Shown here piece after piece: positions 1-64,000 of a stretch of DNA of 64,000 nucleotides (positions within the stretch are counted from its first letter, which is position 1; each line of letters opens with the position of its first letter). Made by a program: the position numbers and the translations under genes. The DNA comes from a virus: the IMG/VR virus record IMGVR_UViG_3300023179_000054, positions 1 through 64,000 of that record, one strand, 5' to 3'. Under the pieces are notes generated by a model. That model saw only the letters and a list, made by a program, of their open reading frames with translations. It had not been told where the DNA came from and ran no database searches.

Positions 1-439
1 TCTTTTGTGTATTAAAAGAATCCCAAAGGGCAACAAATCTTACTCGTTGATTGCCTAAGGTCGGTGCTTCAAACTTTGTGGAAGCAATAGAATCAATCTG
101 ACAAGGAGCATTAAACTCATCACCTATATTATGAATACCACCCCACAATATTTCTTTACCAGCCTTAAATGCTGTTGTTCTATAACTAACCCACCACTGA
201 TATGAATACTTTGGATATTCATCGGCGGTTTCTATGATGCCTGCTGGTGAATAATGATCGAGATGCCATGTTGATTGCCATTTATTGTCATGGTAATCTT
301 CTTGGTAAAAACGCCGGTTATCACCAGAATTCCAGTAAATAAAAGAATATGGTTTGCCATCAGCACCTTTGTCAAAGTCAAATATACTCAAATAACCTGG
401 TGCTGGATTAGGCCAATAATTTCGGAAGTCAAAGGTCAT
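1..439 (-). CDS. Hypothetical protein, C-terminus cut by window edge
   Basis: An open frame begins with ATG at 439 and runs off the left edge, giving at least 146 residues. The start overlaps the stop of the upstream zinc-ribbon gene as ATGA, which supports it by translational coupling. The product is rich in Trp, Tyr, Phe and Asp with short polar stretches, as in all-beta carbohydrate-binding or virion proteins. I do not recognise a family, and the missing C-terminus prevents a better call. Confidence 0.6.
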   Translation of the reverse strand, partial: MTFDFRNYWPNPAPGYLSIFDFDKGADGKPYSFIYWNSGDNRRFYQEDYHDNKWQSTWHLDHYSPAGIIETADEYPKYSYQWWVSYRTTAFKAGKEILWGGIHNIGDEFNAPCQIDSIASTKFEAPTLGNQRVRFVALWDSFNTQK

Positions 440-645
440 TTTTCTTCTCTTTTTTCAAATCTAATCCATTTGGATATAGGACAGCTCGCATTAGGTATAA
501 AAGTTTTCACGGGCATGAAACACCCACATATATCACAAGTTCTCATTTTTGTCAAATGTTCACAAGTACCACAAATACTTTTTCTTTCTTCTATTTTATT
601 ATATACTTCTTCCAGTGAATATCCTGCTATCTTGGGTAATTCCAT
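436..645 (-). CDS. Small zinc-ribbon-like protein (copy 2 of tandem pair)
   Basis: A 69-residue protein with a C-x2-C...C-x2-C-G-C-F-M...C-P-x2-K-W pattern (CGTC near residue 26, CDICGCFM near 38, CP near 56), as expected for a small zinc-binding fold. The start at 645 is fixed by an AAGGAG Shine-Dalgarno 8 bases upstream, although it lies 47 bases inside the preceding gene. The same cysteine spacing and the CGCFM/K-T/CP-x2-KW blocks recur in that upstream gene, so the two are tandem paralogues. The role is unknown; transcription or nucleic-acid binding are possibilities only. Confidence 0.7.
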   Translation of the reverse strand: MELPKIAGYSLEEVYNKIEERKSICGTCEHLTKMRTCDICGCFMPVKTFIPNASCPISKWIRFEKREEK

Positions 646-844
646 TTTTGTCTCCTTCGTGTTTACCCCATTTATCTAAAGGACACTTAGAATCCATAAA
701 TAATGTTTTGCCCTTCATAAAGCATCCACACATTTTACATCTTGCCAGTTCCGGTTCTAATTCCGGGCACTCTCGACAAATACTCATTCTCTCTTCGGCC
801 ACTTTACGGCGTTTGGCGCCGATAGTATTTAGTTCTAATCTCAA
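599..844 (-). CDS. Small zinc-ribbon-like protein (copy 1 of tandem pair)
   Basis: An 81-residue protein with the same cysteine framework as its downstream neighbour (ICREC, CKMCGCFM, CPLDKW). The start is a TTG overlapping the ClpP-like stop as TTGA, implying translational coupling; an internal ATG at the MSIC segment would be too short to keep the first helix. The last 15 residues overlap the next gene in another frame. Family resemblance is to small Cys-rich phage proteins; function unknown. Confidence 0.65.
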   Translation of the reverse strand: MRLELNTIGAKRRKVAEERMSICRECPELEPELARCKMCGCFMKGKTLFMDSKCPLDKWGKHEGDKNGITQDSRIFTGRSI

Positions 845-1416
845 TAAAATTCAACAATCTCATCGGCAAGACCATACTTGATTGCCTCTTTTGGAGTTAA
901 CCACACATCTTCTGGTGGTAATAGATACTTCTTGATTGTTGACTCGGTCTGTCCGGTACATTTCTTATAATGCTCTATAATACGGGCACTTGTGTTCTCA
1001 TACTCTTTAACTGAAGCCATAAGTTCATGCTCTTTACCAACTGTTCCCCACGAGAATTGGTGAGAGAGAATGGCCGTATTGCGAGTGATGAAACGTTTAC
1101 CCTTGGCACCTGCCATGAAGGTCAATAGACCACACGAAGCAATCTCACCAAGACCATATGTATAGACAGGGATTTTAGAACCCTTCATGGTGTCGATAAG
1201 AGCAAATGCGGAAGGAACATTACCACCCGGTGAGTTAATAATAAACTTCATAAACTTTGGACGGTCTTTGCCGTTCATAAGATTACGAGCAATAATAAAA
1301 CTCATAGCATCGGATGAAGAGGAGTTATCAAAGTCGGATGAAAAAATATAATAGTGGTGGTCTTCTAAACTTGGAATATTAGGTGAATTCTTTTCTTCTT
1401 TTTCTACTATAGCCAC
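841..1416 (-). CDS. clpP: ClpP-like serine protease
   Basis: A 191-residue ClpP-fold protease. Aligned with E. coli ClpP, the catalytic triad is intact: Ser94 in GEIASCG, His119 in ILSHQ and Asp170 in EDVWLTP. The INSPGG oxyanion-region motif (residues 60-65) and GAKGKRF are also present. The start is GTG at 1416 with GGAG 7 bases upstream. It is separated from the M15-like gene by a terminator hairpin. In tailed phages such proteins usually act as prohead proteases or as ClpP homologues; no capsid genes are visible here. A peptidase rather than an enoyl-CoA hydratase is supported by the triad. Confidence 0.88.
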   Translation of the reverse strand: MAIVEKEEKNSPNIPSLEDHHYYIFSSDFDNSSSSDAMSFIIARNLMNGKDRPKFMKFIINSPGGNVPSAFALIDTMKGSKIPVYTYGLGEIASCGLLTFMAGAKGKRFITRNTAILSHQFSWGTVGKEHELMASVKEYENTSARIIEHYKKCTGQTESTIKKYLLPPEDVWLTPKEAIKYGLADEIVEFY

Positions 1417-1435
1417 TTTATTTCTCCATATTTGT

Positions 1436-1463
1436 AAGAGAAAGGCGGGAATTTCTCCCCGCC
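1436..1463 (-). terminator. Intrinsic terminator
   Basis: On the minus strand GGCGGG and CCCGCC form a six-pair GC stem around an eight-base loop, followed by TTTCTCTT. It sits directly after the M15-like peptidase gene and before the ClpP-like gene. A TAATAAATA late-promoter-like string overlaps the stop codon just before the stem (1466-1474). Confidence 0.7.
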
Positions 1464-1471
1464 CCTATTTA

Positions 1472-1996
1472 TTATTGCTGAATATGAATGTGGTTGTAAT
1501 GACCAGGAACCCGCCATAGGACGGTGTATCCAGCCGCTCTGGCATCGGCGGCCAGCTGGTCAAAACTATGAGCATATCCAGAACGTGCTTCTACAACGCC
1601 GCGCCCCACATTTACGTCAATGGCTCGGCCAGCGTAGTGGGCCCAACCGTGATGGACACGATGAACTCCACCAAATGCGGGATGTTCCGAAACACGGAAT
1701 CCCTGTCGCTGTAATTGGTGCCCGTAAGCAACCAGAGAAGTAGAAGCAGAGGCGAAACCCCAGTTTTCTTCCTGTTGTTCTTGGTACTTACGTGCCTGTC
1801 TCTTATCCTTATAACGTGGTTGAGGTGAGACGCTCCAACCATCTCCACCGAAAATAGAGGAAAGAGGGTCGGATTCCTCAGACACGGATTGGTCTGAATA
1901 TTGACTATGTTTGCCGTAATGGACTCTGGCTTCTGCCATGCCGCATAACGCAAACATAACAGATGCCGCCGTTGCGGCTAGAATAATCTTCTTCAT
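1472..1996 (-). CDS. Secreted LAS/M15-type metallopeptidase (putative endolysin)
   Basis: A 174-residue precursor with a clear Sec signal peptide (KK, then a hydrophobic core, cleavage near AEA-R at about residue 23). A low-complexity linker leads to a C-terminal LAS-fold zinc peptidase domain. Predicted zinc ligands are His120 and Asp127 in the HxxGxAxD motif and His171 in the terminal HIH, with His169 as likely catalytic histidine. Such domains cleave peptide stems of peptidoglycan. Export would put the enzyme in the host periplasm without a holin, or as a cell-wall remodelling factor. AAAGG precedes the ATG. Confidence 0.75.
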   Translation of the reverse strand: MKKIILAATAASVMFALCGMAEARVHYGKHSQYSDQSVSEESDPLSSIFGGDGWSVSPQPRYKDKRQARKYQEQQEENWGFASASTSLVAYGHQLQRQGFRVSEHPAFGGVHRVHHGWAHYAGRAIDVNVGRGVVEARSGYAHSFDQLAADARAAGYTVLWRVPGHYNHIHIQQ

Positions 1997-2010
1997 ATAT
2001 TTACCTTTCT

Positions 2011-2022
2011 GTTATGCATAAC
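2011..2022. promoter_or_regulatory. Perfect 12-bp palindrome in peptidase leader
   Basis: GTTATGCATAAC is a perfect palindrome just upstream of the Shine-Dalgarno of the secreted peptidase gene. It could be an operator or a small RNA hairpin. The rest of the leader (2023-2166) contains only short inverted repeats such as GTGGT/ACCAC and no gene. Confidence 0.35.
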
Positions 2023-2166
2023 CGCACACAAGACTCCACACAGGGTTGAAAAGAATTAAATTGTGGGGAGTTGTTTGCCGACGAGGGCTGCGAGGTTATG
2101 AGTTAATGCCACCGTCCAGTACCTTCGTGGTCCAGTGGCTACCACATTCCGAGGAATATGGAATAC

Positions 2167-2174
2167 CTATTTAG
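2167..2174 (-). promoter_or_regulatory. CTAAATAG late-promoter-like motif
   Basis: CTAAATAG on the minus strand overlaps the stop of the halogenase-like gene and opens the 170-base gap before the secreted peptidase. It matches the CTAAATA element used as late promoter in marine T4-like phages, and the same string recurs in other gaps of this window. Confidence 0.35.
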
Positions 2175-3444
2175 TCACCGAGTATTCTCCATTTACAAAT
2201 TTTTCAGGATCAACATTTAAACCTTCAAGATATTGTCTTATGACAGCATTAGGATGTGGTACATAATGTGGATAATCACCTTTACCATTTTTATAATTAA
2301 CATATTGATTACAAAAATCTATCCAATCTGGTTTTTTTAATAAATATTTTATAGATTTATTTTTCGTTATCTTCCAAAAATCACTATACATCATATTACC
2401 AACATAGTTTAATACAATAAGATCAAATAATCTTGAAGAAAGACCGCTATGTAAAGTATTGAGCATTTCTTCAAAAGGTAAATTAACGTTCGTGAATTTA
2501 TTTATAAGTAGATCACTTTCATATTCATGTGTAATGTTATATAATTTTAATAATATATGTCTTGTGAAATAAAAATAATTATGTAATGGTATACCTTGGA
2601 TAGGTTCATAGAAATATAATTTATTACCCATACTTATTATACGGCCGTTGATTGGTTTTTTCACACTATAAGAAGGCCAATATAGTTCTTTAACATTATC
2701 TATTGGTATATCTTTATTTAATTCTTTAAAATGTTTTAAAGCCTCTTCTTTATCGGTTATATCTTTATTATACAGATATCCAAACGCTTTTCTGTTTCTA
2801 GTGTTTATACCAAATTGCCATCCATTTTTATGGAAAAGCACTTCTGTATATGGGTGATTATATTGTTGATGATGTTGGAATAATAATACTGAATTAACAG
2901 TCTCAAACTCTGGAAAATTATACTTACCTGAATTTAATTCTTCTTTTGTCGGAAACCCTCTACAATCAAATAGATAGTCAAATGAATATGTAGCATTTTC
3001 TCCATGCGCTGTAGCAACATTATCGGTTTGAGAGATATGTTTAATATTGTCATGTATTTCTAGTAATCTGTTATCATATATTTCATTAATCCTTTTAAAG
3101 ACAAAATCACTAAATTTTTCGCTACTCATATGCGCGCCTGTACCTACATAATTAATATCAAACATAGAATTTTCATTATTTTCCCATGAATGTCTGGCAC
3201 CTATTCTCAGTATTAGGTCGATTTGCTCATGTTCTTTGATACTATGTTTTAATTTTAAAGCAGTAGATAAACCTCTAAATATACCTGGGCTTAAACTTTC
3301 ACCTATCGACATTTTAGGAATATCAGGATTACTAATAATAGATACTCTTATATCTCTAGAATCCAAGAATTCATTTTCTACACCGAACATAACGGCCGCA
3401 CAAACTGCGGCCGCCGAACCCGTTCCAATAATTCCAATTTTCAT
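2167..3444 (-). CDS. Divergent tryptophan-halogenase-like flavoprotein
   Basis: A 425-residue FAD-binding protein of the tryptophan-halogenase superfamily. The N-terminal dinucleotide motif is G7-T-G9-S-A-A, an altered GxGxxG. It keeps the SIGESLSP segment (halogenase GEAT region), GWQFGI in the position of the WxWxIP motif, and an FYEPIQG segment equivalent to IEPLESNG. Where halogenases carry the catalytic lysine, the best alignment here places arginine or a non-lysine residue, so classic chlorination is doubtful. It follows a small secreted protein gene with a TGATG overlap. It could be a monooxygenase or a halogenase with altered chemistry. Confidence 0.7.
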   Translation of the reverse strand: MKIGIIGTGSAAAVCAAVMFGVENEFLDSRDIRVSIISNPDIPKMSIGESLSPGIFRGLSTALKLKHSIKEHEQIDLILRIGARHSWENNENSMFDINYVGTGAHMSSEKFSDFVFKRINEIYDNRLLEIHDNIKHISQTDNVATAHGENATYSFDYLFDCRGFPTKEELNSGKYNFPEFETVNSVLLFQHHQQYNHPYTEVLFHKNGWQFGINTRNRKAFGYLYNKDITDKEEALKHFKELNKDIPIDNVKELYWPSYSVKKPINGRIISMGNKLYFYEPIQGIPLHNYFYFTRHILLKLYNITHEYESDLLINKFTNVNLPFEEMLNTLHSGLSSRLFDLIVLNYVGNMMYSDFWKITKNKSIKYLLKKPDWIDFCNQYVNYKNGKGDYPHYVPHPNAVIRQYLEGLNVDPEKFVNGEYSVTK

Positions 3445-3809
3445 CAGATACCTTTTTCTTTATTTAATTGTGCCTCAAATACTTTATGTAGACCTTCAAC
3501 CGTATCCGAATTATAGACCACATCGGTCATCATGGCAAGTAAACAGATTGTATCCTCATTAGGAACGCTGGCAGTAAGAGCAATAGATGTGCCGGAAATC
3601 CAAATAGTTTCAACCACTTTCTCTTTATTCGTCATATTGAGAAGAGGGAAAAACTTAGCATCACCAAAGGTCTTGATAACAGTTTCTTTCTTATCACAGA
3701 CTAATTTTTCTTCCTGTTTAGCAGGTGCTTTTGTCGCAGCATGTCCTACCGAATGAAAGTAAGCATAGGTTAAAAAGAAGGATGTTATTAGTGCCGAAAT
3801 ATACTTCAT
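3444..3809 (-). CDS. Small secreted protein
   Basis: A 121-residue protein with a Sec signal peptide (MKYISALITSFF core, cleavage after the HAA region near residue 24). The mature part is mixed and contains a pair of cysteines (CDK and CLL) that could form a disulfide in the periplasm. The start at 3809 is chosen because GGAG lies upstream and the ATGA overlap couples it to the preceding YkgJ-like gene; an upstream ATG has no signal peptide. No known family. Confidence 0.7.
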   Translation of the reverse strand: MKYISALITSFFLTYAYFHSVGHAATKAPAKQEEKLVCDKKETVIKTFGDAKFFPLLNMTNKEKVVETIWISGTSIALTASVPNEDTICLLAMMTDVVYNSDTVEGLHKVFEAQLNKEKGI

Positions 3810-4234
3810 CCTGTTTCTCCAATATCTCTCACAAATTCTGGTGTGCCGATAAAAGTCCAACCACCATCTATTTGATACTTTAAGTTAATTATTCCACCAT
3901 TTATGTGTTCGAGAAAGAACCAAGAAAGAACTCTTGGATCCATTCTTTGGCCTAATTCTACCAGTTGTAGATAGGAATGGCCTTTTTCTTCTCTTTTGGT
4001 GATTAGAACTTTGATAACATCTGGTTTCATCCACGCAGGTATATCATCATTACTTAACCACTGACACTTGAAAACCTTACATGGGTCTTCCGGTCTGTTT
4101 TCATATATGGTACATCCTTTATGCCCCATAAAATGACAAGGGCGGCCTGGTGAGAAATGTTTACCATGAGCCTCACCAAATAGCCACCCTTCACAACATA
4201 CCGTGCAACCATCACAATTTCTATTCATTCTCAT
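3806..4234 (-). CDS. YkgJ-like cysteine cluster protein
   Basis: A 142-residue protein of the YkgJ family, proposed zinc- or Fe-S-binding proteins. It has CDGCTVCC at residues 8-15, then PCHF, GCTIYENRP and CKVFKCQW, giving eight cysteines in the family arrangement. The C-terminal half is not conserved. A second ATG two codons in is an alternative start. YkgJ-like genes occur in many T4-like marine phages; function unknown. Confidence 0.75.
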   Translation of the reverse strand: MRMNRNCDGCTVCCEGWLFGEAHGKHFSPGRPCHFMGHKGCTIYENRPEDPCKVFKCQWLSNDDIPAWMKPDVIKVLITKREEKGHSYLQLVELGQRMDPRVLSWFFLEHINGGIINLKYQIDGGWTFIGTPEFVRDIGETG

Positions 4235-4505
4235 ACTTTATATGGACTCGATTACTATAACTAACAAGAGGAAGGTCAGACCTGCCGCTTGCGTGTTTAT
4301 ATAAAACCTTTTTAATAGGTTCAGTTAGCAGGCCGGCAAAACCATCTGGTATACGAATACCCTCTATAACATTATATTCATAAAGTTTAAAGGTCTTGAT
4401 ATACTCTCGTTTAGCCATTTCTTCATCCTCAGCATCAATAATCATGATTGCCTGGAGATGACCTTCTTTATTATCTACATTAGTTGTAATTGTATAGTAG
4501 CACAT
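4221..4505 (-). CDS. Hypothetical protein
   Basis: A 94-residue soluble protein with no recognised family. AGAGG lies upstream of the ATG, and the stop overlaps the next gene by 14 bases. The beta-alpha pattern with an acidic helix (DAEDEEMAKREY) recalls small phage regulatory folds, but nothing specific can be said. Confidence 0.65.
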   Translation of the reverse strand: MCYYTITTNVDNKEGHLQAIMIIDAEDEEMAKREYIKTFKLYEYNVIEGIRIPDGFAGLLTEPIKKVLYKHASGRSDLPLVSYSNRVHIKYENE

Positions 4506-4514
4506 GTTTACCTC

Positions 4515-4856
4515 TTACCAGCCGATATCATCCTCTTCAACAACCGTTGCGCCTGGACTATTCTTAATAATTACATTTTTACGGACCGGTGCCTGACGAG
4601 GATAAGCATACACAGGAGCACCGTAAACTGGAGCACCATAAACGTAAGGATAAGAGTAAGTTTGAGCAGCAAGGGCGCCGCCGATAAGACCACCAACTAA
4701 TCCGGCACCGAGCATAGCACCGCCATAACCCCAACCGTATCCACCGTATCCCCATCCACCATAACCATATCCACCCCAAAACTGTGCCTTTGCTGGAGCA
4801 GCAGCGGCCATACTAATTCCGATAGCAGCAACAATTGCGATAACCTGCTTTTTCAT
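4515..4856 (-). CDS. Secreted glycine/tyrosine-rich protein
   Basis: A 113-residue precursor with a classical signal peptide (cleavage at AKA-Q, about residue 24). It is followed by GYGG/GWGYGG repeats, a hydrophobic GAGLVGGLIGG stretch, and repeated YGAPVY units, ending acidic (EEDD). The composition resembles bacterial glycine-rich outer-membrane or surface proteins and is unusual for a phage. It is first after a strong TTGACA promoter at 4891-4919, so it should be expressed early as a single gene. Confidence 0.75.
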   Translation of the reverse strand: MKKQVIAIVAAIGISMAAAAPAKAQFWGGYGYGGWGYGGYGWGYGGAMLGAGLVGGLIGGALAAQTYSYPYVYGAPVYGAPVYAYPRQAPVRKNVIIKNSPGATVVEEDDIGW

Positions 4857-4890
4857 GTTCGATTCCTTTTCTATTCCGAACTATACATAC

Positions 4891-4919
4891 ATCCTATCAC
4901 AAGGAAAAGATAATGTCAA
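4891..4919 (-). promoter_or_regulatory. Sigma70-type promoter
   Basis: TTGACA (4914-4919), 17-base spacer, TAGGAT (4891-4896) on the minus strand, about 35 bases upstream of the secreted Gly/Tyr-rich gene. The -35 box is perfect. Confidence 0.7.
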
Positions 4920-4922
4920 TAG

Positions 4923-5831
4923 TTATTCCAAGAATTCCTTAAATGTCAAAGGAACTCTGTTTTCCGTTATTGCGGTTTGGAATTCTTCGCCGCCATTAAG
5001 GACTTTAATTTTAGAAAAATGCCTCACAAGACCATTATATATTTTTTTAATTGGTTCATTATCAAGCATTTTTACCGTAAGACCTTTATGGGAAACTTTC
5101 AGTTTCATTCTCGTCTGTATTGGTCTAATGATTGCTGTTTTATCGGATGGAACTAAGGCCCACTGGAAAATGGTTCTCATCTGTCTCGGTTTTGTTTCTA
5201 CACGAAAACAATTCATCTGTAAATCTTTTGTCATTCTTGAAGCAAGAGCATCCAACATTTCTTCTGGTGTATTGGCCTTAGCAAGCGCCTTTTCTGCCAA
5301 CTCTTTTCTACACTCGCTGGATTTTCTCCACATATCCTGTGTGTCGGTTATACCAGTTTGAAATCCAGCCCATGGAAAATCTACACCATGATTTGTTCTG
5401 ACAATAGTTTCGCTGGTAGGTATTGAGCGGATTCTGGATTTATATTCACCTTTACCACCATCTTTTCTTGCTGCTTCAATAACTAATAACTTTTGTGGAG
5501 TTGCGAGAAAGATGTATCCTGTCATCTGCTGTTGAACGATATAATTGGCAGCATCTCTTTGTTTCATATGGAGTGCTTTATAGATTGTATCACCGTCTTT
5601 TTTATTTGTTTCAGCATTTAATGATGGAGTTAGGCTGGTAGATATGATAACGAGACCGTCATGGTTCATACCTTCTTGGTATTTAATTTCATGGTCATAC
5701 ATAACAAGTATTTCACCGACCTTATCATTTTCCTCATCTCGAAAAGATACATCGGAAACATAATCTTGGTCTCTATTTTTTGCTAAAATCCAGCCTTTGT
5801 CTTCGAAATACTTTGCTGCTATGATACACAT
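4923..5831 (-). CDS. Ntn-hydrolase-like protein with N-terminal Cys
   Basis: A 302-residue protein starting Met-Cys, followed by GWILAKNRDQDY. Removal of Met would expose Cys2 as an N-terminal nucleophile, as in C45 acyltransferases, bile-salt hydrolases and the TANGO2/NRDE family, whose NRD(E/Y) motif is matched here by NRDQ. A GLVIISTSLTP strand and an RTNH segment near residue 146 fit the NTN fold. It probably hydrolyses an amide bond; the substrate is unknown. The gene lies between two early promoter units. Confidence 0.6.
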   Translation of the reverse strand: MCIIAAKYFEDKGWILAKNRDQDYVSDVSFRDEENDKVGEILVMYDHEIKYQEGMNHDGLVIISTSLTPSLNAETNKKDGDTIYKALHMKQRDAANYIVQQQMTGYIFLATPQKLLVIEAARKDGGKGEYKSRIRSIPTSETIVRTNHGVDFPWAGFQTGITDTQDMWRKSSECRKELAEKALAKANTPEEMLDALASRMTKDLQMNCFRVETKPRQMRTIFQWALVPSDKTAIIRPIQTRMKLKVSHKGLTVKMLDNEPIKKIYNGLVRHFSKIKVLNGGEEFQTAITENRVPLTFKEFLE

Positions 5832-5832
5832 G

Positions 5833-6033
5833 TTATCTTAACCTATTGATTTTATCAACAATAGTTTCCGGTTCTATTAACTCTTTCAAACGTTTAACTT
5901 CGGAATGACAAATTGCCCTAGACGGGTCCTTCCAATCAAATTCGTAGGCCAGTCTAAGGCGTTCTTGCCATTCTTTTAGTTCTGCTTGGAGTTTTTGCTT
6001 CTCTTTTAGAACAGTAAAATCTACAACGGACAT
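5833..6033 (-). CDS. Small coiled-coil protein
   Basis: A 66-residue, mostly helical protein with heptad-like charged repeats (residues 8-30 and 45-60). GGGGGTG precedes the ATG, and a CTAAATA motif lies 19 bases upstream of the start. No family recognised. Confidence 0.6.
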   Translation of the reverse strand: MSVVDFTVLKEKQKLQAELKEWQERLRLAYEFDWKDPSRAICHSEVKRLKELIEPETIVDKINRLR

Positions 6034-6052
6034 ATAATCACCCCCGTTGTAG

Positions 6053-6059
6053 TATTTAG
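6053..6059 (-). promoter_or_regulatory. CTAAATA late-promoter-like motif
   Basis: CTAAATA on the minus strand, 19 bases before the ATG of the coiled-coil gene at 6033. This spacing would give a short leader that contains only the ribosome binding site. Confidence 0.4.
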
Positions 6060-6060
6060 T

Positions 6061-6291
6061 TTACTTGTCCTCTTTTGTAGGAGCAGCAAAATATCCAGGA
6101 TAATAGGAGTTTTCTGTGTGATGGTTAGCGGCAACGTGTGCGCCTCTAAGTCCACCTTTTAAACCACTTGACGGCATGGTTGAGGCACCGGCCGCATAAC
6201 CATAGTTTTCATAAGTTTCACTCTTATACTCGGTAGCAAGTGCTGGTGTGGTGAGTAGCGAAACTGTTAGTAAGGCAATAAACTTATTCAT
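6061..6291 (-). CDS. Small secreted protein
   Basis: A 76-residue precursor with a signal peptide (cleavage at ALA-T, about residue 19). The mature part is a short, Gly/Ser/Tyr/His-rich tail without recognisable domain. It stands behind its own sigma70-like promoter at 6361-6390. Together with other secreted proteins in the first 10 kb it suggests early modification of the host envelope or periplasm. Confidence 0.65.
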   Translation of the reverse strand: MNKFIALLTVSLLTTPALATEYKSETYENYGYAAGASTMPSSGLKGGLRGAHVAANHHTENSYYPGYFAAPTKEDK

Positions 6292-6360
6292 TTGCTTTCC
6301 TTTCAGTTGTTTGTCTCCTAAAATAGCGAGACATTCCTATGCTGCGATGCAACATATACT

Positions 6361-6390
6361 ATTATATAGGCACCGAAAGGGTCTTGGCAA
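6361..6390 (-). promoter_or_regulatory. Sigma70-type promoter
   Basis: TTGCCA (6385-6390), 18-base spacer, TATAAT (6361-6366). The -10 box is perfect and the -35 has one mismatch. It is placed about 70 bases upstream of the small secreted gene. Confidence 0.6.
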
Positions 6391-6398
6391 GTGATTTT

Positions 6399-7052
6399 TT
6401 AAGGAATTCTAATCCATTCTCTTTCTTGAGGAGAACTTTCGACTTTGGTACAGCTAGGAAAACTTACAGATAATCTTTTTGTAAGTGATTTCACCTCATG
6501 GCAGTAATGAGCCGGCGCATAACAAACATCACCAGGTTCCATTATTATATCAAATATAGGTTCTTCATCAAGGTGTTTTATTTTAAATTCTCTAGGATAA
6601 TCCTTAATATTCCACACTCTCATATTTGATATACCTTCAACCTGAATCATTAAATTATGTGAGTAATCTAGATGAATTCCAAAACCGGAGTTTTGTTCTT
6701 CTGTCAAATCGAAATATATATGTGCATCTGTAGGAAAACCAGTTATTACATCTAATTCTTCACATATAGTATTAATTTTCTCATTAACTCTTGATGCGTC
6801 TGTGATATGACAATGATATTTTTTTATTATTTCTTTGATGATAGAAGGTGGAAAACAATTTATATCTGATACCCAGGCTTGGTAAGGCCATTCGTATATT
6901 TCTTTAAAATTAGCTCTAAATCTATCTTGATTATTAAAAGGTCTTAGATTAAACAAATTTTCCAATTCTTTCCATGAGAAAATATCCTTGACGGCGTTTC
7001 TCGCATAAAAAGGTTTTAGTTCTTTAATTCTTTCTTTAATATTTTCCAACAT
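6399..7052 (-). CDS. JmjC/cupin-type 2-oxoglutarate oxygenase
   Basis: A 217-residue protein of the cupin_4/JmjC hydroxylase group, related to ribosomal oxygenases. The iron triad is H127-x-D129 in GIHLDYSH and a distal histidine in APAHYCHEV (H185, alternatively H182). The MRVWNI strand between them fits the double-stranded beta helix. It starts directly after the FkbM-like gene and ends the modification cluster 6.4-9.5 kb. Likely protein or small-molecule hydroxylase. Confidence 0.7.
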   Translation of the reverse strand: MLENIKERIKELKPFYARNAVKDIFSWKELENLFNLRPFNNQDRFRANFKEIYEWPYQAWVSDINCFPPSIIKEIIKKYHCHITDASRVNEKINTICEELDVITGFPTDAHIYFDLTEEQNSGFGIHLDYSHNLMIQVEGISNMRVWNIKDYPREFKIKHLDEEPIFDIIMEPGDVCYAPAHYCHEVKSLTKRLSVSFPSCTKVESSPQEREWIRIP

Positions 7053-7856
7053 TTAGATATATTCCCCTACTCCTGGCGGATGACCGACATGCCAGTAATG
7101 GTCGTAAATCAACCAATACCGTGGAGGATTGTAAAGGTATTCTGGTGTCTTATCATCGGAGAAATTATTACCAGTCAAATCTTTTCTTACAAAGAAGGCA
7201 TTAGCACCTGTAACGTTAGTTCCAACAAGATCATAACCTTTTCTATCAGCAAGTTCGGTTATGGCCTTTAGACTTGAACCCATGTAATCTGTACCATCCC
7301 ATCTATATTCGGTGTTATAAACAGGAACTCTAACTATATTGGCAGGCCACTTGGCATTATACTCGATACAGATAACTTTTGGTTTAATCTCTAAAGCATC
7401 AAGTAAGTGAATATCCATACCATCAATATCGATAGAAAGAAAATCTAGGTCTTGTGGTACTCCAAGAGAGTTAAAGTTTCTGTTGATATTATCTTTTGTA
7501 ATTTGACCAATAGCAACTCTTAATTTATCTTTATTGATAAAAGACTTAAAGTTATTCTCTATTGTGGAGGCCTTTGAAACATCGGACTCGAACCAATAAC
7601 CAACCCAGTTCTTGTGTAGAAGGTAATGCGTATTACACTCAATACCATTTTCCAAACCAATTTCAGCAAATGTACCGCTGTATATTCCAAGGCGATAAAA
7701 GATTTCTTCGATAATTCCATCTTCGTCACCTTGACTATAGACCTTATTACCATATGGTTCAAGGCGTTTAGAGTTTTCTTGAAACCAATAAGATTTTACA
7801 GCATCGATTTCTTGACGGGCCAAATAAGCATTATTTCTTTGTAGATAATCACTCAT
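7053..7856 (-). CDS. FkbM-like methyltransferase family protein
   Basis: A 267-residue protein with a GTFAEIGLENGIECNTHYLL segment, the glycine-rich loop typical of FkbM-related SAM methyltransferases, preceded by the SQGDEDGIIEEIF motif common to this subgroup. An acidic DIDGMD follows near residue 143. AAGGTGA precedes the ATG. It lies between two oxygenases and the sulfation genes, so a joint role in modifying a sugar or metabolite is plausible. The methylated group is usually a sugar hydroxyl in FkbM relatives. Confidence 0.6.
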   Translation of the reverse strand: MSDYLQRNNAYLARQEIDAVKSYWFQENSKRLEPYGNKVYSQGDEDGIIEEIFYRLGIYSGTFAEIGLENGIECNTHYLLHKNWVGYWFESDVSKASTIENNFKSFINKDKLRVAIGQITKDNINRNFNSLGVPQDLDFLSIDIDGMDIHLLDALEIKPKVICIEYNAKWPANIVRVPVYNTEYRWDGTDYMGSSLKAITELADRKGYDLVGTNVTGANAFFVRKDLTGNNFSDDKTPEYLYNPPRYWLIYDHYWHVGHPPGVGEYI

Positions 7857-7868
7857 AATATCACCTTT

Positions 7869-8369
7869 TTATTTTAAAAATGTTAAATTCTCGTTTTTTA
7901 CAAGTATACCTAAACTTGGAACAATTCTTCTTTTAGAACCTATTACAGGATTGGTTTTATGCAATTGTTGTGATGCTATACATAACCAACAACCTTTTTC
8001 TTCTATATCAACTATATTATCATCGATAATAGGATCACCACCAATTTCCGGTTTAGAAATCATAATGTTAAATCTTATATGTGTATATCCAGGAAGAGTA
8101 GAATCTGTATGTGGATGAACAAAAGCACCTTCGAAATTACATCCTATAAAATTACCAAATCTAGGTTCTGGTTTCCATTCATGTATACCAAATTTATGAG
8201 CCAATTTTATTTTTTCTTGTTCTATTACTTCATCTTGAACATGAGACATAAAAAAACGACCAGGCCCGGAACTATTCGGTTTAAACATATTGAAATTATC
8301 ATCAACGAATTTTAATACATAATTTCTGAAATTATCATCAACAGCATTTTCTATTTTGTAAGGATACAT
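7869..8369 (-). CDS. 2OG-Fe(II) oxygenase
   Basis: A 166-residue protein with a complete iron triad: H87-T-D89 in HPHTDST, and H137 in QQLHKTN, with R147/R148 for 2-oxoglutarate binding. Family resemblance is to small phage aspartyl/prolyl-hydroxylase-like enzymes. AAGGA lies upstream of the ATG, and the start overlaps the kinase gene by 19 bases. Substrate unknown. Confidence 0.75.
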   Translation of the reverse strand: MYPYKIENAVDDNFRNYVLKFVDDNFNMFKPNSSGPGRFFMSHVQDEVIEQEKIKLAHKFGIHEWKPEPRFGNFIGCNFEGAFVHPHTDSTLPGYTHIRFNIMISKPEIGGDPIIDDNIVDIEEKGCWLCIASQQLHKTNPVIGSKRRIVPSLGILVKNENLTFLK

Positions 8370-8767
8370 ATCAATTCCTTTATGATATTATCTTCCTGAT
8401 TATAGTCGGTTATTCTATAGTCGTATTTAGAAGGCACCTCAAACAACTTGTTAGTATCTTCAAATCTACCTTCTTTAATAGTATCTATCCATACTGTGAT
8501 ATCAGCATCAAATATTTTTCTTGTTTCTTCTGTAGGGCAAACGAAATCACACACAGCGGTAAAATGAGATGACTTAGCAAAGTTTGCCATTCTATATGCT
8601 TGTCTCAATCTACCTTTATCAGAGAAATCCCAATCATCAAAAATTGTTCTTATGAAATCTGCGTTATATATATTTATAGAAAAAGGACAAGATTTAACTA
8701 ATTTCTCAGTAAATGTGGTCTTACCGGCCCCAGGTAAACCCATTACTAAGATTTTAAGTTTTTCCAT
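8351..8767 (-). CDS. APS-kinase-like P-loop kinase
   Basis: A 138-residue protein with Walker A GLPGAGKT (residues 10-17) and a CysC-like middle: an R-x-AYRMANF segment, CDFVCPTEETR (the APS-kinase F-(I/V)-(S/C)-P-x2-x2-R motif) and an acidic V-W-I-D-T strand. APS kinase makes PAPS, the sulfate donor. The gene overlaps the sulfotransferase by 22 bases, which supports a shared sulfation role. It is shorter than cellular CysC (about 200), so another small-metabolite kinase remains possible. Confidence 0.7.
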   Translation of the reverse strand: MEKLKILVMGLPGAGKTTFTEKLVKSCPFSINIYNADFIRTIFDDWDFSDKGRLRQAYRMANFAKSSHFTAVCDFVCPTEETRKIFDADITVWIDTIKEGRFEDTNKLFEVPSKYDYRITDYNQEDNIIKELICILTK

Positions 8768-9531
8768 ATTTCAAGTCCACTATATTTTTCCCAAATGTCA
8801 GGTGGCAGTATGGTTTTTCTGTTTGGCGGAGTAATTATTTTTTTAACATCATGTAGCCCTGGTGTATTGACACTTTTATCAAATATTTCAGAACCAATAA
8901 TATTTTTTATGTCGTTAAAATTATGCTCAAAATAAGGCTCTTCAATATGTTCATATATCATTCTCATTACAGGTTCTGGATGAAGCACCAGAATATCATA
9001 TTCAATTATTAAACAGTTTTTAAAATTAGGATTAGAATAAATCAACTCTTTCAATCCATTATAAGGATTTTTTATAAGATTTTCCATATATTGTTCACAT
9101 CTATTATATATAGATGAACTAGATTGACTAGAAGAATAATTAGGTTTCGAATACAAATTCTTTCTGGATAAATTTTCCAGAGAATCTAATATCCAACATA
9201 TATCTCTAACGGTTATTATCATTTTATGATCAGGATATAACCTGTTTAACAGTTCTTTACGAGCCGTCCATGTTCTATTGTGGTCGAAATACACATTTTC
9301 ATTACCATCATATAAAGTTTCTAAGAATGACCTTAGAATTTCATCCATTTTATCCCCAAAAAAACAACTTTTATAATTTCCTGGGCCATTTATACTTTCA
9401 ATAATATTATCAAAAATATGCCTAACAGGAGATGTTATATCAGCTCTAAATCTTGGATTCTGATTAAGTATTGCGGATAATAGAGTGCTTCCGGACCTTG
9501 GCAGTCCGGAAGTAAATACTATCTTTTTCAA
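8746..9531 (-). CDS. PAPS-dependent sulfotransferase
   Basis: A 261-residue protein with the 5'-phosphosulfate-binding loop GLPRSGSTLL at residues 9-18, the hallmark of P-loop sulfotransferases. A KMIITVRD strand follows near residue 100, as in the 3'-phosphate-binding region. The start is TTG overlapping the RlpA-like stop (TTGA), with GGAGAG upstream. Adjacent to an APS-kinase-like gene, it probably moves sulfate from PAPS to a sugar, lipid or small metabolite. Confidence 0.8.
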   Translation of the reverse strand: MKKIVFTSGLPRSGSTLLSAILNQNPRFRADITSPVRHIFDNIIESINGPGNYKSCFFGDKMDEILRSFLETLYDGNENVYFDHNRTWTARKELLNRLYPDHKMIITVRDICWILDSLENLSRKNLYSKPNYSSSQSSSSIYNRCEQYMENLIKNPYNGLKELIYSNPNFKNCLIIEYDILVLHPEPVMRMIYEHIEEPYFEHNFNDIKNIIGSEIFDKSVNTPGLHDVKKIITPPNRKTILPPDIWEKYSGLEIWKNLKS

Positions 9532-10010
9532 TTTAATCTCTCCACGGTTACCGATGATGTCGATCCCATACCGATAGCCCGAGCAGCACCGTAAGACAAA
9601 TCAAGATGACGGCCGCGGACAAAGGGTCCTCTATCATTAACCGTGACATTTACGCAACCTCTGTGACAGACACGAAGGACTGTGCCAAATGGATATGTCC
9701 GGTGGGCGCATGTGTGAGCATTAGGGTTGAAGACGGCACCCGATGCGGTGTGCCTCGAAAGTCGTTCACCATGCCCGTAGAAAGAAGCAACCATGCGACT
9801 CCCTCCATGATCATGATTACCCCAACTAGCAGTCCAATCATTAGTATCGTCGCTTTGAACGCTGCGGCCATGTTTACCTCTTGTCACTTTCTGCTGTTGC
9901 TGTGGTTGTTGCCCGCCAAAGGCACCATCGAAAAAATCAGATAACGGATCGGCAGCGGCCGAAGTTGTTAGTGTAATGAAAATGGCCGCAGCCGATAGAT
10001 ACTTATTCAT
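9528..10010 (-). CDS. Secreted RlpA-like double-psi beta-barrel protein
   Basis: A 160-residue precursor: signal peptide (cleavage near AAA-D, residue 20), a Gln-rich linker, and a C-terminal RlpA-like domain (about residues 74-158) with ASFYGHG, HRTYPFGT and NDRGPF. RlpA cleaves naked peptidoglycan strands at septa. The catalytic Asp (D126 in NDRGPF) is present, but the Glu of the TASGE motif is Ala92 here, so lytic activity may be lost or the protein may only bind peptidoglycan. AAGGA precedes the ATG. Confidence 0.78.
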   Translation of the reverse strand: MNKYLSAAAIFITLTTSAAADPLSDFFDGAFGGQQPQQQQKVTRGKHGRSVQSDDTNDWTASWGNHDHGGSRMVASFYGHGERLSRHTASGAVFNPNAHTCAHRTYPFGTVLRVCHRGCVNVTVNDRGPFVRGRHLDLSYGAARAIGMGSTSSVTVERLN

Positions 10011-10026
10011 AATAAATCCTTATTGT

Positions 10027-10103
10027 TGGTCGGGGTAGCAGGATTTGAACCTACGACATCTTGCTCCCAAAGCAAGCACTCTACCAGTCTGAGCTACACC
10101 CCG
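10027..10103 (-). tRNA. tRNA-Pro (UGG)
   Basis: A 77-base cloverleaf with acceptor CGGGGTG/TACCCCG-type pairing, anticodon stem CTTGC/GCAAG around a seven-base loop with TGG, TTCAAAT T-loop and an encoded CCA. It lies between small early genes and the RlpA-like gene. Confidence 0.93.
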
Positions 10104-10109
10104 TATTAA

Positions 10110-10250
10110 TTACATACCAAATTGCTTCTTAACGATAGCAACAGCTTCTTCAAATGCCGCCTCTACACTTTCATCAGATACACCTTCACCAAGGATAACC
10201 TTCATAGCGGCAACAGCTTCTGCTTTTGTTTGTTCTGAAATCTGAAACAT
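10110..10250 (-). CDS. Small acidic helical protein
   Basis: A 46-residue protein (MFQISEQTK...KKQFGM), predicted all-helical and rich in Ala, Glu and Val. GGAGATAATC gives a strong ribosome binding site at the right spacing. It is the last gene of the run transcribed from the promoter at 10717-10745, just before the tRNA. No homologue recognised. Confidence 0.65.
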   Translation of the reverse strand: MFQISEQTKAEAVAAMKVILGEGVSDESVEAAFEEAVAIVKKQFGM

Positions 10251-10259
10251 GATTATCTC

Positions 10260-10382
10260 CTATTGACTTGATAACATATTAATATCACTGGCGACAAAAC
10301 CAATAATAATCGTAATAGCAAAAAATATAGCCATACGAAAATAAGCTTGTCGTTTAAGTTGTTCTGGTGTTAAATCACTCAT
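10260..10382 (-). CDS. Small single-pass membrane protein
   Basis: A 40-residue protein with a charged N-terminus (residues 1-15) and one hydrophobic segment (about residues 17-31). AAAGGA precedes the ATG. It is spaced two bases from the upstream gene stop. Early expression of tiny membrane proteins is common in T4-like phages; function unknown. Confidence 0.6.
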   Translation of the reverse strand: MSDLTPEQLKRQAYFRMAIFFAITIIIGFVASDINMLSSQ

Positions 10383-10383
10383 A

Positions 10384-10521
10384 TTAAAAATCCTTTGGTG
10401 CTCGTTTTCTTAACCATTCGGCAAAACCATCATCATTCTTTATGTGTTCTTGCCATTGCTTTTCATTCATTTGTCCTGACATATAACATTCCCAAAGGAG
10501 TTGAAATTGTTCCTCGTTCAT
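10384..10521 (-). CDS. Small hypothetical protein
   Basis: A 45-residue acidic protein rich in Gln, Glu and Trp (MNEEQFQLLW start). Its ATG overlaps the upstream stop as ATGA, which supports coupled translation. No family recognised. Confidence 0.6.
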   Translation of the reverse strand: MNEEQFQLLWECYMSGQMNEKQWQEHIKNDDGFAEWLRKRAPKDF

Positions 10522-10688
10522 GCTGCTTTCCACTTTCTCTGTATAGAAACTGTGCCTTTTGTCTTTAAGGAATTATAGACACGAAAGGCCTTTCCTTCCT
10601 TATCATGATACTCTTTACGGAAAATTACTTTATTACCTTCAGTAGCCTCAACTACCCAATAATATTTTATATTCTCTTGTTCCTTCAT
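10518..10688 (-). CDS. Small early protein behind a perfect promoter
   Basis: A 56-residue basic protein with a beta-rich centre (YYWVVEATEG...VIFRKEY). The start at 10688 is chosen because GGAG lies 8 bases upstream and the transcription start of the promoter at 10717-10745 falls just before it; the longer frame would begin inside the -35 box. It resembles small phage proteins of unknown function. Confidence 0.65.
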   Translation of the reverse strand: MKEQENIKYYWVVEATEGNKVIFRKEYHDKEGKAFRVYNSLKTKGTVSIQRKWKAA

Positions 10689-10716
10689 AGCAAATCTCCA
10701 TATTATATATGATAGT

Positions 10717-10745
10717 ATTATAATGGTATAAGAAAGGAATGTCAA
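10717..10745 (-). promoter_or_regulatory. Perfect consensus sigma70 promoter
   Basis: TTGACA (10740-10745), 17-base spacer, TATAAT (10717-10722) on the minus strand. It overlaps the stop of the oxygenase gene by the -35 box and drives four tiny genes and probably tRNA-Pro. Confidence 0.85.
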
Positions 10746-11341
10746 GTGCTATATACAATATTTAATACTATTCTATATTTACTATTAATAGGACAAGAAC
10801 TTGTATGATATGTAGAAGAATCAAAAAATGCTACTCTACCCATTTTAGGAGAAATAGTTATATCTTTATTAAATGTACCTTTATATGTGTGTAAATTTTC
10901 TTCAAATATTATAGTGTCTCCATCACTATCATTTACATAATATAAAACTGTATCAGTTTCATAAAATCCATCTGTATGAGGAATATTACATTTATTTTCA
11001 AATGTAGGTCTTGAAGGTGTTAATAAATTAGCCTTTATTCTTTGTAATTTTTTCTTATCGGAATTTTTAATATCAAATTTGTCTTCTATTATCTCTATCA
11101 ATGGTTTTAAAAGATTAAACTTCATTTCATCGGATTTAATCGTTCCATCTAAAAAAAATATATGTGAGAACTGAGGATTTTCTGAATAAGTATCAAATAT
11201 ATTATAATTCTCACTCATAATGTTTTTATACTCAATGTCAATATTTGATTTATTAAAAAACCAAGGAAAATTGAATGAAGTGAACATATTTTTTATTTGT
11301 TGTTGATATTTTAAAGATATCAAGTTATCAACTATTTGCAT
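10742..11341 (-). CDS. 2OG-Fe(II) oxygenase, prolyl-4-hydroxylase-like
   Basis: A 199-residue protein with the full iron and cosubstrate set: H122-T-D124 in PHTDG, H179 in STYHTSS, and R190 in KYRIVLN. The YYVNDSDGDTIIFEE segment matches the prolyl-4-hydroxylase pattern in which a short loop precedes G-E/D-T. AT-rich relative to the helicase. It ends on the -35 box of the downstream early promoter. Confidence 0.78.
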   Translation of the reverse strand: MQIVDNLISLKYQQQIKNMFTSFNFPWFFNKSNIDIEYKNIMSENYNIFDTYSENPQFSHIFFLDGTIKSDEMKFNLLKPLIEIIEDKFDIKNSDKKKLQRIKANLLTPSRPTFENKCNIPHTDGFYETDTVLYYVNDSDGDTIIFEENLHTYKGTFNKDITISPKMGRVAFFDSSTYHTSSCPINSKYRIVLNIVYST

Positions 11342-11365
11342 CTATACTCCTTGATGTAATAAAAT

Positions 11366-11442
11366 TGGTGATTCCGTGTGGACTCGAACCACAAACCTAC
11401 TGCTTAGAAGGCAGTTGCTCTATCCGGTTGAGCTACGGAACC
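11366..11442 (-). tRNA. tRNA-Arg (UCU)
   Basis: A 77-base cloverleaf with acceptor GGTTCCG pairing CGGAATC (one G-U), anticodon loop CTTCTAA (TCT), TTCGAGT T-loop and encoded CCA. The end of the upstream protein gene runs into it and stops in the anticodon loop. UCU reads AGA, common in AT-rich phage genes. Confidence 0.92.
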
Positions 11443-11874
11443 TTTTGCTAGTTCTAATATATTATTATACCTTTGATGATAACCAACAGGTGTTTGTTCT
11501 ATTATGTTGGCGTATAAGATATATAATAAATCTTTCCACATTTTTTCATTCAAATTTAATTCATTATTTAATATAATTCTATCTCTTCCTTCCATACAAA
11601 ATACTTTTACCAAAAAATTGGAATAACTACCAATCAGGTTTATAACTTCATTTTCATCCAAATTTAAATTGGCTTTAAAAAATTCAGTATCATAAACAGA
11701 ATGAAATAATCCTGCTAAATAAACATCTTGAGACATATTCAAATCTTTAAGGATTTTATATGTACCAAATAAATGTTCATAAAAAGTTTTTCCTGAATGT
11801 TTTATATTTTTGGTTTTTTCAAAAATAAATTCTACGGCCTGTTTTTCTTTAAGCAAATTCTGCGGCAAAGGCAT
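11404..11874 (-). CDS. DUF6817-like HD-type domain protein
   Basis: A 156-residue protein with H-S-G...H-L-F-G-T-Y-x-I-L and CLAGLFHS-type motif (here YLAGLFHSVYDTEFF), as in DUF6817 proteins, a helical HD-like metal-binding fold. The start at 11874 (ATG) overlaps the upstream gene by 26 bases; no strong Shine-Dalgarno is seen. The stop codon is the TAA within the tRNA-Arg anticodon loop, so the last 12 residues are encoded by tRNA sequence. The original C-terminus may have been cut when the tRNA arrived. Confidence 0.6.
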   Translation of the reverse strand: MPLPQNLLKEKQAVEFIFEKTKNIKHSGKTFYEHLFGTYKILKDLNMSQDVYLAGLFHSVYDTEFFKANLNLDENEVINLIGSYSNFLVKVFCMEGRDRIILNNELNLNEKMWKDLLYILYANIIEQTPVGYHQRYNNILELAKGSVAQPDRATAF

Positions 11875-12085
11875 CGTTGATATCCGTTGGAACTTTCCTA
11901 AGAATAAAAGAAGGAGTATATCCAGCAAATGCGAATCCATTCTCAAGTTTTTCCATATATTCTTGAGCCTCATCCTCAAAGACGAATTCAGCAACAACTT
12001 GGTTGGTCATCGTCTCATAAACCTTCCATAGTAAGAAATCATTTTCATCGAATTCTGGATAGTATGTATATAGTCGCTTTGTCAT
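11849..12085 (-). CDS. Hypothetical protein
   Basis: A 78-residue protein with beta-alpha-beta pattern and aromatic N-terminus (MTKRLYTYY). The ATG overlaps the gp41 stop as ATGA, so it is translated with the helicase. Not recognised. Confidence 0.65.
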   Translation of the reverse strand: MTKRLYTYYPEFDENDFLLWKVYETMTNQVVAEFVFEDEAQEYMEKLENGFAFAGYTPSFILRKVPTDINDAFAAEFA

Positions 12086-13458
12086 ACTTTTAACCCCTTG
12101 AACTTATTCTTACCACCATCAAACTGCCGAGGAATAGGTTTCACTTCTTCCTGTCCCGAGTCAACTATATCTTGGGCCGATTGTTCTACATCATACAACT
12201 TCATTTTACTTTTGTCAACACCAATCACAAATCTTTTATTCTGTGATGGATCATTATAACGGTTCTTTAACTGTTTTACTTGAACCTGTTTCAATTGTTC
12301 CATCGTTTCATTTGTGATAAGGGCCAAGAATAAATCGGCAGTCGCAGGCAAACCAAAGGACTCTGAGGTATCGGTCATGTCTGGATCGGATGATCCATAA
12401 CCGCCTCTGGTCAACTGTGTAGCAGACCAAAGAGGCACATTAAACTCAACCGCAAGACCTCTCAACTCTTCGGCGATTGCCTTGATGTAAGTATAACTAT
12501 TTGCTACACCTGGTTTGATACGTGAAGAGGAACAAATATTAAGATAGTCAATCATAATGGCATCAGGCACAAAGTTCTTTTTCAAGTTCAACTCATTTAA
12601 CAAAGAACGGAAATGTGTAGCAGATGCCGAAGATGTTGGATACTCTTTGACAATTAATTTGCCAGTGGTTTTAGATTTAAGGTTTTCAATCTTCTTTTGA
12701 TATATATCCTTTGGTAAAATCATCAAATCATTAATAGCAATATTCAAAAGATTAGCGTCAATACGTTCTGCTATTCTTTCTTCCGCCAACTCAAGAGTTA
12801 TGTAGAGAACATTTTTTCCTTGATTGAGATAAGAAGAAGCAAGATGGCACAGAAAGAGAGACTTGCCAACGCCAACACCTGCCATAACCACATTAAGAGT
12901 TTTTCGAGGAACGCCGTTCTTGGTGATTTTATTGAAAAAGTCCAGATCAAATGGCAACTTTTCTTGAACTCTGTGATAATACTCATAACGATCTTCAAAT
13001 TGCTCTAAATAATCATGTCCAACATTAGGATCAAAAGAGATGGAAAGAGCATCAGAAAGTAGGGAAGGTATTGCGCCTTTATCGAGTTTTCCTTTTCCAT
13101 TCATAATCTCCAAAGAATGTGTGATAGCATTATATATGGCCTTTTCTTGGCAAAACTTTTCAGTATTGTCTAAAAGCCAATCTGCGTTTGTCGAAACTGT
13201 GTCATTCTCAAGTTCTTTTAGTGTTTCTCTAATATTCTTGACCGTATCATCGGTCGTGCCACGTAGATTATCAACCTCGATGTTGAGAGCATCGAAGGTT
13301 GGTTGTTGATTATACTTCAACACAAAACTAGCCACCTCTTTAAAAAGCAGCCGGTCTTCTGTGTTAGAAAAGTATTCTTCTTTTAGGAATGGAAGTACCT
13401 TGCGAGTATATACTTCATTCTTAATTAAGTTCTTCAGTATCGTTTGTTCTAATCTCAC
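12082..13458 (-). CDS. 41: Replicative DNA helicase (T4 gp41-like, DnaB family)
   Basis: A 458-residue hexameric 5'-3' helicase that unwinds the fork and partners the primase. Walker A GVGVGKS is at about residues 194-200, followed by the gp41-like VLYITLELAEERIAERIDAN segment; the Walker B strand is AIMIDYL, and a SATQLTR sensor segment lies further on. I choose the GTG at 13458, with GGAAGG five bases upstream and an N-terminus aligning to T4 gp41; an ATG at 13482 lacks a ribosome site. It overlaps the upstream gene. T4 gp41 is 475 residues. Confidence 0.93.
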   Translation of the reverse strand: MRLEQTILKNLIKNEVYTRKVLPFLKEEYFSNTEDRLLFKEVASFVLKYNQQPTFDALNIEVDNLRGTTDDTVKNIRETLKELENDTVSTNADWLLDNTEKFCQEKAIYNAITHSLEIMNGKGKLDKGAIPSLLSDALSISFDPNVGHDYLEQFEDRYEYYHRVQEKLPFDLDFFNKITKNGVPRKTLNVVMAGVGVGKSLFLCHLASSYLNQGKNVLYITLELAEERIAERIDANLLNIAINDLMILPKDIYQKKIENLKSKTTGKLIVKEYPTSSASATHFRSLLNELNLKKNFVPDAIMIDYLNICSSSRIKPGVANSYTYIKAIAEELRGLAVEFNVPLWSATQLTRGGYGSSDPDMTDTSESFGLPATADLFLALITNETMEQLKQVQVKQLKNRYNDPSQNKRFVIGVDKSKMKLYDVEQSAQDIVDSGQEEVKPIPRQFDGGKNKFKGLKV

Positions 13459-13753
13459 TATCACCTTCCAATTCTGATACATCTAACAACAAGGCATTTA
13501 AAATAAGTCCTAACATAGTATTGAACTTATCATTCTTACGTAAGGTTATCATAGACAGGTCATTTGTCTTGATAATCTCATAGTCATATTGCATCCTAGG
13601 AATATTATCCTCACCCATCTTGAATGTTACAGTTGTATAACGATACACTATCCCGGCGAACGGGTCAACCATTATTTCAATAGGAACAGTTGTTCCTTCT
13701 TCTTTTAGATTAAAGAGGTCATCCCTAAACTTATAATCAATCCCCACTTCCAT
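13421..13753 (-). CDS. Hypothetical protein between uvsX and gp41
   Basis: A 110-residue protein, beta-rich at the N-terminus, with an acidic C-terminal tail that overlaps the helicase start. Position between recombinase and helicase genes is that of T4 gene 40, but I see no sequence similarity to it. Translation is likely coupled to gp41. Confidence 0.65.
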   Translation of the reverse strand: MEVGIDYKFRDDLFNLKEEGTTVPIEIMVDPFAGIVYRYTTVTFKMGEDNIPRMQYDYEIIKTNDLSMITLRKNDKFNTMLGLILNALLLDVSELEGDSEIRTNDTEELN

Positions 13754-13754
13754 C

Positions 13755-14264
13755 TTACATACTCACCTTTCTTGTGTTATATTTTGATTTAAGTAGTGAT
13801 GCAATCCATTCATCTATAGGAAATTTAGAATATATTTTATAAGAAGGATCTTTTTTACAAACATCACTTATTATCTTATTAACAGATTCCATAGGAAAAA
13901 ATTTCATCTTAGTATTATGTAAAGTTTTTAAACCATCTTTTCTTGCTTTAGCGGCAGCAGGATGGTTTTCATCACCACGAGATTTACCTTTTAATTCTTT
14001 TTGAAATCTATAAATTCTGTTATATACACTATAGTTTGTCATTCCAACATATAGGCATTTCTTACCTTTATAGATGGCATAAAGTCCTGGTGTATCGAAG
14101 AAAGATACTTGTTGGTGAGTTCCAAAAAAGTTTTTTTCAAAGAAAGTAACACCTTTGTCAGTCTCTTTGATGGTTATAAAATCTTCTTTAATTGCAGCAA
14201 GAACAATTTTATTTGCAATATCTCTAGGTTCATAGTGCCAATCATCAAAAAGGTCTTTATACAT
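13755..14264 (-). CDS. GIY-YIG domain nuclease-like protein
   Basis: A 169-residue protein with a central GIY-YIG motif: GLYAIYKG followed by CLYVGMTN (residues about 60-78), then an R in the RIYRFQKE helix that corresponds to the catalytic Arg. GAGG six bases before the ATG at 14264 fixes the start, eight bases inside UvsX. It could be a freestanding homing endonuclease, as is common next to T4 replication genes, or a repair nuclease. Confidence 0.7.
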
Positions 14265-15300
14265 TTTCAACCTCATCTGTTAAGTTTGTTTTACCATACA
14301 TAAACTCTGCCTGACAAAACTCATCAATCTTCATAAGGATTTCAGGTGTAAAGTATTTCACCGGATCATTTTCAATCTGACTTTCAAATGCTTTTGAACC
14401 ATCAGGTAGTTCAATACGAGTTGATACTTTCTTAAATACACCAAACTTAATCGCAAGGTCAAGAAGGCCATAATATGGGTCAAGGCCATGTGAATAGTTA
14501 AGGCGAGTTTCTACTTTCTTATTCTCAATAGTCATACGGGACTTTTTAAGGTTGGCTGTAATGATGGCACCTGAAATAGAACCATCTTTATCCTTATCTT
14601 TCTTTTTACCAAGGAAGATAATTGTAGATGCGGCATATTCAAGTCCTGAACCACCACCCATCTTCTTAACAGGCACATATGAACCAACAACATCATAAAC
14701 GTGGTTCGTTACAATTAGTGGCACCTTCGCTTTACCTAATTTGAGAGTAAGCACACGGAAGGCACCACGAACCAACTGTGCCCGTGTCATATCTCTTGTG
14801 TCTTTTCCATCGGCAATATCTTGCATCTCTTTATCGGTTGAGAGATTACCAAGAGAGTCGAGGACAAACAGCATTGGAGGTTTATCCTTTTGTGCGAGAT
14901 ACTTGTCGAGGATCTTTACTGCCTGTGTCCGAAATTCTTGAACAGTTGCCACAGGAACAATAGCAATCCGCTTAGTATCAATCCCCCTGTCTGATAGAAA
15001 AGACTTTGAGATAGCGGACTCGGATTCAAAATAAAATACAAATCCATTTGGATTATCCTCTAAGAATTGATAACAAACATTAAGAGCATAGAAAGTTTTA
15101 CCAACTGATGGTTCACCAGCAAAGGCAGTCACTTTGTTTTGTGGAAGGCCGCCAAAGATAGAACCGGATAACAAGGCGTTCATGGCGTATGAACCAGTGC
15201 CAATAAATCCTGAAACGTCGCCGGCTTCTACACCCTCTTCGGCAATACCAGCGTATTCGTTGTTGGTTTCTTCCAACAACTGATTAAAAATGTCTGACAT
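14257..15300 (-). CDS. uvsX: Recombinase UvsX (RecA-like)
   Basis: A 347-residue RecA-family strand-exchange protein. Walker A GEPSVGKT is at residues 62-69; the Walker B-like strand FVLDSLGN and the L2-region DNA-binding segment near [10 protein letters not shown] are visible. It promotes homologous pairing and recombination-dependent replication in T4-like phages. AAGGAG precedes the ATG. T4 UvsX is 391 residues, so this one is somewhat short. Confidence 0.93.
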
Positions 15301-15323
15301 AAGTTTCTCCTTAGTTATTGCTA

Positions 15324-16106
15324 TTAGGCAGTCTCGCCTAAAGCATCTTTATCTAAATCACCACGATTAACATAATTTTGTTTAAACCAATCCTGTAAAT
15401 CCTTAAATCTACCAGGTTCCCATGTTCCCATGTTTTCTATATTAGCATCAATATAATCCTTACCCCATGTATTGGTAAGCATATGTTTTGTCTTATGTGA
15501 AGGACAATAAGTATTACAAGTTGGATTATACTGCTCTTTTGGTAAAATGGCAACCGGTCTATTGTATCTTAAAGTAAATCTTGTTAGCATGTAACAGGCC
15601 GTAGTGTCCTTTATATAGAAATCCTGTGCTAATGCTTTTCCTTGTTTTACATCAGGTGTATCAGGATAATTATAAAATGTCCTTTTGATTTCATCCATCA
15701 AATCAATCCAAAAAGGATCACCAGCCTTTGAGGCCATCATACAATTCTGGATGAACTCATCATTCATACAGGATTCTAATACAACGAAGTCTTGATCTTT
15801 AATATCATCATAAAAGTTCTGATAGCAATACATATCAAGATCATGATAGATTCCACCATACTTATGTAATAAACAGTATTCAGCAAAATCAATCTTCATA
15901 ATATGAAATGGAAATGATTGATATAGATCCCAATATTGTGAATAATCTTCTTTAACCAATTCTTCCAGTTCTTCATCAGTCCAATTGAAATGAAAATATT
16001 CTCTTTCTGAAAATTGTTTTTTCCATGATTCAATACAGTGGTTCCAAACAGGATGCCATTTTGATTTGTCTGTAGGTCCTGTAGAGTGAATAAGTTTAGG
16101 TATCAT
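15324..16106 (-). CDS. GT32-type glycosyltransferase
   Basis: A 260-residue protein of the DXD-sugar (Och1-like, GT32) family. It starts IPKLIHSTG, has the [21 protein letters not shown] block near residues 92-112 with the metal-binding DLD, and a C-terminal Trp/Asp-rich part. It transfers a sugar from a nucleotide donor, with the acceptor unknown. It is placed between UvsX and the halogenase, away from the main glycan locus. Confidence 0.8.
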
Positions 16107-16288
16107 TATGCCACTTCCTTAAAATGCTGTTGTAATTCTGGAGATAATTTCTCTAATATGTGTCCTGGAATACCAACTCTTACTATATTGGCCAATTCTA
16201 CGATGTTATTAGGAGTAATAATATTTTCATCAGGAACAAATTCATATAAACGAGCTGGTGAATGTTTATGTTTATTATCCTTCTTCAT
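16106..16288 (-). CDS. Small hypothetical protein
   Basis: A 60-residue protein beginning with a basic stretch (KKDNKHKH). AAAGGAG lies upstream at a long spacing of about 11. The start overlaps the halogenase stop by 14 bases, and the stop overlaps the GT32 start. Not recognised. Confidence 0.55.
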   Translation of the reverse strand: MKKDNKHKHSPARLYEFVPDENIITPNNIVELANIVRVGIPGHILEKLSPELQQHFKEVA

Positions 16289-17846
16289 AATATATTTTCT
16301 CCTTTAGAATATCAATATGTTCTGGTTCATTCTTAACTAATTCGGCCCAGTAGTCTCTTTTTTTATTCAATCTATTTGCTGCTTTTAAAGCATTTTTATA
16401 AAAATCATTATTGAGTGAAAAAGTATCTAGCAACTGTCTATCTGTTGGGAAAAAATTTGTTCCTGTTGCAACAGCATTTATTCCCGAATCATCAAATTGG
16501 TAATTATTAAATTTCATTTCCGAAACATTTTTAAACGCATCAACATGTGAGACAACATTTAAATTACACATAAATTCTGAATATTCTCTTCTACCTACAT
16601 CTCTCCAATATTCTGTATCATCTCGGTGTGATAAAGCATAATGTAAGGCCACAAATTCCGAAAATCCTTTAAATTGTGTCCTACATGCCAAACTATAAGC
16701 ATCTTTATCAAACTGGCTAACATAACCTTCTGGTTCTCTATCTAATACTCTAATAAGTTTAACTAAAAACATATGGACGCTATAAAGACCATTACTTTCT
16801 AATGGTTCAATAAAACCACCCGAAAGGCCGATAGGTACAACGTTTTTATACCAAAGTCTTTCATAACAACCTACTCTAAACTTTAATTTACGAAAGTTGA
16901 GTTCTCCGTTAAGTAGACCTTTGGATTGTAAATGATCTTTAAATTCTTCCAGAGCGACATCATCATCAATATACTTATCTGAATAAACGTATCCGGTTCC
17001 CATTCTACTCCAAACAGGAGTATTCCACACCCACCCATTACCTATAGCATGACAATCGGTGTATGTTACGAGTTGCTTTCTTTTATCTGTATATGGAACT
17101 TGGACGGCCCATGCCGAATTATTTGGTAGAATTTTTGTTAGTGAAATAAAAGGAACATCCAACTTACTATATAAAACCGATCTGAAACCGGTACAATCAA
17201 TATATAAATCAGCGATAACTTCTTCACCATTATCTAATATAAGTTTTTTAATACCATCTTCGTCTGTATGAATATCTTTAACCTCAGCAAGGATATTTTT
17301 AACACCTTTTGGCATAGCATAATGTGATTTCAACCATAAAGCAAACTGTACCGCATTAAAATGATAAGCACAATCATTATCAAAACTATAGTTAGGAAGT
17401 ATATTATTTTTATCAGAAATTTTATTTTGATTAACAAGTGCCATAATAGGATAAACACAATCAGCATAATCGCTAATAGGTGTTTCCGGATAAAACATCT
17501 TTTTTAAATACCAGTCATTTTTATTATTAAGATTGCCATCAACATTAGTGCCACCAAAAGGATAATGGAATGAACCAGCACCTTTTTTATAGAAATCTGT
17601 AAATCTAATGGAGAGTTTATATGTGGCATCACAATGCTTCATGAAATCTTCATCTTTAATCTCTAACAGTCGTAGCCATTCGTTAATGAAACCTAAGGTA
17701 GCTTCACCAACACCAACTGTAGGAATATTAGGACTTTCTATGAGTGTGATATCTCGACCTTTAAGACGGGCAATAAGAGTAGCAGCAGTCATCCATCCAG
17801 CAGAACCTCCACCAACGATAACAATCTTTTTAATCTGCTTACTCAT
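16275..17846 (-). CDS. FAD-dependent tryptophan halogenase
   Basis: A 523-residue flavin-dependent halogenase of the PrnA/RebH family, which uses FADH2, oxygen and halide to halogenate an electron-rich ring. Visible are GxGxxG (G12-G-G-S-A-G17), GEAT (48-51), the catalytic lysine K77 in ATYKLSI (PrnA K79), the WxWxIP-like motif W272-V-W-N-T-P277, and GFIEPLESNGL. The start at 17846 has GAGG upstream and an ATGA overlap with gp43. A reduced-flavin supply protein is not evident. Marine phage VirX1 is a precedent for halogenation of varied substrates. Confidence 0.88.
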   Translation of the reverse strand: MSKQIKKIVIVGGGSAGWMTAATLIARLKGRDITLIESPNIPTVGVGEATLGFINEWLRLLEIKDEDFMKHCDATYKLSIRFTDFYKKGAGSFHYPFGGTNVDGNLNNKNDWYLKKMFYPETPISDYADCVYPIMALVNQNKISDKNNILPNYSFDNDCAYHFNAVQFALWLKSHYAMPKGVKNILAEVKDIHTDEDGIKKLILDNGEEVIADLYIDCTGFRSVLYSKLDVPFISLTKILPNNSAWAVQVPYTDKRKQLVTYTDCHAIGNGWVWNTPVWSRMGTGYVYSDKYIDDDVALEEFKDHLQSKGLLNGELNFRKLKFRVGCYERLWYKNVVPIGLSGGFIEPLESNGLYSVHMFLVKLIRVLDREPEGYVSQFDKDAYSLACRTQFKGFSEFVALHYALSHRDDTEYWRDVGRREYSEFMCNLNVVSHVDAFKNVSEMKFNNYQFDDSGINAVATGTNFFPTDRQLLDTFSLNNDFYKNALKAANRLNKKRDYWAELVKNEPEHIDILKEKIYYEEG

Positions 17847-20401
17847 GAAAAGAAATCCTCTAAACTTGAGACCTTCTCGGTCTTCCACCCAATACTATCA
17901 AGGATTATTTCGAGAGGGTAAAGAAAGGCCTTCTCGAACTGTGTATCATAATCGATATATTTAGTTAAGGCAAATTCTTCTGGTATGCCGCCTTGAGGGA
18001 AAGAAATAACATTAGATTGAATAGTATTTGGTTCTTTGAGGAAGATAAACTTCAGTTTTTCACCATTCTGAATTAGAGGATACTTTGATGTTAGTCCATT
18101 AGTATTAAGGAAATGGTTATACATGAGAGCACCTCTAACGTGAATGGGAGTACCGCTGCCATAGATGGATCGTTTGTCAGCATACTTAACCAGACCATTA
18201 AGACCACGGGGGAAAGAAATATCAGCAAGTGGTAAAGTTTCGAACTCTTGACGAAATTCTTGTATAAATTGCTGAATAGCATTTTCATCTTTGTCAAAAA
18301 TAACATCAACAGCCTCTCTTAGTTTGTCTCTACATGCTGATGGTGTCGAGGACTTAACCATCTCAAGGCCCATAACTTTCTTTTTAGGTTGAGCATATTG
18401 CACACCTTCTGAGTTATGAACGTTTAGAATATATCTTTTCTTGGCAGTCCAGATTGCCTTATCTGCCAAGACCTCTCGCTTCATTACTATCTTTTGCTGG
18501 AAGACGTTAGTATATTCCCCAAGTTCTCGGCAAGCATTATCAATAACAGGTTGAATTTTATTCTCACAGACCTTATCAAGGAAGGAGATGATGCCTGATG
18601 AATTCCTAACTGCACCGTCTGCGTTAATAGTTTTGTCCACAAGAGGGCCAAGGCGTAGATACACCGAGTCTGTATCGACCGCAATAACATAATCATCCTC
18701 CGTTTTTAATATTTTGTTGAGATACTTATTAATCTCTCCTTCGATCCACCGTATTGACAATTGGCCAGTAGTCGTGACCGCAATCGCATTCCGTAGGTCG
18801 AAGAACCGAAAATACTTAGAACCCAGTGCCCCGTATAACGAGTTGAGCGATACTTTTTTAGAGAGTTGCAAGTTGTTATACCTTGCAATTCGGTTTTTGA
18901 TTTCTTTTCTTTTTTCTTTATCACCTTTTTCTTTTTCATATTCCTGTTCCGCTTCTAACATCTTTTTCTTATAAACTTTACGGTCAGCGAACATCTTCTC
19001 GACCATTTCAGGCATAAACCCTTGTTTATCACGGCGATAGAATTGTCCGTTGGCGGTTAAACAAACATCTTTATTTTTTAACCCAGATAGATCCAACTTA
19101 CGGGCCAATAGGCGATCAACACTAACACCGTCTGAAATAATGCTACGCATAGCATCATCGTAATCAACAGGCTCAATAATTGTTTCAGGAGATATATTGG
19201 ATCCCATAATGACACTAGGATACTCACTATTAACGTCAAAAGAAGCAACCCAATTATGAAATCCATTAATGGTATCCTTAACATAGGCACCCACATATGC
19301 GGCCTCCTTTTCGTGGCGTTCAATTGGTGGAACAACTACATTCTTACCTTTGAGATGATGGAAACAAATAACGTCCCACATTCTAACTTGTGCGAACACA
19401 TCCTCATAATTACATTTGTTATCATAAGATAAGGTAAGGGCCAATTCAATCAACTTATTTTTATCATCAATCTTGTCAACAAGGTCAACGTCTTTAATGT
19501 TATAGTCGATGAACTTTTGATAGTCCTCCTTATACAAGTTCAACAAAGAACCGTATTCTTCATAGGATAGTTTGCGTTCACCAAGTTCAACGTGTGCGAT
19601 ACTATCCAACTTATAGGACTCTTGTGATTTTCCGTCTTTAGCATATCGCTGGTACAAATCAAGCAAATCAAGTGTGGCAATACCTAAAATAGAATAGGAC
19701 TTAATCTTTCTATTCATACCAAGGTCAACCATCTTATCGTTGATTACACCCCACGGAGAAAGTTTCTTGGCCTCATTCTCTCCCATTAGTTTGCGAATAC
19801 GATTGACCAAATATGGTATATCGAAGTTCTGGACATTCCAACCTGTAATGATGTCAGGATATTCTGATTGCCACCAACCAAGAAACTTACGAATAAGATC
19901 AAACTCATCCGCACATTTCATATACGTAACATCATCTCTGCTATTAGAATAATCACCACAACCAAGTGTAGTGAATTGTCCGTCCATTTTAATTGTGATT
20001 GCTGTTAGTGGGCCGTTAGCATGTTCTGGTTCAGGGAATCCACCTTCTGGCGGTTCACCAACCTCGATATCGATGTTGGCCACTTTGATAAGGGACATAT
20101 CCCAATCAACAACACCTTTAAACTCATCGGCAATAAAGCAATATTGATAACGAGTATTACCATAAACTTTAAAGTTCTCAACATTATCATATTGAGAAAC
20201 GAAATCCCGGGCATCTCTAATGTTGCCAGGTTTTACCTTACCAACATAGTCGCCATGAATAGTTTTATATTTTGTGGGGGTCTGTGAAGGCACGAAAAGA
20301 GAAGGGTGATACTCGACTTTATGTCGCACCCTTCTCCCTTCTTCAACACCTCGATATAGAATTCTTCCGCCCCATACCTCAACGTTTGTGTAAAATTTCA
20401 T
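17843..20401 (-). CDS. 43: DNA polymerase gp43 (family B)
   Basis: An 852-residue replicative polymerase with 3'-5' exonuclease. The exonuclease motifs are D111-I-E113, WNVQNFDIPYL, and the YNIKDVDLV motif. The polymerase motifs are DVNSEYPS (A), the NSLYGALG helix (B) and VDTDSVYL (C), with a KKRY segment near the thumb. T4 gp43 is 898 residues. The ATG overlaps the stop of the upstream small gene by one base. Confidence 0.96.
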   Translation of the reverse strand: MKFYTNVEVWGGRILYRGVEEGRRVRHKVEYHPSLFVPSQTPTKYKTIHGDYVGKVKPGNIRDARDFVSQYDNVENFKVYGNTRYQYCFIADEFKGVVDWDMSLIKVANIDIEVGEPPEGGFPEPEHANGPLTAITIKMDGQFTTLGCGDYSNSRDDVTYMKCADEFDLIRKFLGWWQSEYPDIITGWNVQNFDIPYLVNRIRKLMGENEAKKLSPWGVINDKMVDLGMNRKIKSYSILGIATLDLLDLYQRYAKDGKSQESYKLDSIAHVELGERKLSYEEYGSLLNLYKEDYQKFIDYNIKDVDLVDKIDDKNKLIELALTLSYDNKCNYEDVFAQVRMWDVICFHHLKGKNVVVPPIERHEKEAAYVGAYVKDTINGFHNWVASFDVNSEYPSVIMGSNISPETIIEPVDYDDAMRSIISDGVSVDRLLARKLDLSGLKNKDVCLTANGQFYRRDKQGFMPEMVEKMFADRKVYKKKMLEAEQEYEKEKGDKEKRKEIKNRIARYNNLQLSKKVSLNSLYGALGSKYFRFFDLRNAIAVTTTGQLSIRWIEGEINKYLNKILKTEDDYVIAVDTDSVYLRLGPLVDKTINADGAVRNSSGIISFLDKVCENKIQPVIDNACRELGEYTNVFQQKIVMKREVLADKAIWTAKKRYILNVHNSEGVQYAQPKKKVMGLEMVKSSTPSACRDKLREAVDVIFDKDENAIQQFIQEFRQEFETLPLADISFPRGLNGLVKYADKRSIYGSGTPIHVRGALMYNHFLNTNGLTSKYPLIQNGEKLKFIFLKEPNTIQSNVISFPQGGIPEEFALTKYIDYDTQFEKAFLYPLEIILDSIGWKTEKVSSLEDFFS

Positions 20402-20715
20402 TATTTTCCTGGGATAATAAGTTTGCTGTCTGGTACCATAACGCCACCGAATACGGCATTATATTGATTAATGAACTCAGAAATAGGATTCATCTTTGCT
20501 AACACATGTGCCGCATTAATCTCAACTTCTTTGTCTTCTGACCATTCACAATATGGTGCGAAACCAACTGATGGTTCTTTTGGATTCATCTGGCTCGGCA
20601 CGACCATAACACGAACAGGATTTTTTAGTGTGATAGTATCCTTGGTCTCTTTAACAATTTCACCGAGGATATCTTGCCCATTTAGTAGGCGTAGGTTTTT
20701 AATATTTGTAGCCAT
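20401..20715 (-). CDS. Conserved phage protein, possible LSm-like fold
   Basis: A 104-residue beta-rich protein beginning KNLRLLNGQDILGEI, a pattern of strand-turn-strand reminiscent of Sm-like proteins, followed by V-R-V-M-V-V-P and a helical C-terminus (NPISEFINQY). This short gene type is common next to polymerase in marine T4-like phages; function is unknown. It is coupled both ways by single-base overlaps. Confidence 0.65.
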   Translation of the reverse strand: MATNIKNLRLLNGQDILGEIVKETKDTITLKNPVRVMVVPSQMNPKEPSVGFAPYCEWSEDKEVEINAAHVLAKMNPISEFINQYNAVFGGVMVPDSKLIIPGK

Positions 20716-20924
20716 TAGTCTGCAATCTCCATTAAATAATCATAAACTCCAACCGTCACCCATTTCTCAGGAATGTGAGTGGTTCGGTTTCCATTCTCAC
20801 CCATAAATGAGTAAGAGTTATCAAGATCCATAATCTTGACAATTCGCTCCCACTTGCCATCAAAGGCACGCTGCTTAAAAGCAGTCTCTAAAACATGCAT
20901 CTTACTTTCATGAAAAGGTACCAT
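20715..20924 (-). CDS. Small hypothetical protein
   Basis: A 69-residue protein. I start it at 20924, where AAGGAG is followed by 7 bases and ATG; the longer frame begins inside the upstream gap. It joins the next gene by TAATG. Mixed alpha-beta, not recognised. Confidence 0.6.
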   Translation of the reverse strand: MVPFHESKMHVLETAFKQRAFDGKWERIVKIMDLDNSYSFMGENGNRTTHIPEKWVTVGVYDYLMEIAD

Positions 20925-20934
20925 AGTAATCTCC

Positions 20935-21552
20935 TTAGTCCCATAGGCCACGATAATACTTACCAAACAATCTAAATCCGTTATTTATTCTATCATTATA
21001 CTCTTTTATACCCTCTCTGTCAACCCAATAATCTGGGTTTGTTTGTGTCATTTGAACTCTTTGATACGGAACACCGTCATCATCTTCCCATTTGTTCCAA
21101 TCATACACAGGTGTTCCGTGAACAAACTTATCTTCCCAACTATCATCAAGTTCCTGCTCGAAGGCCCAGATCATTTCATTAAGAACCCATTCCCACTTGT
21201 AATGAACCCAGTTATCATCATCTCCACCATGGCGCATATGTTCTGGTAAGTCCTCATCATCAACAATAGGAGAACCTTGCTTGGTTGCTTTGAGTTGTTT
21301 AAGCATAGGAAGAATGATATGTGCGAGTGTATTGTCCATAGACCAAGTATCATAATCATCAATATGAACTTTGACTTTTCGACCACCTTTTAGTTCATGA
21401 ATCCAGTTAAAGAAATCTTCGGCAGGAGTATTTTCACAAATCCAATCGCCAATATCTTCACAGGTTTTTTCACTAACACCTACTTTTTGTAGCAGGTCAA
21501 CGGTTTGATAAACACCCCACCACTTATAATATGGGCCTATGTAAACTTTCAT
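20935..21552 (-). CDS. Conserved hypothetical protein of marine T4-like phages
   Basis: A 205-residue acidic, Trp-rich protein (MKVYIGPY start; DYDTWSMDNTLAHIILPML block at residues 66-84; VDDEDLP). I recall this block as conserved across cyanophage and pelagiphage hypotheticals. No catalytic motif is evident. High Asp/Trp content suggests a soluble binding protein. Confidence 0.65.
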   Translation of the reverse strand: MKVYIGPYYKWWGVYQTVDLLQKVGVSEKTCEDIGDWICENTPAEDFFNWIHELKGGRKVKVHIDDYDTWSMDNTLAHIILPMLKQLKATKQGSPIVDDEDLPEHMRHGGDDDNWVHYKWEWVLNEMIWAFEQELDDSWEDKFVHGTPVYDWNKWEDDDGVPYQRVQMTQTNPDYWVDREGIKEYNDRINNGFRLFGKYYRGLWD

Positions 21553-21563
21553 AATTTAATCCT

Positions 21564-22244
21564 TTATGATTTAACACTAATACTAGACGCTACTACAACT
21601 CTTAATTTATTACTATGTGGTTTTTTAGACATCGCTACTTTATGATTAATAAAAGAAGGAAAAATTATTAAATCATCTTCTTTTGAATTTATATAATTAT
21701 TAACTCGGTACATGGAGTTTTCTTTTTTACTTTTATCTAAATTAATTCCAATTTTCATATAATCAATAAATGGACCTATACTGAGTGGATTTTCAAATTT
21801 TGTGTGTTCGTGAAAATTTGAATCGAATGATAAATAATGTATCATGACAAATTGATTGGAATATCCATCGGCATACTGAGATAGGTGATTATGGCATTCC
21901 ATATGTCCGTTTATACCAACATTAATGTTATCAATACTCCACCTATATAAAATATTATTAATATTTGTTCCATAAATAGATGTCATATAATTTTTTATTA
22001 TGTTATCATATACTAAACCGAGTTGAGTAAAATTTATTTTTTTATATTTTGGATTATCAAAATTACCATAATAATTATGAAAAGAAATATCAGGAGAATT
22101 TTTTAGAGTAGATTCTCTATTGGGGTTTTTTTCATAATTGTAGATAATTGTATCCATTATTTCTTTTTTATTATAAGAATTTGGGTCTATTGCTGTTTTA
22201 TAATAATTAACTTCAAATAGTGTATTTTTTTCCAATAGTGTCAT
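21564..22244 (-). CDS. 2OG-Fe(II) oxygenase-like protein (HxH type)
   Basis: A 226-residue protein related to the 2OG-FeII_Oxy_5 group. It shows MECHNH (H118, H120) in the metal region, IHYLSF, and the EDDLIIFPSFINHKV block typical of the C-terminal half, ending in an Arg-containing strand (RVVVASS). Very AT-rich. It overlaps the ferredoxin gene by 32 bases. Substrate unknown. Confidence 0.65.
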   Translation of the reverse strand: MTLLEKNTLFEVNYYKTAIDPNSYNKKEIMDTIIYNYEKNPNRESTLKNSPDISFHNYYGNFDNPKYKKINFTQLGLVYDNIIKNYMTSIYGTNINNILYRWSIDNINVGINGHMECHNHLSQYADGYSNQFVMIHYLSFDSNFHEHTKFENPLSIGPFIDYMKIGINLDKSKKENSMYRVNNYINSKEDDLIIFPSFINHKVAMSKKPHSNKLRVVVASSISVKS

Positions 22245-22407
22245 ATTGTTCTCTCACTATCTTCACGATGTTGTTGGAGCAGCTGCCGCACACTTGCGAA
22301 CAACCAAGTTCTTTTAGTATGGTGCCAACCGACGGTTGACGTTCCTTACCGTTAATACATTCCTTGACTTTATCTTCGGTAATCAAATTACAGGAGCAGA
22401 TAATCAT
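22213..22407 (-). CDS. Bfd-like [2Fe-2S] ferredoxin
   Basis: A 64-residue protein with C4-x-C6 and C40-x2-C43, the pattern of the BFD-like [2Fe-2S] domain; spacing between pairs is 33 rather than the usual 31-32. In bacteria Bfd reduces bacterioferritin to release iron, and similar domains serve in nitrite reductases and NifU. It is driven by a perfect TTGACA-N17-TATAAT promoter at 22427-22455, so it is an early gene, just before an iron-dependent oxygenase. Confidence 0.75.
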   Translation of the reverse strand: MIICSCNLITEDKVKECINGKERQPSVGTILKELGCSQVCGSCSNNIVKIVREQYDTIGKKYTI

Positions 22408-22426
22408 TCCTCACCTCTACCTATAT

Positions 22427-22455
22427 ATTATAGTATAAAATGGAGTATATGTCAA
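22427..22455 (-). promoter_or_regulatory. Perfect consensus sigma70 promoter
   Basis: TTGACA (22450-22455), 17-base spacer, TATAAT (22427-22432) on the minus strand, ahead of the Bfd-like gene. The -35 end touches the ribosome-binding region of the divergent plus-strand halogenase-like gene at 22457. Confidence 0.85.
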
Positions 22456-22456
22456 T

Positions 22457-23632
22457 ATGAAAAAACTTGCTATTATCGGTCGAGGAACAGCTGGATCTTT
22501 GGCCGCTGCACATTTCCTTAGACATACTGATTGGGAAATAGACTGGTATTTTGATAATGATATTAAACCTCAGGCCGTTGGTGAAGGTTCTAATTTAATT
22601 CTTCCTAATTTTTTAAAAAATTGTTTGAATTTTGAACACCATGATTTATCAAAAATTGATGGTTCTTTTAAAGCATCTATATATAAAGAAGGTTGGGGAA
22701 AAGGTCAAGGATTTCATCATACTTTTGCTCCGCCACTTTTATCATACCATTTTAATGCTAACAAATTACAAGATTATATATTATCTTTAGTTAGAAGTAA
22801 TCCAAAACTAACAATCAAAGAGCAAAATATAATTCATGATAATATAGACTCCGATTTTATTTTAGATAGTTCAGGTCGTCCAAAATCTTACGAAGAATTT
22901 CATTTATCAAAATATATTCCGGTAAATTCAGTCCATGTAAACCAGTGTTATTGGGAATATCCAAGATTTCAATATACTTTAACAATTGCCAGACCATATG
23001 GGTGGGTCTTTGGCATACCTTTACAAAATAGGTGTAGTATTGGATATATGTATAATAATAACATAAACACTCTCGAAGAAGTTAAAGAAGATATAAAACA
23101 TATTTTCACTCAGTTTAACCTTGTACCTAGCGACCAAACAAATACTTTTAGTTTTAAAAATTATTATAGGAAACAAAATTATAGCGAAAGAATATGTTAT
23201 AATGGTAATGCATCTTTTTTCTTAGAACCTATGGAAGCAACATCAATAGGAATGATGCAAGTTATAAATAAATGGTCTCTTGACTTATTTAACGATATCT
23301 CAAATATTGATATTATCAATTATAGATATTATACAGTTAACAAAGAAATTGAATCTGTAATTATGCTACATTATTTTGCCGGATCTATTTACGATACAGA
23401 TTTTTGGAAATTTGCCAAAGAGAGAGGTGAAAAGTGTATGTTGGATTCTTTAACACAAAAAAAATATAAACTTGATAGATCATTTCATGAAATGTTAAAT
23501 GATGTTGATAATAATAAAAGGTTTGAAGGATTTGGAACTTGGAATAAAGAATCATTTAAGCAAAATATAGTAGGTCTTGATGTTAGAGAAAATCTTGATA
23601 ACTTAATTAATAATACAATTATAGGAGAATAA
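22457..23632 (+). CDS. Tryptophan-halogenase-like flavoprotein
   Basis: A 391-residue flavoprotein on the plus strand. It has the dinucleotide motif G8-R-G10-T-A-G13, VGEGSN (halogenase GEAT region), a conserved lysine K72 in GSFKASI aligned with the PrnA catalytic lysine, WVFGIP near residue 182 as the WxWxIP motif, and FLEPMEATSIG as the C-terminal binding motif. It is shorter than PrnA-type enzymes and nearer to the small halogenase-like phage proteins. It leads the only plus-strand block, followed by the spanin pair. Confidence 0.8.
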   Translation: MKKLAIIGRGTAGSLAAAHFLRHTDWEIDWYFDNDIKPQAVGEGSNLILPNFLKNCLNFEHHDLSKIDGSFKASIYKEGWGKGQGFHHTFAPPLLSYHFNANKLQDYILSLVRSNPKLTIKEQNIIHDNIDSDFILDSSGRPKSYEEFHLSKYIPVNSVHVNQCYWEYPRFQYTLTIARPYGWVFGIPLQNRCSIGYMYNNNINTLEEVKEDIKHIFTQFNLVPSDQTNTFSFKNYYRKQNYSERICYNGNASFFLEPMEATSIGMMQVINKWSLDLFNDISNIDIINYRYYTVNKEIESVIMLHYFAGSIYDTDFWKFAKERGEKCMLDSLTQKKYKLDRSFHEMLNDVDNNKRFEGFGTWNKESFKQNIVGLDVRENLDNLINNTIIGE

Positions 23633-23633
23633 T

Positions 23634-23972
23634 ATGCCAATTAATAGTTGGACAATCAATCTCGTCTTAGGAGTAGTTCTATCTATCATTGTTGGTGGCG
23701 GAATCTACGTCTGGAAAGAATCCATAGCGACACAAGCATTGGTTGAATATAAGTCACAAGAATACTTAAAACAGTTAGAGGAACAAAAGAAGGCCATGGA
23801 AGATACGGCGGCTATCCTAAAAGAAAGCACCGAGATTGTGGCCGACCTTAAAGACAAGACCATTCAAATGAATGAGAAGGTTAAAAATTTGGAATCATAT
23901 CTAGATACTCACAAAGATGAAAAGGAATCTTCTGAGGTTCTTAAAAGAACATTTAAGGAACTATCACAATGA
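23634..23972 (+). CDS. i-spanin (Rz-like)
   Basis: A 112-residue protein with one N-terminal transmembrane segment (about residues 8-26) and a long periplasmic coiled coil (about 30-110, rich in Lys, Glu and Leu), as in Rz-type inner-membrane spanins. Its stop overlaps the start of a lipoprotein gene by ATGA, the classical spanin arrangement. It would fuse inner and outer membranes with its partner at the last step of lysis in a Gram-negative host. Confidence 0.82.
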   Translation: MPINSWTINLVLGVVLSIIVGGGIYVWKESIATQALVEYKSQEYLKQLEEQKKAMEDTAAILKESTEIVADLKDKTIQMNEKVKNLESYLDTHKDEKESSEVLKRTFKELSQ

Positions 23973-24229
23973 AGAAACTAATTCTCCTTTCACTATTACT
24001 AGCTGGCTGTCAATCAACAGTACCAACAACTAAACTACAAGTCATTACACCTCCAGATGAAATGTATGACTGTCCAATCAAGACAAAGTGGCCGAACTGG
24101 AAAACGCTAAACGACACCGACGTTGCTAAAACGATTGTTGAACTCTATAAGAACAATCATCGTTGTAAGAACTCCGTCGATGCCATTCGTAAATATCTAA
24201 CGGACGCTAAGGCCCAGATAGAAGATTAA
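23969..24229 (+). CDS. o-spanin lipoprotein (Rz1-like)
   Basis: An 86-residue lipoprotein: signal peptide ending in the lipobox LLAGC with lipid-modified Cys near residue 14, then a Pro/Thr-rich start and a helical, Cys-containing mature part. It pairs with the i-spanin upstream (ATGA overlap). It is longer than typical Rz1 but fits embedded or overlapping Rz1 proteins. It ends four bases into a convergent minus-strand gene. Confidence 0.78.
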   Translation: MKKLILLSLLLAGCQSTVPTTKLQVITPPDEMYDCPIKTKWPNWKTLNDTDVAKTIVELYKNNHRCKNSVDAIRKYLTDAKAQIED

Positions 24230-24414
24230 CTGGAAGAACCTGAGTCCTTAGCAGCCACACCAATACCAAGAAGTGATAGGACAAAAGGCCATGACTGGTC
24301 GAGAGGTGGCAGAGGAATGCTTTCAGGCCATACGCCAGCATATTTTAGTCCATAAGCAATCAAAGGGATTAGTGCCATAAGTGTTGTGCGCCAATCTTTA
24401 AGAATACTAGGCAT
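24226..24414 (-). CDS. Holin candidate (two membrane segments)
   Basis: A 62-residue protein with two hydrophobic stretches (about residues 11-26 and 41-54) and Ser/Gly-rich C-terminus, matching small class II holins. It converges with the spanin genes by a four-base overlap, and a CTAAATAG late-promoter-like motif lies 38 bases upstream with GGAG before the ATG, so late expression is likely. Position next to the spanins supports a lysis role, but the call is by shape and context only. Confidence 0.5.
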   Translation of the reverse strand: MPSILKDWRTTLMALIPLIAYGLKYAGVWPESIPLPPLDQSWPFVLSLLGIGVAAKDSGSSS

Positions 24415-24452
24415 ATTATTACTCCATATTGATAAACCCAGAATTGGGCGGA

Positions 24453-24460
24453 CTATTTAG
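24453..24460 (-). promoter_or_regulatory. CTAAATAG late-promoter-like motif
   Basis: CTAAATAG, 38 bases upstream of the holin-candidate ATG and immediately after tRNA-Gly. This is the best placed of the CTAAATA sites in this window. Confidence 0.5.
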
Positions 24461-24466
24461 GAGAAT

Positions 24467-24541
24467 TGGAGCGGAGAGTGGGAGTCGAACACCACATTCT
24501 GAGGTGGGAACCTCAGGTAATAACCATTATACGACCTCCGC
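24467..24541 (-). tRNA. tRNA-Gly-like gene with irregular arms
   Basis: A 75-base tRNA-shaped sequence with acceptor GCGGAGG/TCTCCGC, a Gly-type D-arm (TCGTATAATGG), T-loop TTCGACT and encoded CCA. The anticodon arm is odd: TGAGG/CCTCA pair perfectly, leaving only a six-base loop TTCCCA, and the T-stem GTGG-T-G/CCCAC has a bulged T. The anticodon is TCC or CCC, both Gly. It may be a tRNA with an unusual fold or a decaying gene. Confidence 0.7.
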
Positions 24542-24638
24542 AAGAAGGTGGGGACATTTAACGTCGGCCCCATGGACGTAGCACTTGTCTGGGAGACAAT
24601 ACTATTTAGCGTATTTGGTAACAAAAACTATTTGTTAC
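24542..24638 (-). ncRNA. Structured RNA with possible H-type pseudoknot
   Basis: In the gap before tRNA-Gly, the minus strand can form, in order: an 8-bp hairpin GTAACAAA/TTTGTTAC (24618-24638), a CTAAATAG motif (24602-24609), a 6-bp hairpin TTGTCT-CCC-AGACAA (24585-24599), and an H-type pseudoknot in which ACGTC/GACGT (24561-24579) encloses GGGG that pairs downstream CCCC (24550-24553). Loop lengths of 3, 2 and 7 suit such a fold. If the motif is a promoter, a short RNA leading into the tRNA would result. Nature unknown. Confidence 0.45.
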
Positions 24639-24811
24639 GCACCATCAAGTTGAGCCCAATATCCAACACTATACCAAACTGTTAAGGTATCTTGTGTAAA
24701 TTGGACTAAGACAAGGTCATCTTTTTCTTTTAAAATCTGAGGTTGATAACCTTTGTCCTTCATCAGACTCTCATATGATTTCTGGTTGGTTTTCTTGATC
24801 CAATAATGCAT
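24635..24811 (-). CDS. Small hypothetical protein
   Basis: A 58-residue basic protein (MHYWIKKTNQ start, C-terminus YWAQLDGA) with beta-strand character. The ATG overlaps the preceding stop as TAATG. Its stop lies within the first hairpin of the structured RNA region. Not recognised. Confidence 0.6.
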   Translation of the reverse strand: MHYWIKKTNQKSYESLMKDKGYQPQILKEKDDLVLVQFTQDTLTVWYSVGYWAQLDGA

Positions 24812-25089
24812 TAGAGACCTAAAAATCCAACGCCGAGAAGGCCACGGGTCTTTGGTGAGACATCAATCTCAATATCATTACCATCGACATCGACATCAAC
24901 ATCTGAACCAACTGGAGCAGTAGCAACTACACCGTGTGGTGTTACCTGTGCCGCTGGGGCAAATACACCACGACTCTTTGTAGCACCAGGAACAGCAACG
25001 GTCTTACCATTGTGTGTCTCATCCTGAAATGCCGAAGCAGAAACAGTTAGACCAAGAACGATTGCTGCTGTTAGAAATACCTTATTCAT
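24811..25089 (-). CDS. Small secreted protein with Asp/Val repeat
   Basis: A 92-residue precursor with a Sec signal peptide (MNKVFL start; cleavage at ASA-F, about residue 20). The mature part contains a DVDVDVDGNDIEIDV stretch of alternating acidic and hydrophobic residues, suggesting a calcium-binding or beta-forming segment, and a hydrophobic GLLGVGFLGL end. The start at 25089 has AAAGG upstream. No family recognised. Confidence 0.65.
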   Translation of the reverse strand: MNKVFLTAAIVLGLTVSASAFQDETHNGKTVAVPGATKSRGVFAPAAQVTPHGVVATAPVGSDVDVDVDGNDIEIDVSPKTRGLLGVGFLGL

Positions 25090-25105
25090 TATTATCACCT
25101 TTCTT

Positions 25106-25363
25106 CTATGCTAAACCTAATCCGTCATGTTCGCCGGCATCAGGCAATTTAAGGGAACCATCTGCGTGACGTTCCTTTTTCTTGCGATCCACACCACTAA
25201 AGTTTTCTGGGTGTTTCAAAATATCTGCGAGGAATTTAACAAACTCTGCTAAATCTTCCTTATTATATTTGGCACCAACTTTACCATCTTCTCTAAGATA
25301 AGCAGAAAGAAGGCAGTATGCCTCATTACATGCAGGGTAGGATACCTTTTCATCTACTACCAT
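25106..25363 (-). CDS. Hypothetical protein
   Basis: An 85-residue soluble protein starting at 25363, where AAGGAG precedes the ATG; the earlier ATG pair lacks one. The middle is helical (DLAEFVKFLADIL) and the C-terminus His/Asp/Gly-rich. It is alone behind a TTGACA-N17-TATACT promoter. Confidence 0.6.
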   Translation of the reverse strand: MVVDEKVSYPACNEAYCLLSAYLREDGKVGAKYNKEDLAEFVKFLADILKHPENFSGVDRKKKERHADGSLKLPDAGEHDGLGLA

Positions 25364-25404
25364 AAAATTCTCCTTAATAAATATATTGCGCTGCATCATT
25401 TATA

Positions 25405-25433
25405 AGTATATAGGTTGTTTTGAGGATTGTCAA
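25405..25433 (-). promoter_or_regulatory. Sigma70-type promoter
   Basis: TTGACA (25428-25433), 17-base spacer, TATACT (25405-25410), about 40 bases upstream of the gene starting at 25363. Confidence 0.75.
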
Positions 25434-25441
25434 GTGTTATT

Positions 25442-25606
25442 TTAACACTTAAAAGTTACCGTAGCATCCTTCCACTCACCGAACATATGAACCTGAGCCT
25501 GCGATGATTTAAGATGGCAAACTTTAGGTTCAATTTTAACTTCGTGCTTCTCACATTCGCCTGAGTGAAGGCAAATGGAAATAACGGCAAATACTAACTC
25601 TTTCAT
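25442..25606 (-). CDS. Small Cys-rich secreted-type protein
   Basis: A 54-residue protein with a short hydrophobic N-terminus (LVFAVISICLHS) and four cysteines, two of which could form a disulfide after export. The ATG overlaps the upstream stop as ATGA. Its stop lies eight bases before the next promoter. Confidence 0.55.
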   Translation of the reverse strand: MKELVFAVISICLHSGECEKHEVKIEPKVCHLKSSQAQVHMFGEWKDATVTFKC

Positions 25607-25803
25607 TTAATAACCTTTCCTACAAGATAAAATAGAGTAAACATGATTGTGGTTCCAATAATAGAACCAGTTAGTTCAATCCAGTATTTACTCTCCTTGA
25701 GACTGGGAGACTGCTCGGTGGTAATACCTTTCGAAGATGCTGAGTCGATCTTCTTCTGAGTAGCAGTCGGGAATTGGATAACCTTTGACTTTTTGCCAGA
25801 CAT
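25603..25803 (-). CDS. Small membrane protein, overlapping gene
   Basis: A 66-residue protein starting MSGKKSKV, with a soluble N-terminal half and one transmembrane segment (about residues 43-63). The start at 25803 is supported by GGAG at 10 bases. The first 116 bases are read in a second frame by the neighbouring gene, yet both have plausible protein composition and ribosome sites. Confidence 0.55.
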   Translation of the reverse strand: MSGKKSKVIQFPTATQKKIDSASSKGITTEQSPSLKESKYWIELTGSIIGTTIMFTLFYLVGKVIK

Positions 25804-25870
25804 GTTCTGCCATCTCCAATGTAAATTCACGATCTTTCTTTTGTTCTTTTTCAATATCATTCATTTTCAT
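25688..25870 (-). CDS. Small charged protein, overlapping gene
   Basis: A 60-residue protein (MKMNDIEKEQ start), charged helix at the N-terminus, coupled to the oxygenase stop by ATGA. It overlaps the membrane protein gene out of frame by 116 bases. Not recognised. Confidence 0.55.
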   Translation of the reverse strand: MKMNDIEKEQKKDREFTLEMAEHVWQKVKGYPIPDCYSEEDRLSIFERYYHRAVSQSQGE

Positions 25871-26478
25871 TCCAATTCTAATAAATGAAGTCCTGAAAGA
25901 GATAATTCATTTCCAACATTACCTAAAGGAAATGTATTAAATGCAATACTAATTCTCGTTTCAATCCCTACTACAGGTTCAACACTATGCTTTAGATAAG
26001 AAGGAAATAAAATTAAATTTCCAGTTTCTATTGGAAACCACCATTTATCAGAATTATATATATTCCATTCAATTGGTTCAATTTTTATTAAATCGCATTT
26101 TTCTTTATGAAAAAATATTTTATCTGTTTTTTTATCGGCGTTCACATAAAAACAACCGGAAATAAAAGAATTAGGATGACTATGTAAATGATGCCATTCT
26201 CCAGGTTTATTCCAATTTAACCAAGATTGTGTTATTTTCATTCTAACATCATATTTAGGTTGATACGTAGTAATAAAATATTCGTGTAAAGATTTTTCAA
26301 TATATTGTTTCAGACTAGACAAACATTTATTTCTTAAAATATGTGTTTCTTCGCTTCTAGTATTTCCTAAATTTTTAGATTCTTTTAATTCTGAAATATA
26401 TCTCAGAGATTCATCTGATAGCATTTGATCATATTTAAAAAAACCAATAGGTATAGGAAATAAGTTTTCGATAATCAT
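25867..26478 (-). CDS. 2OG-Fe(II) oxygenase (2OG-FeII_Oxy_5 type)
   Basis: A 203-residue protein with WLNWNKPG, then HHLHSHPNSFISG (H97, H99, H101), and the GNLILFPSYLKHSVEP block followed by ETRISIAFN. This is the characteristic series of the PF13759-like 2OG oxygenase family, in which HxH(S/N) replaces the usual HxD. Related family members here are at 36169 and 37362. The substrate is unknown; the next gene is a carbamoyltransferase. Confidence 0.78.
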   Translation of the reverse strand: MIIENLFPIPIGFFKYDQMLSDESLRYISELKESKNLGNTRSEETHILRNKCLSSLKQYIEKSLHEYFITTYQPKYDVRMKITQSWLNWNKPGEWHHLHSHPNSFISGCFYVNADKKTDKIFFHKEKCDLIKIEPIEWNIYNSDKWWFPIETGNLILFPSYLKHSVEPVVGIETRISIAFNTFPLGNVGNELSLSGLHLLELE

Positions 26479-26486
26479 ATTTTACC

Positions 26487-26702
26487 TCACAGGATTGCGT
26501 AAAGTCCAATTGCGACTCCTAATGTAAATGGTATAAGATTACTTATTATAACAACACCAAAGGCCGTTAGGAATAAACCAGTAGAAGGACCGTCTTCCGT
26601 TTCTTCATGGTCTGCTACGTTGCTGTAAACAACACCTCTGATGAAGGTATTAATTGATACACTAAGTATAAGACATCCGATTATTAAAAATGCAAGTAGC
26701 AT
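26487..26702 (-). CDS. Small membrane protein
   Basis: A 71-residue protein with hydrophobic segments at about residues 2-24 and 46-68, joined by an acidic loop (DHEETEDG). It lies two bases after the carbamoyltransferase reading region. Not recognised; a membrane anchor or antiholin are only possibilities. Confidence 0.55.
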   Translation of the reverse strand: MLLAFLIIGCLILSVSINTFIRGVVYSNVADHEETEDGPSTGLFLTAFGVVIISNLIPFTLGVAIGLYAIL

Positions 26703-26703
26703 T

Positions 26704-28146
26704 TTATTCTCCGTTCTTTAGATATATATGATTGCCTATAACAGCACAATCTAAACTTGTAGTTTTAAGTAATTCTACTACCGTTTCAGGATGACCTGCT
26801 ATAGGTTTGCCCGCTAAGTTTAAACTGGTATTTAATAACACAGGACATCCAGTTAATTTATAAAATTCCTCCAACAGTTTTCTAAAAATAGGATTTTTAT
26901 CACCAACCGTCTGCACTCTACAAGTTCCGTCTATATGAGTTATTGAAGGTAGTATATCAGATTTTAATCGACATGTAAAGAGCATATATTCGTCTTCCCA
27001 TTCCATATCGAAATAATCTTTTGCATATTCTACCAAAACGGAGGCACCAAAAGGTCTGTAGTTTTCCCTATTTTTTATTCTATTAATTATTTCTTTACCA
27101 TTAGGAATTCTTGGGTCCATAAGTATAGAACGATTTCCTAATGCCCTTGGGCCTATTTCTCCATGACCTTGATACCAGGCCACAGTTTGTCCTTCTGATA
27201 ATTTTTTAGCAATAAGTGATATAGTTTCATCTGTAGGAATATCGGAAGGAGAAATATCATTTTGCATATATGGAAATTGCGACATATCAAACATAGAAAG
27301 ATTATGTTTTTGTCTCAAATATTCAAGACATCCTAAACTCAAACCTTCATCACAAGAATGTGGTGCAATATATAAATTTTTAAAATGTTTTTTCAAAGTG
27401 GTATTCCACACTACATTTTGTGCTACACCTCCGGAATAACCAATAACATCATCTGGAGAGGCGAATTTTGAGAAAAGTTCTAATAATAATTCTTCAATTC
27501 TAAGGTGAATAGTCCTCAACCAATTGATTTTGGTGAGTTCGGAAACAAGATTATCACCTTTATAATTTATCCAACTATTATAGTTAAATATGTCGTTTAT
27601 ATTATACATATCATATTTTCTTAAAATATTCAAATATTCTTGATCAATAGTTCCATAAGATTGCAATCCCATCGCCTTACTGGCAACATCTACATTCAGA
27701 AGAGATTTAATATTTAAAGTTGTTCCGGCATTCATCATTCCCCATCCTATAGATCCGTTTTCTTTATTACCATGACTTATAAATTTCCATTTATTTTTTT
27801 TATCGAAAACAGACCATGTTTTATGATCACCTATACCATCTATAACAAAAGACACATCAGGAATTTTACCTATTAATGGATAAACACTTAAAGCATGTGC
27901 ATAATGATGATGTATGATTTGACAATTTAATTCTAATAAAGGACCATTACATGTTGCAATATCATCCATTTCATTAAATGAAATGTTCCAAAGGTCTTTA
28001 AGTTCATTTTCAAAATCACTAAAGGTTTTGAAACTGAACCTTTTTATATCTTTTGTTCTTTCAAATTTATGAAATCTTACAAATTTACCATCATAATAGG
28101 AGACACTATGATCATGATGAGTTAAACTAATACCTAATAATTTCAT
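26704..28146 (-). CDS. NodU/CmcH-type carbamoyltransferase
   Basis: A 480-residue protein of the carbamoyltransferase family that adds a carbamoyl group to a sugar or other alcohol using carbamoyl phosphate and ATP. It begins LLGISLTHHDHS, has the HHHYAHAL metal-binding block near residue 79, FVIDGIGDH, the CDEGLSLG and GEIGPRALGNRSIL motifs and ENYRPFGASV. Typical NodU proteins are 550-600 residues, so this is compact. Such genes occur in cyanophages. Target could be a glycan made by the locus at 33-44 kb. Confidence 0.87.
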   Translation of the reverse strand: MKLLGISLTHHDHSVSYYDGKFVRFHKFERTKDIKRFSFKTFSDFENELKDLWNISFNEMDDIATCNGPLLELNCQIIHHHYAHALSVYPLIGKIPDVSFVIDGIGDHKTWSVFDKKNKWKFISHGNKENGSIGWGMMNAGTTLNIKSLLNVDVASKAMGLQSYGTIDQEYLNILRKYDMYNINDIFNYNSWINYKGDNLVSELTKINWLRTIHLRIEELLLELFSKFASPDDVIGYSGGVAQNVVWNTTLKKHFKNLYIAPHSCDEGLSLGCLEYLRQKHNLSMFDMSQFPYMQNDISPSDIPTDETISLIAKKLSEGQTVAWYQGHGEIGPRALGNRSILMDPRIPNGKEIINRIKNRENYRPFGASVLVEYAKDYFDMEWEDEYMLFTCRLKSDILPSITHIDGTCRVQTVGDKNPIFRKLLEEFYKLTGCPVLLNTSLNLAGKPIAGHPETVVELLKTTSLDCAVIGNHIYLKNGE

Positions 28147-28331
28147 TTACTCTCTTTCACCCGTTCATAATAATAGCACAAAAGATGACATAGTTCAACT
28201 GTTTTTTCTATATCACCACTTCTTATCTGGTTCTCGCCCAAAAGACTCCAACGTTCGGAGCCATTCGCTGTCTGCATCCTTCTCAAAATATCTATTGCTT
28301 CCTCGAGGTCGTCGTTGAGTAATTCGAACAT
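28143..28331 (-). CDS. Small helical protein
   Basis: A 62-residue acidic helical protein (MFELLNDDLEEAIDIL start). AAGGA eight bases before the ATG at 28331 fixes the start; its TGA overlaps the carbamoyltransferase ATG. The first 119 bases overlap the upstream gene out of frame. Not recognised. Confidence 0.55.
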   Translation of the reverse strand: MFELLNDDLEEAIDILRRMQTANGSERWSLLGENQIRSGDIEKTVELCHLLCYYYERVKESK

Positions 28332-28524
28332 CTGATTGTTCCTTATTGTTGACCTTTTTGATCCACCCGGAACATGCTCTAACTTGTTTGTCTGATATTT
28401 CTCCATTACATATCGGCCTCATGGATGGAATAAACCATCGAGCATCAGCAACATCTAATGCCGCATATAGGAAGAGAAACACAATACCAAAGGTAAAAGG
28501 TTTCTCCTCGTGCCACTTTTTCAT
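28213..28524 (-). CDS. Small secreted or membrane-anchored protein
   Basis: A 103-residue protein with an N-terminal hydrophobic segment (FGIVFLFLYAAL, residues 12-23) and a Cys-containing body (PICNGEISDKQVRACSGW). The C-terminal third overlaps the next gene out of frame. The ATG is coupled to the upstream stop by ATGA. Role unknown. Confidence 0.5.
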   Translation of the reverse strand: MKKWHEEKPFTFGIVFLFLYAALDVADARWFIPSMRPICNGEISDKQVRACSGWIKKVNNKEQSDVRITQRRPRGSNRYFEKDADSEWLRTLESFGREPDKKW

Positions 28525-28658
28525 TTAAACATATCCGCGAGTGCTTCAAACGCGCCGTTGTGCCTTAAAATCTTTAAAGACCAATTCATCGGCACATATC
28601 CGCAGAATAGTAAAAACATAGCAAGTCTAATTAATTTTTGAATGTGAGGATCTACCAT
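28521..28658 (-). CDS. Small membrane-type protein
   Basis: A 45-residue protein with a hydrophobic segment (LAMFLLFCGYVPM, residues 12-24). A CTAAATA motif at 28667-28673 ends only eight bases upstream of the ATG, so transcription could start very near the start codon. No clear Shine-Dalgarno is seen. Confidence 0.45.
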   Translation of the reverse strand: MVDPHIQKLIRLAMFLLFCGYVPMNWSLKILRHNGAFEALADMFK

Positions 28659-28669
28659 AGTTTTTTTAT

Positions 28670-28957
28670 TTAGGCTTTGTGTATAAACTGCTTTTTCTGT
28701 TCAACAGTCCACTCTTTGAGATAGTCGTTCTCCTTATCAAACATTTTTAGGTATTCTTCTTCGGTAATCTCACGATGAGAGAATGTATCCTCTGCGATAT
28801 GATGTTGTGCGAACTCTTGCAATCCATTTTCTATACCACCAGTAGCATGACAAACTATATCATCAAGGGCATACTCAATAGGATCTTCATCTCTTAACTC
28901 TATGGCATACATATGACGAAAAGTGGATACGGTTTCTACTAATACAATCTTAGGCAT
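28670..28957 (-). CDS. Hypothetical protein
   Basis: A 95-residue acidic protein (MPKIVLVETVS start) with beta-alpha pattern and C-terminal helix. Similar short acidic proteins are common in T4-like phages. Not identified further. Confidence 0.65.
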   Translation of the reverse strand: MPKIVLVETVSTFRHMYAIELRDEDPIEYALDDIVCHATGGIENGLQEFAQHHIAEDTFSHREITEEEYLKMFDKENDYLKEWTVEQKKQFIHKA

Positions 28958-28958
28958 T

Positions 28959-29738
28959 TTATATCTCCGCTATTAGAACAGGATCAACCAAACTTCTTTC
29001 ATTAGGATATCCAAACGGATTACACACAACTCTTGTATTGAATATCTTGTAATCAAAAGCATTATGTGTATGCCCATGTATCCATAGTTTTACATTATCG
29101 GTCATCATATGCTCCAGATCAGAAGCATATAGTGTATTCAGTTCTTTATCATTCGCATACTTTTCATGAATACTTTGCCATGAGGGAGCATGATGTGTTA
29201 CGACTACACAAGGTTCAGTTATCTCCTTTTCTAGGTACATTCTAGAAAGGACGTGTTCAATATAAGCGTCCTCCGGAGTAAACTTACGATAGTTGTCTTT
29301 AGCATCACAATACTTGATGACATTAAAATCATTCATGGCAAACCTTAGTTTGTTGATCGTCAATGGATTTTCAATATCAACCTCTGTCCAAAGCGAACAA
29401 CCAACAAACTTTACACCATCAATAACGATACTTTCTTTATCAAGAAAATGTAGGTTCTTATATTCCGACAATCCTTCACGAAGAATAGAGGCAGTCTTGT
29501 TGAATGTACCTTTATAGTGTTCATGGTTGCCCATAATATAGATTACATTCTTGAAGTTGGTACAGACCTCATCAAAGAACCTGTAATATCCAACATTGTT
29601 TATATTACGTTCTTTATTTTTGAATGCCTTAGCAATACAAATATCACCAGCCAACACCAGCACATCTGCACCAGCATTAGGAATATGGACGTCATGACCA
29701 AACTCAAGATGAAGGTCTGATGCGATCTGTATCTTCAT
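28959..29738 (-). CDS. Calcineurin-like metallophosphoesterase
   Basis: A 259-residue phosphoesterase with the family's metal motifs in order: SDLHLEF (DxH), LAGDI (GD), MGNHEHY (GNHE), VTHHAPS and HGHTHNAFDY (GHTH). These bind two metals for hydrolysing phosphomono- or diesters. The start at 29738 has GAGG six bases upstream. It is distinct from gp47 (62884) and the LpxH-like protein (34426). The substrate is unknown; a nucleic acid or nucleotide end group is possible. Confidence 0.85.
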   Translation of the reverse strand: MKIQIASDLHLEFGHDVHIPNAGADVLVLAGDICIAKAFKNKERNINNVGYYRFFDEVCTNFKNVIYIMGNHEHYKGTFNKTASILREGLSEYKNLHFLDKESIVIDGVKFVGCSLWTEVDIENPLTINKLRFAMNDFNVIKYCDAKDNYRKFTPEDAYIEHVLSRMYLEKEITEPCVVVTHHAPSWQSIHEKYANDKELNTLYASDLEHMMTDNVKLWIHGHTHNAFDYKIFNTRVVCNPFGYPNERSLVDPVLIAEI

Positions 29739-30105
29739 AATATTCCTCAATTAGTTTCTTACAGCGTTTCTTCCAGTCGTTTCGCTGCCATGATGCTTTG
29801 TCGTGCGATAGTTCATGGTAATCGTTGGCGATAAACTCCACGAGTTTTTTAAACTTTTCTAACTCTGCGATGCGCTCATACGGGTCTTGCTTAAACAACT
29901 CATCAGCAGCAACGACAGCACGACCATTTTCCGACTGCCAACATCCCTCCTCTGCCATAATGCCTATAGTGCGTTGGCCGATACACAGCGGCACTTCCAA
30001 CTCCGCAATCCGTTTTGCTTGAGCCTCAATAGCGTCGGCTGCTTCTATCATAGTATGACTTTGACTAGATCGTAAAAGATCAATCAACTCTTTGTGATCA
30101 GTCAT
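29704..30105 (-). CDS. Ea22-like coiled-coil protein
   Basis: A 133-residue helical protein with the A-A-D-A-I-E-A-Q-A-K-R-I-A-E-L-E block (residues about 22-37) and a second RIAELEKF block, shared with several neighbours to 31.9 kb. It resembles Ead/Ea22-type phage proteins, which assist phage takeover but lack a firm function. The start at 30105 overlaps the upstream gene by 8 bases. It is the leftmost member of the cassette array. Confidence 0.65.
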   Translation of the reverse strand: MTDHKELIDLLRSSQSHTMIEAADAIEAQAKRIAELEVPLCIGQRTIGIMAEEGCWQSENGRAVVAADELFKQDPYERIAELEKFKKLVEFIANDYHELSHDKASWQRNDWKKRCKKLIEEYYEDTDRIRPSS

Positions 30106-30301
30106 TCTCTTTACCCTTTGGATCATACACACTTTTATACCAGTTTGTGTAATCTGGTTTGGTCATATAGTCTCGTAACACTATCTCAATAGCCGCACAG
30201 ACACCATCCTCTTCTGGGTTGTTTAGCATAATCTCATAATATCCTTGTAAGTCCTGAACAACTATTCCAGATAGCATAGCATCATCTAGTTCTATTTTCA
30301 T
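30098..30301 (-). CDS. Small conserved phage protein
   Basis: A 67-residue acidic protein. The C-terminal part (AIEIVLRDYMTKPDYTNWY) matches the pattern of the gene at 31075 (AIDLLINYYSTNDQFQEW), so they are paralogues. Its Shine-Dalgarno GGAGAG is part of the relic of an Ea22-like C-terminus just upstream. Confidence 0.65.
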   Translation of the reverse strand: MKIELDDAMLSGIVVQDLQGYYEIMLNNPEEDGVCAAIEIVLRDYMTKPDYTNWYKSVYDPKGKEND

Positions 30302-30363
30302 TTTTTCTCTCCTAATACCTTACGGGCGGTGTTAGCAGCCCCAAATGATAAATCGTATGGCGG
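30298..30363 (-). pseudogene. Relic of an Ea22-like gene end
   Basis: A 21-codon open tail after an in-frame TAG reads ...ARKVLGEKK and stop, identical in its end to the gene at 30710. The rest of that gene is absent. It is a remnant of a duplicated cassette and now supplies the ribosome binding site for the gene at 30301. Confidence 0.6.
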
Positions 30364-30445
30364 CTAACCATATTGTGAAATAGAAAATTGTCGGGACTAT
30401 CCCAAGATAAAACAAAGTTTCAACTAGCCAGTTAAGCATAAACAT
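30332..30445 (-). CDS. Tiny membrane protein, tentative
   Basis: A 37-residue mostly hydrophobic frame (MFMLNWLVETLF start) beginning inside the end of the preceding Ea22-like gene and overlapping the relic. It may be a real membrane peptide or just the filler left by cassette loss. Confidence 0.35.
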   Translation of the reverse strand: MFMLNWLVETLFYLGIVPTIFYFTIWLAAIRFIIWGC

Positions 30446-30713
30446 CTTTTTTCTCCAATACTTTACGGACGGAACATATAACACTGGCAATTTGTGGACT
30501 TACATACAGCGTATTTATTGCCATTAACGGCTTTAGTGCCGCTTCTAACTCTGCGATGCGGGAGCATAGATGTAAGTTTTCTTTACCCAACTTGTCTGCT
30601 TTTATTGCTGTTTCTGCGGCAAATCTTGAAAGCCATGCAGGGTTAGACATGGCAATGGATATGGAGGATTTACTCGTAATGTCGTCAAGAAACTTTTCAA
30701 TCTCATCAGTCAT
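30432..30713 (-). CDS. Ea22-like coiled-coil protein
   Basis: A 93-residue protein with a unique N-terminal half (MTDEIEKFLDD start) and the shared SRIAELEAALKPLM block and V-R-K-V-L-E end. The ATGACTGA start overlaps the upstream stop, and the GGAGAG ribosome site lies within the VLGEKK codons of the upstream gene. Confidence 0.65.
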   Translation of the reverse strand: MTDEIEKFLDDITSKSSISIAMSNPAWLSRFAAETAIKADKLGKENLHLCSRIAELEAALKPLMAINTLYVSPQIASVICSVRKVLEKKDVYA

Positions 30714-31078
30714 TTCTTCTCTCCTAATACTTTACGGGCTTGATTAAAATACATTAGCTCAAACATAACAACATCATCTTCTTCTGCTCTCGGCTTACAA
30801 TAAGCATATCTTTCTGCCACCTCAGCAAGCGGATTTAACGCTGCTTCTAGCTCTGCGATGCGGGCGTCAAGTCGTCCGGCTTCTTTGATGTATTCATCAA
30901 CGAATTGGGCTGTCACTTCCAACTCCGCAATCCGCTTTGCTTGCGCCTTAATAGCATCAGCGGCTTCAAGCGCATCGTTTGGATCAACCGTGGGTGCACA
31001 TTCCGCACACTCCAGTGTATCTCGGGCGGCAATACCATCACGGCGCAATCGTTCCACAAGGTCTGTATATTCTTTCAT
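30710..31078 (-). CDS. Ea22-like coiled-coil protein
   Basis: A 122-residue protein. It starts MKEYTDLVERLRRDG and has the longest version of the shared architecture: L-V-E-R-L-R, a Cys-containing loop, ALEAADAIKAQAKRIAELE, a second RIAELEAALNPLAE and the ARKVLGEKK end. The start at 31078 has GAGGG and an ATGA overlap. It is the best reference copy of the array. Confidence 0.7.
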   Translation of the reverse strand: MKEYTDLVERLRRDGIAARDTLECAECAPTVDPNDALEAADAIKAQAKRIAELEVTAQFVDEYIKEAGRLDARIAELEAALNPLAEVAERYAYCKPRAEEDDVVMFELMYFNQARKVLGEKK

Positions 31079-31320
31079 TTCTTTTCCCTCAAGTTCATCT
31101 TCTCTACTATCCACTCTTGGAATTGGTCATTAGTAGAATAGTAGTTTATCAAAAGGTCAATAGCATTTAGCAGTTCATCATCCGGAGGAATCGTCTCATC
31201 CGAGCAATCATACTTATCAGGCATACAGTTGAGACGATAGGCGTCTTTTAGTGACTCCAATGTGATTTCATCTTTTTGGTCGGTGTTTAGTTCAATATTC
31301 AGATCAACGGTCACTTTCAT
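31075..31320 (-). CDS. Small conserved phage protein, paralogue of 30098
   Basis: An 81-residue acidic protein (MKVTVDLNIEL start) with a C-terminal helix pair ending in W-I-V-E-K. GAGG is upstream of the ATG at 31320. It is interleaved with Ea22-like genes and is related to the gene at 30098 by the D/N-YY/M-x-Q/Y-W pattern. Confidence 0.6.
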   Translation of the reverse strand: MKVTVDLNIELNTDQKDEITLESLKDAYRLNCMPDKYDCSDETIPPDDELLNAIDLLINYYSTNDQFQEWIVEKMNLREKK

Positions 31321-31321
31321 C

Positions 31322-31600
31322 TTATTCATCCTCATCTTGGAATGGTATTGGTCTTAGAGTGTCCTGTGCCTTCATTAGTATCTCAGAAAGGGCCATACGG
31401 TATTTAAAACCATCATCCTCTAACTTAGCAATATGGTCGTTATTTTCTCTTATCGTTTTGAGTGCTTCACGCATACGGCCTTTCCAAAAATCTATTTCTG
31501 CTGCTTGTGTCTCAATAGTGTCGGCGGCTTCTCCAAGCATTTTCATTCCGCTTGTAGTATGTCCAAGGCGCAGTCGTTCAAGCAATGGTATGTCAGTCAT
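31322..31600 (-). CDS. Ea22-like coiled-coil protein
   Basis: A 92-residue protein starting MTDIPLLERLRLG, with EAADTIETQAAEID replacing the canonical ADAIEAQAKRIAE block. It begins with ATGACTGA overlapping the upstream ARKVLGDKE stop. Its C-terminus is unrelated to the other copies. Confidence 0.65.
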   Translation of the reverse strand: MTDIPLLERLRLGHTTSGMKMLGEAADTIETQAAEIDFWKGRMREALKTIRENNDHIAKLEDDGFKYRMALSEILMKAQDTLRPIPFQDEDE

Positions 31601-31854
31601 TCCTTGTCTCCCAATACCTTACGGGCGGCGCGTATGTCATCGCAGTTCAACGCCCACTCATAAATAACGCCATGGTCATCCTCTTGAAGAACAGGAGTTA
31701 CATTTGCAAACGGTTTCAGCGCCGCCTCTAGTTCAGCGATGCGGTTACGGCAATCAATCAGCAATTCCCGCACAGCTTCATGGTTAGCCAGTTCTGGATT
31801 GAACAGGCCGCCGCTGGAGAGATAACCCGATATGCGTTCTAGTTCGTCAGTCAT
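31597..31854 (-). CDS. Ea22-like coiled-coil protein
   Basis: An 85-residue protein (MTDELERISGYL start) with RIAELEAALKPFANV and the ARKVLGDKE end. The start at 31854 is set by GGTGGG and an ATGA overlap. It heads the Ea22-like run. Confidence 0.65.
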   Translation of the reverse strand: MTDELERISGYLSSGGLFNPELANHEAVRELLIDCRNRIAELEAALKPFANVTPVLQEDDHGVIYEWALNCDDIRAARKVLGDKE

Positions 31855-32129
31855 TTCTTTTCCCACCATGTTATCTTTGGATTATGAAACTCGTATGCCT
31901 GAACCAACTGCTCTGTCGTCCATATTTCAGGAGTAGTGAAGTTTCCTTCAAGCCATCTTGTAAATCTAATCCAATCTTTGTTTTTCATCATACCCAGATT
32001 CAATTCGGTATATTCTGGAACATCATCACCATATACATCAATACGACCAGCACACCAGTCTTTACCATTTTCTTTGATCCATTCAGAATTGACTGGACCC
32101 ATCCAGTTTGTGCTATAATGAACTTTCAT
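31851..32129 (-). CDS. Conserved phage protein
   Basis: A 92-residue, Trp-rich protein (HYSTNWMGPV start, WCAGRIDVYGD block, ending in the NPKITWW segment). I recall similar short proteins in many enterobacterial and marine phages as conserved hypotheticals. AAGGTGG precedes the ATG. Confidence 0.65.
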   Translation of the reverse strand: MKVHYSTNWMGPVNSEWIKENGKDWCAGRIDVYGDDVPEYTELNLGMMKNKDWIRFTRWLEGNFTTPEIWTTEQLVQAYEFHNPKITWWEKK

Positions 32130-32140
32130 CGTGCCACCTT

Positions 32141-32533
32141 TTACTTTTTCTTACCAACATCTTCAAGATTTGTGCCGTCGGTAATATACTGATATGGACC
32201 CTTAGAATAAAGAGGGGCAGTCCTGGCCGCTTTGGCCAAGATCGCTTCCTGGACATGCTGAGGTTCTTTGTGTAGATTGGCCATAACACCACGTTTGGCA
32301 CAGGCATACTTAGTACCTTTAATACCTGTGGAAACATAATCTGACCGATCTACCTTTAGAACCTCAGCACATTCTTTTATACTATTAACCGCTTTACGCT
32401 TTTTAGGCAATTGTGATATATGAAGGCCAATGGACTTTAACCACGCCTCATGTTCTCTCGCAGACTTGGAAGGCTTGCGGGCCTTCCGTTTACGCAAGTT
32501 AGTTGTGGTATAATAAACAGGCAATAAAGGCAT
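32141..32533 (-). CDS. Basic conserved phage protein
   Basis: A 130-residue strongly basic protein with N-terminal LRKRKARKPSKSAREHEAWLKSIG, then a CAEVL and a GIKGTKYACAKRGVMANLH segment. The Lys/Arg content suggests nucleic-acid binding. The start at 32533 (GAGG upstream) gives a TAATG overlap with the Api92-like gene. Confidence 0.65.
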   Translation of the reverse strand: MPLLPVYYTTTNLRKRKARKPSKSAREHEAWLKSIGLHISQLPKKRKAVNSIKECAEVLKVDRSDYVSTGIKGTKYACAKRGVMANLHKEPQHVQEAILAKAARTAPLYSKGPYQYITDGTNLEDVGKKK

Positions 32534-33078
32534 TATTGTTCCTCTGTGTTTTCTTCCTGATATTCTTTCCAAAACTCATATTCACTTTCCAATTCCTCGG
32601 CAAGGTGCTCTGGTAAATGATCTCGCCATTCATCATCGGCAAAATCATAATCATAACATTCATCAACACCGTCGGAATACTCACCGATAAAACCCATACC
32701 TTCTTCACGGTAATCGGCAGATATAGAAAAACCCAACTCTTCCATCTTTTTATAGAAAGCAACAGGTGGGTTCCATGCGGTATCAAAACCTAGGTCAAGT
32801 TCCTTAGGAGCATCAAGGTTGATAAACCCGTTTGAAACATCCCACTTGGTACCCCAGTTTTCGAGGCAGAAGCTATACCAATCAGTATAACCGTGTTTCT
32901 TTACGTTGTCAATTTGTTCCGGCGTATCACCACCAACATCGGCATTAATACACAAATCCTTAGGAATAGGAACAAACTCGTCAAATAAACGGCCATCCTC
33001 AAATGCCTTTTTGGCACGGGAAATCATGGCCGGATCTTTATGTGATAGGGAGAGATTATTAGAACACCAATTAGGCAT
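32533..33078 (-). CDS. Api92-like / DUF1281 family protein
   Basis: A 181-residue protein starting MPNWCSNNLSLS, the signature of the DUF1281/Api92-like phage family with a ferredoxin-like fold. It has an FVPIPKDL strand, LENWGTKWD and a very acidic C-terminus. Known from many phages and prophages without assigned role. It is the first gene after the promoter at 33104-33132. Confidence 0.8.
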   Translation of the reverse strand: MPNWCSNNLSLSHKDPAMISRAKKAFEDGRLFDEFVPIPKDLCINADVGGDTPEQIDNVKKHGYTDWYSFCLENWGTKWDVSNGFINLDAPKELDLGFDTAWNPPVAFYKKMEELGFSISADYREEGMGFIGEYSDGVDECYDYDFADDEWRDHLPEHLAEELESEYEFWKEYQEENTEEQ

Positions 33079-33103
33079 AGCACATTCCTTTCATTATGAT
33101 TAC

Positions 33104-33132
33104 ATTATAACACAAGGAATATGCGGTGTAAA
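33104..33132 (-). promoter_or_regulatory. Sigma70-type promoter
   Basis: TTTACA (33127-33132), 17-base spacer, TATAAT (33104-33109), upstream of the Api92-like gene. Confidence 0.7.
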
Positions 33133-33149
33133 TGCGACATATTGTCGCA
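33133..33149. repeat. Perfect inverted repeat next to -35 box
   Basis: TGCGACA-TAT-TGTCGCA, a 7-bp inverted repeat with a three-base centre, directly upstream of the -35 box of the Api92-like promoter. It could be an operator or the stem of a terminator for the gene to the right. Confidence 0.45.
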
Positions 33150-33166
33150 CCTTGTTTACAATCAAA

Positions 33167-33215
33167 TGATCTATAAATGGGTCAGGAGACGGTCATATGA
33201 TCTGTTTATAGATCA
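33167..33215. repeat. 11-bp inverted repeat with 27-base spacer
   Basis: TGATCTATAAA (33167-33177) and TTTATAGATCA (33205-33215) are exact inverted copies. The right arm covers the stop codon of the gene ending at 33213. A long hairpin at the 3' end of that transcript is likely, without a clear U-run. Confidence 0.5.
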
Positions 33216-33440
33216 ATCCATATTTCCGAAGTCATTATTCAGGCGAGAAGCAGGAACGGAACCTCCACCACCGCTTGCGGATGATGAAGGACCGGAAGTA
33301 GGAAAGTTATGATGACTGGCATTAAAGGATGTAGAACCTTCACTCCAACCAGGATTTTGCCATGAATAGGCCGGTATATCATGTACCGGTTCTCCACTTA
33401 AAGAATGAAACTGTGCCAGTATAATCAAAGTCTTTATCAT
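33213..33440 (-). CDS. Small Ser/Gly-rich protein
   Basis: A 75-residue protein with a short hydrophobic start (MIKTLIILAQF) and a Ser, Gly and Pro-rich low-complexity body (SSSASGGGGSVP). It overlaps the glycosyltransferase stop as ATGA. It may be exported. Not recognised. Confidence 0.5.
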   Translation of the reverse strand: MIKTLIILAQFHSLSGEPVHDIPAYSWQNPGWSEGSTSFNASHHNFPTSGPSSSASGGGGSVPASRLNNDFGNMD

Positions 33441-34429
33441 ACTAAATTATTCACAAATTGGTCAGTTGCGGATTCCCATGAAAATTGTTTTGCTCTTGCT
33501 ACGGCATCTTCTCTTTTTAGTTTAGATGCCTTTACAATTGCTTCTTCATAGTGATAACTATCGGTTAGAATACCAGATTTACCATCTTCAATAATATATC
33601 GGTTCACCTCGTTGTCTAATCCAGCAACAGGTAATCCACATGCCATGGCCTCTAACACAACAAGTCCAAATGTGTCTGTTAGAGAAGGCCAAGCAAACAC
33701 ATCATATGCTGGTAAAAGGTCGGCAATCTCTTGTTGTGTTTTACGACCGAGAAAATAAGCATCTGTGTATCTTGCTTTGTATTCATCTAATTGTGGGCCA
33801 TCACCAATAACATATTTACTGATGTTAGGATTGCTTATCTCAAGGTATTCAATTAGATTCTTTTCTGCTGATACCCTACCGACATAAATGGCACGGATAG
33901 TACCTGTGTTGGTCCAAGGTGATGGTTTGAATAGGTCTGTATCAACTCCACGGGACCATATCTTTACGTTCCGTATACCCATTTTAGAACAGTAATCAAC
34001 CATGGCGGGGGTAGGTACCATAACACAATCGCTGTTTCTATGGAACCAACGAAAATACCTACCAGTAATTCTTGGTGGTATATAAGCGTGTTCATATAGG
34101 TATTCTGGATATCGAGTATGAAAGGATGTTGTGTAATGTCTTTTATATTTTTTACAATAATATCTTGCGGCAAGGCCTATACTTCCTTCTGTTGCTATGT
34201 GTATGTGTTCGGCATTCTTCACATATTCATCAGCAAGTCCCATAGGCATAATCGGCATATAAATGCCAGTTGATGGTTGTAATGGTACAGTTAGTTTGAA
34301 GAGGCCGGGGTGAACCACCTTGACCTCAAACCCTCGTTTCTCAAGGTGTTTAATAGTTGTCTTTAATGTCGTGACAACTCCGTTTATTTGGGGTTCCCAC
34401 GCATCTGTAAAAATAGTAATGTTACTCAT
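33437..34429 (-). CDS. GT4-family glycosyltransferase (MgtA/PimB-like)
   Basis: A 330-residue GT-B glycosyltransferase. It has the N-terminal FTDAWEPQINGVVTTL loop typical of the alpha-mannosyl/glucosyl MgtA-SqdX group, TSFHTRYPEYL, and the donor-site block AWPSLTDTFGLVVLEAMACGLPV with the EX7E pair. It overlaps the LpxH-like gene by ATGA. Such pairs occur in bacterial genomes, so both may have been acquired together. Acceptor likely a lipid or surface glycan. Confidence 0.83.
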   Translation of the reverse strand: MSNITIFTDAWEPQINGVVTTLKTTIKHLEKRGFEVKVVHPGLFKLTVPLQPSTGIYMPIMPMGLADEYVKNAEHIHIATEGSIGLAARYYCKKYKRHYTTSFHTRYPEYLYEHAYIPPRITGRYFRWFHRNSDCVMVPTPAMVDYCSKMGIRNVKIWSRGVDTDLFKPSPWTNTGTIRAIYVGRVSAEKNLIEYLEISNPNISKYVIGDGPQLDEYKARYTDAYFLGRKTQQEIADLLPAYDVFAWPSLTDTFGLVVLEAMACGLPVAGLDNEVNRYIIEDGKSGILTDSYHYEEAIVKASKLKREDAVARAKQFSWESATDQFVNNLV

Positions 34430-35166
34430 CGTCTTATTATCTCAAACTTTCCATTATGGTGTTCAACAATAGCGGTACAGGATTCTACCCAGTCGCCGCA
34501 GTTTAAGTATTCAATATTATCAAAAGAACATATATTAGCATGATGAATATGGCCGCAAACCACCCCATCGACGCATCTCCTTCTGGCAGCATCAGCAACT
34601 ACCTTTTCGTAATCACCGATAAAGTTTACCGCTTCTTTGACACTCGATTTTGCCCATGCTGAGAGGGAAAAACCACGAATGCCTAATATATGGTATATAT
34701 TCTGCAAATACCTATTAAGGTCTATCATCCTATCATACAACCATCCACCTATTAAGGCAAGCCATTTGGCGTTCATCGTAACAAGGTCAAACTGGTCTCC
34801 ATGAATAATAAGGTATTTCTTACCGTTTTCTCCATAGTGTATAGCATCATTCACCAGTTTTATACTACCCATTTCTATTCCATTATACTCTCTAAGGAAT
34901 TCATCATGATTACCTGTAACGTATATAACCGGAATATCTTTCTTAGATTGTTTTAGGAAGAATTGAATAACGTTATTGTGCGCCTGAGGCCAATAGACTT
35001 TCTTTCTCATCATCCATCCGTCTATGATATCTCCAATCAAGTAATATCTGTCGGCTTCGGTTTCTTTGAGGAACTCTAAGAGTTTTTCTGCGTTTGAATA
35101 TTTGGTGCCAAGATGAACATCGGATATAAAGATACTTCTATACTTTTTCTTATCTTTACTTTTCAA
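34426..35166 (-). CDS. LpxH-like UDP-2,3-diacylglucosamine diphosphatase family phosphoesterase
   Basis: A 246-residue metallophosphoesterase with SDVHLGTK, LIGDIIDGW, VTGNHDEF, IHGDQFD and CGHIHHANI, the order and loops of the LpxH family, which cleaves UDP-2,3-diacylglucosamine in lipid A synthesis. No lipid A gene accompanies it except the overlapping glycosyltransferase, so the substrate may be another nucleotide-linked sugar or lipid. A GATAAATA late-like motif lies 27 bases upstream. Confidence 0.78.
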   Translation of the reverse strand: MKSKDKKKYRSIFISDVHLGTKYSNAEKLLEFLKETEADRYYLIGDIIDGWMMRKKVYWPQAHNNVIQFFLKQSKKDIPVIYVTGNHDEFLREYNGIEMGSIKLVNDAIHYGENGKKYLIIHGDQFDLVTMNAKWLALIGGWLYDRMIDLNRYLQNIYHILGIRGFSLSAWAKSSVKEAVNFIGDYEKVVADAARRRCVDGVVCGHIHHANICSFDNIEYLNCGDWVESCTAIVEHHNGKFEIIRR

Positions 35167-35193
35167 GGCCGCTCCTTTGGTTAGAAGGCCTAT

Positions 35194-35201
35194 TATTTAT
35201 C
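35194..35201 (-). promoter_or_regulatory. GATAAATA late-promoter-like motif
   Basis: GATAAATA on the minus strand, close to T4 TATAAATA, 27 bases before the LpxH-like ATG in the 55-base gap after GalE. It marks a possible new transcription unit inside the glycan locus. Confidence 0.35.
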
Positions 35202-35221
35202 GCACCGCAACATTAACCGTT

Positions 35222-36169
35222 TTATGACGATTTCATACTTTCCATAATATCGTCTAACGTGTATAGAGGTGTATAATCTAATAGTTCTTTTAATTTGGTA
35301 TTATCAGCGACCAGATAAGGAACGTCTCCTTTCCTTTTGCCTGTATAAACTATAGTCATTTCACCATTATGAATGATTTGATTTGCCTTGTCAACCACTT
35401 CTTTTACGGAGTATCCGTTAGATGAACCGATATTGACGGCAAAGTTTGCTTTCTCTTGTTTTTCGAGATAACGATAGGCATGTATATGGGCACGGCAAAT
35501 ATCTACCACATGGACATAATCACGAACACAAGTTCCATCATCAGTTTGGTAATCATCACCATATATTGTTGCTGTTTTATTTTTAGCAAGTATAGGAATT
35601 AAATGTGTTTCTGGGTCATGTTCTTCATATAGATTTGCTTTTACATTACGACCACAGGCATTAAAGTATCTAAGTCTTGCCACATTTATATCATCAAGGC
35701 CTTCTAATATGGTTTCACACATAGCCTTTGATTTACCATAAACTGATGTAGGATTTACTGGTTGAGTTTCAAGTATATTACCACCAAAGATATAATCTCT
35801 ACTACAATCACCATAAACTGCGGCTGTGGAAGAAAAGATAAAGTTCTTTACTCCGTATTTCTTTGCTGCGGAGATTGCTCCAAGTGTTGCCCCGATGTTG
35901 TTTCGGTAATATGAGAATGGGTTTCGTTCACCTTCTTCCACAGAAATGTATGCGGCAAAGTGGAATATGCAGTCGATACGCCCCTTTGTGGAATAAAAGG
36001 TATCGCTGACAAGATCAGCATGGATAAAATCATCATAAAGATGCCTAAGATGCGGTTTAACATCTTTATCTACTCCTATTATATGGCAGTCAGGATAAAA
36101 TGTGCCAAGTTCATGACACATATGGCTGCCGATATAACCGTTACAACCTGTGACTACGAATGTTTTCAT
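35222..36169 (-). CDS. galE: UDP-glucose 4-epimerase-like (GalE)
   Basis: A 315-residue extended short-chain dehydrogenase. NAD-binding GCNGYIG is at residues 8-14; FHFAAYISV, SSTAAVYG, and catalytic YGKSK (Y-x3-K) follow, then RYFNACG and GTCVRDYVHV, which are GalE hallmarks. It interconverts UDP-Glc and UDP-Gal or N-acetyl forms, supplying donors for the neighbouring transferases. TAATG overlap with the oxygenase upstream. Confidence 0.87.
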   Translation of the reverse strand: MKTFVVTGCNGYIGSHMCHELGTFYPDCHIIGVDKDVKPHLRHLYDDFIHADLVSDTFYSTKGRIDCIFHFAAYISVEEGERNPFSYYRNNIGATLGAISAAKKYGVKNFIFSSTAAVYGDCSRDYIFGGNILETQPVNPTSVYGKSKAMCETILEGLDDINVARLRYFNACGRNVKANLYEEHDPETHLIPILAKNKTATIYGDDYQTDDGTCVRDYVHVVDICRAHIHAYRYLEKQEKANFAVNIGSSNGYSVKEVVDKANQIIHNGEMTIVYTGKRKGDVPYLVADNTKLKELLDYTPLYTLDDIMESMKSS

Positions 36170-36804
36170 TATGAAACCTTATATTTAATATTACCAGAAA
36201 CACTTATTCTATATTCATCACTTGTATAAAATGGACATACAGAATGATTTAAAACACTAGGAAAAAACAAACCTTTACCTTCATAACTTTTATCGGTAAA
36301 TATAGGATAATTACGAATCATACCTAAAATATTGCTATAATGAAAAACAAAAGATGATGTTAAATTTTTTTTCTCATTCATTTCATTATATACTTTTTTT
36401 TCTTCTATTACATCATATGGAATTTTTATCCATATAACAAATGAAAAAATTCCAGAATGGTCATGTAAAGGATTAAATTCATGTTTTTTTTGAAAGTTGA
36501 CCCAGCAATTTTGTAAAATAAGAGGAACACCAGATGTCAGTATATTGTCACAATATTCTAAGGAACCAAAATTATAAAAATATTTTTCAACTAAAGGATA
36601 TATAATATTTCCAATATGTTCTCGACATTCAATTAATTTATATTCTTTATCAATATGTCCAGCTAAACTTTTATTACATTTAATAGATTTATCAAAATTA
36701 TTTTGTATTCCATTAACTTCATTTTTTATTGGTAATAACTGTTCTTCATCTAATTCAAATTGTAAAAATCCTAAATTAGGAAATGTAAAAGGAGTTATAT
36801 TCAT
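36169..36804 (-). CDS. 2OG-Fe(II) oxygenase (2OG-FeII_Oxy_5 type), copy A
   Basis: A 211-residue protein with CWVNFQKKHEFNPLHDHSG (HxH) and an FFPSVLNHSVCPFYTSDEYRISVSGN C-terminal half. It shares most blocks with the gene at 37362, and the two paralogues flank a methyltransferase. They may hydroxylate a sugar or lipid of the glycan locus. Confidence 0.75.
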   Translation of the reverse strand: MNITPFTFPNLGFLQFELDEEQLLPIKNEVNGIQNNFDKSIKCNKSLAGHIDKEYKLIECREHIGNIIYPLVEKYFYNFGSLEYCDNILTSGVPLILQNCWVNFQKKHEFNPLHDHSGIFSFVIWIKIPYDVIEEKKVYNEMNEKKNLTSSFVFHYSNILGMIRNYPIFTDKSYEGKGLFFPSVLNHSVCPFYTSDEYRISVSGNIKYKVS

Positions 36805-37352
36805 TTGGATGCCGTCATCAATAGAACCGCACCACGGGCAGGTTCAGGATTACGTAAATCAGGAACACGTTTGATATCTTTAAATCCTGCTTCACTCAAA
36901 TGTTTGTGTAAGATTACCTCACAGAAACCATTAATATGTCCCATACCTGGTATTTTGTGTTCTTCTGGATGACGCCAACCACCGAACAAATAATCCATGG
37001 CATTATCCCAAGGGTTTTCATGCTGTCTTAACCAATCAACGTTGGCCTTTTCATTCCAATCCCTCTTCACAATACGTTCCATAATCCACAAAACATCAGG
37101 ACAGGAAATCTCAAAGATACCACCTGGTTTCAAAACACGATTGATTTCTTTTAATACCAAAGGAGCATCAAACTTGGTTAGGTGTTCAATAACATCACCA
37201 AGATAAATCTTGTCAGCAAAGTTATCTTCAAATGGATATGGATAATGTGTGAGGTTGTGGACGTGTGTGACGCCGGCCCACTGGTGTAAATCCATTCTTA
37301 TCGTAGCATCGGCCTTTGGATGTGGGCCTGAACCAATATCAATAATTACCAT
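36801..37352 (-). CDS. SAM-dependent methyltransferase (type 11)
   Basis: A 183-residue class I methyltransferase. Motif I is IDIGSGPHPKAD, then LGDVIEHL and RVLKPGGIFEISCPD. This is the layout of methyltransferase-11/UbiE-like enzymes in glycan loci. The ATG is in a short gap, and the stop overlaps the downstream oxygenase ATG. Confidence 0.82.
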   Translation of the reverse strand: MVIIDIGSGPHPKADATIRMDLHQWAGVTHVHNLTHYPYPFEDNFADKIYLGDVIEHLTKFDAPLVLKEINRVLKPGGIFEISCPDVLWIMERIVKRDWNEKANVDWLRQHENPWDNAMDYLFGGWRHPEEHKIPGMGHINGFCEVILHKHLSEAGFKDIKRVPDLRNPEPARGAVLLMTASK

Positions 37353-37361
37353 GTTATATCC

Positions 37362-37967
37362 TTATGCAAAGTTACCAGAAACACTTATTCTATATTCATC
37401 ACTTGTATAAAATGGATTCACAAAATGCCGCATTTTAGCAGGAAAGAATATAAGTTTATTTTCATATGTTTTATCAGCAGGAATAGGATGCCTTTGTATT
37501 TCACCTAAAGCATCTGTATATTGAAAGCAAAAGTTAGCAGTAATGTTTTCACCTGGATTAATGTGAGGGAATGTTTTATATTCTTCTTGTATATAGTATG
37601 GCACTCTTAACCATAAAGCAAAACTAAAAACACCTAAATGATGATGTACCGGATTAAACTCATGTTTCTTTTGATAGTTAACCCAAACATTCTCTAAAAA
37701 ATATCCATCATCTTTACAAATAAGATGTGGAAATATTTTCTTATATTCATATACTAATGGAAGTAAAAGATTTTCTATATGAGATTTACATTTAAATAAG
37801 TAATACTCATTATTGAGATGGCCAGCCAGACCTTGATTAAATCTGGCGGCCTTATCAAAATTTTTATATACTTCCTTAACCTCTTCAACAATTGGTTTAA
37901 CATCATCGTCATATAAATCAACAGATAGAAAACCTAAATTGCTAAAGTGTTGACTACTTACTTCCAT
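37362..37967 (-). CDS. 2OG-Fe(II) oxygenase (2OG-FeII_Oxy_5 type), copy B
   Basis: A 201-residue paralogue of the gene at 36169: NVWVNYQKKHEFNPVHHHLG and the IFFPAKMRHFVNPFYTSDEYRISVSGN block are shared. The last 15 residues are nearly identical between the two. It overlaps the epimerase gene by 14 bases. Confidence 0.76.
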   Translation of the reverse strand: MEVSSQHFSNLGFLSVDLYDDDVKPIVEEVKEVYKNFDKAARFNQGLAGHLNNEYYLFKCKSHIENLLLPLVYEYKKIFPHLICKDDGYFLENVWVNYQKKHEFNPVHHHLGVFSFALWLRVPYYIQEEYKTFPHINPGENITANFCFQYTDALGEIQRHPIPADKTYENKLIFFPAKMRHFVNPFYTSDEYRISVSGNFA

Positions 37968-38937
37968 TCAAAGCATCCCTAATACAAAGACGGAGACTAT
38001 CATCAACCTTCATCTTTGCTTCCCAACCAAGGAGTTCTTTAGCCTTATCAACATTAGGAACACGATAGCGAACATCGTTCTTATATGCTGGTTTATGAGC
38101 AAAGGTCATAGCAGCATCAAAGGTACAACCAAACTCATTAGCAGCAATCGATCTAATCTTCCTTGCTAACTCAAGCATAGTAATCGGTTCATGATTACCT
38201 AGATTAAACGCATGACCGTTTGTCTTAGAGGAAAATGAATGTGTAGCAATTGCCTCTGCTACCTCGTCAATCCATGTGAAGCAACGGATTTGTTCACCAT
38301 CACCTAACATAGGAATAACATTAGAACGTTTAACAATAATCTCGTTCATAAAGTCAGCAAAAACATGAGAAACACCTTGTGTACCTTCTGACTTTTCATA
38401 TGGAGTTAGAATGTTAAATGGACGCCAAATGGTATAAGCAACACCATATTGCTTCTCAAAAGCAATAGACATCTTTTCACCAACATACTTTGATAAACCA
38501 TATTCCGTGTAAGGAGCAATTACAGTATCAACATCATCTTCCTTAACTTCACCTTGGCAGTTCTCATATACCATAGATGATGATGTATAAACAACCTTAG
38601 GTACATGGTTATCAACTGCGGCCTTGAGGACATTATTGTGTAGTGCTAAATCTTCACCAAGGATATCGGCACAATACATATTGAAACCACCAACACCATA
38701 AATACGTGCCGCAGCCTGAATGATTAGGTCTGGTTTAACATCCTTCACAAGAGCATTAACTGATGGACGATCTGTGAGGTCGGCCTTGCGAAACTCATAT
38801 CCTTGTCCGGCAATACCAAGACGTTCACCATAACGGCAAAGATTATCCACACCATATACAGCATGGCCATCTCTAAGCAGTTTTGGAATAACTGCCTGCA
38901 TCAAAGAACCTTCGCTTCCGCATACTAATACTTTCAT
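37954..38937 (-). CDS. NAD-dependent sugar epimerase/dehydratase
   Basis: A 327-residue extended short-chain dehydrogenase: the glycine-rich start is GSEGSLMQ rather than the common GxxGxxG, then SSSMVYEN, and catalytic YGLSK (Y-x3-K), RPFNILTPYE, and a C-terminal substrate domain. It is likely an NDP-sugar epimerase or GDP-fucose-synthase-like enzyme, which would suit the GT10 fucosyltransferase nearby. Confidence 0.78.
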   Translation of the reverse strand: MKVLVCGSEGSLMQAVIPKLLRDGHAVYGVDNLCRYGERLGIAGQGYEFRKADLTDRPSVNALVKDVKPDLIIQAAARIYGVGGFNMYCADILGEDLALHNNVLKAAVDNHVPKVVYTSSSMVYENCQGEVKEDDVDTVIAPYTEYGLSKYVGEKMSIAFEKQYGVAYTIWRPFNILTPYEKSEGTQGVSHVFADFMNEIIVKRSNVIPMLGDGEQIRCFTWIDEVAEAIATHSFSSKTNGHAFNLGNHEPITMLELARKIRSIAANEFGCTFDAAMTFAHKPAYKNDVRYRVPNVDKAKELLGWEAKMKVDDSLRLCIRDALNGSK

Positions 38938-40169
38938 TTCACATCTCCAACTTTATAAATCCCTGTATTACTTAGTTTGCTTTCTGGGAACATCTTCCAG
39001 AGGTCAGCAACAATACATCCTTCTCTAAACATATCTAATTTACAATAATCAGCAAATACTGTATGTGGTGTCATAACAATAACCGCATCATAGTCCTGAA
39101 ATGCTGGTGGGGTTTCTCCAGCAATATAATAAGGGTCAACCATCCATGCTTTTACACCATGCTTCTTACAAACCTTTTTCATTTTAAAGGCGAGAGAGTT
39201 GCGAGTATCATCACAATCCTTCTTAAATGTGGCACCAAGAATAAGGACTTTCTTTATACTTTTATTAATAACTTTAATACGATTAAAGATATAGTCAGGC
39301 ATACCTTCGTTAATAAGAAAGCTAGTGTTAATAAGATCGCCAAAGGGAATGTCAGACAACAAGAAACGGCCGTCTTTGAAGAGGCAAGGACCTCCAACAT
39401 TAGGTCCTGGATGAGGCACATCCATTCGTGGATAATCGTAATTACATGCATCGATAACTTTGTCAATATTAATGCCATGTTTTTCTCCAATCATCCAAAA
39501 CTCATTAGCAAAGGCAAATGAAACATAACGATACATATTAGTCATTAGTTTACCAATCTCAACCTCTCTTGGTGTAAGATGAAATACTTTATTACTAATG
39601 AATGTATTAAAGAATAGTGAGGCCTGTAAATAGGAATCATCAGAAAAGGCACCAACTAATTGTGGCAGACTGGAGATTTCTGTAATACTTTTACCTTGAA
39701 CGACACGTTCTGGTGCAAATACAAGATGATAATCTTTACCTTCTATCCAACCATGATTATCTTCAATATGGTCTCTAATAACCTCTGTTGTTCCTGGTGA
39801 TACTGTAGAACGAAGGACAATTAATTGTCCTTTCTTCATACGAGGAATAAGAGTATCGTCAACAAAATTAAAAAGATCATCCAATCGGGCATTACCTTCT
39901 CCATCTACTGGCGTGCCAATCATAATGGCAATAACATCAGAGTCCTTAATAGGATCGAATCCAGTAGTGAATATAACTGATTTATTGCCAAGGCACTTAT
40001 CTAATAGTCCTTTAGCATCTTCTTCAACATAAGGCACGTTGCCTTCATTTAGTTGTCTTACAATATCTTCATTAACATCAATACCATAAACTGTATGTCC
40101 GGCATTCGCAATAACTAATGAAAGAGGGAATCCAACGTGGCCGCCGGCACCAATAACAGAAACAATCAT
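38934..40169 (-). CDS. Nucleotide-sugar dehydrogenase (UDP-sugar 6-dehydrogenase family)
   Basis: A 411-residue NAD-dependent enzyme oxidising a nucleotide hexose to the uronic acid. It shows IGAGGHVG at the N-terminus, RSTVSPGTTE, APERVVQG, EIGKLMTNMYRYVSFAFANE, and the catalytic cysteine in GGPCLFKD. The WecC/UDP-ManNAc dehydrogenase group fits best (APERxxxG). Coupled by ATGA to both neighbours. Confidence 0.86.
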   Translation of the reverse strand: MIVSVIGAGGHVGFPLSLVIANAGHTVYGIDVNEDIVRQLNEGNVPYVEEDAKGLLDKCLGNKSVIFTTGFDPIKDSDVIAIMIGTPVDGEGNARLDDLFNFVDDTLIPRMKKGQLIVLRSTVSPGTTEVIRDHIEDNHGWIEGKDYHLVFAPERVVQGKSITEISSLPQLVGAFSDDSYLQASLFFNTFISNKVFHLTPREVEIGKLMTNMYRYVSFAFANEFWMIGEKHGINIDKVIDACNYDYPRMDVPHPGPNVGGPCLFKDGRFLLSDIPFGDLINTSFLINEGMPDYIFNRIKVINKSIKKVLILGATFKKDCDDTRNSLAFKMKKVCKKHGVKAWMVDPYYIAGETPPAFQDYDAVIVMTPHTVFADYCKLDMFREGCIVADLWKMFPESKLSNTGIYKVGDVK

Positions 40170-41107
40170 CTTAAAGTCTCCAATAAAACATCTTCTATAT
40201 CATTACAAGTATCTTGTATAGTATGATTACACATAACATAATTATAAGCATCATCAATCTTTTTATCATTCCGTTTATGTTTACGGAGCAATTCCATTAA
40301 TTCTTCTTCGTCATTATATGTGGTGCCATAATAGCACATATCTTTCGCACCGGCAATATCTCTTGCGTACCAAGGCACTTTATTCATCATAGATTCTAAA
40401 AGGACAAGTCCGAAACCTTCCTCATAAGAGTTCATAATATAAGCATCTGCGGCACTAATAGAAAGTAATACCTCTGTCTTGTCTTTACCAAAGAAACATT
40501 TTACATTATTTGTTTCCTTTGGCATCAAATGTTCTTCACCATATCCATATAAATGAAGTTCGGCATTAGAAATCTTTGCTTTTGTAAATGCGTCTGCTAA
40601 CGGTGCCATAGCCTTGTGCGGCCAAAATCCACCTGCGGAAACAAATATTTTTTTGCCTGTTAAGTTTGCTCTTTGATATTTGTGAGGAACAATACCATGT
40701 CGAACACGGCGACCTTTATCAATAACATTCCATTTTTTAAGGTGTTCGATATCCATAGATGTAGAATAACCAAGATAAGGATGATACTGTAGTCCTAATT
40801 TACAAACATCACTATCACTTGGTTTGATTATTAGATAAAGAACAGGAGACCTAATCTTATTACCATTAAAATGAATAATGTTTTGATAATAGACATCACC
40901 ACCATGGACGATAATAAGATCCCACTTTTCATTTAGTATCTGATAATCTTTATTGACCTTTACACCATTATAATCACCTTGGTGCGTCTCTGCCAATACG
41001 GTAATGTCATGACCTCTTTTAAGCATCTCTTCGGCCATGTTCTGCACATAATACTCACTACCGCCAGGATAAGGTGCGTAGCGGTGAACCACAAACAATA
41101 ATCTCAT
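40166..41107 (-). CDS. GT4-family glycosyltransferase
   Basis: A 313-residue GT-B glycosyltransferase: N-terminal YAPYPGGSEYYVQNMAEEM, the acceptor domain, then SAGGFWPHKAM and the donor-site NSYEEGFGLVLLESMMNKVP with E-x7-E. It has no counterpart elsewhere in the window. It is coupled to the GT10 gene by TAATG-like overlap. Confidence 0.83.
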   Translation of the reverse strand: MRLLFVVHRYAPYPGGSEYYVQNMAEEMLKRGHDITVLAETHQGDYNGVKVNKDYQILNEKWDLIIVHGGDVYYQNIIHFNGNKIRSPVLYLIIKPSDSDVCKLGLQYHPYLGYSTSMDIEHLKKWNVIDKGRRVRHGIVPHKYQRANLTGKKIFVSAGGFWPHKAMAPLADAFTKAKISNAELHLYGYGEEHLMPKETNNVKCFFGKDKTEVLLSISAADAYIMNSYEEGFGLVLLESMMNKVPWYARDIAGAKDMCYYGTTYNDEEELMELLRKHKRNDKKIDDAYNYVMCNHTIQDTCNDIEDVLLETLR

Positions 41108-41991
41108 TATCCCTCCATAACAAACTTATCCCACCATTCATAAAGGTTGTGTAAGTCCGTATATTCATTAGGTATATCATTTTTAAAAGCAGGACGTTCT
41201 ATAATATCCAAGTATTCCTGTTTACCAGCAGGTGAATCCAGATGTTCTACATATTTAACAACATCATTTAGTGTCTTAAAATTATGGCAATTGATGAAGG
41301 CACTTGTATTGAAATCACGGTCAACCGTTGGTGATCCCCAATATATAGGCATCGTTTTTACTTGTAAAGCATTAAACAATTTTTCGGTTGTATAACCAGG
41401 ATAAGAACCATTCTCAAAACAAATATTAAAACGATAGTTATTAAGGAAGTCTAACTTATATTGTAGTTTATCCCTAGGAAGAACCTCACCCATATTGTTT
41501 AGATGTGGACCAGCCGAGTCAACATGTTTATATGTGTTAGTTAATCCAAACATGGCGTTTCGCATTTCTTGTCGAGGATTAGAAACAACAAAGGAACAAA
41601 ACTTTCTTGTATCATAATCCTTTTCATAATCATGTTTAAGACCAACTAATTGGTAATAATTGTCCGTCCATTTTTCCACTACTGCACCATACATATCGAT
41701 AACATATAGTGGCAAACGGTAATGCTTTGGACTATTCTCATGGTCGAATGTCATGGCAGCAAAACATTCATCATAGTTTGGCCTTACATTCTCACCTGTA
41801 TAGAAAATCTTTTTAACATTACTACCATACTGGCGATGTGATTGACCGAAGTTTCCATCACCATATATAAGATACTCTGGGTTATCATTTGTTATAATGA
41901 TGTCGTAATACTTACCCAGAGTATGTGTAAAGAAATTTATTGCCGTTGTGAATGTATCGGCAAAACCAATACGAAGGTTCTTGCGGGTCAT
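41107..41991 (-). CDS. GT10-like alpha-1,3-fucosyltransferase
   Basis: A 294-residue glycosyltransferase. The C-terminal half carries the GT10 block FNICFENGSYPGYTTEKLFNAL, followed by PIYWGSP and FINCHNF. These residues bind GDP-fucose. The presence of a GDP-sugar epimerase-like neighbour would give the donor. A fucosylated glycan in phage or host is implied. Confidence 0.83.
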   Translation of the reverse strand: MTRKNLRIGFADTFTTAINFFTHTLGKYYDIIITNDNPEYLIYGDGNFGQSHRQYGSNVKKIFYTGENVRPNYDECFAAMTFDHENSPKHYRLPLYVIDMYGAVVEKWTDNYYQLVGLKHDYEKDYDTRKFCSFVVSNPRQEMRNAMFGLTNTYKHVDSAGPHLNNMGEVLPRDKLQYKLDFLNNYRFNICFENGSYPGYTTEKLFNALQVKTMPIYWGSPTVDRDFNTSAFINCHNFKTLNDVVKYVEHLDSPAGKQEYLDIIERPAFKNDIPNEYTDLHNLYEWWDKFVMEG

Positions 41992-42587
41992 TACTTATAC
42001 CAGAAGAAAGCGGAATTTGTAGATAGATTAATTGGTGCTGTGATACTATAATCATTACGAAATTCATTTACAGCCCGACTTACTGCCTCGATAGAAGAAT
42101 AATCATGGCCACAGAATAGTCCACCCTTCTTCAATAAAGGATAATACTTTTCACAGTCCATATATGTTGCTCCATATGAATGGTCGCCATCAACAAAGAT
42201 AAAATCAAACTCTTCTTTATCGGTAATAGACTTAATCTTATCAGCAGCATCCTCGGATGTTTCTCTAATCATCTCTACTCGATCACCATATTGTTTTAGG
42301 TTCTCTTGTGCGATCATCATAAACTTATCAATAACTTTTTGTGTAATCTCACCATTCCAATCATCATAAGCCTTGTATGGGTCAATCGTGTATAGTTTAA
42401 TAATGTTAGGGCATTTATCTAATAGAAATGCGGTTGACTCGGCACGGCAAGTGCCAATCTCTAAACCTACAACATTCTCACCAAGTCTTTTAACATAAGG
42501 TGCCAGTCCTTTTACTGATACCCAATCATAAGGCCATTTATCACCAAGTTCTTTAATCGTCATAAAATCTTCATCAGTCAAAGCCAT
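41991..42587 (-). CDS. Class I SAM methyltransferase
   Basis: A 198-residue methyltransferase of the Methyltransf_24 kind. Motif I is VGLEIGTCRAEST, then YTIDPYKAYDDW and FDFIFVDGDHSY, with KKGGLFCGHDY. These O-methyltransferase-like enzymes are frequent in glycan loci. The stop overlaps the GT10 start. Confidence 0.8.
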   Translation of the reverse strand: MALTDEDFMTIKELGDKWPYDWVSVKGLAPYVKRLGENVVGLEIGTCRAESTAFLLDKCPNIIKLYTIDPYKAYDDWNGEITQKVIDKFMMIAQENLKQYGDRVEMIRETSEDAADKIKSITDKEEFDFIFVDGDHSYGATYMDCEKYYPLLKKGGLFCGHDYSSIEAVSRAVNEFRNDYSITAPINLSTNSAFFWYK

Positions 42588-42589
42588 CT

Positions 42590-43489
42590 TTAATCTCCAA
42601 ACTTATTTGTAAATAATTCTTTCCACTCAGGCACACGGTCCCACTGGTGTATTACCGATACTTTATTTCCGTTTGCGTAAACTTCATTATTGATTACATT
42701 ATATTCTATTTTACTCACAAATGGCAAGTCAATATTAGGATTTGCTCTATATGCTTCACCAATACCACCTGAACCGGCCTGAATAGCAGGCAGAGATGTG
42801 CCAGCATGAACAACCCAAGCATCGGAAGGATTTGTAAATTTAGTTGATAATGAATATACTTCCGATTGTAGAAGGACATTTAGTGCGGCTTGGTCTGGAC
42901 CACCGCCGCCTGGAACATGTGGATTTAGTCCACGACAAATCAACCAGACATTAAGTGCCAAGTCTTTCATAGCATTTCTTGAACCGGCAATAACACCAGC
43001 ACAATAGATTTCATTATCACCATATGTTTCAAGGAAATACTGACCGAAAGCCTGCTGTAAATTATTTCTTCCCCATGGTTCATCTTTATACTTTAGATTT
43101 TCCGAACCAACAAGAATATTTCCAAAAAAGTTTTTGTCTAACCATTTAGATGGATCGTCCTGAAAGATAACATCTCTAACATCGGTCATAATAACATTTT
43201 TGACCGGTTCACTTAATAGATTTAGAAAACTATAAAGATGGAAGAAGCGGTCAACCATAACAGAACCACGAGAATTATCATGAGAGAATCCAGTTTTTTC
43301 ATCATATTGATTACAACCAATCAACATAAATCCTTCGGCAGTAAGTTTTCTTACCGTCTCGGCATCCATGTTATAAACAATAAGTGCCTTGTGTCCAGTA
43401 AAACCAGACTTTTTGATAGAGTTGGCCCAGTGTTGTATCTGTTCCCATCTATATCTATCAACTACACCTACAACTATATCTTTGTCCAT
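42590..43489 (-). CDS. Glycosyltransferase-like protein with D-x-x-D motif
   Basis: A 299-residue protein with FHLYSFLNLL, NVIMTDVRDVIFQDDP and a GGGGPDQAALN segment. The TDVRD acidic site after a beta-strand and the GPDQAALN block are typical of GT-A fold transferases related to DUF616/GT8-like proteins. Its position among transferases supports the assignment. Donor and acceptor unknown. Confidence 0.68.
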   Translation of the reverse strand: MDKDIVVGVVDRYRWEQIQHWANSIKKSGFTGHKALIVYNMDAETVRKLTAEGFMLIGCNQYDEKTGFSHDNSRGSVMVDRFFHLYSFLNLLSEPVKNVIMTDVRDVIFQDDPSKWLDKNFFGNILVGSENLKYKDEPWGRNNLQQAFGQYFLETYGDNEIYCAGVIAGSRNAMKDLALNVWLICRGLNPHVPGGGGPDQAALNVLLQSEVYSLSTKFTNPSDAWVVHAGTSLPAIQAGSGGIGEAYRANPNIDLPFVSKIEYNVINNEVYANGNKVSVIHQWDRVPEWKELFTNKFGD

Positions 43490-44241
43490 GGATATTTCCC
43501 TTCATAATATTGTTCTTGTGTTCTATTACCTGCCTCGAAAAACTCTTTTGTTACTGAATTAGGATTACCATCTAAACGGTAGCAAAGTGTATGCTTACCA
43601 TTTGTATCATACTTAGCATATTGTTTAACAGAATAAAAATACTGGCGATCACCACCCCAACCGGCGTGCCAGAAATGGCATGTCTTTTGTATGAACTCTC
43701 TCTTCCAACAAAATGATGATGTGTCAATTAAGAACTGTTCACCATGAGGAGAGCGGCGTGACATGAATATTGGCCATTTGCCGAGGCTTTCACAATTATC
43801 ATCGGTAATATACTTTCCTTCTGGCGAGTATATCTTACGGAGTGAGAAAGAGAAATCCAAGTTTTTACTCTCGGCAGTCTGCACAAGGGTCTCAACGTGA
43901 TCACTTTCATACCAATTGTCCTCATCAAGAAACATAATATAATCGGAATTTAATAGATGTGGCATAGCAGCATAGATACGATGACCATAAAAATCACCGC
44001 CTGTTTTGCCTGTATTTTCTGGAAGAATAAGAACTTTTACTTTATCTTTTGGTGGTAAACCAACTTGTTCAAATACACCGTTGACAAATTCTTTACCATC
44101 AACTACAATAAGGTGTTTAATGTGTTTATAGGTTTGTTTCTCAACACTATCTAAGGCATCTTTTAGTTTTGGTGAACCAATAGTGGGGGTTATGACCGTG
44201 ACGGTCTTAGGTTTGGAAGTATCTTCAATCACAAGTTTCAT
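43474..44241 (-). CDS. GT2-family glycosyltransferase
   Basis: A 255-residue GT-A glycosyltransferase: TVITPTIGSPKLKDALDSVEKQTY at the N-terminus, then VVDGKE and IMFLDEDNWYE as the metal site, and a Trp-containing acceptor domain (FWHAGWGGD). It heads the glycan operon on the minus strand, after a strong terminator and near a CTAAATA motif. Confidence 0.85.
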   Translation of the reverse strand: MKLVIEDTSKPKTVTVITPTIGSPKLKDALDSVEKQTYKHIKHLIVVDGKEFVNGVFEQVGLPPKDKVKVLILPENTGKTGGDFYGHRIYAAMPHLLNSDYIMFLDEDNWYESDHVETLVQTAESKNLDFSFSLRKIYSPEGKYITDDNCESLGKWPIFMSRRSPHGEQFLIDTSSFCWKREFIQKTCHFWHAGWGGDRQYFYSVKQYAKYDTNGKHTLCYRLDGNPNSVTKEFFEAGNRTQEQYYEGKYPWTKI

Positions 44242-44250
44242 GATATAATC

Positions 44251-44286
44251 CTAAAGAGGAGCGGGGCTTGATATCAGAGGCCCCGC
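44251..44286 (-). terminator. Intrinsic terminator after Hsp20
   Basis: GCGGGGC and GCCCCGC form a seven-pair GC stem around a 12-base loop, followed by TCCTCTTT on the minus strand. It separates Hsp20 from the glycan operon. A CTAAATA motif (44299-44305) lies before it. Confidence 0.75.
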
Positions 44287-44297
44287 CCATGTTATGT

Positions 44298-44837
44298 TTA
44301 TTTAGGTGTCATAGTATCAGCGATTTTCTGTAGTCCCTGAGTCCACGCTTTTGTGCCCTCCGTGAGGAGTTGCTTGGTCGTTTCCTGAACACCGAACGGA
44401 TCCAAGATGTCGATTTTCTTGGCCTTCTTTTCTTCCGGAATAAAACGTTCAAGAGCGATTTTAAGTAGACCATTTGCCAACTCCGCGTTCTTTACAACTA
44501 CAGTATCCGCAAGGGTAAACTTTCGTGTAAAGGCACGGTTAGCAATACCTTGATAGAGATAATCTTTCTCATCGGCATCTAAACTACCAGAAATTGAAAG
44601 AGTATCGTCCTTTATTTCAATATCAAGATTATGCTTGCCGAAACCAGCAACAGCCATCTCAATAACGAAATGCTCATCGTCAATCTTTTTAATATTATAT
44701 GGAGGATAAGATGGAATCTTTGGCATGGTCTCTGCTGCTTCACGGATTCTCTCCAGAACGGTGTCGAATCCAATTAGTTGTTTAGCAAGACCTGTAGGAA
44801 TACCAAAGTTATCTGTGTTAAATTTATAGCTTGTCAT
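44298..44837 (-). CDS. hsp20: Small heat shock protein Hsp20/IbpA-like
   Basis: A 179-residue alpha-crystallin-domain chaperone. Conserved parts: Y-P-P-Y-N-I, FVIEMAVAGFGKHNLDIEIKDD, LSISG, GIANRAFTRKF, ANGLLKIALERF, with a C-terminal IDIL I-x-I-like motif. Hsp20 genes are almost universal in cyanobacterial T4-like phages, where they may help head assembly or protect the host. AAGGAG precedes the ATG. It stands alone between promoter and terminator. Confidence 0.92.
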   Translation of the reverse strand: MTSYKFNTDNFGIPTGLAKQLIGFDTVLERIREAAETMPKIPSYPPYNIKKIDDEHFVIEMAVAGFGKHNLDIEIKDDTLSISGSLDADEKDYLYQGIANRAFTRKFTLADTVVVKNAELANGLLKIALERFIPEEKKAKKIDILDPFGVQETTKQLLTEGTKAWTQGLQKIADTMTPK

Positions 44838-44893
44838 GTTTGTCTCCTTTTAAGCGAGATATAAAAACGATACCTTTCGGCTATCGTCATAAC

Positions 44894-44923
44894 ATTATAT
44901 AGTAATTGTCATACGTTTGTCAA
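44894..44923 (-). promoter_or_regulatory. Sigma70-type promoter for hsp20
   Basis: TTGACA (44918-44923), 18-base spacer, TATAAT (44894-44899), about 57 bases upstream of hsp20. It overlaps the stop codon of the preceding structural-like gene. Confidence 0.8.
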
Positions 44924-45324
44924 CCTATTCTCCAGTTTGTACCATCAGAATATACAGGTGTTGAACCACCTCCACCACCGGATACGATACCTCCGTAATT
45001 ACTGGAAATATTTCCATTAGCATCCGCTACAGTCATGTTAGAACAATCTACAATAAATGCCCTTGTTCCTCGACCAACGCCAGATGCGGAAGGTAATCCT
45101 GATGCCAAATAATTATTGGTATAAAGTGTATTAGTATTTAATGAAACACAATAAACTTTACCATTAGCATCAACACTAAATTCGGAAGTTCCATTTACAC
45201 TAAGATTAATAAGTCTTGAATTTGTATTAGCACCAAAAGGAGCAGCCACATTCATTCCAATACCTGTATAGGCATTACCTGTGTCAACCCATGATGCTGT
45301 TAGATTTGCTATTGATACTGTCAT
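44920..45324 (-). CDS. Tail-fibre-like virion protein
   Basis: A 134-residue beta-rich protein. The N-terminus has Thr/Ser/Asn strands (VSLNTNTLYTNNYL), then VDCSNMTVADANG and a terminal GGGGGS-T-P-V-Y-S-D-G-T-N-W-R, which is the hallmark of phage fibre C-termini that carry a Y-x-D-G-x-x-W motif. It is coupled to the PAAR-like gene by ATGA. Likely tail fibre or fibre tip. Confidence 0.65.
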   Translation of the reverse strand: MTVSIANLTASWVDTGNAYTGIGMNVAAPFGANTNSRLINLSVNGTSEFSVDANGKVYCVSLNTNTLYTNNYLASGLPSASGVGRGTRAFIVDCSNMTVADANGNISSNYGGIVSGGGGGSTPVYSDGTNWRIG

Positions 45325-46016
45325 AATGTCACCACTGATGCTGTTAGGTTCATAGTTGGATAATAATCTTCGTATGTTTGTAAAGTAATATAATCACCTG
45401 TATCCGTTACAATAGCATTAGTAACATCGGATAATGCTGGATAAGCATCCAATCGGCTATCAACATACACAACGGTTGTATATGTATATCCTGATGTTTG
45501 TCCTACTAATGTTTGACCCGGTGATACAGAAACTCCTGATGTTAGATTGCCGATAGTTGCTACTGCGGCACCTCCACCAACTTGAGTGAAACTCATTACG
45601 GTGCCCATAATCTGTTGTCCTATGGCAACCAACTCACCAACTTGTAAAGCACCAAATCCACCACCCATTAAGTTTTGCATGATACCAAGTCCGGCAGCCA
45701 TACTACCTTGACCTATTCTAACATTAGGTGAACCACCAATTGGAATAGGAAACCCTTGAACATGAGGTATAATACCTAAAACGTCAGGTGCTGCTTGACT
45801 TATAATAGCAGGAATGGCAGGTATGCCACCAATCATTACATTATGAGATAAAACATTAATAAGCATACCCAAAAGATTATGGGTATCTCTATCACCTTCT
45901 AATGCTGGTACCAGATTATTGATAAGAACTTTTGTCGGTACACCTAATCCAGGCACGGTGATACCACCACACATTCTTAATCCAAATTGTGCTACAAGGT
46001 GAATTGGAAAAGTCAT
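45321..46016 (-). CDS. PAAR-like spike tip protein (gp5.4-like), putative
   Basis: A 231-residue Gly/Pro/Ile-rich protein. The pattern P-G-L-G-V-P-T...ALEGDRDTHNLLG...LSHNVMIGGIPAIPA...GGSPNVRIG is that of PAAR-repeat proteins, which cap the tail spike with a His-bound metal tip. It is longer than T4 gp5.4 (97 residues), with a C-terminal domain of unknown role after residue 150. A virion gene in a replication region is unusual but known in cyanophages. Confidence 0.55.
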   Translation of the reverse strand: MTFPIHLVAQFGLRMCGGITVPGLGVPTKVLINNLVPALEGDRDTHNLLGMLINVLSHNVMIGGIPAIPAIISQAAPDVLGIIPHVQGFPIPIGGSPNVRIGQGSMAAGLGIMQNLMGGGFGALQVGELVAIGQQIMGTVMSFTQVGGGAAVATIGNLTSGVSVSPGQTLVGQTSGYTYTTVVYVDSRLDAYPALSDVTNAIVTDTGDYITLQTYEDYYPTMNLTASVVTL

Positions 46017-46675
46017 GCTTTACTTTTTCCTGTTTTCTTAGTTGGCACCTTAGGCGGCGCCTTTGGTGGAAGTTTAGGTGGCAATTTAGCAGAAGGTTTA
46101 GTCTTACGATATGAAACCATCTCTTTCATATCTTTATTCTCTGGTACATTAATAATAATGGTTGAACCTTCGGAAGAAACACCTGTTGAACCCATACCAC
46201 CTGTGCGGTTAGTCTTTACACCAGGTCTTGCTGCGGATTCTACGATAGAATACTTAACGTACTCGACCAATTCGGCCTGTGCGATACGGTCACCACTACT
46301 GATAACAATCTGGTTCTGTGAGATGTTATGAACCAGAACCATTACCTCTTGAACGTAATCGGAATCAATAACACCTTCAGCATTAGCAAGAACGAGGCCT
46401 TGCTTTAAAGACATGCCTGAGCGGGCGTGGAGGCGCACGGAGTATCCCTCCGGAATATCCATGATGATACCAGTAGGAACAGCAATACGGTCTCCAGGTT
46501 GAATAACAATCTGGTTATTCATAGGTCTTTTAAAGGGCTTATTAGTTGCTGTAAAACCTTCGTATGTGTTATTATTATAACCTTGGAAGGACAAGTCGAA
46601 GCAAGCCGATTGTGCGGTTTGTTTTACAGGAAGTTTAACCTGAGGATGTAATCTAAAAAGTTTCAACGTAGTCAT
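46013..46675 (-). CDS. dut: dUTPase with C-terminal Lys/Pro tail
   Basis: A 220-residue trimeric-type dUTP pyrophosphatase, which hydrolyses dUTP to dUMP. The five motifs are visible: ACFDLSF, ARSGMS, GVIDSDY, GDRIAQAEL and RTGGMGSTG. The last is followed by about 50 extra residues, ending in a repeat of P-P-K and a Lys-rich tail that is not part of the fold. Overlaps the PAAR-like gene by ATGA. It may have a further DNA-binding role. Confidence 0.92.
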   Translation of the reverse strand: MTTLKLFRLHPQVKLPVKQTAQSACFDLSFQGYNNNTYEGFTATNKPFKRPMNNQIVIQPGDRIAVPTGIIMDIPEGYSVRLHARSGMSLKQGLVLANAEGVIDSDYVQEVMVLVHNISQNQIVISSGDRIAQAELVEYVKYSIVESAARPGVKTNRTGGMGSTGVSSEGSTIIINVPENKDMKEMVSYRKTKPSAKLPPKLPPKAPPKVPTKKTGKSKA

Positions 46676-46689
46676 AATATACTCACTTT

Positions 46690-47100
46690 CTATTCTTCTG
46701 GATATCTCTTCTTACCTAATGAATACTTGGCAACCAAGTTCCATTCATTCTTTTCGGAATAAGAAATAATTTTAATCCTATTTAGAGGTGTAAGTGGTTC
46801 AGCACTCTTGTTCTTATCAACAAGATTAACTAATCCCCACTCCGCTAATAGATTGGCAATAGTATTTCGACGGCCCCTATCTTCCTCCGAGAAGTCAGTA
46901 GGTTTACCGTCGAGCATAAACATTTCTTTGAAATGTACCAAATAATAATGACCTTGTTTGTGTAGAATGTGACATGACTGATAGAGTGTTTTATCCTTTT
47001 TGGATGCCACACCTATTCGCGTCAGTGTCTCTTTTACCTTTAAGAAGGCCTGTGGATCAGGTAATTTTACCTCCACGAAGTCGTCTAGGTTTACTGTCAT
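46690..47100 (-). CDS. regA: RegA translational repressor
   Basis: A 136-residue RNA-binding repressor of early phage mRNAs. The block FLKVKETLTRIGVASKKDKTLYQSCHILHKQGHYYLVHFKEMFMLDGK matches T4 RegA almost residue for residue in pattern, followed by the RRNTIANLLAEWGLV helix and KIISYSEKNEWNLVAKYSLG. I start at 47100 with GGTGGG before the ATG. It overlaps gp62 by 44 bases, longer than in T4. Confidence 0.93.
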   Translation of the reverse strand: MTVNLDDFVEVKLPDPQAFLKVKETLTRIGVASKKDKTLYQSCHILHKQGHYYLVHFKEMFMLDGKPTDFSEEDRGRRNTIANLLAEWGLVNLVDKNKSAEPLTPLNRIKIISYSEKNEWNLVAKYSLGKKRYPEE

Positions 47101-47473
47101 TTGTCCCACCTTTATGAATTCGTTTTTTTATTTCTTCTAATTGGGCATCGTTCAGTAAAACCAGTACCTGTTTCGCTTTATCATAAGAATAACCATAATA
47201 TTCCTTGACGGCCTCCAAGTTATCTGAGGTTTCACGTTTTACCCATTTACTATATGGTCTTTTATACCCACGGATAGTATTTAGGAGATATTGATATTGA
47301 AGAGTTCCAGGAAGATTGGGATACAAATTCATCTGGTTGGCTTGTAAAGCACAATCGTAATGGAACGACAACGCTTTATTTATGATATATCCCTGGTAGT
47401 CCTTTTCATCCTCCAGAACGTATTGCTTGTTCTGGAGGATTGAAGGTATAATATCTTTGAATAGGTCAGCCAT
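47057..47473 (-). CDS. 62: Clamp loader small subunit gp62
   Basis: A 138-residue protein. The order regA-62 on one strand and the LPGTLQYQYLLNTIRGYKRPYSKWVKRE block identify it as the small subunit of the T4-type clamp loader, which forms a 4:1 complex with gp44. It is shorter than T4 gp62 (187 residues), as in marine relatives. The TAATG overlap with the methyltransferase shows close coupling. The Lys/Arg C-terminus runs into RegA. Confidence 0.85.
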   Translation of the reverse strand: MADLFKDIIPSILQNKQYVLEDEKDYQGYIINKALSFHYDCALQANQMNLYPNLPGTLQYQYLLNTIRGYKRPYSKWVKRETSDNLEAVKEYYGYSYDKAKQVLVLLNDAQLEEIKKRIHKGGTNDSKPRRLRGGKIT

Positions 47474-48279
47474 TAGAATAATGTTCCTGAGTTTTCTGTT
47501 TTAGCGTTAGCACTATCAATACGCTCTTTGGCAATTTTGAAATATTGTTCTTCAAACTCAATACCGATAAAATTTCTATTACAGTTAACCGCAGCAACAC
47601 CTGTGGTACCTGAACCCATGGTATTATCTAGAACCGTTTCACCTTCATTAGAAAAAGTTCGGATAAGATATTCACAAAGAGCAACAGGTTTCTGAGTGGG
47701 ATGTATGGTGTTATTCTCACCTTTAAATTCCAATATCTCATTAGGATAGTTGGTATATTCCTGTGTATAGGACGCATCCGTTAAAAGTTTGTTATTCTCT
47801 CCTAGATTGTGTCTTTGTCCTATAATTTTACCTAGACGTTTCTCATTATTCTTTTTTTCTACACGTTTTGGAATTAGACCTTGAGGATTGTAAGTTATAT
47901 TTCCTTTATTTCTACTGGCCGCCGCAGCACCACCAGGAGAAAACACCAAAATATCTTCGGTGCATTTCATAGGTCTATAGTTGGCAAGGAGAAATCCTGT
48001 TGTCTTATCTTTCTTCCATATAAATTCAAACTTGAACCATTCAACGTTTGAAGCAACAAGTAAAGAAGAAAAAGGTTGGTCGGCAAACAATACAATTGCA
48101 CCGGTTTTTGTGATAATTCTTTTATATTGTTCCCATAAAGGAGCAAATGGGATAACTGAATCCCATTTGCATCTTGTAGTGCCGTAAGGTAAGTCACATA
48201 AAATGAGTTCTACCGAATTGTCCGGTATCTTCTCCATTTCATGCAAACAATCTCCGTGGTACAGCATCACTTGTTTCAT
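47473..48279 (-). CDS. N4/N6-DNA methyltransferase
   Basis: A 268-residue beta-class-like DNA methyltransferase of the PF01555 type. The catalytic motif IV is DLPYGT (D-P-P-Y-like) near residue 32, and the SAM motif I is DNTMGSGTTGVAA near residue 220; in beta-type order IV precedes I. HPTQKPVALCEYLIRTFS lies before motif I. It would methylate adenine or cytosine exocyclic nitrogens. I start at 48279, with AAGG eight bases upstream; it overlaps the next gene by 41 bases. Confidence 0.85.
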   Translation of the reverse strand: MKQVMLYHGDCLHEMEKIPDNSVELILCDLPYGTTRCKWDSVIPFAPLWEQYKRIITKTGAIVLFADQPFSSLLVASNVEWFKFEFIWKKDKTTGFLLANYRPMKCTEDILVFSPGGAAAASRNKGNITYNPQGLIPKRVEKKNNEKRLGKIIGQRHNLGENNKLLTDASYTQEYTNYPNEILEFKGENNTIHPTQKPVALCEYLIRTFSNEGETVLDNTMGSGTTGVAAVNCNRNFIGIEFEEQYFKIAKERIDSANAKTENSGTLF

Positions 48280-48904
48280 TAATAGCACCTTCTAGTGTTT
48301 TATATACATAGTTCACATAGTTGGCAATCATATCTTTATCATATCCTGTTTCATACCAATTCACAGATTTTCCGTTAACTTTTTTACCTCGACGGCGACC
48401 TGTGATGGAAAACATATTGATACGATCTCCATACCCTTGCGTATAGTCACAAGTATTAACAATTTCTGGTTTGATATCGATACAGTAACCTACAAGACAA
48501 AATTGCACGTTTTTAGACAACTTGGATGGGCAAGACAACATAATGTTACGAATAACTGCCCTCTTTAAAGTATAAAAAGGTTTGTCTACCCAAGCACGAT
48601 CTTCTTGAAGAAAGGCTAACTTTCCGTTTACGCAAATGTGTTGATCTAATCTCTCATCACTAAAACCAATATGGTCAGACTTAATATAAGATTTACTCCA
48701 AACGATATTTGAGTCTGGATATTTTTCTTCAAGGAGTTTTATAACAGATTTAAGAATATATTCGGAGGTGTGTTCGAGAGATGGCCCCGAAAAACCTTTA
48801 AGTTCAGTTTTAGTAAGTCCCTTACCTTTGGTAAATTCATTAGAAAGGAACTTTTCACTCTCAGTTACGATCTTGGAAAGATCATTTTGGAATGTATTTG
48901 TCAT
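48239..48904 (-). CDS. Unknown protein paired with DNA methyltransferase (restriction enzyme candidate)
   Basis: A 221-residue protein without recognised family. Residues 80-110 have LDQHICVNGKLAFLQEDRAW, an acidic pair separated by about 13 residues and followed by E-D-R, which could be a divergent PD-(D/E)xK core but is not diagnostic. It overlaps the methyltransferase by 41 bases and sits between clamp-loader genes. A Type II restriction endonuclease is one reading; a methylation-related or anti-restriction protein is another. Confidence 0.5.
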   Translation of the reverse strand: MTNTFQNDLSKIVTESEKFLSNEFTKGKGLTKTELKGFSGPSLEHTSEYILKSVIKLLEEKYPDSNIVWSKSYIKSDHIGFSDERLDQHICVNGKLAFLQEDRAWVDKPFYTLKRAVIRNIMLSCPSKLSKNVQFCLVGYCIDIKPEIVNTCDYTQGYGDRINMFSITGRRRGKKVNGKSVNWYETGYDKDMIANYVNYVYKTLEGAINETSDAVPRRLFA

Positions 48905-48905
48905 T

Positions 48906-49841
48906 TTACTTTACCTCACATTCAACCATCATTTCAGTTAGACAGGCCACTAGGTTGATTTCTTGGTCTGCCACAAATGCCGCTTGATACTGATATTTTC
49001 CTATAATCACAACAGCATATGGTATAGTATCAGGTTTTAGATACTCTGTCAACCCATCATATACATCTCGGAAGATTTTTGCTGGATCAACATCGGAATT
49101 ATTAACAACCCACTTACGCATAGCACCAAAGTCTTTTTCCTTTAATGCCTTGATAAGTTCTTCGAGTTTTCTTACATTGTCAACCTGAGCAAGAACGCCA
49201 GCATCAATAGTTCCGCCAGAAGAATAACGTTGTATCTCGTTGAGAGTTCTTCGGTAATCTGGGAAATACCTCGAAACAATCTTTCCCAATACGTTAGCAT
49301 CGTATTCAATTCCCTCTGTTACTAATATTGTTTTTAGTCTTTTAAACATCTCCATTGCCATCTTGGCCTTCTCATCACCTTTAAGTGAGAAGTCAACAAC
49401 GGCACAACGAGAATGTAGAGCATCAATCAATCTTGCCTTAAAATTACAAGTGAAGATAAAGGAGCAGTTCTCACTAAACTCCTCGATTGCTCCACGCAGG
49501 CCCGCCTGTGCCTCTGGTGTAAGATAGTCGGCCTCATCAAGTATGATAACCTTACGACCACCTGTAAGGGAGATAGTTGAGGCATATCCTTTGATCTTGG
49601 TTCGCAACATATCAATACCACGTTCATCAGAACTATTGATAAAGAGATGATTCAAACCAAGTTCTTCACACATAGCCTTGGCAATTGTAGTCTTGCCGCA
49701 ACCGGCAGGACCAGTTAGCATTAGGTTGGGTATATTACCCTCTTTCACATAATCCTGAAATACCTTTTTGATACGATACGGCAGGATGGTGTCCTCGACC
49801 TTATGAGGACGGTATTTCTCACATAATAAAAATTCACTCAT
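48906..49841 (-). CDS. 44: Clamp loader large subunit gp44 (AAA+)
   Basis: A 311-residue AAA+ ATPase that opens and loads the sliding clamp. It begins LCEKYRPHKVEDTILP, has Walker A GPAGCGKT (44-51), Walker B VIILDEADYL, sensor FIFTCNF and the SRC arginine-finger motif in LHSRCAVVDF. Length is close to T4 gp44 (319). The gene is separated from gp62 by the methyltransferase pair. Confidence 0.95.
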   Translation of the reverse strand: MSEFLLCEKYRPHKVEDTILPYRIKKVFQDYVKEGNIPNLMLTGPAGCGKTTIAKAMCEELGLNHLFINSSDERGIDMLRTKIKGYASTISLTGGRKVIILDEADYLTPEAQAGLRGAIEEFSENCSFIFTCNFKARLIDALHSRCAVVDFSLKGDEKAKMAMEMFKRLKTILVTEGIEYDANVLGKIVSRYFPDYRRTLNEIQRYSSGGTIDAGVLAQVDNVRKLEELIKALKEKDFGAMRKWVVNNSDVDPAKIFRDVYDGLTEYLKPDTIPYAVVIIGKYQYQAAFVADQEINLVACLTEMMVECEVK

Positions 49842-50137
49842 TAAGATGCCGTCTTTTCCATAATAGTGGTGTAAAACTCTTCAAAGTCCGTATTCTCTTG
49901 GACTTCTTCTTTAAAGTTAGCCTTGAAATAGGCCCGCGACATACGGCGGAATAATTTCTTATCAATACCGAGTTTGTCGGCAACCTCATTCGTGGTTTCT
50001 TTTTGTAGTTCTCTCTCAGCACCAACACGGGTCATGGAGTCATTCATTTCCAATACTGCCTTACGGAGGATTTTGCGGTCTTCATCTGTAAGACCTTGTA
50101 CCGACCTTTGCTGCTGATTATGTCCCATCATACTCAT
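49841..50137 (-). CDS. DsbA-like double-stranded DNA-binding protein
   Basis: A 98-residue protein. The C-terminal half LGIDKKLFRRMSRAYFKANF and an acidic FEEFYTTI end resemble T4 DsbA, which has the pattern LGVDGKMFNRL...YH...LYDT and stimulates late transcription by binding dsDNA near promoters. The N-terminus is Gln-rich. Placement next to gp45, itself a late transcription activator, suits this call. It is tentative. Confidence 0.55.
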   Translation of the reverse strand: MSMMGHNQQQRSVQGLTDEDRKILRKAVLEMNDSMTRVGAERELQKETTNEVADKLGIDKKLFRRMSRAYFKANFKEEVQENTDFEEFYTTIMEKTAS

Positions 50138-50319
50138 TAGTCCACCTCAATAATCATACCGGGGTTAATACATTCATACTTTAAGACACCTCTAACGGAT
50201 ACGCCGCCGGCGTCTTTACATTTACTTTGATGGTCTGTAGCAGAGAATATCATAAAGACAAACAAAGATACAGAACAACCAACAAAAAACATAACAACCA
50301 AATCGGTTATTCTACTCAT
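50137..50319 (-). CDS. Small membrane protein
   Basis: A 60-residue protein with one transmembrane segment (about residues 6-25) and two cysteines in the C-terminal part (SKCKDAGG and YECINPG), likely periplasmic and disulfide-linked. The ATG overlaps the gp45 stop as TGATG. Not recognised. Confidence 0.6.
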   Translation of the reverse strand: MSRITDLVVMFFVGCSVSLFVFMIFSATDHQSKCKDAGGVSVRGVLKYECINPGMIIEVD

Positions 50320-50975
50320 CACTTTGTTTCCTGAGCGATGAAATACTTTAGATTGCCGGCCTTATTAACAAACTTGGCAAAGGCACCAATCTGTAGTTCA
50401 ACATCATAATCATCAGGAATAAGTTTAAGGTTCTCGCTCTTGAATGTAGCAATAAAGTCCTTACCAGCATAATCACCGATCTTTGTAGAACCATGGTTGG
50501 ACGTGTCATTTGCTTTCTCATGGATCTGAAGCAATAGGGCACCATCCTTACCAACTACAGATAGATGTGGAAGGTTATTCATTCTCGCCAAAGTTAATAG
50601 ACGGGAAAGAGAAGCATTAGCCAAGGTAAATGAAACATCAACATTCTTGATTGTTAGTTCCTTATCGGCAGGCGGTGTGATAATAAGGTTAGGTGAACAA
50701 GCAAGGTAAGTCAATGTGAAATCACCCTCGGTCATAGATACAGAATCCTTACCGAATGAGATTTCAGGATTCTTTAGTGTAGTAATATTACCGAGAAACT
50801 GGTTCAGGTCATAGATACCGAACTGTTGTGGAATATCATCTTCAAGAGTTGCCTCAAGTAGAATGGAACGTTCCGATGACATGGTCTTTTGAACTTTGCC
50901 AGCATTAAGAACAACGCCACTATTAATGTTAGAAAAGTTTTTAAGAACCGTTAAGGTATTTTCACTAAATTTCAT
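50319..50975 (-). CDS. 45: Sliding clamp gp45
   Basis: A 218-residue trimeric processivity clamp of the T4 gp45 family (T4: 228). It starts KFSENTLTVLKNFSNIN, and has SILLEATLEDDIPQQFGIYDLNQFL and PADKELTIKNVDVSFTL, with a terminal KYFIAQE strand. In T4, gp45 also activates late promoters. It has its own TTGACA-N17-TAAAAT promoter at 51008-51036. Confidence 0.95.
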   Translation of the reverse strand: MKFSENTLTVLKNFSNINSGVVLNAGKVQKTMSSERSILLEATLEDDIPQQFGIYDLNQFLGNITTLKNPEISFGKDSVSMTEGDFTLTYLACSPNLIITPPADKELTIKNVDVSFTLANASLSRLLTLARMNNLPHLSVVGKDGALLLQIHEKANDTSNHGSTKIGDYAGKDFIATFKSENLKLIPDDYDVELQIGAFAKFVNKAGNLKYFIAQETK

Positions 50976-50991
50976 ATTATACTCCTTATAT

Positions 50992-51585
50992 TCACAGTGT
51001 ATGCATTATTTTATATTGTTTTTCATGTTGTGTCAAGATGATTTTTACATTCTCTTTTAGATCGTCTTTTGTTCCTTCGTTATGAATAACAAAATCTGGA
51101 TCATAATTGTTCCAAGCTGTCTCTGATATATGCATCTTAGAAATTTCTTCTGGAGAAGGATCATCACCTCGTTTTACACGAATGAGTATGCCGCCGGCAC
51201 TCCGAATAAAATCAATTTCATTAGGAAAACGGCAGTCGGTGATAACCACATCTTCATATCCGTGAATACGTTTTTCTAATGCCGCAATCCAGATGTTATC
51301 TGCGATTCCATGCCGACATGCTTCTGTGCCAAATTTTTGTAGGATTAATCTTGGTGTTACTTCATAACCGAGTTTATGTGACCACCAAACATCAACTCTC
51401 TCACGGAAGGCCCGTGAGGCATTCGTGTCACCTTCTAAAAGGCCTCGCGGCCACAGGAAGATACCTGCAACCGCGTCCTTTAGAGCATCAGCAAAGGCAA
51501 ACTTTTTATAACCATGTTCTCTTTCGAGAATATCACCTACTGTGCCTTTGCCGGATCCTATGAAACCGACAACGCCGATTATCAC
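50992..51585 (-). CDS. Deoxynucleoside monophosphate kinase (T4 gp1-like)
   Basis: A 197-residue P-loop kinase: IIGVVGFIGSGKGTVGDIL with Walker A GFIGSGKGT (7-15), then KKFAFADALKDAVAGIF, LQKFGTEACR and VITDCRFPNEIDFI. These are the T4 gp1 motifs for phosphorylating dNMPs, which supplies dNTPs for phage DNA. It starts with GTG overlapping the upstream stop. The clamp promoter lies in its 3' end. Confidence 0.85.
   Translation of the reverse strand: MIIGVVGFIGSGKGTVGDILEREHGYKKFAFADALKDAVAGIFLWPRGLLEGDTNASRAFRERVDVWWSHKLGYEVTPRLILQKFGTEACRHGIADNIWIAALEKRIHGYEDVVITDCRFPNEIDFIRSAGGILIRVKRGDDPSPEEISKMHISETAWNNYDPDFVIHNEGTKDDLKENVKIILTQHEKQYKIMHTL
51008..51036 (-). promoter_or_regulatory. Sigma70-type promoter for gp45
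   Basis: TTGACA (51031-51036), 17-base spacer, TAAAAT (51008-51013), inside the 3' end of the dNMP kinase gene and about 33 bases upstream of the clamp gene. Confidence 0.72.
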
Positions 51586-52388
51586 CGCAAATTACCGCTC
51601 AATGCTGCTACTGCGGGAAGATCGCCTTGGAATCCATATGTACCAACGTGGGTCGTCTTCATCCATGGGCACAACCAAACTTTCATACCAATTGCTCTGG
51701 CATTTTGACAGAACATATAATCTTCTGAAAGATAACGATGTGAGGCAGGATCAATTACCGTATCAAAGTAAGCATGAATATAACGTGTGCCATCAAAGTT
51801 GGCCTGACCAACGTGGTCTGGCTTATAATGAAGGTGTGGATATTCTTCAGCATATTTCTCGAATACTTCACGTTTTACCATCATGAAACCTGTGCCAATT
51901 TCCATAACCTCAACTGGTTCGGTTACCTTGAATGACTTTGTACCAGGAACAGGATTAAAAACGAAGTCGCCTGTAACACCATCAAGCATACCAGGATTAA
52001 ATTCAGGATTTTCAGCATTACGCTTAACGGCATTAACAATATTATTCCAGTTAATTGATTTCTTAGGATAAGGGCCGCCGATGATATCACGGTCAAGTGC
52101 CAATAATGCTAAAACATCTTGTGGATTAAATTGAATGTCGGCATCGATGAATAGTAGATGGGTACAACCAGAACGGAGGAACTCATCAACAAGATAATTT
52201 CGGGCGCGGGTAATTAGGGACTCATTAAAGATAAATGAGAAACGGCATTCCATGCCATATTGGATACATGTTGCTTGAAGGTCGAGGCAGGCTTTAGAAT
52301 ACAAACCGAAACACTGGCCTCCATAACAAGGTGTTGCTACAAATAATTTTTTTGTTCGCAATTCTTCGGTTGAAATTTTAATTTCCAT
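51582..52388 (-). CDS. GT-A fold glycosyltransferase
   Basis: A 268-residue protein. It has FVATPCYGG at the N-terminus, ARNYLVDEFL, and the metal site LLFIDADIQFNP (DAD), then HYKPD and SEDYMFCQNARAIGMKVW. These are features of phage GT-A transferases often found near T4-like DNA metabolism genes. It could glycosylate DNA or virion proteins. The start at 52388 has GGAG upstream. Confidence 0.78.
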   Translation of the reverse strand: MEIKISTEELRTKKLFVATPCYGGQCFGLYSKACLDLQATCIQYGMECRFSFIFNESLITRARNYLVDEFLRSGCTHLLFIDADIQFNPQDVLALLALDRDIIGGPYPKKSINWNNIVNAVKRNAENPEFNPGMLDGVTGDFVFNPVPGTKSFKVTEPVEVMEIGTGFMMVKREVFEKYAEEYPHLHYKPDHVGQANFDGTRYIHAYFDTVIDPASHRYLSEDYMFCQNARAIGMKVWLCPWMKTTHVGTYGFQGDLPAVAALSGNLR

Positions 52389-52400
52389 AATGTTCTCCAT

Positions 52401-52433
52401 AAACAAAAAGGGACGTGGCGAGAGCCACATCCC
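52401..52433 (-). terminator. Strong intrinsic terminator
   Basis: GGGATGTGGC-TCTC-GCCACGTCCC forms a ten-pair stem (one G-U) with a tetraloop, followed by TTTTTGTTT on the minus strand. It ends the winged-helix gene unit and precedes the glycosyltransferase. Confidence 0.9.
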
Positions 52434-52458
52434 TATATAGCATACTTTTTAGAAAGTA

Positions 52459-52680
52459 TTAGTTAGCAAGGCGGTAGAAAGCCGTGCGCTTACCATCAAC
52501 CATGCGGTAGTTGGTGTAGATGTTGTAATACTCACGGAGATCCGCAACACGCTTAGAAACGGACTCACGAGGAACGCGGGCAATACGAGCAACGGAATCA
52601 GCGGTGATACCAGCGCCTGTGTTATGCTTTAGAAGGACGTTCTCGATCTTTTCAATTTGTGTCTTACGAGCTGTAGCCAT
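52459..52680 (-). CDS. Winged-helix DNA-binding protein, single-gene unit
   Basis: A 73-residue protein with a helix-turn-helix: ITADSVARIARVPRESVSKRVADLREYY, then a beta wing (YTNYRMVDGKRTAFYRL). The start at 52680 has GGAG upstream. It is isolated between a perfect early promoter and the strongest terminator of the window, so it is produced as an abundant short mRNA. It is a candidate early transcription regulator of phage or host. Confidence 0.8.
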   Translation of the reverse strand: MATARKTQIEKIENVLLKHNTGAGITADSVARIARVPRESVSKRVADLREYYNIYTNYRMVDGKRTAFYRLAN

Positions 52681-52756
52681 TATATATTTCTCCATACATA
52701 GTTTAATTTCGTCGTTTAGTGGGATGATACCCTGCTATAATGCCGACGATTTATAC

Positions 52757-52785
52757 ATTATAGCAGGGTATTGGTGTAATGTCAA
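52757..52785 (-). promoter_or_regulatory. Perfect consensus sigma70 promoter
   Basis: TTGACA (52780-52785), 17-base spacer, TATAAT (52757-52762), 70 bases upstream of the winged-helix gene. Confidence 0.87.
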
Positions 52786-52793
52786 GCTCTATT

Positions 52794-53192
52794 TTAATCT
52801 ATCCAAACATCAGTGACACCTTTATATTCATCATCAGGAGCCCTTTGATGTCCGAACAATCCGGTTTTTTCAGATTTCTTTTTTCTTGGTAAGATAAACT
52901 CAATAGTATAAGTTTCCTCAAAATCAATAGCATATTCAGGAATAGGATCTTGTCCTGAATATGTTTCCATATCTTTGGCAATCCACTTCCTTGCTTCTTC
53001 GTAGCAAGTAAAATATGCTTTATTATCTCCATATCCATACCGAACAATATACTTATCTTTTTTACCGGTACAATACCTGTTTCGACGTTTTAGGTACCAT
53101 TCATCTTCTTGTTCGGTATTATTTTCATTTACCTGAGATTGGAGAGTTTCTACAACTTCTTCCAATTTAGAAATGATTTCACTTGTTTTCAT
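52794..53192 (-). CDS. Hypothetical protein
   Basis: A 132-residue protein with an N-terminal coiled coil (EIISKLEEVVETLQSQV) and a basic beta segment (KKDKYIVRYGYGDNKAYF). The start overlaps the GIY-YIG-like gene by 14 bases. Not recognised. Confidence 0.65.
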   Translation of the reverse strand: MKTSEIISKLEEVVETLQSQVNENNTEQEDEWYLKRRNRYCTGKKDKYIVRYGYGDNKAYFTCYEEARKWIAKDMETYSGQDPIPEYAIDFEETYTIEFILPRKKKSEKTGLFGHQRAPDDEYKGVTDVWID

Positions 53193-53745
53193 TACAACTT
53201 TCTCCGTGTTTCCATTTTACATAATTTGATACATCAATCATTCTATTACATACAGGACATAACTTTTTTTCTCTTTGTTTCAGTTTTCTTCCTTTTATTG
53301 GAGAAGGGCGACCTTTTAGGGCCGTTGTTCTGGCCGGTACTCGGTTAGCAAATCTATTTTTCACCCATTCTTCATTTTGAGGTCCTCTCGGTCCTCGCAT
53401 TTTATCTTTTGACTTTTCGGAATGTCCTTCACAAATAAACTTATAAGAACTTCCTTGTCTCTTATTTAACCAACGGTCTGACCTTATAACATCTAATTTG
53501 GTTAAGACTTTATCTTCCCATTCCCGACATTCTTTTTCTGTTAAGAATGTCTTTCGGATTTTTATAACATCAGGTTCGCCGTATTCTTGTCTAAACTTTT
53601 TTACCTCTGCGGAAGAAGTGAAGTAGGTATTCCAAAGATTGGAAGGGTTGGCAACTTTTACAACACTCCCGTATTCTGCTCCGTAATACCATTTATTGTG
53701 GATGGACCAACCGATAAGGTAGGTGTAAGGGGTATAAATAGACAT
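53179..53745 (-). CDS. GIY-YIG-like homing endonuclease
   Basis: A 188-residue protein beginning with a degenerate GIY-YIG unit (YTYLIGWSIHNKWYYGAEYG, with Y-L-I-G in place of G-I-Y), a central Lys-rich part with DNA-contact repeats (RGPRGPQNEEWVKNRFAN and PSPIKGRKL), and a C-terminal CPVCN...HGESCNE zinc-finger. This layout is that of freestanding phage homing endonucleases. A CTAAATAG motif and a hairpin lie in its leader. Confidence 0.75.
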   Translation of the reverse strand: MSIYTPYTYLIGWSIHNKWYYGAEYGSVVKVANPSNLWNTYFTSSAEVKKFRQEYGEPDVIKIRKTFLTEKECREWEDKVLTKLDVIRSDRWLNKRQGSSYKFICEGHSEKSKDKMRGPRGPQNEEWVKNRFANRVPARTTALKGRPSPIKGRKLKQREKKLCPVCNRMIDVSNYVKWKHGESCNENK

Positions 53746-53769
53746 GCTGGTCTCCTAGCCGAGATTAGA

Positions 53770-53809
53770 GTAGGTGGGATTGCCGTCCGTGACCTACATG
53801 TCTATTTAG
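53770..53809 (-). promoter_or_regulatory. Late-promoter-like motif plus leader hairpin
   Basis: CTAAATAG (53802-53809) is followed by GTAGGT/ACCTAC (53770-53797), a six-pair stem with a 16-base loop, then AGGAG and the endonuclease ATG. T4 homing endonucleases such as I-TevI also have late promoters and leader hairpins that limit early translation. Confidence 0.45.
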
Positions 53810-53822
53810 TATTCCTCATTTT

Positions 53823-55013
53823 TTAGAACGAAACTTCTGTTTCAGGAGTAGCAATAGGTGATGCCTCTGTCACAGGATCCACGGTCTCATCCACTTTACG
53901 GTACAACTCTAAAAAGGCATTCTTTGTATCAATATCAAAACGATTAAGGCACAACTCAATAGCCTTTACTTTATTTTGATTAAAGATAGCATATGCCTCG
54001 CAGATATGGACAAGACGGCGAGTTGAAATAATTTCACTCAAAGCACCTTCATAGAAGGATTTACGGATAACATCTGCCCAAGTAACCAACTTATCAACAA
54101 ACTCCGTGTTTTCAATACCAGATGCACCAAGGACATTATTAAGGATTTTAGACTCGATTTTAGCAGCAGGATATTCCTGTTCCATTGTAATAGAGAAACG
54201 CTCAAGGAACGCTTCATTCATAACGTTGGTGCCAATAAAGCGACCATCATCAGAACCTTTGCCTTTAGTATTAGCGGTGGCAACGATATTGAAACCTGCG
54301 GTTGGATGAACCACACGATTAGTCTTTTTTAGGTAAACTGCTTTACCTTCGAGGACTGGTTGAAGGCACATAAGTTTATTTGAACCGAGGTCAACTTCGT
54401 CCAAGAGTAGTAAGGCACCGCGTGACATAGCAGTAATAACAGGGCCATCCTGCCATACTGTTTCACCGTTGACAAGGCGGAAACCACCGATAAGATCATC
54501 TTCATCCGTCTCAATTGTAATATTAACACGAACCATTTCACGCTTTTCAGCGGCGCAGATTTGTTCAACCATCATAGTCTTACCATTACCAGAAAGTCCA
54601 GTAATATATGTTGGATAAAACTTTTTAGATTTAACAATAGAACGGACATCGGCAAAGTGTCCGAATGGAACATAACCAGTGGCCTTTTCAGGAACAAGTG
54701 AAAGTTCCGCATTTGTTGCAACAACTGAAGGCGCAACCATAGCAACGGCAGTTTCAGGAATTACAGGTGCAGGTGCAGCAACTTTTACCTTAGTTGTTTT
54801 AGTTGCAACTTTTGGAAGGTCGGCGCCATGCTCAGGAAGAGAATAGATACCACGGCCAAGTTTACGGGCAACATCATTTAGGATCCAGTTAGGTTTATCT
54901 AGACCATACTTGTCGCAGATTTGAAGAACCTGCGGACGGGTGATTGAGCGAATAGCACCGAACTCAAAACGAATTTTTTCGAGGAATTCGGTACGATCAA
55001 TCTTCTTAGCCAT
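53823..55013 (-). CDS. cobS: CobS-like MoxR-type AAA+ ATPase
   Basis: A 396-residue ATPase. An N-terminal domain (residues 1-55) and a Pro/Ala-rich linker lead to the AAA+ core: Walker A GLSGNGKT, ETDEDDLIGGFR, Walker B ALLLLDEVDLG, and FNIVATANTKGKG. This matches CobS of the aerobic cobaltochelatase and the phage CobS-like family. The nearby VWA protein is its partner by analogy. The start at 55013 has AAAGGA upstream of the TSS from the promoter at 55051. Confidence 0.85.
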   Translation of the reverse strand: MAKKIDRTEFLEKIRFEFGAIRSITRPQVLQICDKYGLDKPNWILNDVARKLGRGIYSLPEHGADLPKVATKTTKVKVAAPAPVIPETAVAMVAPSVVATNAELSLVPEKATGYVPFGHFADVRSIVKSKKFYPTYITGLSGNGKTMMVEQICAAEKREMVRVNITIETDEDDLIGGFRLVNGETVWQDGPVITAMSRGALLLLDEVDLGSNKLMCLQPVLEGKAVYLKKTNRVVHPTAGFNIVATANTKGKGSDDGRFIGTNVMNEAFLERFSITMEQEYPAAKIESKILNNVLGASGIENTEFVDKLVTWADVIRKSFYEGALSEIISTRRLVHICEAYAIFNQNKVKAIELCLNRFDIDTKNAFLELYRKVDETVDPVTEASPIATPETEVSF

Positions 55014-55050
55014 TACATCTTTTCCTTTCAAGATTTCTCATTATATATGG

Positions 55051-55079
55051 ATTATAGCACAAGGAACCGTCGGTGTCAA
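55051..55079 (-). promoter_or_regulatory. Perfect consensus sigma70 promoter
   Basis: TTGACA (55074-55079), 17-base spacer, TATAAT (55051-55056), 38 bases upstream of the CobS-like ATG. Confidence 0.87.
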
Positions 55080-55387
55080 CCTCTAAATGGTTTGTAAACA
55101 GACTTGTTTTCCTTCTTCTTCTTTTTATTGTAAGCCTTTTTGATTTCCTCAGGGTATGTAAACAAGCACAGGTCGGCACTCGTACCTTCCCAAGGTTCCC
55201 ACCGTTTTACAAGTGATCGACTAACCTGCCTATCATATGCGTCAGTACCATACGTTAGATAAAATAAACCAAACTTATTCATAGGATACCATATACGGCG
55301 AAAGCGCCAATAGTTGGTTTCATAGTTATCATCCAACCATCTGGCATACCGGCCATGGTCTCGATCAGGAGATTTATATTGTTTCAT
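55076..55387 (-). CDS. Hypothetical protein between CobS- and CobT-like genes
   Basis: A 103-residue Tyr/Trp/Arg-rich protein (HGRYARWLDDNYETNYWRFRR) with a Lys-rich C-terminus. It is coupled by TAATG to the VWA gene upstream and ends on the -35 box of the ATPase promoter. Its constant position between the pair suggests a common job. Confidence 0.65.
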   Translation of the reverse strand: MKQYKSPDRDHGRYARWLDDNYETNYWRFRRIWYPMNKFGLFYLTYGTDAYDRQVSRSLVKRWEPWEGTSADLCLFTYPEEIKKAYNKKKKKENKSVYKPFRG

Positions 55388-57585
55388 TATCCAACCTTCT
55401 TTGCTTGGCCTGCTACACGATCAACAAACTGGCGGAGCAGGACACGATTTACAGTTTTCTTTTGTGCGAATTTAGAGAATGCCTTAGCCATTTGTCGAGC
55501 GGTATTCTTTTTAGTATTATCAATAGCCAATTCATTCTTGGTATCTTTTAGTGCCTTAGAGTCAATAACATAATATTCATCATACCCGGCACTCTTGACA
55601 GGATAGAACTTGTTATCGTTCCAGAACTTTTGGATTTGTTTCAACTTGTCCCAATTATCTCTAAGATTAAATTGGGTAGCAAACTTATTGAAAGAATTTC
55701 CAAAGAGGAAGAAACCAACAAGATTACAACCGGTGCGATCTTTTAGGATACGCAATAGAGTGTTGGTGTTATCAGCATAATTACCATAACCCCAAGGATA
55801 CCAATCATATGTTTTACGTGTTACTTTATCAACATAGAAATAACGACGGTTTTCACGGAACTGGCGTGGTGTTGTTTCATTCTTTATACCTTCACTTGGA
55901 TTGGAGTCACCATCTGTAAGGAAGATAGTGTTCACGATTTCAAGTTTATTCTTAGCACGGAAGTCATCAACCAGTTTTGGCGCAATCATAATCGCATGAT
56001 TAAGTGGCGTGCCACCCATACCATCAGTTGCCAACCAGTTGCGATTAGCGGCACACCAAAGCATAGTCATAGCAAAGTTCAATTCCTGAATATTCATTCG
56101 TGAAGAAAGGAAGTTGCGTAGAACGAGGTTTGAAGCACCAATTACATTTTCTTGACCGATATATGTAAATGGATTATCACAACCGTTATCTTTGAAGGCA
56201 TACACCTCGAAAGGCACTCCGATTTGTTTACAGAACAAGCAAAGCGAAAACAGTTGCTTCATGGTATCTTTCAAGTTCCATTGCATAGAACCAGACCAAT
56301 CAAGGAACATAATAAAACCGTGGTTCTTACCTTTTGGAATATTAGTAAGACGACGGAAGATATCATCATTATACTTGTAAGAGTGGAGTTTATTTGTATC
56401 AATAACACCAGTCTTGGAGATATTGATACGGGCATATGTTTCAGCAGCCTTCTTAGCCTCAAACTCTTTTACAAGGAAAGAGATTGTTTCTTTCTCTTTC
56501 ATTTTCCATTCGGTCATTTGTTTACGGCAAAACTCAAAAACATCTTTTGTAATATAACCACGGCCAACCTCATGGTTGTGCCAATCTTCAAGGACTTTCT
56601 TATAGTCGTGAACAGCCTTGTCCCAGTTTACCTGAGGCATATTTACATAGACGTAGGTTGAATTTTCGTCTTTAACAATATCTTGGGATTTTTTCTGCCA
56701 TGTTTCATCAGTTTCAGAAACAGGAGCATTTTCAGGCATAAAGTCACCGGCACCAGCACCAACATCTGCCTGGTTGGATTGAATATCACCTTCGCCGTTT
56801 AGTGCGTCGGATTTTTCTTCACCTTCACCGGAATCGGTTTCATTTTCATCTGACGGTTCTTCGCTTTCACCGTCATCATTATTAAAATTACCGTCGTAAT
56901 TATCATCAACGTCGGAATCATTTTCTTCTCCTTCTTCGGACTCGATTAGATCAAGTTCCATTGTTTGTTGGTTTTCTAGTTTTTCTTTACAGTAGATATA
57001 GATTTCTTCTGTAAGACCAACAACTTCCTCAAATGTCTCAAGACCTTCAGCCCGTTTTAGGAACACTCGTTCTTCGGGTGAAAACTCCATTTTATAGTTA
57101 ATACTACCACCTTTGAAATAAATATTTAGGCGGTCAATAAAGTTCATGGTATTGATATCACGCTTGGCCGTGCCAAAGAAATCACGTTCTACTAATTCAC
57201 GGTATCCGATAAGATAGTTTTTACGTGAACCAGGATAGCGGCGCTTTTGGCGCTTATCGATACGGGCATCCTCGACACAGTTGAGAAAACCTTTAATTGT
57301 TGAAGCAAGTTGTTCGGAAATCTTTTCGTTAGGGAAAACACGGGCAGCAATACCTTCATATGCTTTTTTATATGTGTCGGCATCAGGAGTATCCAGAGCA
57401 TGGCCCGTCTCATGGACAATAAGGAGGTCTTGGAGATCATTTGAGATGCCTTGCCAAATAGGCAACATCAATACACGGCCTTTAAGGTCAAACATGGCGG
57501 TCTTAATGCCTGGTGTTTGCTGAACCGTAATATTTTCCGTAGCAAGTAGTTTTGCTAGGAGAGACGTTTGATTTCCGTTAGACAT
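55387..57585 (-). CDS. CobT-like VWA domain protein with HExxH motif
   Basis: A 732-residue protein. The N-terminal third has HETGHALDTPDAD, an HExxH-type zinc motif in a CobT-like domain; a very acidic central stretch (about residues 210-290, Asp/Glu/Ser repeats) follows, and the C-terminal VWA domain begins near residue 440 with the metal site DWSGS. CobT partners CobS in cobaltochelatase, and MoxR-VWA pairs remodel proteins generally. A phage chaperone or maturase role is as likely as cobalamin synthesis. Start set by AAAGG at 57585. Confidence 0.82.
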   Translation of the reverse strand: MSNGNQTSLLAKLLATENITVQQTPGIKTAMFDLKGRVLMLPIWQGISNDLQDLLIVHETGHALDTPDADTYKKAYEGIAARVFPNEKISEQLASTIKGFLNCVEDARIDKRQKRRYPGSRKNYLIGYRELVERDFFGTAKRDINTMNFIDRLNIYFKGGSINYKMEFSPEERVFLKRAEGLETFEEVVGLTEEIYIYCKEKLENQQTMELDLIESEEGEENDSDVDDNYDGNFNNDDGESEEPSDENETDSGEGEEKSDALNGEGDIQSNQADVGAGAGDFMPENAPVSETDETWQKKSQDIVKDENSTYVYVNMPQVNWDKAVHDYKKVLEDWHNHEVGRGYITKDVFEFCRKQMTEWKMKEKETISFLVKEFEAKKAAETYARINISKTGVIDTNKLHSYKYNDDIFRRLTNIPKGKNHGFIMFLDWSGSMQWNLKDTMKQLFSLCLFCKQIGVPFEVYAFKDNGCDNPFTYIGQENVIGASNLVLRNFLSSRMNIQELNFAMTMLWCAANRNWLATDGMGGTPLNHAIMIAPKLVDDFRAKNKLEIVNTIFLTDGDSNPSEGIKNETTPRQFRENRRYFYVDKVTRKTYDWYPWGYGNYADNTNTLLRILKDRTGCNLVGFFLFGNSFNKFATQFNLRDNWDKLKQIQKFWNDNKFYPVKSAGYDEYYVIDSKALKDTKNELAIDNTKKNTARQMAKAFSKFAQKKTVNRVLLRQFVDRVAGQAKKVG

Positions 57586-57609
57586 CTGATTCCTTTCTCG
57601 ATTTTCAGT

Positions 57610-57638
57610 ATTATAGCAAATCAAGGTGCATTTGTCAA
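57610..57638 (-). promoter_or_regulatory. Perfect consensus sigma70 promoter
   Basis: TTGACA (57633-57638), 17-base spacer, TATAAT (57610-57615), 25 bases before the CobT-like ATG. Confidence 0.87.
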
Positions 57639-57658
57639 GTTATAAGGGAATCAATAAG

Positions 57659-57784
57659 TTAGCGTGATAGTCGATTGTAAACCCACGCGGAAGTGAAGAT
57701 TATTGCATAGATTGTAAACACGATAAGGAATGGTTCAAGTAGATCCCAACGGTGTTCAAGTTTATGGAAATCAAAGTAATGCAT
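57659..57784 (-). CDS. Tiny membrane protein
   Basis: A 41-residue protein with a charged N-terminus and one hydrophobic segment (FLIVFTIYAIIFTSAWVY, about residues 19-36). The ATG overlaps the upstream stop (TAATG). Function unknown. Confidence 0.6.
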   Translation of the reverse strand: MHYFDFHKLEHRWDLLEPFLIVFTIYAIIFTSAWVYNRLSR

Positions 57785-59043
57785 TATCTTCCTACCTGTG
57801 TTAGATACTTGGCCTTTGTTTCTTCCCAATCCATATAGATTAGGTCATCATAGAAAAGAGTTTCCTTAGAAACACGGTCTTGTTCAATTAAAGACTTAAT
57901 CCGTTTTCCTGCATACTTATCTTTCCATAGATTTACCAGAGAATCATAACTGGAATCAAACGCCTTGGCAAGTTCTTTCTCGGAAATTTCCTTACGCAAG
58001 AATTCGTTGGTGTTGGTATACAAAGGACTAAAATAGATACCACGGGCATGTTCCGATCTAATCAATTCTTTAGGAACATTTAGTTGAGAATACATGAATG
58101 TATAAGAACGGTTCTTGTGGTCTCTCTTATAAGGCATACCATCAAGGTTCTTGGCGACATACCACTCAAAGTATTTTCTTGTATGGTTCTTTTTCAACCA
58201 ATCAAGCATAAGTTTTACAGTAGGTTTTCTTGCTTCATAAGAGACAGAGCCTGATGTGAAGCCCATTTTCTTCCAATGTTGTAGGCGATCATATTGCGAT
58301 AACTGGTTAGTTTTAGACTTACCGTATAATGATGTAGTAGTAACGCCAATGAGTGTATCACCATATTGTTTTTTCCAATCTTGTTGTACCTTATCACAGA
58401 GACAAAGTAATGCTAAAAGTTTACCGCCTGTATAGTTATAACCAAGTGGTTGTAATGGCACAATAGTAGAACCAATGGCCGTGTGATTGATCATACCTTG
58501 ATTAGTCTTTACCTCACGGGACCATCCAATATGGTTATCTCGTGGAGTCAAGTCTAGGAAGTCAGAAGAAATACAAATTACCCCTAGGTACTTTCCGGTA
58601 ACATCATCTTGCACAATATAAGATAGATTACGACCAATATTGGAGTTATTCTTCATAGTGGACGTAAAGTTGCGAATAGTATTCCAAGTGTCCTGCATAT
58701 CAAACTCAGGAGTATAAACAAGGACTGGTTTCAATTTCGCATAGTCCATTGGATCATTAGGAATCCAGATGTTATCTTTAATCTTATTGATAGCAAGTTC
58801 CTGTTCACCATCTTCAAGGCATGTACCAAAAAGTCCTTGGTGTGTAGGATACTTAATATGAATTTCTAACCACTTTTGATATAAAGTATATTCTTCAACC
58901 GACATCGCGGATACATTTGTGAGATCCTCAACGACGGCCTCTTTTAGTTGCTCATCGTTAAGGGCCTCAGGTGCGGTAAATGTTGATTGAAATTCATCCC
59001 ACTGGCGTTCAACATCCTTTAGTTCATCTTCACTTTTTGCCAA
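57784..59043 (-). CDS. DUF4338-like protein
   Basis: A 419-residue protein. The central part (residues about 130-230) has NLSYIVQDDVTGKYLGVICISSDFLDLTPRDNHIGW, TAIGSTIVPLQPLGYNYTGGKLLALLCL, and TTTSLYGKSKTNQLSQYDRLQHWKKMGF, matching in order the DUF4338 pattern (R/N-YLV..G..LG...S.A.....RD..IGW). DUF4338 is found in DruA of the Druantia defence system and in phage proteins. The phage version lacks obvious extra domains. Function unknown. Confidence 0.6.
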   Translation of the reverse strand: MAKSEDELKDVERQWDEFQSTFTAPEALNDEQLKEAVVEDLTNVSAMSVEEYTLYQKWLEIHIKYPTHQGLFGTCLEDGEQELAINKIKDNIWIPNDPMDYAKLKPVLVYTPEFDMQDTWNTIRNFTSTMKNNSNIGRNLSYIVQDDVTGKYLGVICISSDFLDLTPRDNHIGWSREVKTNQGMINHTAIGSTIVPLQPLGYNYTGGKLLALLCLCDKVQQDWKKQYGDTLIGVTTTSLYGKSKTNQLSQYDRLQHWKKMGFTSGSVSYEARKPTVKLMLDWLKKNHTRKYFEWYVAKNLDGMPYKRDHKNRSYTFMYSQLNVPKELIRSEHARGIYFSPLYTNTNEFLRKEISEKELAKAFDSSYDSLVNLWKDKYAGKRIKSLIEQDRVSKETLFYDDLIYMDWEETKAKYLTQVGR

Positions 59044-59058
59044 TTAATATCTCCATAA

Positions 59059-59616
59059 TTATTTAACATGTATTAATTCATTCGGTATTATATCTATAAT
59101 CAAATGAACCCTACCTTCATTTCCCAAATTGTTAACGCTATGTAGTTTGGAATTATCGATTTGATAACATTCACCTTCTTTCATATTGATAGTTTCATTA
59201 CCTACAGAAAATGAACATTCATAATTAGTTTTTATAGGTATATGATTTCTATAACAACTTTCTAAATAAAATCCTGTATCACCGTGAGGTGGTATTAATC
59301 CTTTAGGTTTAAGATAGGCTAACATAGAACGTCCTACTTTTCCATTTTGTATAATTTCCAACTCTATGATGATATTATAAATATTTTCTTTTATGATAAG
59401 AGGTAAATCATCACTATGTTCGATTTCATACTTTTTTGAACTGTTCCATTCTAATGGAATTAATGTGTTGAAAATGGATAAAGTATGTTTATGTGTACCA
59501 AAATCATTTCTTAAAACACCATTATAATTCCATTTTGATTCCTCTATTAAATGTAAGTTTTTTTTTATTTCACTAACATCAAAAGTTTTATAATAAATAA
59601 AATTAAAATTTTTCAT
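59059..59616 (-). CDS. Aspartyl/asparaginyl beta-hydroxylase-like oxygenase
   Basis: A 185-residue protein with the PF05118 pattern: LKPKGLIPPHGDTGFYLES (HxD), a CSFSV strand, and the EGECYQIDNSKLHSVNNLG segment with the second histidine, then an Arg in GRVHLIID. It hydroxylates Asp or Asn side chains, or a phage-specific target. I start at 59616 because ATGA couples it to the upstream small gene. AT-rich. Confidence 0.75.
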   Translation of the reverse strand: MKNFNFIYYKTFDVSEIKKNLHLIEESKWNYNGVLRNDFGTHKHTLSIFNTLIPLEWNSSKKYEIEHSDDLPLIIKENIYNIIIELEIIQNGKVGRSMLAYLKPKGLIPPHGDTGFYLESCYRNHIPIKTNYECSFSVGNETINMKEGECYQIDNSKLHSVNNLGNEGRVHLIIDIIPNELIHVK

Positions 59617-59789
59617 TTCCATCTATCTTTAATTTCTTTAACACGATTTCTTAAATATTCTTCAACTACAGGTGTTATATTATCATTATTTTTGCGAACT
59701 GTCAATCTATTAATTTCATGTTGAAATGCGATCATGGTATTATAATCTTGGGAATAACTGTAGTTTTTATGAGGATCAGTTTTTGCCAT
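59613..59789 (-). CDS. Small charged protein
   Basis: A 58-residue protein (MAKTDPHKNYSY start; C-terminal RNRVKEIKDRWK helix). GGAG eight bases upstream of the ATG. The stop overlaps the next ATG. Not recognised. Confidence 0.6.
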   Translation of the reverse strand: MAKTDPHKNYSYSQDYNTMIAFQHEINRLTVRKNNDNITPVVEEYLRNRVKEIKDRWK

Positions 59790-59886
59790 ATTGTTTGCTC
59801 CATAGGTAATTATTCACATTTACCATAAGTTTCGCAAAACAATTCATAATATGACTATTCCAGAACCAGTGATTATATCTTTTCAT
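59776..59886 (-). CDS. Tiny hypothetical protein
   Basis: A 36-residue aromatic protein (MKRYNHWFWN start). It has AGGAG seven bases before the ATG and overlaps the following gene by 14 bases. Very short, so tentative. Confidence 0.45.
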   Translation of the reverse strand: MKRYNHWFWNSHIMNCFAKLMVNVNNYLWSKQYGKN

Positions 59887-59896
59887 TTTGGTGCTC

Positions 59897-60124
59897 CTAA
59901 GTTAGTTCTTTCACCACACCAGCAATATAAATTAATATTATAACAAACTGAATTGTTATAAGCGACCACTTTCTCCATAACAAAGCGACCAATAACCATG
60001 CGAAATTACCGGCCAAAGAAACATAGATGTTTAATGGATATATGTTCCATGATGTAAGTGCTACACCAATAATAAGCAGTATGGTAGCGAACCACTCAAT
60101 AACAAATTCAACTCTCTTATTCAT
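59897..60124 (-). CDS. DUF6552-like membrane protein
   Basis: A 75-residue protein with three hydrophobic segments (about residues 8-27, 29-49 and 55-73) and NIYPLNIY and LLWRKWSL motifs like small phage and marine bacterial DUF6552 proteins. Function unknown. Confidence 0.6.
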   Translation of the reverse strand: MNKRVEFVIEWFATILLIIGVALTSWNIYPLNIYVSLAGNFAWLLVALLWRKWSLITIQFVIILIYIAGVVKELT

Positions 60125-60206
60125 TTATCCATCCCATTTGAGATAATCCCCATAACGCATCTACATTAACACGGACAAAATCTCCATCGGGTGTTTGAAT
60201 TATCAT
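60117..60206 (-). CDS. Very small protein, tentative
   Basis: A 29-residue frame (MIIQTPDGDFVRV start) between two genes, overlapping the membrane protein start by eight bases. The gap is otherwise empty and the reading is protein-like, but the ribosome site is weak. Confidence 0.3.
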   Translation of the reverse strand: MIIQTPDGDFVRVNVDALWGLSQMGWINE

Positions 60207-60208
60207 AA

Positions 60209-60505
60209 TCACTTATTCATCTCCTTACGAAAGTCAAAGTCATCTGTTAGGAACTGATCCTCAATACCTTGACGAATTTCATCTAATCTATCGGCAAGTA
60301 TCTTTATTGACCTTTCCGATATAGCATCTACAAGGATAGAATTAACTTTTTGGCCTTGTTTAAGACCAAACTCTTCCATAATAGTAGGTGCCACCGCAAG
60401 GCGTTCATAGACACCGTTGCGAGACGCCAATACAAATGGAATCTTACCTTCGTCCATTAATCGTTCGGACTCGGCAATATATCGTAATGTTTCCTTATCA
60501 AGCAT
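60209..60505 (-). CDS. Hypothetical early protein
   Basis: A 98-residue acidic protein (MLDKETLRYIAESERL start) with helical character. Its ATG lies only six bases after the -10 box of the promoter at 60512-60540, so the mRNA may be leaderless; no Shine-Dalgarno is seen. An ATG at codon 17 is the alternative start. It runs into no known family. Confidence 0.6.
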   Translation of the reverse strand: MLDKETLRYIAESERLMDEGKIPFVLASRNGVYERLAVAPTIMEEFGLKQGQKVNSILVDAISERSIKILADRLDEIRQGIEDQFLTDDFDFRKEMNK

Positions 60506-60511
60506 GGGTAT

Positions 60512-60540
60512 ATCTTACAAGGTTATTGGTCTTTTGTCAA
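60512..60540 (-). promoter_or_regulatory. Sigma70-type promoter
   Basis: TTGACA (60535-60540), 17-base spacer, TAAGAT (60512-60517), overlapping the end of gene 46. Confidence 0.65.
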
Positions 60541-62244
60541 GACAGAAAAGTTCTTTACCTTTTCAAATCTAATATTTCTTTGGAACCTATCAACCATGGC
60601 ATCCTTATGTGATATAACAAAGATGTTTGTTCCTTTATCGCCCATTTCCCACATAATCTTAATAAACTCATCCGTTCCTGTAGAATCCATAGCACGATCA
60701 AGGATTTCATCAAACACCAGAATGTTGACGTTGACCGAGTTCTTCATCTTGGCAATCTGTCTCCATGTAAGGAGGATGGCCAAATCAATTCTTAACTTTT
60801 CTCCTTCTGAGAAGTTGTGATATGAAAACTCGTCCCTATAGCGTGACTTAATGGATTCCTCGAATGATTCGTTGATGTTAAAGTTGACGAAAAACCCAAG
60901 CTTGGCAAGGTACTTGTTGATCTGTTTATTGATGATTGGTAGATATTGTTTGATAATCTTGGTCTTAATACCACCGTCTTTAAGCAAGGTTGTGGCCAGG
61001 TCAATATATTGTCTCTCATCTAAAAGGGCCTTCTTTTCTTCTTCGAGGGTGGAAATGTCATGTTGGACTTGGGTGAGTTGTCGTTCGCTATCTTGCGTAG
61101 TTTTGTCCGATGTAGCAAACGATTCAATCTGTTCAGCAATTTGTGAAAGATTATTAGAGATAGAGTTATAGGAAGTTTTAGAAGATGAAATAGATACTCT
61201 AAGGTCATTTATTTTCTTTAAAACCTCATCCACCTTTTCAATTTCACCTAAGCATTGGTCAATCTGTTCGGAAACCTTATTTAGTCCTTCGTTGATTTCA
61301 CCAATCTTGGAATTATTATCTTGTATTGCTTTTTCTTTATGGTCGGAAGCAATATCTTGTTTACATGTAGGACAACTATCATTATCGTGATAAAAGGCCA
61401 CCTCCTTCTGTAGCCTCTCTTGGTTGTTCTCCATCTTAGCACGGAAACCGACCAACTTACTATGCTTTGATTTGAGTGCTGAGGTATCTGCACCTTCTTC
61501 AATCAAGGCATCTCTTTTTGCTTCTAAGTCGGAAATAGTCGTTTGTTCGGAAACTAAACTATCTTTTAGTTCCTGTTCTTTCTCTCGTAAAAGTGAAAGT
61601 TTAGTTTCATTATTCGACTTTAAGGACTCTAAAGTCTGCTCAATATAAGTTTTATTTTCTTCTTTGCTGGTGAGTGTAATTCTATTCTTCTCAAGTCCTT
61701 CACGATTAATTTGTAATCGGTTCTTAACCACACCTGACATAGCAGAGAAAATTTGAATGTCTAATAAGTCCTCAATAACAGACCGACGGTCGCCAGGTGA
61801 TAGTTGCATAAAAGGAACAAACGATGCTGAACCAAGAATAACAACCTGTGTAAAGGACTTAAAGTTCATTTTTATAATATGCTTTTCAAGATATTCTTGG
61901 TAGTCTTTGACCGCTGCGTCTTGATTGACCATTTTACCTTCACAATATATTTCGAAGATATTTGGCTTTGCACCACGAATAACCTTGTATCGTCTATTCG
62001 AAATAGTGAACTCAATTTCCACCTCACAGTTCTTGCCGTTAATAGAGTTTACGACATTACCTTTGTTGACCTTACGAAAAGGTTTACCAAACAATACAAA
62101 CACAATAGCATCCAGAAAGGTTGACTTTCCAGCACCATTATGGCCCATGATAAGGGTATTCTTATGTTTGTCTAATTCTATTTCAGTCCAGGCATTACCG
62201 GACGAAAGAAAATTTTTATAGCGAATCGTATGGAATGTTATCAT
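60523..62244 (-). CDS. 46: Recombination nuclease subunit gp46 (Rad50/SbcC-like)
   Basis: A 573-residue SMC-like ATPase that with gp47 resects DNA ends for recombination-dependent replication and degrades host DNA. Walker A GHNGAGKS is at 34-41, the zinc hook CPTC at 291-294 within a long coiled coil (about 190-420), and the signature ...FSEGEKLRIDLAILLTW with Walker B VLVFDEILD near the end. Length is close to T4 gp46 (560). Confidence 0.95.
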   Translation of the reverse strand: MITFHTIRYKNFLSSGNAWTEIELDKHKNTLIMGHNGAGKSTFLDAIVFVLFGKPFRKVNKGNVVNSINGKNCEVEIEFTISNRRYKVIRGAKPNIFEIYCEGKMVNQDAAVKDYQEYLEKHIIKMNFKSFTQVVILGSASFVPFMQLSPGDRRSVIEDLLDIQIFSAMSGVVKNRLQINREGLEKNRITLTSKEENKTYIEQTLESLKSNNETKLSLLREKEQELKDSLVSEQTTISDLEAKRDALIEEGADTSALKSKHSKLVGFRAKMENNQERLQKEVAFYHDNDSCPTCKQDIASDHKEKAIQDNNSKIGEINEGLNKVSEQIDQCLGEIEKVDEVLKKINDLRVSISSSKTSYNSISNNLSQIAEQIESFATSDKTTQDSERQLTQVQHDISTLEEEKKALLDERQYIDLATTLLKDGGIKTKIIKQYLPIINKQINKYLAKLGFFVNFNINESFEESIKSRYRDEFSYHNFSEGEKLRIDLAILLTWRQIAKMKNSVNVNILVFDEILDRAMDSTGTDEFIKIMWEMGDKGTNIFVISHKDAMVDRFQRNIRFEKVKNFSVLTKDQ

Positions 62245-62887
62245 AATCTCTTATTCTTTGTAAAGGACTTGGTGTTGATGATTCTATGTTATGAACAAAA
62301 AAGACTTGTACCAATCTTGTTTCATTACCCATATAGTAATGACTTGGTGAATGAGGAATTTTACCGTCAAAACATATCAGTCGATTATATTGATTACTAA
62401 TTTTAGTAGTTTCTTCGAAAGAAGAATTATTCTTAGTTATATTATTATCAAAATTATCATCTATACCAGATGCATAAAATTTATGCATAGATTTACCATC
62501 AAAAGGTTCTTTATCTTTAATTTTTTTATATACTGTTGTTCCTAACTTATCATTAAAACCTGGCGTAAGATATACAACACCGGCCGCTAAACAACCATCT
62601 TCATGTATCCAACCCATATTTTTAGGAGATAATGGATTAGGATCAAGTGTTGAAACTTTCCAAAAAGAAGTTAACACATTCCATTTCATATCAGGAGAAT
62701 AATAAATTGAAAAGAGTTTAGAACAAAATCCAGTAAATAAATCTCTGTTCAATTCATATAAATGTTTTGTTCTTTTACCAGGATAATTACCTGGAGAATC
62801 CAAGTATTCTTGCTTTAAAGCGAACTCACGGATTTTATCCGGTTCTTTATAAAAATTATCAACAATAAGTGTAGGAAAGTTAATCAT
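62216..62887 (-). CDS. DUF6445-like oxygenase between genes 46 and 47
   Basis: A 223-residue protein with WIHEDGCLAAGVVYLTP (HxD), NRLICFDGKIPHSPSHYYMG and ETRLVQVFFVHN, the order of metal and Arg motifs in DUF6445, a family related to 2OG-Fe(II) oxygenases. It overlaps gp46 by 29 bases and gp47 by ATGA, so it was inserted between the two partners without breaking coupling. Substrate unknown. Confidence 0.7.
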   Translation of the reverse strand: MINFPTLIVDNFYKEPDKIREFALKQEYLDSPGNYPGKRTKHLYELNRDLFTGFCSKLFSIYYSPDMKWNVLTSFWKVSTLDPNPLSPKNMGWIHEDGCLAAGVVYLTPGFNDKLGTTVYKKIKDKEPFDGKSMHKFYASGIDDNFDNNITKNNSSFEETTKISNQYNRLICFDGKIPHSPSHYYMGNETRLVQVFFVHNIESSTPSPLQRIRDYDNIPYDSL

Positions 62888-63960
62888 ACTGTTTCTACCT
62901 GTAGTGCCTCTTGATAAACATCTAACATGAATGATTTCATTCTAGCAGATTCAATAGGTAATGTCAAGCTATCAATATACTTAGAAAGGATTGTGGATGT
63001 ATCTTCAGCCTCATCAACGGAATCGGAGTCTTCACCTTCTATTAGAACGGAAGCATCTTCAATTACGGTTATGTCTAATGGGCCTACCTTATATATGGAA
63101 TCAAATAAAAGGTCAAATGCGTAAGGATTGGATTTGTTTATAACAACCATTTTAACAAACGTATTTTTATACTTACTAAAATCCGTTTTTTGAATTTTTT
63201 CTACTATATTAGGATTAGCAACATCATCATACTTTGCTAGTCTAAACATCTTATAAGGGTTTTCTAAAAATTCAATTTGTCTGGTCTCCGTATCGAAAAC
63301 AGAAAATCCCCGAGGGTCGGAATAGTCATGCCAAGTATATTCAGCAAAGGCACCAATATAAGAAACATTACCAATAGTAGAGCGATGATGATAATGTCCT
63401 GAATAGACTTTATCAAACTTGTCGAAAACTTTACGATCCAATCCATGGTCTGATATCAATCCTTTATGCATAGTAAAACCGTTTAGTTCAAGGTGTCCCA
63501 TAAGAACTTCGGCTCGTGGGTGTTCTATAACATCCATAGCCACCTCTCTATTAGAGTTGGTGATCCATGGCATTATTTGAATATCGAGGCCATCAATATT
63601 GATAATATCAGGTAGGCCATAAGTAGAAATAAACCTATATCTTCCAGCGACAAGTTCATCTAACGCATTAACCTCATGTGTATCTTTATAATAAGAGTCA
63701 TGATTACCTTGAATGATATGTGTTTCTATACCACGATCTTCTAAAGGATCGAGGAGGTCTTCTCTACAACGTTTTGCGGATAAGAAGTTGATATATTTAC
63801 GTCGGTCGAATATGTCTCCCAAGTGTACCACATGCCTAATATTATTAGCATCAATGTAATTGAAAAACCAGTCATAACAACGTTTTTGATAATCGTGAAA
63901 CGCCGGGTTATCATTCCGGATCCCCGCATGGGTGTCCGTGATGAGTGCAATCTTTGCCAT
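62884..63960 (-). CDS. 47: Recombination nuclease subunit gp47 (Mre11/SbcD-like)
   Basis: A 358-residue phosphoesterase-type nuclease. Metal motifs in order: ITDTHAG (D9, H11), VHLGDIFDRRKY, IIQGNHDSY, VLMGHLELNGF and VYSGHYHHRST. It partners gp46. Length is near T4 gp47 (339). AAGGA precedes the ATG. It is the first gene at the right edge; nothing upstream to 64000 can be called. Confidence 0.95.
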   Translation of the reverse strand: MAKIALITDTHAGIRNDNPAFHDYQKRCYDWFFNYIDANNIRHVVHLGDIFDRRKYINFLSAKRCREDLLDPLEDRGIETHIIQGNHDSYYKDTHEVNALDELVAGRYRFISTYGLPDIINIDGLDIQIMPWITNSNREVAMDVIEHPRAEVLMGHLELNGFTMHKGLISDHGLDRKVFDKFDKVYSGHYHHRSTIGNVSYIGAFAEYTWHDYSDPRGFSVFDTETRQIEFLENPYKMFRLAKYDDVANPNIVEKIQKTDFSKYKNTFVKMVVINKSNPYAFDLLFDSIYKVGPLDITVIEDASVLIEGEDSDSVDEAEDTSTILSKYIDSLTLPIESARMKSFMLDVYQEALQVETV

Positions 63961-64000
63961 AATTTATCCTTACATAATAAAAAAGGTAGAAAAAGCAAAT

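Follow-up and report, generated by a model that had tools for sequence, protein, structure and literature searches.

The stretch of DNA analysed here (the window) comprises 64,000 nucleotides, positions 1 to 64,000 of the viral record IMGVR_UViG_3300023179_000054, which is 92,407 bases long. The record encodes T4-like genes, including those for a DNA polymerase, an SbcC-like nuclease and, in our reading of its sequences, putative RecA-like and DnaB-like proteins. Three open reading frames that the initial annotation had described as halogenase-like flavoproteins were recovered at the same positions and lengths (Table 1), and are referred to below by their first positions; in the family searches 16275 was represented by a 524-aa reference with one extra N-terminal codon. 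All three match the tryptophan-halogenase family of Pfam, PF04820 (E 2.6e-17 for 2167, 1.2e-101 for 16275 and 8.8e-27 for 22457) and PHROG 2928 (phrog_2928; E 4.9e-41, 7.5e-141 and 2.6e-64, respectively), which confirms their membership of the halogenase family and suggests a common halogenase fold. No PF04820 match beyond these three was found in the whole 92,407-base record. The family matches and the alignments described below support the proposal that a canonical (16275), a minimal (22457) and a lysine-less form (2167) occur in one phage, and the residue differences among the three paralogues are real and beyond chance. It is common, and not new, for a T4-like phage to carry several halogenase copies, with three copies in S-RIM44, three in P-TIM40 and five in one 345-kb record. 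In this large phage record (345,369 bases) four of the five halogenase-family genes lie within about 55-66 kb. In S-PM2 (NC_006820) the region matched as a halogenase homologue contains an in-frame TAA, suggesting a broken copy.

Table 1. Halogenase-family genes of the window and genes of the cassette adjoining 2167
Feature	Position	Strand	Remarks
425-aa lysine-less halogenase-like flavoprotein	2167..3444	-	Lys to R80, Glu to Q283, halide site I285-P286, WQFGIN, GTGSAA
Small protein with N-terminal signal-like stretch	3444..3860	-	One-base overlap with 2167 start; order conserved in two other contigs
Cys-rich protein (phrog_9155)	3806..4234	-	97% identical in relative contig; cassette member
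Secreted-looking Gly/Tyr/Trp-rich protein	4515..4856	-	Conserved in all three contigs; stretch WGGYGYGGWGYGGYGWGYGG
JmjC/cupin-type protein (PF08007)	6399..7052	-	In two of three contigs
Weak FkbM-methyltransferase-like protein	7053..7856	-	Conserved in all three contigs
Small P-loop kinase	8351..8767	-	Weak APS-kinase similarity, below Pfam cut-off
Sulfotransferase-family protein (PF13469)	8746..9531	-	Family match
523-aa VirX1-like flavin-dependent halogenase	16275..17846	-	Canonical motifs GGGSAG, ATYKLS, WVWNTP, EPLESNG
391-aa short halogenase-like protein	22457..23632	+	Lys (K72) and Glu (E260) kept; WVFGIP

The product of 16275 aligns over its full length with VirX1 of cyanophage Syn10 (PDB 6QGM; E 3e-106, about 38% identity). 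Like VirX1, it keeps GxGxxG, the catalytic lysine, a WxWxIP-type motif, EPLE and Fx.Px.Sx.G; these motifs, the catalytic Glu and a PF04820 match over its length place it among the flavin-dependent halogenases. The lysine that it was said to retain is present in ATYKLS and falls in the catalytic column of the alignment. In WVWNTP, Thr stands for the Ile of WxWxIP, as it does in five other members. The canonical character attributed to this gene holds for its motifs, but its type is refined to VirX1-like rather than that of a tryptophan-specific halogenase. Phage halogenases have been known since VirX1. The gene shares four bases with the end of the DNA polymerase gene. A 78% identical homologue is located on IMGVR_UViG_3300032221_000258 alongside a homologue of 2167, so the 2167-type and 16275-type pair co-occurs in a second phage.

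In 22457 the expected lysine was likewise found (K72, in GSFKAS). Homology and the catalytic Lys and Glu point to a halogenase, but WVFGIP takes the place of the strict WxWxIP (Phe is found there in 22 of 54 phage members), and the protein is therefore classed as halogenase-like and a probable halogenase. Compared with VirX1, 22457 and 2167 are much shorter; both, like about two dozen phage relatives, lack the part that corresponds to VirX1 residues about 99-160 as well as portions of the C-terminus. Tryptophan halogenases bind their substrate by regions near residue 100 and 443-461 (PMC8269204), and the broad substrate range of VirX1 was credited to a missing 445-466 lid (PMC7948982). From the missing substrate-binding regions, the active site of the short forms would be open. 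In this respect 22457 resembles the open-site halogenases BrvH and Xcc4156, which also lack the substrate-covering regions, and BrvH (PDB 6FRL) shares with it a Ser at the second halide-amide position; these enzymes, however, are about 500 aa long and have WxWxIP. Short proteins of the cyanophages S-SSM5, S-SSM7, S-RIM4 and S-ShM2 (T4-like GC 212) agree with 22457 and 2167 in length class and domain loss but, unlike 2167, all have Lys. Such short forms already carry the annotation tryptophan halogenase in cyanophages and are not new; we know of no biochemical characterisation of them. A pattern-based scan covering 84,980 bacterial and archaeal species, each represented by one genome, recovered no short proteins of the 22457 type. 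Downstream of 22457 lies a spanin-like pair (Rz1-like LysC match at 23969). Divergent from 22457, positions 22213-22407 (-) encode a 64-aa BFD-like [2Fe-2S] protein (PF04324, above cut-off), possibly an electron carrier, which overlaps the start of a 2OG-oxygenase-like gene (21564-22244).

The catalytic positions of 2167 were read from a main alignment of 57 phage proteins, three of the 2167 lineage and 54 others, including 16275 and 22457. The lysine was suspected to be replaced by Arg or simply absent; Arg80 aligns with it in both MAFFT and profile-profile alignment, pairing with K72 when aligned with the 22457 group. The lysine in ATYKNS of VirX1 lines up with the Lys column of the family profile. 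Hhalign placed the Lys region wrongly when the three-member 2167 profile was compared with that of the long forms, and the short-form profile and multiple alignments were used for this reason. The catalytic column contains Lys in 54/54 members outside the lineage and Arg in 3/3 members within it. Lys is also found in 7/7 additional members, some of them near-identical among themselves or with a protein of the first count, giving 61/61 phage family members examined outside the lineage. As judged by alignment, Arg80 is the replacement for the catalytic Lys. No lysine aligns at this position in sequence or profile alignments, and no non-halogenase monooxygenase family was matched, PF04820 being the sole significant enzyme family.

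The initial annotation had stressed the lysine, but the loss in 2167 is wider, extending to the catalytic Glu, the halide-site residues and the Pro of WxWxIP. The Glu column holds Gln (Q283) in the lineage, against Glu in 47 and Gln in 6 of the 54 others. At the halide-amide positions the lineage has Ile-Pro (Ile285-Pro286), while the first position is T, N or S in 51/54 others; the Thr-Gly/Ser halide-coordinating amides are thus absent by sequence alignment, proline having no amide hydrogen. In WQFGIN, Asn occupies the place of the WxWxIP proline (Pro in 53/54 others). The reported alteration of GxGxxG is genuine and common to both homologues (GTGSAA, GSGSAA and GAGSAS): two of the three glycines are kept, and the third, present in 53/54 others, is Ala or Ser. 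The FAD signatures retained in 2167 are the first two glycines (G7, G9), a VGE-type motif (G48-E49) and a DxxG motif (D160-G163). A proline at the halide site was dropped as a feature unique to 2167, since two near-identical Lys-bearing sequences have Pro at the second position. Six other members retain Lys with Gln in place of the catalytic Glu (EPLQA, EPIQA or EPLQS).

The lineage has three known members, all on uncultured viral contigs; the homologues on IMGVR_UViG_3300032221_000258 and IMGVR_UViG_3300025838_000664 are 63% and 51% identical to 2167. Pattern-based scans of viral contigs gave the same two contigs only, and those of genome contigs gave no relatives of 2167-type or 22457-type queries, absence in such scans being weak evidence. 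Both homologues carry Arg with a shared gene order, so a stray mutation does not account for it, and the altered lysine can be specified as an Arg fixed in the three-member lineage. That 2167 is an ordinary short halogenase with a recent non-functional mutation or an artefactually aligned Arg is very improbable. Between R80 and W87 the alignment does contain a gap of one residue, and without it Leu79 would fall in the Lys column, but R80 is invariant in the three homologues while residue 79 is variable, Lys-bearing sister sequences (LDATLKLGVKFADW) back the K-x-G register, and neither register supplies a Lys.

In the tree the 2167 lineage forms a clade (support 100/100) on a long stem of 1.3-1.8 changes per column, nested in otherwise Lys-bearing short forms (99.9/100). 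The Lys-bearing S-SSM5-type proteins are probably its sister group, with weak support (92.4/65). Compared with the homologue on IMGVR_UViG_3300032221_000258, the most conserved part of 2167 is the core around the last motifs (residues 196-301), with dN 0.105 and dS 1.08 (dN/dS about 0.10), against dN 0.289 and dS 0.97 for the rest. Strong purifying selection thus acts on the regions of the altered WxWxIP and EPLES motifs, and the gene is not decaying. Over the whole gene, dN/dS is 0.24 compared with 0.06-0.19 for the neighbours, 2167 evolving faster.

The gene order from an RlpA-like gene (9528) to 2167 is common to both other lineage contigs (here G001 and L121), a few genes of the stretch being missing from IMGVR_UViG_3300032221_000258. 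The cassette comprises several small secreted-looking proteins and tailoring-type genes, any of which could be linked to the substrate of 2167; the Gly/Tyr/Trp-rich protein is, speculatively, a candidate substrate. The sulfotransferase-family gene beside the small APS-kinase-like kinase (8351-9531, -) is possibly a phage sulfation pair. Positions 4923-5831 (-) encode a protein of 302 aa whose similarity to AAT/TANGO2 is weak and below cut-off; it is found in L121 and is absent from G001.

We consider it probable that 16275 and 22457 are halogenases, and that 2167 is a neofunctionalised, probably non-halogenating FAD enzyme in a conserved tailoring-type cassette. The product of 16275 would be a VirX1-type flavin-dependent halogenase and that of 22457 a shortened halogenase, probably working alike. 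In both, FADH2 and O2 would yield a C4a-peroxyflavin that oxidises halide to HOX, which the lysine would hold near an electron-rich substrate. The 2167 protein would descend from the same short forms as 22457 and would still bind FAD through the signatures kept, with its Lys, catalytic Glu, halide-coordinating residues and WxWxIP proline replaced. Since Lys and other catalytic positions are replaced, its flavin chemistry is probably different: halogenation has most likely been lost and the flavin would serve to oxidise a cassette-linked substrate in another way, plausibly through direct oxygenation by the C4a-peroxyflavin. Replacement of the lysine is reported to abolish halogenation while the C4a-OOH can still form (PMC10696468), the K83A variant of BrvH is inactive (PMC5945002), a Glu to Gln change is reported to inactivate other halogenases (PMC8407142), and WxWxIP has been proposed to block monooxygenation (PMC10696468, PMC5945002). 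More tentatively, the lineage may have lost the halide site and the WxWxIP proline along with the catalytic Lys/Glu pair and become a flavin-dependent oxygenase in a phage tailoring cassette, a natural halogenase-to-oxygenase switch. A search of the 92-kb record for a PF01613 flavin reductase gave no match, although FADH2 could come from the host.

Retention of halogenase activity by 2167 is considered unlikely. In that case Arg80 would hydrogen-bond HOX in place of Lys and Gln283 would orient it, and the enzyme, with its open site, would be slower or differ in selectivity. Arg is a conservative, positively charged substitute, and current models prefer a protonated Lys acting via hydrogen bonding over a haloamine (PMC10696468). 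Gln for Glu is found in the six Lys-bearing phage relatives and a second-position Pro in two, so that neither change need end halogenation. However, the Lys replacements and the Glu to Gln change in the literature are inactive (PMC10696468, PMC8407142), the same lineage also has the Ile-Pro halide site and Asn for the WxWxIP proline, and Lys is kept in all 54 and all 7 relatives. Also rather improbable is that 2167 is a pseudoenzyme, a non-catalytic flavin or ligand binder that, for example, partners or regulates the other two paralogues or enzymes encoded in the cassette. The joint loss of several catalytic residues, the long stem branch and the raised evolutionary rate would fit such a role; the changed motif region is, however, the most conserved within the lineage, more typical of an altered than of a dead active site, and the FAD signature positions remain. 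A non-halogenating flavin oxidation by 2167 is the reading preferred here.

The new part of these observations is the Lys-less lineage with its linked residue changes. No report of a Lys-less halogenase lineage was found in the open-access literature, in a search that was not exhaustive, and a search of open-access papers found no report of K79R. Published work calls the catalytic lysine of flavin-dependent halogenases strictly conserved and presents the determinant of halogenation versus oxygenation in the halogenase fold as a question still open for engineering (PMC10696468). One phage here combines two Lys-bearing paralogues with a member of a natural lineage that is under selection and has Arg, Gln, Ile-Pro and WQFGIN, a ready comparison set. 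The conserved 2167 cassette supplies concrete substrate candidates; no natural substrate of a phage halogenase is known to us. Elsewhere in the window, positions 33437-43489 (-) contain glycosyltransferase, nucleotide-sugar epimerase and UDP-glucose dehydrogenase matches, forming a phage sugar-modification cluster.

Follow-up and report, generated by a model that had tools for sequence, protein, structure and literature searches.

The window, by which we mean the whole stretch of 64,000 nucleotides that was analysed, is part of a 92,407-bp IMG/VR virus record, itself a fragment. Two open reading frames overlap on its minus strand, at exactly the positions given in an earlier sequence-only reading: a sulfotransferase gene, here called ST (8746..9531, 261 aa, TTG start; identified from the ORF list and PF13469), and a gene for a lidless APS-kinase-like P-loop kinase, here called K (8351..8767, 138 aa, ATG start). 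Given this strand, ST is the upstream and K the downstream gene, and by their ORF coordinates the end of ST and the start of K share 22 bp (8746..8767). In relatives the overlap is 22 bp (L005, L006), 25 bp (L007) or 17 bp (L008). The conserved flank upstream of ST is a DPBB/RlpA-like gene (9528..10010, minus strand; PF03330, 70.4 bits), which is found in the window, in L005-L009 and in L125. Its stop is overlapped by the TTG start of ST by 4 bases, and since the same overlap is kept in L005-L009, this start is credible. Comparison of the window with L005 gave dN/dS values of about 0.12 for K and about 0.2 for ST, and both genes are therefore under purifying selection.

Two oxygenases and an FkbM-like protein had also been reported as neighbours of the pair. 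One oxygenase was recovered, a JmjC/cupin-type protein (6399..7052, minus strand; PF08007 (JmjC_2), 45.8 bits), which must be regarded as flank and not as a member of the pair, because it is kept in L114, L115 and L154, where ST and K are missing. The gene at 7869..8369 (minus strand), which lies downstream and overlaps K by 19 bp, shows by eye an H-x-D...H pattern (2OG-oxygenase-like), but its Pfam search gave no convincing match; it matches phrog_13746 (unknown) and is an accessory gene missing from L007 and L008. An FkbM match is present at 7053-7856, but at 16.8 bits it is sub-threshold (Pfam cut-off 22.7). The assignment to a T4-like phage fits the DNA polymerase, RecA/UvsX-like, gp41-type helicase, clamp loader and gp46/gp47-like ORFs recognised by eye. 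Genes for tRNA-Pro(TGG) (10027-10103, minus strand) and tRNA-Arg(TCT) (11366-11442, minus strand) lie just upstream of the cassette. A TANGO2/AAT-like protein (4923-5831, minus strand; PF05742 and PF03417, both sub-threshold) is conserved beside the cassette in relatives.

Judged from its sequence, ST is very probably the sulfotransferase that it had been taken for: it scored 55.5 bits against PF13469 (cut-off 27; 1.2e-14) over profile positions 2-214 of 216, and both PAPS-binding motifs are kept. Residues R12, S13, G14, T16, R109 and S117 were invariant in an alignment of eight diverse phage STs. The predicted 5'-phosphosulfate-binding loop is the segment GLPRSGSTL with its invariant core (residues 9-17; 9481..9507, minus strand), and the predicted 3'-phosphate-binding motif runs from R109 to S117 (9181..9207, minus strand), by correspondence with the motifs that have these roles in PAPS-dependent sulfotransferases. 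In a PDB search the best matches were protein-tyrosine sulfotransferases (1e-9) with TPST1 on top, and the sole NCBIfam match was a 27-residue P-loop stretch of NoeE.

K had been described as a CysC-like P-loop kinase, an assignment that a better match to, for example, polynucleotide kinase would have called into question. The window protein scored 20.1 bits against PF01583, 1 bit short of the cut-off (21.1), six of its relatives (L001, L002, L008, L010, L015 and L032) pass it with 24-38 bits, and the profile matches stop near position 85-96 of 152. A single-sequence PDB search returned an APS kinase at 2e-5 and the polynucleotide kinase 1ly1 at 0.23. With a family profile of 36 relatives the APS kinase 2yvu came first (7.7e-13), followed by a run of APS kinases broken only by two weak P-loop-only matches. 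Similarly, phrog_10255 ('kinase') was matched at 5.6e-24 and phrog_505 (polynucleotide kinase) at 0.0029, and the best NCBIfam match was PRK05541, a CysC-like subfamily. Foldseek ranks 1-41 of the AF2 model (pLDDT 95.2) were all APS kinases or bifunctional forms, with TM values (query-normalised) of about 0.7-0.84 to the solved APS kinases. As modelled, K is thus an APS-kinase-fold protein with APS kinases as its nearest structural neighbours. Polynucleotide kinase, adenylate kinase and GTPase were rejected as identities of K, their matches being P-loop-only and weaker than those of APS kinase; CoaE and NadR kinase were absent from the profile and fold matches listed. A Campylobacter-type phosphoramidate kinase was considered as a further possible reading of K.

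When K was aligned with CysC of E. coli and a CysNC of the SAR86 order, the site of the missing APS-kinase lid (DPKGLYKKARxGELRN) fell between R101 and F102 of K (8464..8465, minus strand). Compared with E. coli CysC, the protein lacks DPKGLYKKARAGELRN (approximately 16 aa) plus a few flanking residues, and the lid is deleted in all family members examined. In characterised APS kinases this lid closes over the nucleotides. The P-loop is found at residues 10-17 (GLPGAGKT; 8717..8740, minus strand; from alignments), and the elements GLPG[AS]GK, FSxxxR, R and VDT align with E. coli CysC. The substitutions are NAD/NGDxxR for DGDNVR, Q for the N of NIRR, FxxxxxxFExP for F......YEAP, and FVCP or FVAP for FISP, the serine of the last motif being replaced by cysteine or alanine in the family; the K of L185 retains NKDLGFSIEDR, which is nearly CysC-like. 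The P-loop and the APS-binding half of APS kinase are thus kept with conservative changes. Because the kinase is short, its activity had been named as the weak point. The protein is indeed short, but a random truncation does not account for it: the kinase parts are consistently about 140 aa across the members of a large family, and we therefore regard K as representing a lidless APS-kinase-like family and not a truncation accident. In L010 (5992-6615) and L015 (6001-6618) K is fused to a DUF2061 membrane domain (PF09834 confirmed); by similarity, it is fused to or followed by DUF2061 in L024, L036 and L039, and DUF2061 is a separate gene in L014, L016 and L066.

Relatives of the T4-like clade were fetched with the gp41-like helicase as query. 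ST and K were both present in 8 contigs (the window, L005, L006=L101, L102, L108, L152, L125 and L128), both absent from 18 loci, each with at least 7.5 kb of downstream sequence, and in no case was only one of them found. If the contigs were independent, the 8/26 coincidence would have p=6e-7, a value that overstates the evidence for linkage because several contigs are near-identical. L114, L115 and L154 retain the order RlpA-FkbM-JmjC-TANGO2-like but have no ST, no K and no small gene downstream of them. At the same site L125/L128 and L179-L181 carry the reversed order RlpA-K-ST with a K/ST overlap of 4 bp, and the ST of this arrangement is only 23-25% identical to that of the window; in L125 a 2OG oxygenase follows. 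Within the T4-like clade ST and K were gained and lost together, and the fact that the same site can hold either of two arrangements, whose STs differ, argues for functional coupling.

Whether related phages keep the pair together, a question raised in the sequence-only reading, depends on the gene from which one starts. Seen from ST they do: K was present at 75 of 84 loci, usually in the order ST then K with an overlap of 4 bp. Where an ORF could be called, K stood alone at 30 loci and was fused to an HxGH nucleotidyltransferase (NTase) at 31, six of these Ks lying 2.8-6.5 kb away. Clustering of these STs left just 6 groups at 60% identity, of which 5 include K, and 19 groups at 90% identity, of which 16 do; the effective sample size is therefore low. 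Searching the viral contigs with the single window ST gave only 2 relatives; the wider set needed an ST alignment. Seen from K, however, only 9-10 of 48 records, many of them fragments, contain a PF13469 ST over the cut-off, and K more often adjoins, or is fused to, the NTase than it shares a record with such an ST. At many ST loci a tail-fibre-like protein with a C-terminal Lcl_C domain (PF07603; in small-phage loci L244:2762-3412, L185:4658-5566 and L212:2547-3212) is encoded two genes upstream of ST, and because of this position the tail fibre is a candidate acceptor of sulfation at those loci; no Lcl_C tail-fibre context was seen at the cassette of the window. In L313 (402-2132) a Sulfotransfer_1 ST is directly followed by a K-NTase fusion amid surface-polysaccharide-like genes; the contig is labelled as a Euryarchaeota MAG and is, we guess, misbinned. 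In L015 (3283-5049) an ST domain is N-terminal in a 588-aa protein, whose C-terminal part is the longer one and which adjoins glycan genes and the K-DUF2061 fusion.

The NTase is a protein of about 130 aa with the pattern GRWQPWHxGH...YGRxVGY...ISATKIR. It was found at no fewer than 64 of 83 K loci, at 57 as a separate nearby gene (mostly adjacent) and at 7 fused to K; the kinase-then-NTase fusions (L001, L002, L244, L307) are about 260 aa in total. Its profile was closest in the PDB to archaeal NMN adenylyltransferases (1f9a, 1e-4), it matched PF01467 near the cut-off, and its resemblance to ATP sulfurylase is a local motif only. A single-sequence search of the PDB gave designed-protein noise only, and with the AF2 model (pLDDT 82) Foldseek returned PPAT, PanC, NadR, ATP sulfurylase and NMNAT alike (E 0.005-0.05). 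By analogy, the kinase-NTase order, which is that of animal PAPS synthetase, and the pairing with ST suggest that the NTase forms APS. A search of the 92-kb record for an APS-forming partner, which covered the NTase, found none, and ST and K by themselves are therefore probably unable to produce PAPS starting from sulfate. The proposal that the pair could make PAPS and transfer sulfate is thus partly supported, by the families and the coupling.

A search of genome contigs found K also in SAR86 and SAR11 genomes, among them the chromosome CP097973.1. At 63 of 78 cellular loci the NTase was the next gene, and at 9 SAR86-type loci a PF13469 ST was the previous one; the SAR86 ST directly upstream of K is a different type of ST (364 aa). 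Among 24 K-bearing genomes, full-length PF01583 was found only in G058, G059 and G065, whereas ATP sulfurylase (PF01747) was confined to G062 and strong matches to CysD/CysH were confined to G058 and G059; other PF01507 matches were weak, mostly 20-29 bits in ORFs of about 525 aa, and were taken as GuaA-like. PF13469 STs occurred in 20 of these genomes, CoaE in 21 and PF01467 (CoaD/NadD-like) proteins in all 24. K was the sole PF01583 match in 9 of 10 SAR11 genomes searched. Canonical sulfate activation is thus mostly absent from the K-bearing SAR86 and SAR11 genomes. Of 151 SAR86-order genomes, 76 contained both K and ST, 4 contained K only, 11 ST only and 60 neither of them (odds ratio 104; Fisher p=1.3e-25, inflated by shared ancestry and genome incompleteness), and a canonical full-length APS kinase was present in a single genome, G149, which belongs to the ST-only class. 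In SAR86, K tracks ST, not the canonical sulfate-assimilation genes.

Taking these observations together, we think it likely that ST and K constitute a two-gene sulfation cassette, with K as the source of PAPS and ST as the enzyme that spends it on sulfate transfer. The computation shows family and fold, conserved residues, the linkage of the genes, their joint gain and loss and their co-occurrence in cells; the two catalytic activities, the origin of the APS, the acceptor and any advantage for the phage are what we infer. K would act as a minimal APS kinase that has kept the P-loop and the APS-binding half and lost the lid, phosphorylating the 3'-OH of adenosine 5'-phosphosulfate (APS) to yield PAPS, and ST, co-translated with it, would use the PAPS at once and pass the sulfate to an acceptor, most obviously a glycan or a tyrosine of a protein. 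The APS would be supplied by host enzymes in the phage of the window, and in many relatives by the NTase beside or fused to K, from ATP and sulfate. For the window ST a glycan is as possible an acceptor as a tail fibre, because the window encodes an alpha-1,3-fucosyltransferase (41107-41991, minus strand), a NodU-like carbamoyltransferase (26704-28146, minus strand) and many sugar-nucleotide-type genes. The carbamoyltransferase, the fucosyltransferase and ST with its NoeE P-loop match resemble a glycan-decoration set, and at 33437-44241 (minus strand) a long run of glycosyltransferase, nucleotide-sugar epimerase and dehydrogenase-like genes was recognised by eye. The window also encodes three tryptophan-halogenase-like flavoproteins (PF04820) at 2167-3444 (minus strand), 16275-17888 (minus strand; full-length, 341 bits) and 22457-23632 (plus strand). 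More tentatively, and with somewhat less than even confidence, we propose that K and NTase together form a hitherto unrecognised minimal PAPS synthetase (about 260 aa; ATP + sulfate to APS to PAPS), non-orthologous to ATP sulfurylase. It would supply the STs of SAR86 and SAR11, in which cysDNC/sat are mostly missing, and phages would have it in common with them, in self-sufficient cassettes for sulfation that often lie directly behind Lcl_C tail-fibre genes.

The chemistry could differ from sulfation altogether: lidless K, though descended from APS kinase, might phosphorylate some other adenylylated compound made by the NTase, and the ST-fold enzyme might transfer a non-sulfate group from that 3'-phosphoadenosine donor. 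The family-wide deletion of the lid, the replaced FISP serine and an NTase that is nearer in sequence to NMN adenylyltransferases than to ATP sulfurylase, and whose model singles out no one member of the superfamily, are compatible with such a donor, but K retains the APS-binding half in its residues, ST keeps both PAPS-binding motifs, and the STs found together with K in SAR86 have strong PF13469 matches, reaching 1e-51; we consider this explanation unlikely. Quite improbable, in our view, is that K (elsewhere with the NTase) is an auxiliary enzyme raising the PAPS pool of the host, be it for sulfate assimilation or for general use, and that ST is an uncoupled neighbour. The overlapping genes, the strict co-gain and co-loss, the reversed-order cassette with another ST and the distribution of K in SAR86 all speak against it, even if most K records, many of them fragments, are without a PF13469 ST; it also counts in its favour that cysC-type genes have been discussed as auxiliary metabolic genes of phages. 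That K and NTase have nothing to do with sulfate and form a nucleotide-cofactor pair (NMNAT with a kinase, as in NadR, or PPAT with dephospho-CoA kinase) is highly improbable despite the archaeal NMNATs among the best NTase profile matches and PPAT and NadR among its top Foldseek matches, since K matches APS kinases and not CoaE or NadR kinase, the frequencies of CoaE and PF01467 proteins in K-bearing genomes leave no gap to fill, so that CoA or NAD synthesis needs no K-NTase, and the linkage to ST would stay unexplained.

If the sulfation cassette functions as proposed, the conserved donor-making partner makes phage STs testable, with sulfate that may be placed on the tail fibres of the phage itself or on the host surface. 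Nearly all of the SAR86 and SAR11 genomes searched had no APS-kinase-like protein other than K. If K works, some of the most abundant bacteria of the sea have a route of sulfate activation that pathway databases do not contain.

Neither APS kinases nor phage sulfotransferases are new in themselves. PF13469-type STs like that of the window occur in the Synechococcus phages S-SKS1 and S-SRM01 and in OM43 phages, and their function in phages is explicitly called unexplained (PMC10580990). In contrast to the window, no coupled APS-kinase-like gene is annotated beside the ST of S-SKS1 or mentioned for the OM43 phages (PMC10580990). In open-licence PMC papers we found no description of a phage ST paired with an APS kinase, nor in open-licence papers one of the lidless kinase family with its NTase partner as a SAR86/SAR11 route. 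The pair recurs in many environmental phages. In the excerpts of PMC5069961 used here, SAR11 is stated to lack assimilatory sulfate reduction, Table 3 gives cysC for most SAR11 strains, with no cysD/H and for the most part no cysN, cysQ is found in all seven strains listed, and neither a function of this cysC nor the NTase partner is discussed. This orphan 'cysC' resembles K in its occurrence, and we infer that the two are the same; since AprBA handles APS according to the same excerpts, it could be an alternative APS source in SAR11.

Compared with the Sulfotransfer_3/TPST family, the window ST shares PF13469, the PAPS-binding motifs and TPST1 as best PDB match, but it belongs to a phage clade, and tyrosine specificity has no support. 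With APS kinase (CysC; PF01583; the kinase domain of PAPSS) K shares the P-loop fold, the motifs of the first half and the 3'-kinase half of the active site; it differs in being about 140 instead of about 200 aa long, in lacking the DPKGLYKKAR lid, and in having FVCP or FVAP for FISP and Q for the N of NIRR. The K-NTase fusions share the kinase-then-nucleotidyltransferase order of animal PAPS synthetase, in which APS kinase is N-terminal to ATP sulfurylase, whereas they are only about 260 aa long and their predicted APS-forming part is an HxGH domain of about 130 aa nearest in sequence to NMNAT.

Follow-up and report, generated by a model that had tools for sequence, protein, structure and literature searches.

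Mosaic coiled-coil mini-genes and a putative portable translation junction in what is probably a variable operon segment of a T4-like phage

The row of small genes on the minus strand of the window, the 64,000-nucleotide stretch of viral DNA analysed here, is probably a variable segment within the operon of a T4-like phage, where small helical mini-genes are acquired, deleted and recombined with one another. The encoded E proteins are mosaics built from N, coil and C modules that can replace each other. Most exchange points sit at a short RIAELE-coding stretch of DNA, and the 3' ends that the E genes have in common hold a GGAG ribosome site positioned for the start of any following gene. Recombination or annealing at repeats of 15-40 nt, perhaps via phage recombinases, could generate deletions, duplications and swaps, of which selection would retain the in-frame products. 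Because the shared ends would double as the start signal of the next gene, modules could be swapped with the row left unbroken.

The source virus record comprises 92,407 bases, of which the window is the first 64,000. A profile search of the full record (G000) detects a gene for a gp23-type major capsid protein (G000:69813-70937; PF07068, E 1e-142), on which the assignment to T4-like phages is based; no HK97-type capsid (PF05065) was found among 30 records searched. With gene calls from our own simple caller, the minus-strand order is A, B, C, E1, E2, S2, E3, E4, M, relic, S1, E5, P, F, and the genes, coil blocks, relic and operon-start elements placed between 28670 and 33149 all lie on this strand. 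Genes A (32533-33078; synteny in L024, L021 and L061), B (32141-32533; synteny in most relatives), P (28959-29738; a metallophosphoesterase, PF00149 1e-10 and phrog_1649 8e-56) and F (28670-28957; 40 relatives in viral contigs) are conserved flanks. A carbamoyltransferase-like ORF (26704-28146) adjoins the array, and the window also holds three flavin-dependent halogenase/monooxygenase-like ORFs (2167-3444, 16275-17888 and 22457-23632) and many glycosyltransferase- or 2OG-oxygenase-like ORFs, all judged by eye from motifs.

The initial annotation had placed five coiled-coil genes at 29704-31854, sharing a RIAELEAAL block and ends of the form ARKVLG(E/D)K(K/E) with ATGACTGA. Five E genes are present, together with S1 and S2: E1 (31597-31854), with the intact junction end ARKVLGDKE; E2 (31322-31600), with the C-module ..LRPIPFQDEDE; E3 (30710-31078), a mosaic mini-gene with the junction end ARKVLGEKK; E4 (30432-30713), with the decayed junction RKVLEKKDVYA; and E5 (29704-30105), which overlaps S1 by the 8 nt of ATGACTGA. 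Their uniformity had been overstated. The RIAELEAAL block occurs in E1, E3 and E4, and the corresponding residues are HIAKLE in E2 and RIAELEVPL in E5; the complete end with ATGACTGA is limited to E1 and E3, that of E4 having decayed and E2 and E5 ending otherwise. The similarity extends beyond the protein level, at which alone it might have been expected in the absence of exchange, to repeats in the DNA. A 54-nt block (D1) coding EAADAI.AQAKRIAELE at 30914-30967 has a copy at 29992-30045 (89%) and a weaker one at 31478-31531; a 39-nt block (D3) coding RIAELEAALKP at 30825-30863, the main exchange point, has copies at 30523-30561 and 31706-31744 (77-79%); and the 34-nt junction repeat (D4) shows 82-88% DNA identity. 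The junction 17-mer CGTAARGTATTRGGAGA has three copies in the window, all within the array, against 0.04 expected.

Viral contigs, which are metagenome assemblies, were scanned with genes C, F and S1, an E alignment and the junction pattern, giving more than 100 loci, some overlapping, in a sample fetched largely by the RIxELE[AE]AL motif and the junction pattern and so biased toward members having these. An iterative profile yielded 139 distinct E-type proteins. The flanking genes are constant among relatives, and the E genes vary in how many there are, how they are arranged and what they are made of: the order is A B E E E2 S2 E S1 E5 P F in L024/L026, A B E S1 x F in L061, B E S2 F in L020, B x C S2 F in L006, C S1 S2 B in L008, and A x B S1 x x F, without any E gene, in L021. 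The cassette shuffling proposed at the outset, with which a copy number and order fixed in all relatives would be at odds, is in this respect borne out. Gene C (31851-32129; phrog_18736) is mobile inside the variable region; it retains 88-90% identity in L003-L008, yet the gene orders there differ. The most E-type genes per locus, at least 13 in about 6 kb, are found in L092 (3300042861_000607), where they are interleaved with unrelated small genes having the same junction.

Carriers of the array include phages with unrelated terminases. Window positions 20000-44000 gave no DNA match in phage records, nor did the E3 protein give any there, and another array member matched two spring-water records only. 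The record L146 (MW202613, Manatee Spring) is a complete circular 43-kb myovirus with an integrase gene and contains a match to the E-type C module, so that temperate phages may carry E genes. A scan of genome contigs returned one partial match, in Sphingopyxis, and searches of Pfam, PHROGs and NCBIfam with the E proteins gave weak coiled-coil-type matches only.

Across the 139 proteins, the same modules (N, middle and C) turn up in varied combinations. A strict test for reassortants, in which the N half is common to one protein and the C half to another, the N-half partner differing in the C half and the C-half partner in the N half, identified 10 of the 139 E-type proteins and none of 661 control proteins with homologues; since E-type sequences are related and non-independent, P values for such comparisons come out too small. 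Proteins with a shared N and a different C half numbered 22 in the E-type set and 2 in controls, and those with a shared C and a different N half 43 and 0. Of 90 breakpoints, 66 lie at the RIAELE coil block, against 27 expected. E3 is itself a mosaic: nt 1-155 resemble L027/L085 (83%) and nt 217-359 resemble L121 (88%). The C-module of E2, a gene with 83% DNA identity to L024:8001-8279, occurs on other N-modules in L020, L019 and L061, and in L027:4880-5236 an N module of the E3 type is fused to a C module of the S2 type (92% to the S2 of L029). Most detectable exchanges fall inside genes, at the RIAELE block, so that halves of proteins are shuffled in addition to complete cassettes. In L081:6264-6653, an E2 homologue carries an insert, CERCGW...CRNC, with two zinc-ribbon-like CxxC pairs between two coil blocks.

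One recent fusion is resolved to the base, and L112 gives a second case. L106:5321-5656 equals L092:780-1346 identically through a 17-nt repeat and then equals L092:1339-1698; relative to L092, 583 bp between the 17-nt repeats are missing and two neighbouring genes are fused in frame, the flanks being 100% identical over the stretch shown. The frame is kept, although 583 is no multiple of three, since the repeat is translated into an identical peptide in either gene. A gene of L112 combines the 5' half of L111:5404 with the 3' half of L111:6001, each at 90% and overlapping across the block, in a backbone of 96% identity. Both cases come from assemblies, and assembly error is unlikely since the repeats are short. 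Another candidate deletion pair, L099/L116, was dropped because L116 ends too soon.

It is improbable that plain tandem duplication and divergence, with one ancestral gene copied in place and the copies drifting without exchange of halves, produced the array. The copies are adjacent, on the same strand, with blocks and ends in common, as such a history predicts; the reassortants, the exact fusion in L106 and the match of the two E3 halves to different foreign genes are not accommodated by it. These discordant halves refute duplication as a full account, and it remains a part of the history. A more serious proposal, though still on the unlikely side, is that breakpoints arise at random and selection keeps joins within the coil, others being unfolded, so that the shared DNA reflects protein constraint and marks no recombination site. 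Clustering of breakpoints could indeed stem from selection for such joins instead of targeted recombination: the block is strongly conserved in protein, and dN/dS stays under 1 in the comparisons made, at 0.16-0.93 in E modules and 0.11-0.20 in flanks A, B, F and P, which suggests that E modules are mostly constrained, less so than the flanks. However, the sole event of near-zero divergence switches inside a perfect 17-nt DNA repeat, synonymous sites included.

The second element of the proposed system is the junction, which had been described as serving both as C-terminus and as translation signal. Support for this double role comes from the occurrence of GGAG in the last 24 nt of 100 of 125 coupled E genes, against 166 of 633 coupled controls, and from the non-E genes that follow E genes, which fall into 34 families. 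Near the end of E proteins, 63 of the 71 coupled Gly-Glu/Asp pairs use GGAGAx, while GGA accounts for 26% of glycine codons in the bodies of E genes. A start of the ATGA(C/G)TGA type (or equivalent), with stops in both other frames, is found in 79 of 129 E genes (61%) and in 106 of 1327 others (8%); 46 of 56 MT(D/E) starts have ACT as their second codon, compared with 23% of Thr codons in gene bodies. As ATGA(C/G)TGA has a TGA in both other frames, the upstream gene is closed whether it overlaps by 4 or by 8 nt, and in the window ATGACTGA occurs in both registers, with a 4-nt overlap at C/E1, E1/E2 and E3/E4 and an 8-nt overlap at S1/E5. Taken together, the junction appears to be a portable translation signal. 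Uncoupled E starts also retain the octamer (6 of 6), so inheritance alone could account for part of its conservation, and other genes here also often begin with ATGACTGA (ACT is used in 25 of 42 MT[D/E] starts), so that frame neutrality may in part be incidental.

S1 (30098-30301) and S2 (31075-31320), which had been singled out as small paralogues, are related to each other, remotely, through phrog_37819, a family of no assigned function (E 7e-4 and 1e-5, respectively, in a profile search). M (30332-30445), a putative membrane-like ORF of 35-37 aa, tiny and hydrophobic, lies between E4 and the relic, and its start signal comes from the decayed end of E4 (GGAG, about 9 nt, ATG). A relic of a lost copy had been proposed at 30298-30363; a junction of 29 nt, 93% identical to the E3 end, does lie at 30299-30327, with a reading frame open to about 30363, and its sequence would now provide the ribosome site and the ATGA start of S1. 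Where the window has this relic, L024 keeps an intact E gene (L024:8523-8726) directly before S1, which suggests that the copy was lost or replaced in the lineage of the window.

These observations bear on the proposal, which we consider unlikely, that a C-terminus containing a ribosome site is the usual outcome of 4-nt overlaps in a compact phage operon and has no special portability. Such overlaps are common enough, with ATGA in 237 of 1260 control pairs and GGAG at the frequency given above for coupled control ends, and coupling by termination and reinitiation is well known (PMC6728339). Against this stand a rate threefold higher in E genes, the similar 3' DNA before the 34 non-E families and the relic, retained only as the start signal of S1. 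The E array shares with ATGA-type translational coupling the stop-start overlap and the ribosome site within the upstream coding sequence; it differs in that the signal recurs as a unit at many pairs of neighbouring genes that are not homologous, and that both other frames are closed by stops.

Promoter-stem-loop cassettes (PeSLs) are reported, in work cited in PMC4503421, to mediate shuffling in T4-like phages. A consensus scan places a sigma-70-like promoter (TTTACA-17-TATAAT, 33132-33104; 11/12 bases plus TG) beside a stem-loop at 33133-33149, before gene A, and this pair (33104-33149) is likely to be the operon start. The adjacency of a palindromic stem-loop and a near-consensus promoter recalls the promoter-stem-loop units of T4-type phages. 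The phage type and this pair would suit an explanation of the locus by known PeSL shuffling; the explanation is nonetheless very unlikely, since the exchanges lie inside genes. The early promoter and stem-loop expected at shuffled borders form one pair only, at the operon start: within the array no inverted repeat reaching 12 nt was found and promoter- and terminator-like sites are as numerous as expected by chance, and promoter-like sites across the whole region likewise total the chance level. PeSL shuffling and the E array have in common a T4-like genome, small accessory genes and short shared border sequences as the means of shuffling, but the shared sequences of the E array are protein-coding (coil block, C-terminus), with no promoter or stem-loop beyond chance inside it.

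The E genes had initially been called Ea22-like, a name that the profile searches do not sustain: the window proteins and nine members of set A2 gave no match to PF13935 (cut-off 27 bits), nor did 19 array-bearing records give any above the cut-off, and lambda Ea22, as positive control, matched at 1e-28. A profile comparison of E with PF13935 aligned 14 coil columns at a probability of 15%. The resemblance is one of layout and end signal only. Both families have a short N part, a central coiled coil with KRIAELE and a variable C part, lie in an early accessory region with differing neighbours, and encode the next gene's ribosome site at their 3' end (KGE = AAA GGA GAG in Ea22). They differ in that each lambdoid locus fetched has one Ea22 gene, whereas E genes occur in arrays, and in that the Ea22 starts seen are without the dual stop. 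On the C-terminal (K/R)GE of Ea22 the comparison points both ways: E proteins end in GEK(E/K) or similar, a different peptide with the same coding of a ribosome site. The three-part layout with a central coiled coil is seen in the predicted structure of E3 (helices 2-21, 33-93 and 100-117; mean pLDDT 84, pTM 0.56), modelled as a helix of 60 residues flanked by two short ones; this is a general resemblance only, and a fold search with the model gave no match at E 0.001 or better.

All Ea22 proteins are reported to end in (K/R)GE, a feature whose significance is stated as unknown (PMC7093339). The lambdoid sample consisted of lambda (J02459, L147/L148) and L149-L160, Shiga-toxin phages, which also carry Ea22, being left out. 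The last 24 nt of ea22 are near-identical, GGCATTCGCATCAAAGGAGAGTGA, in lambda, HK022, P7, phiv142-3, SF3, Gally and E212, seven phages with different sequences after this common end. In all of these except lambda, an ATG one base after GGCATTCGCATCAAAGGAGAGTGA opens several different reading frames. At the same place AAGGGGGA is present in P22-pbi and MG40, and HK140, Kapi1 and D6 retain a GGAG-type site with altered peptides. Since near-identical ea22 ends precede different reading frames, the '+GE' end is probably, and most simply, the ribosome site of the next gene. In lambda no ATG follows at once, and the signal there may be a leftover.

It seems possible, and is put forward tentatively, that the array is a combinatorial protein-diversification system, in which the in-gene blocks and the frame-neutral junction were selected for swapping, and that the same principle operates in lambdoid Ea22 loci. 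Selection would keep blocks and junction because modules and whole genes could then be swapped without loss of translation. Our best guess for the E proteins is that they are early-made coiled-coil oligomers whose variable ends contact host proteins, in which case variety would be favoured. The assembly of proteins from exchanged fragments has been treated for phage proteins in general (PMC10684548, where a word search finds no mention of Ea22); for tail tape measure proteins no genuine recent mosaicism could be confirmed there, partly because of long repetitive coiled coils, whereas the E array has a recent event resolved to the base. At the level of single bases, the array may show concretely how new small proteins arise in the accessory regions of phages, with short coding repeats giving in-frame fusions and a portable end giving the next gene its start. 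It would also provide a testable answer to the open '+GE' question of PMC7093339, namely that these codons are chosen for a ribosome site and not for a protein motif.
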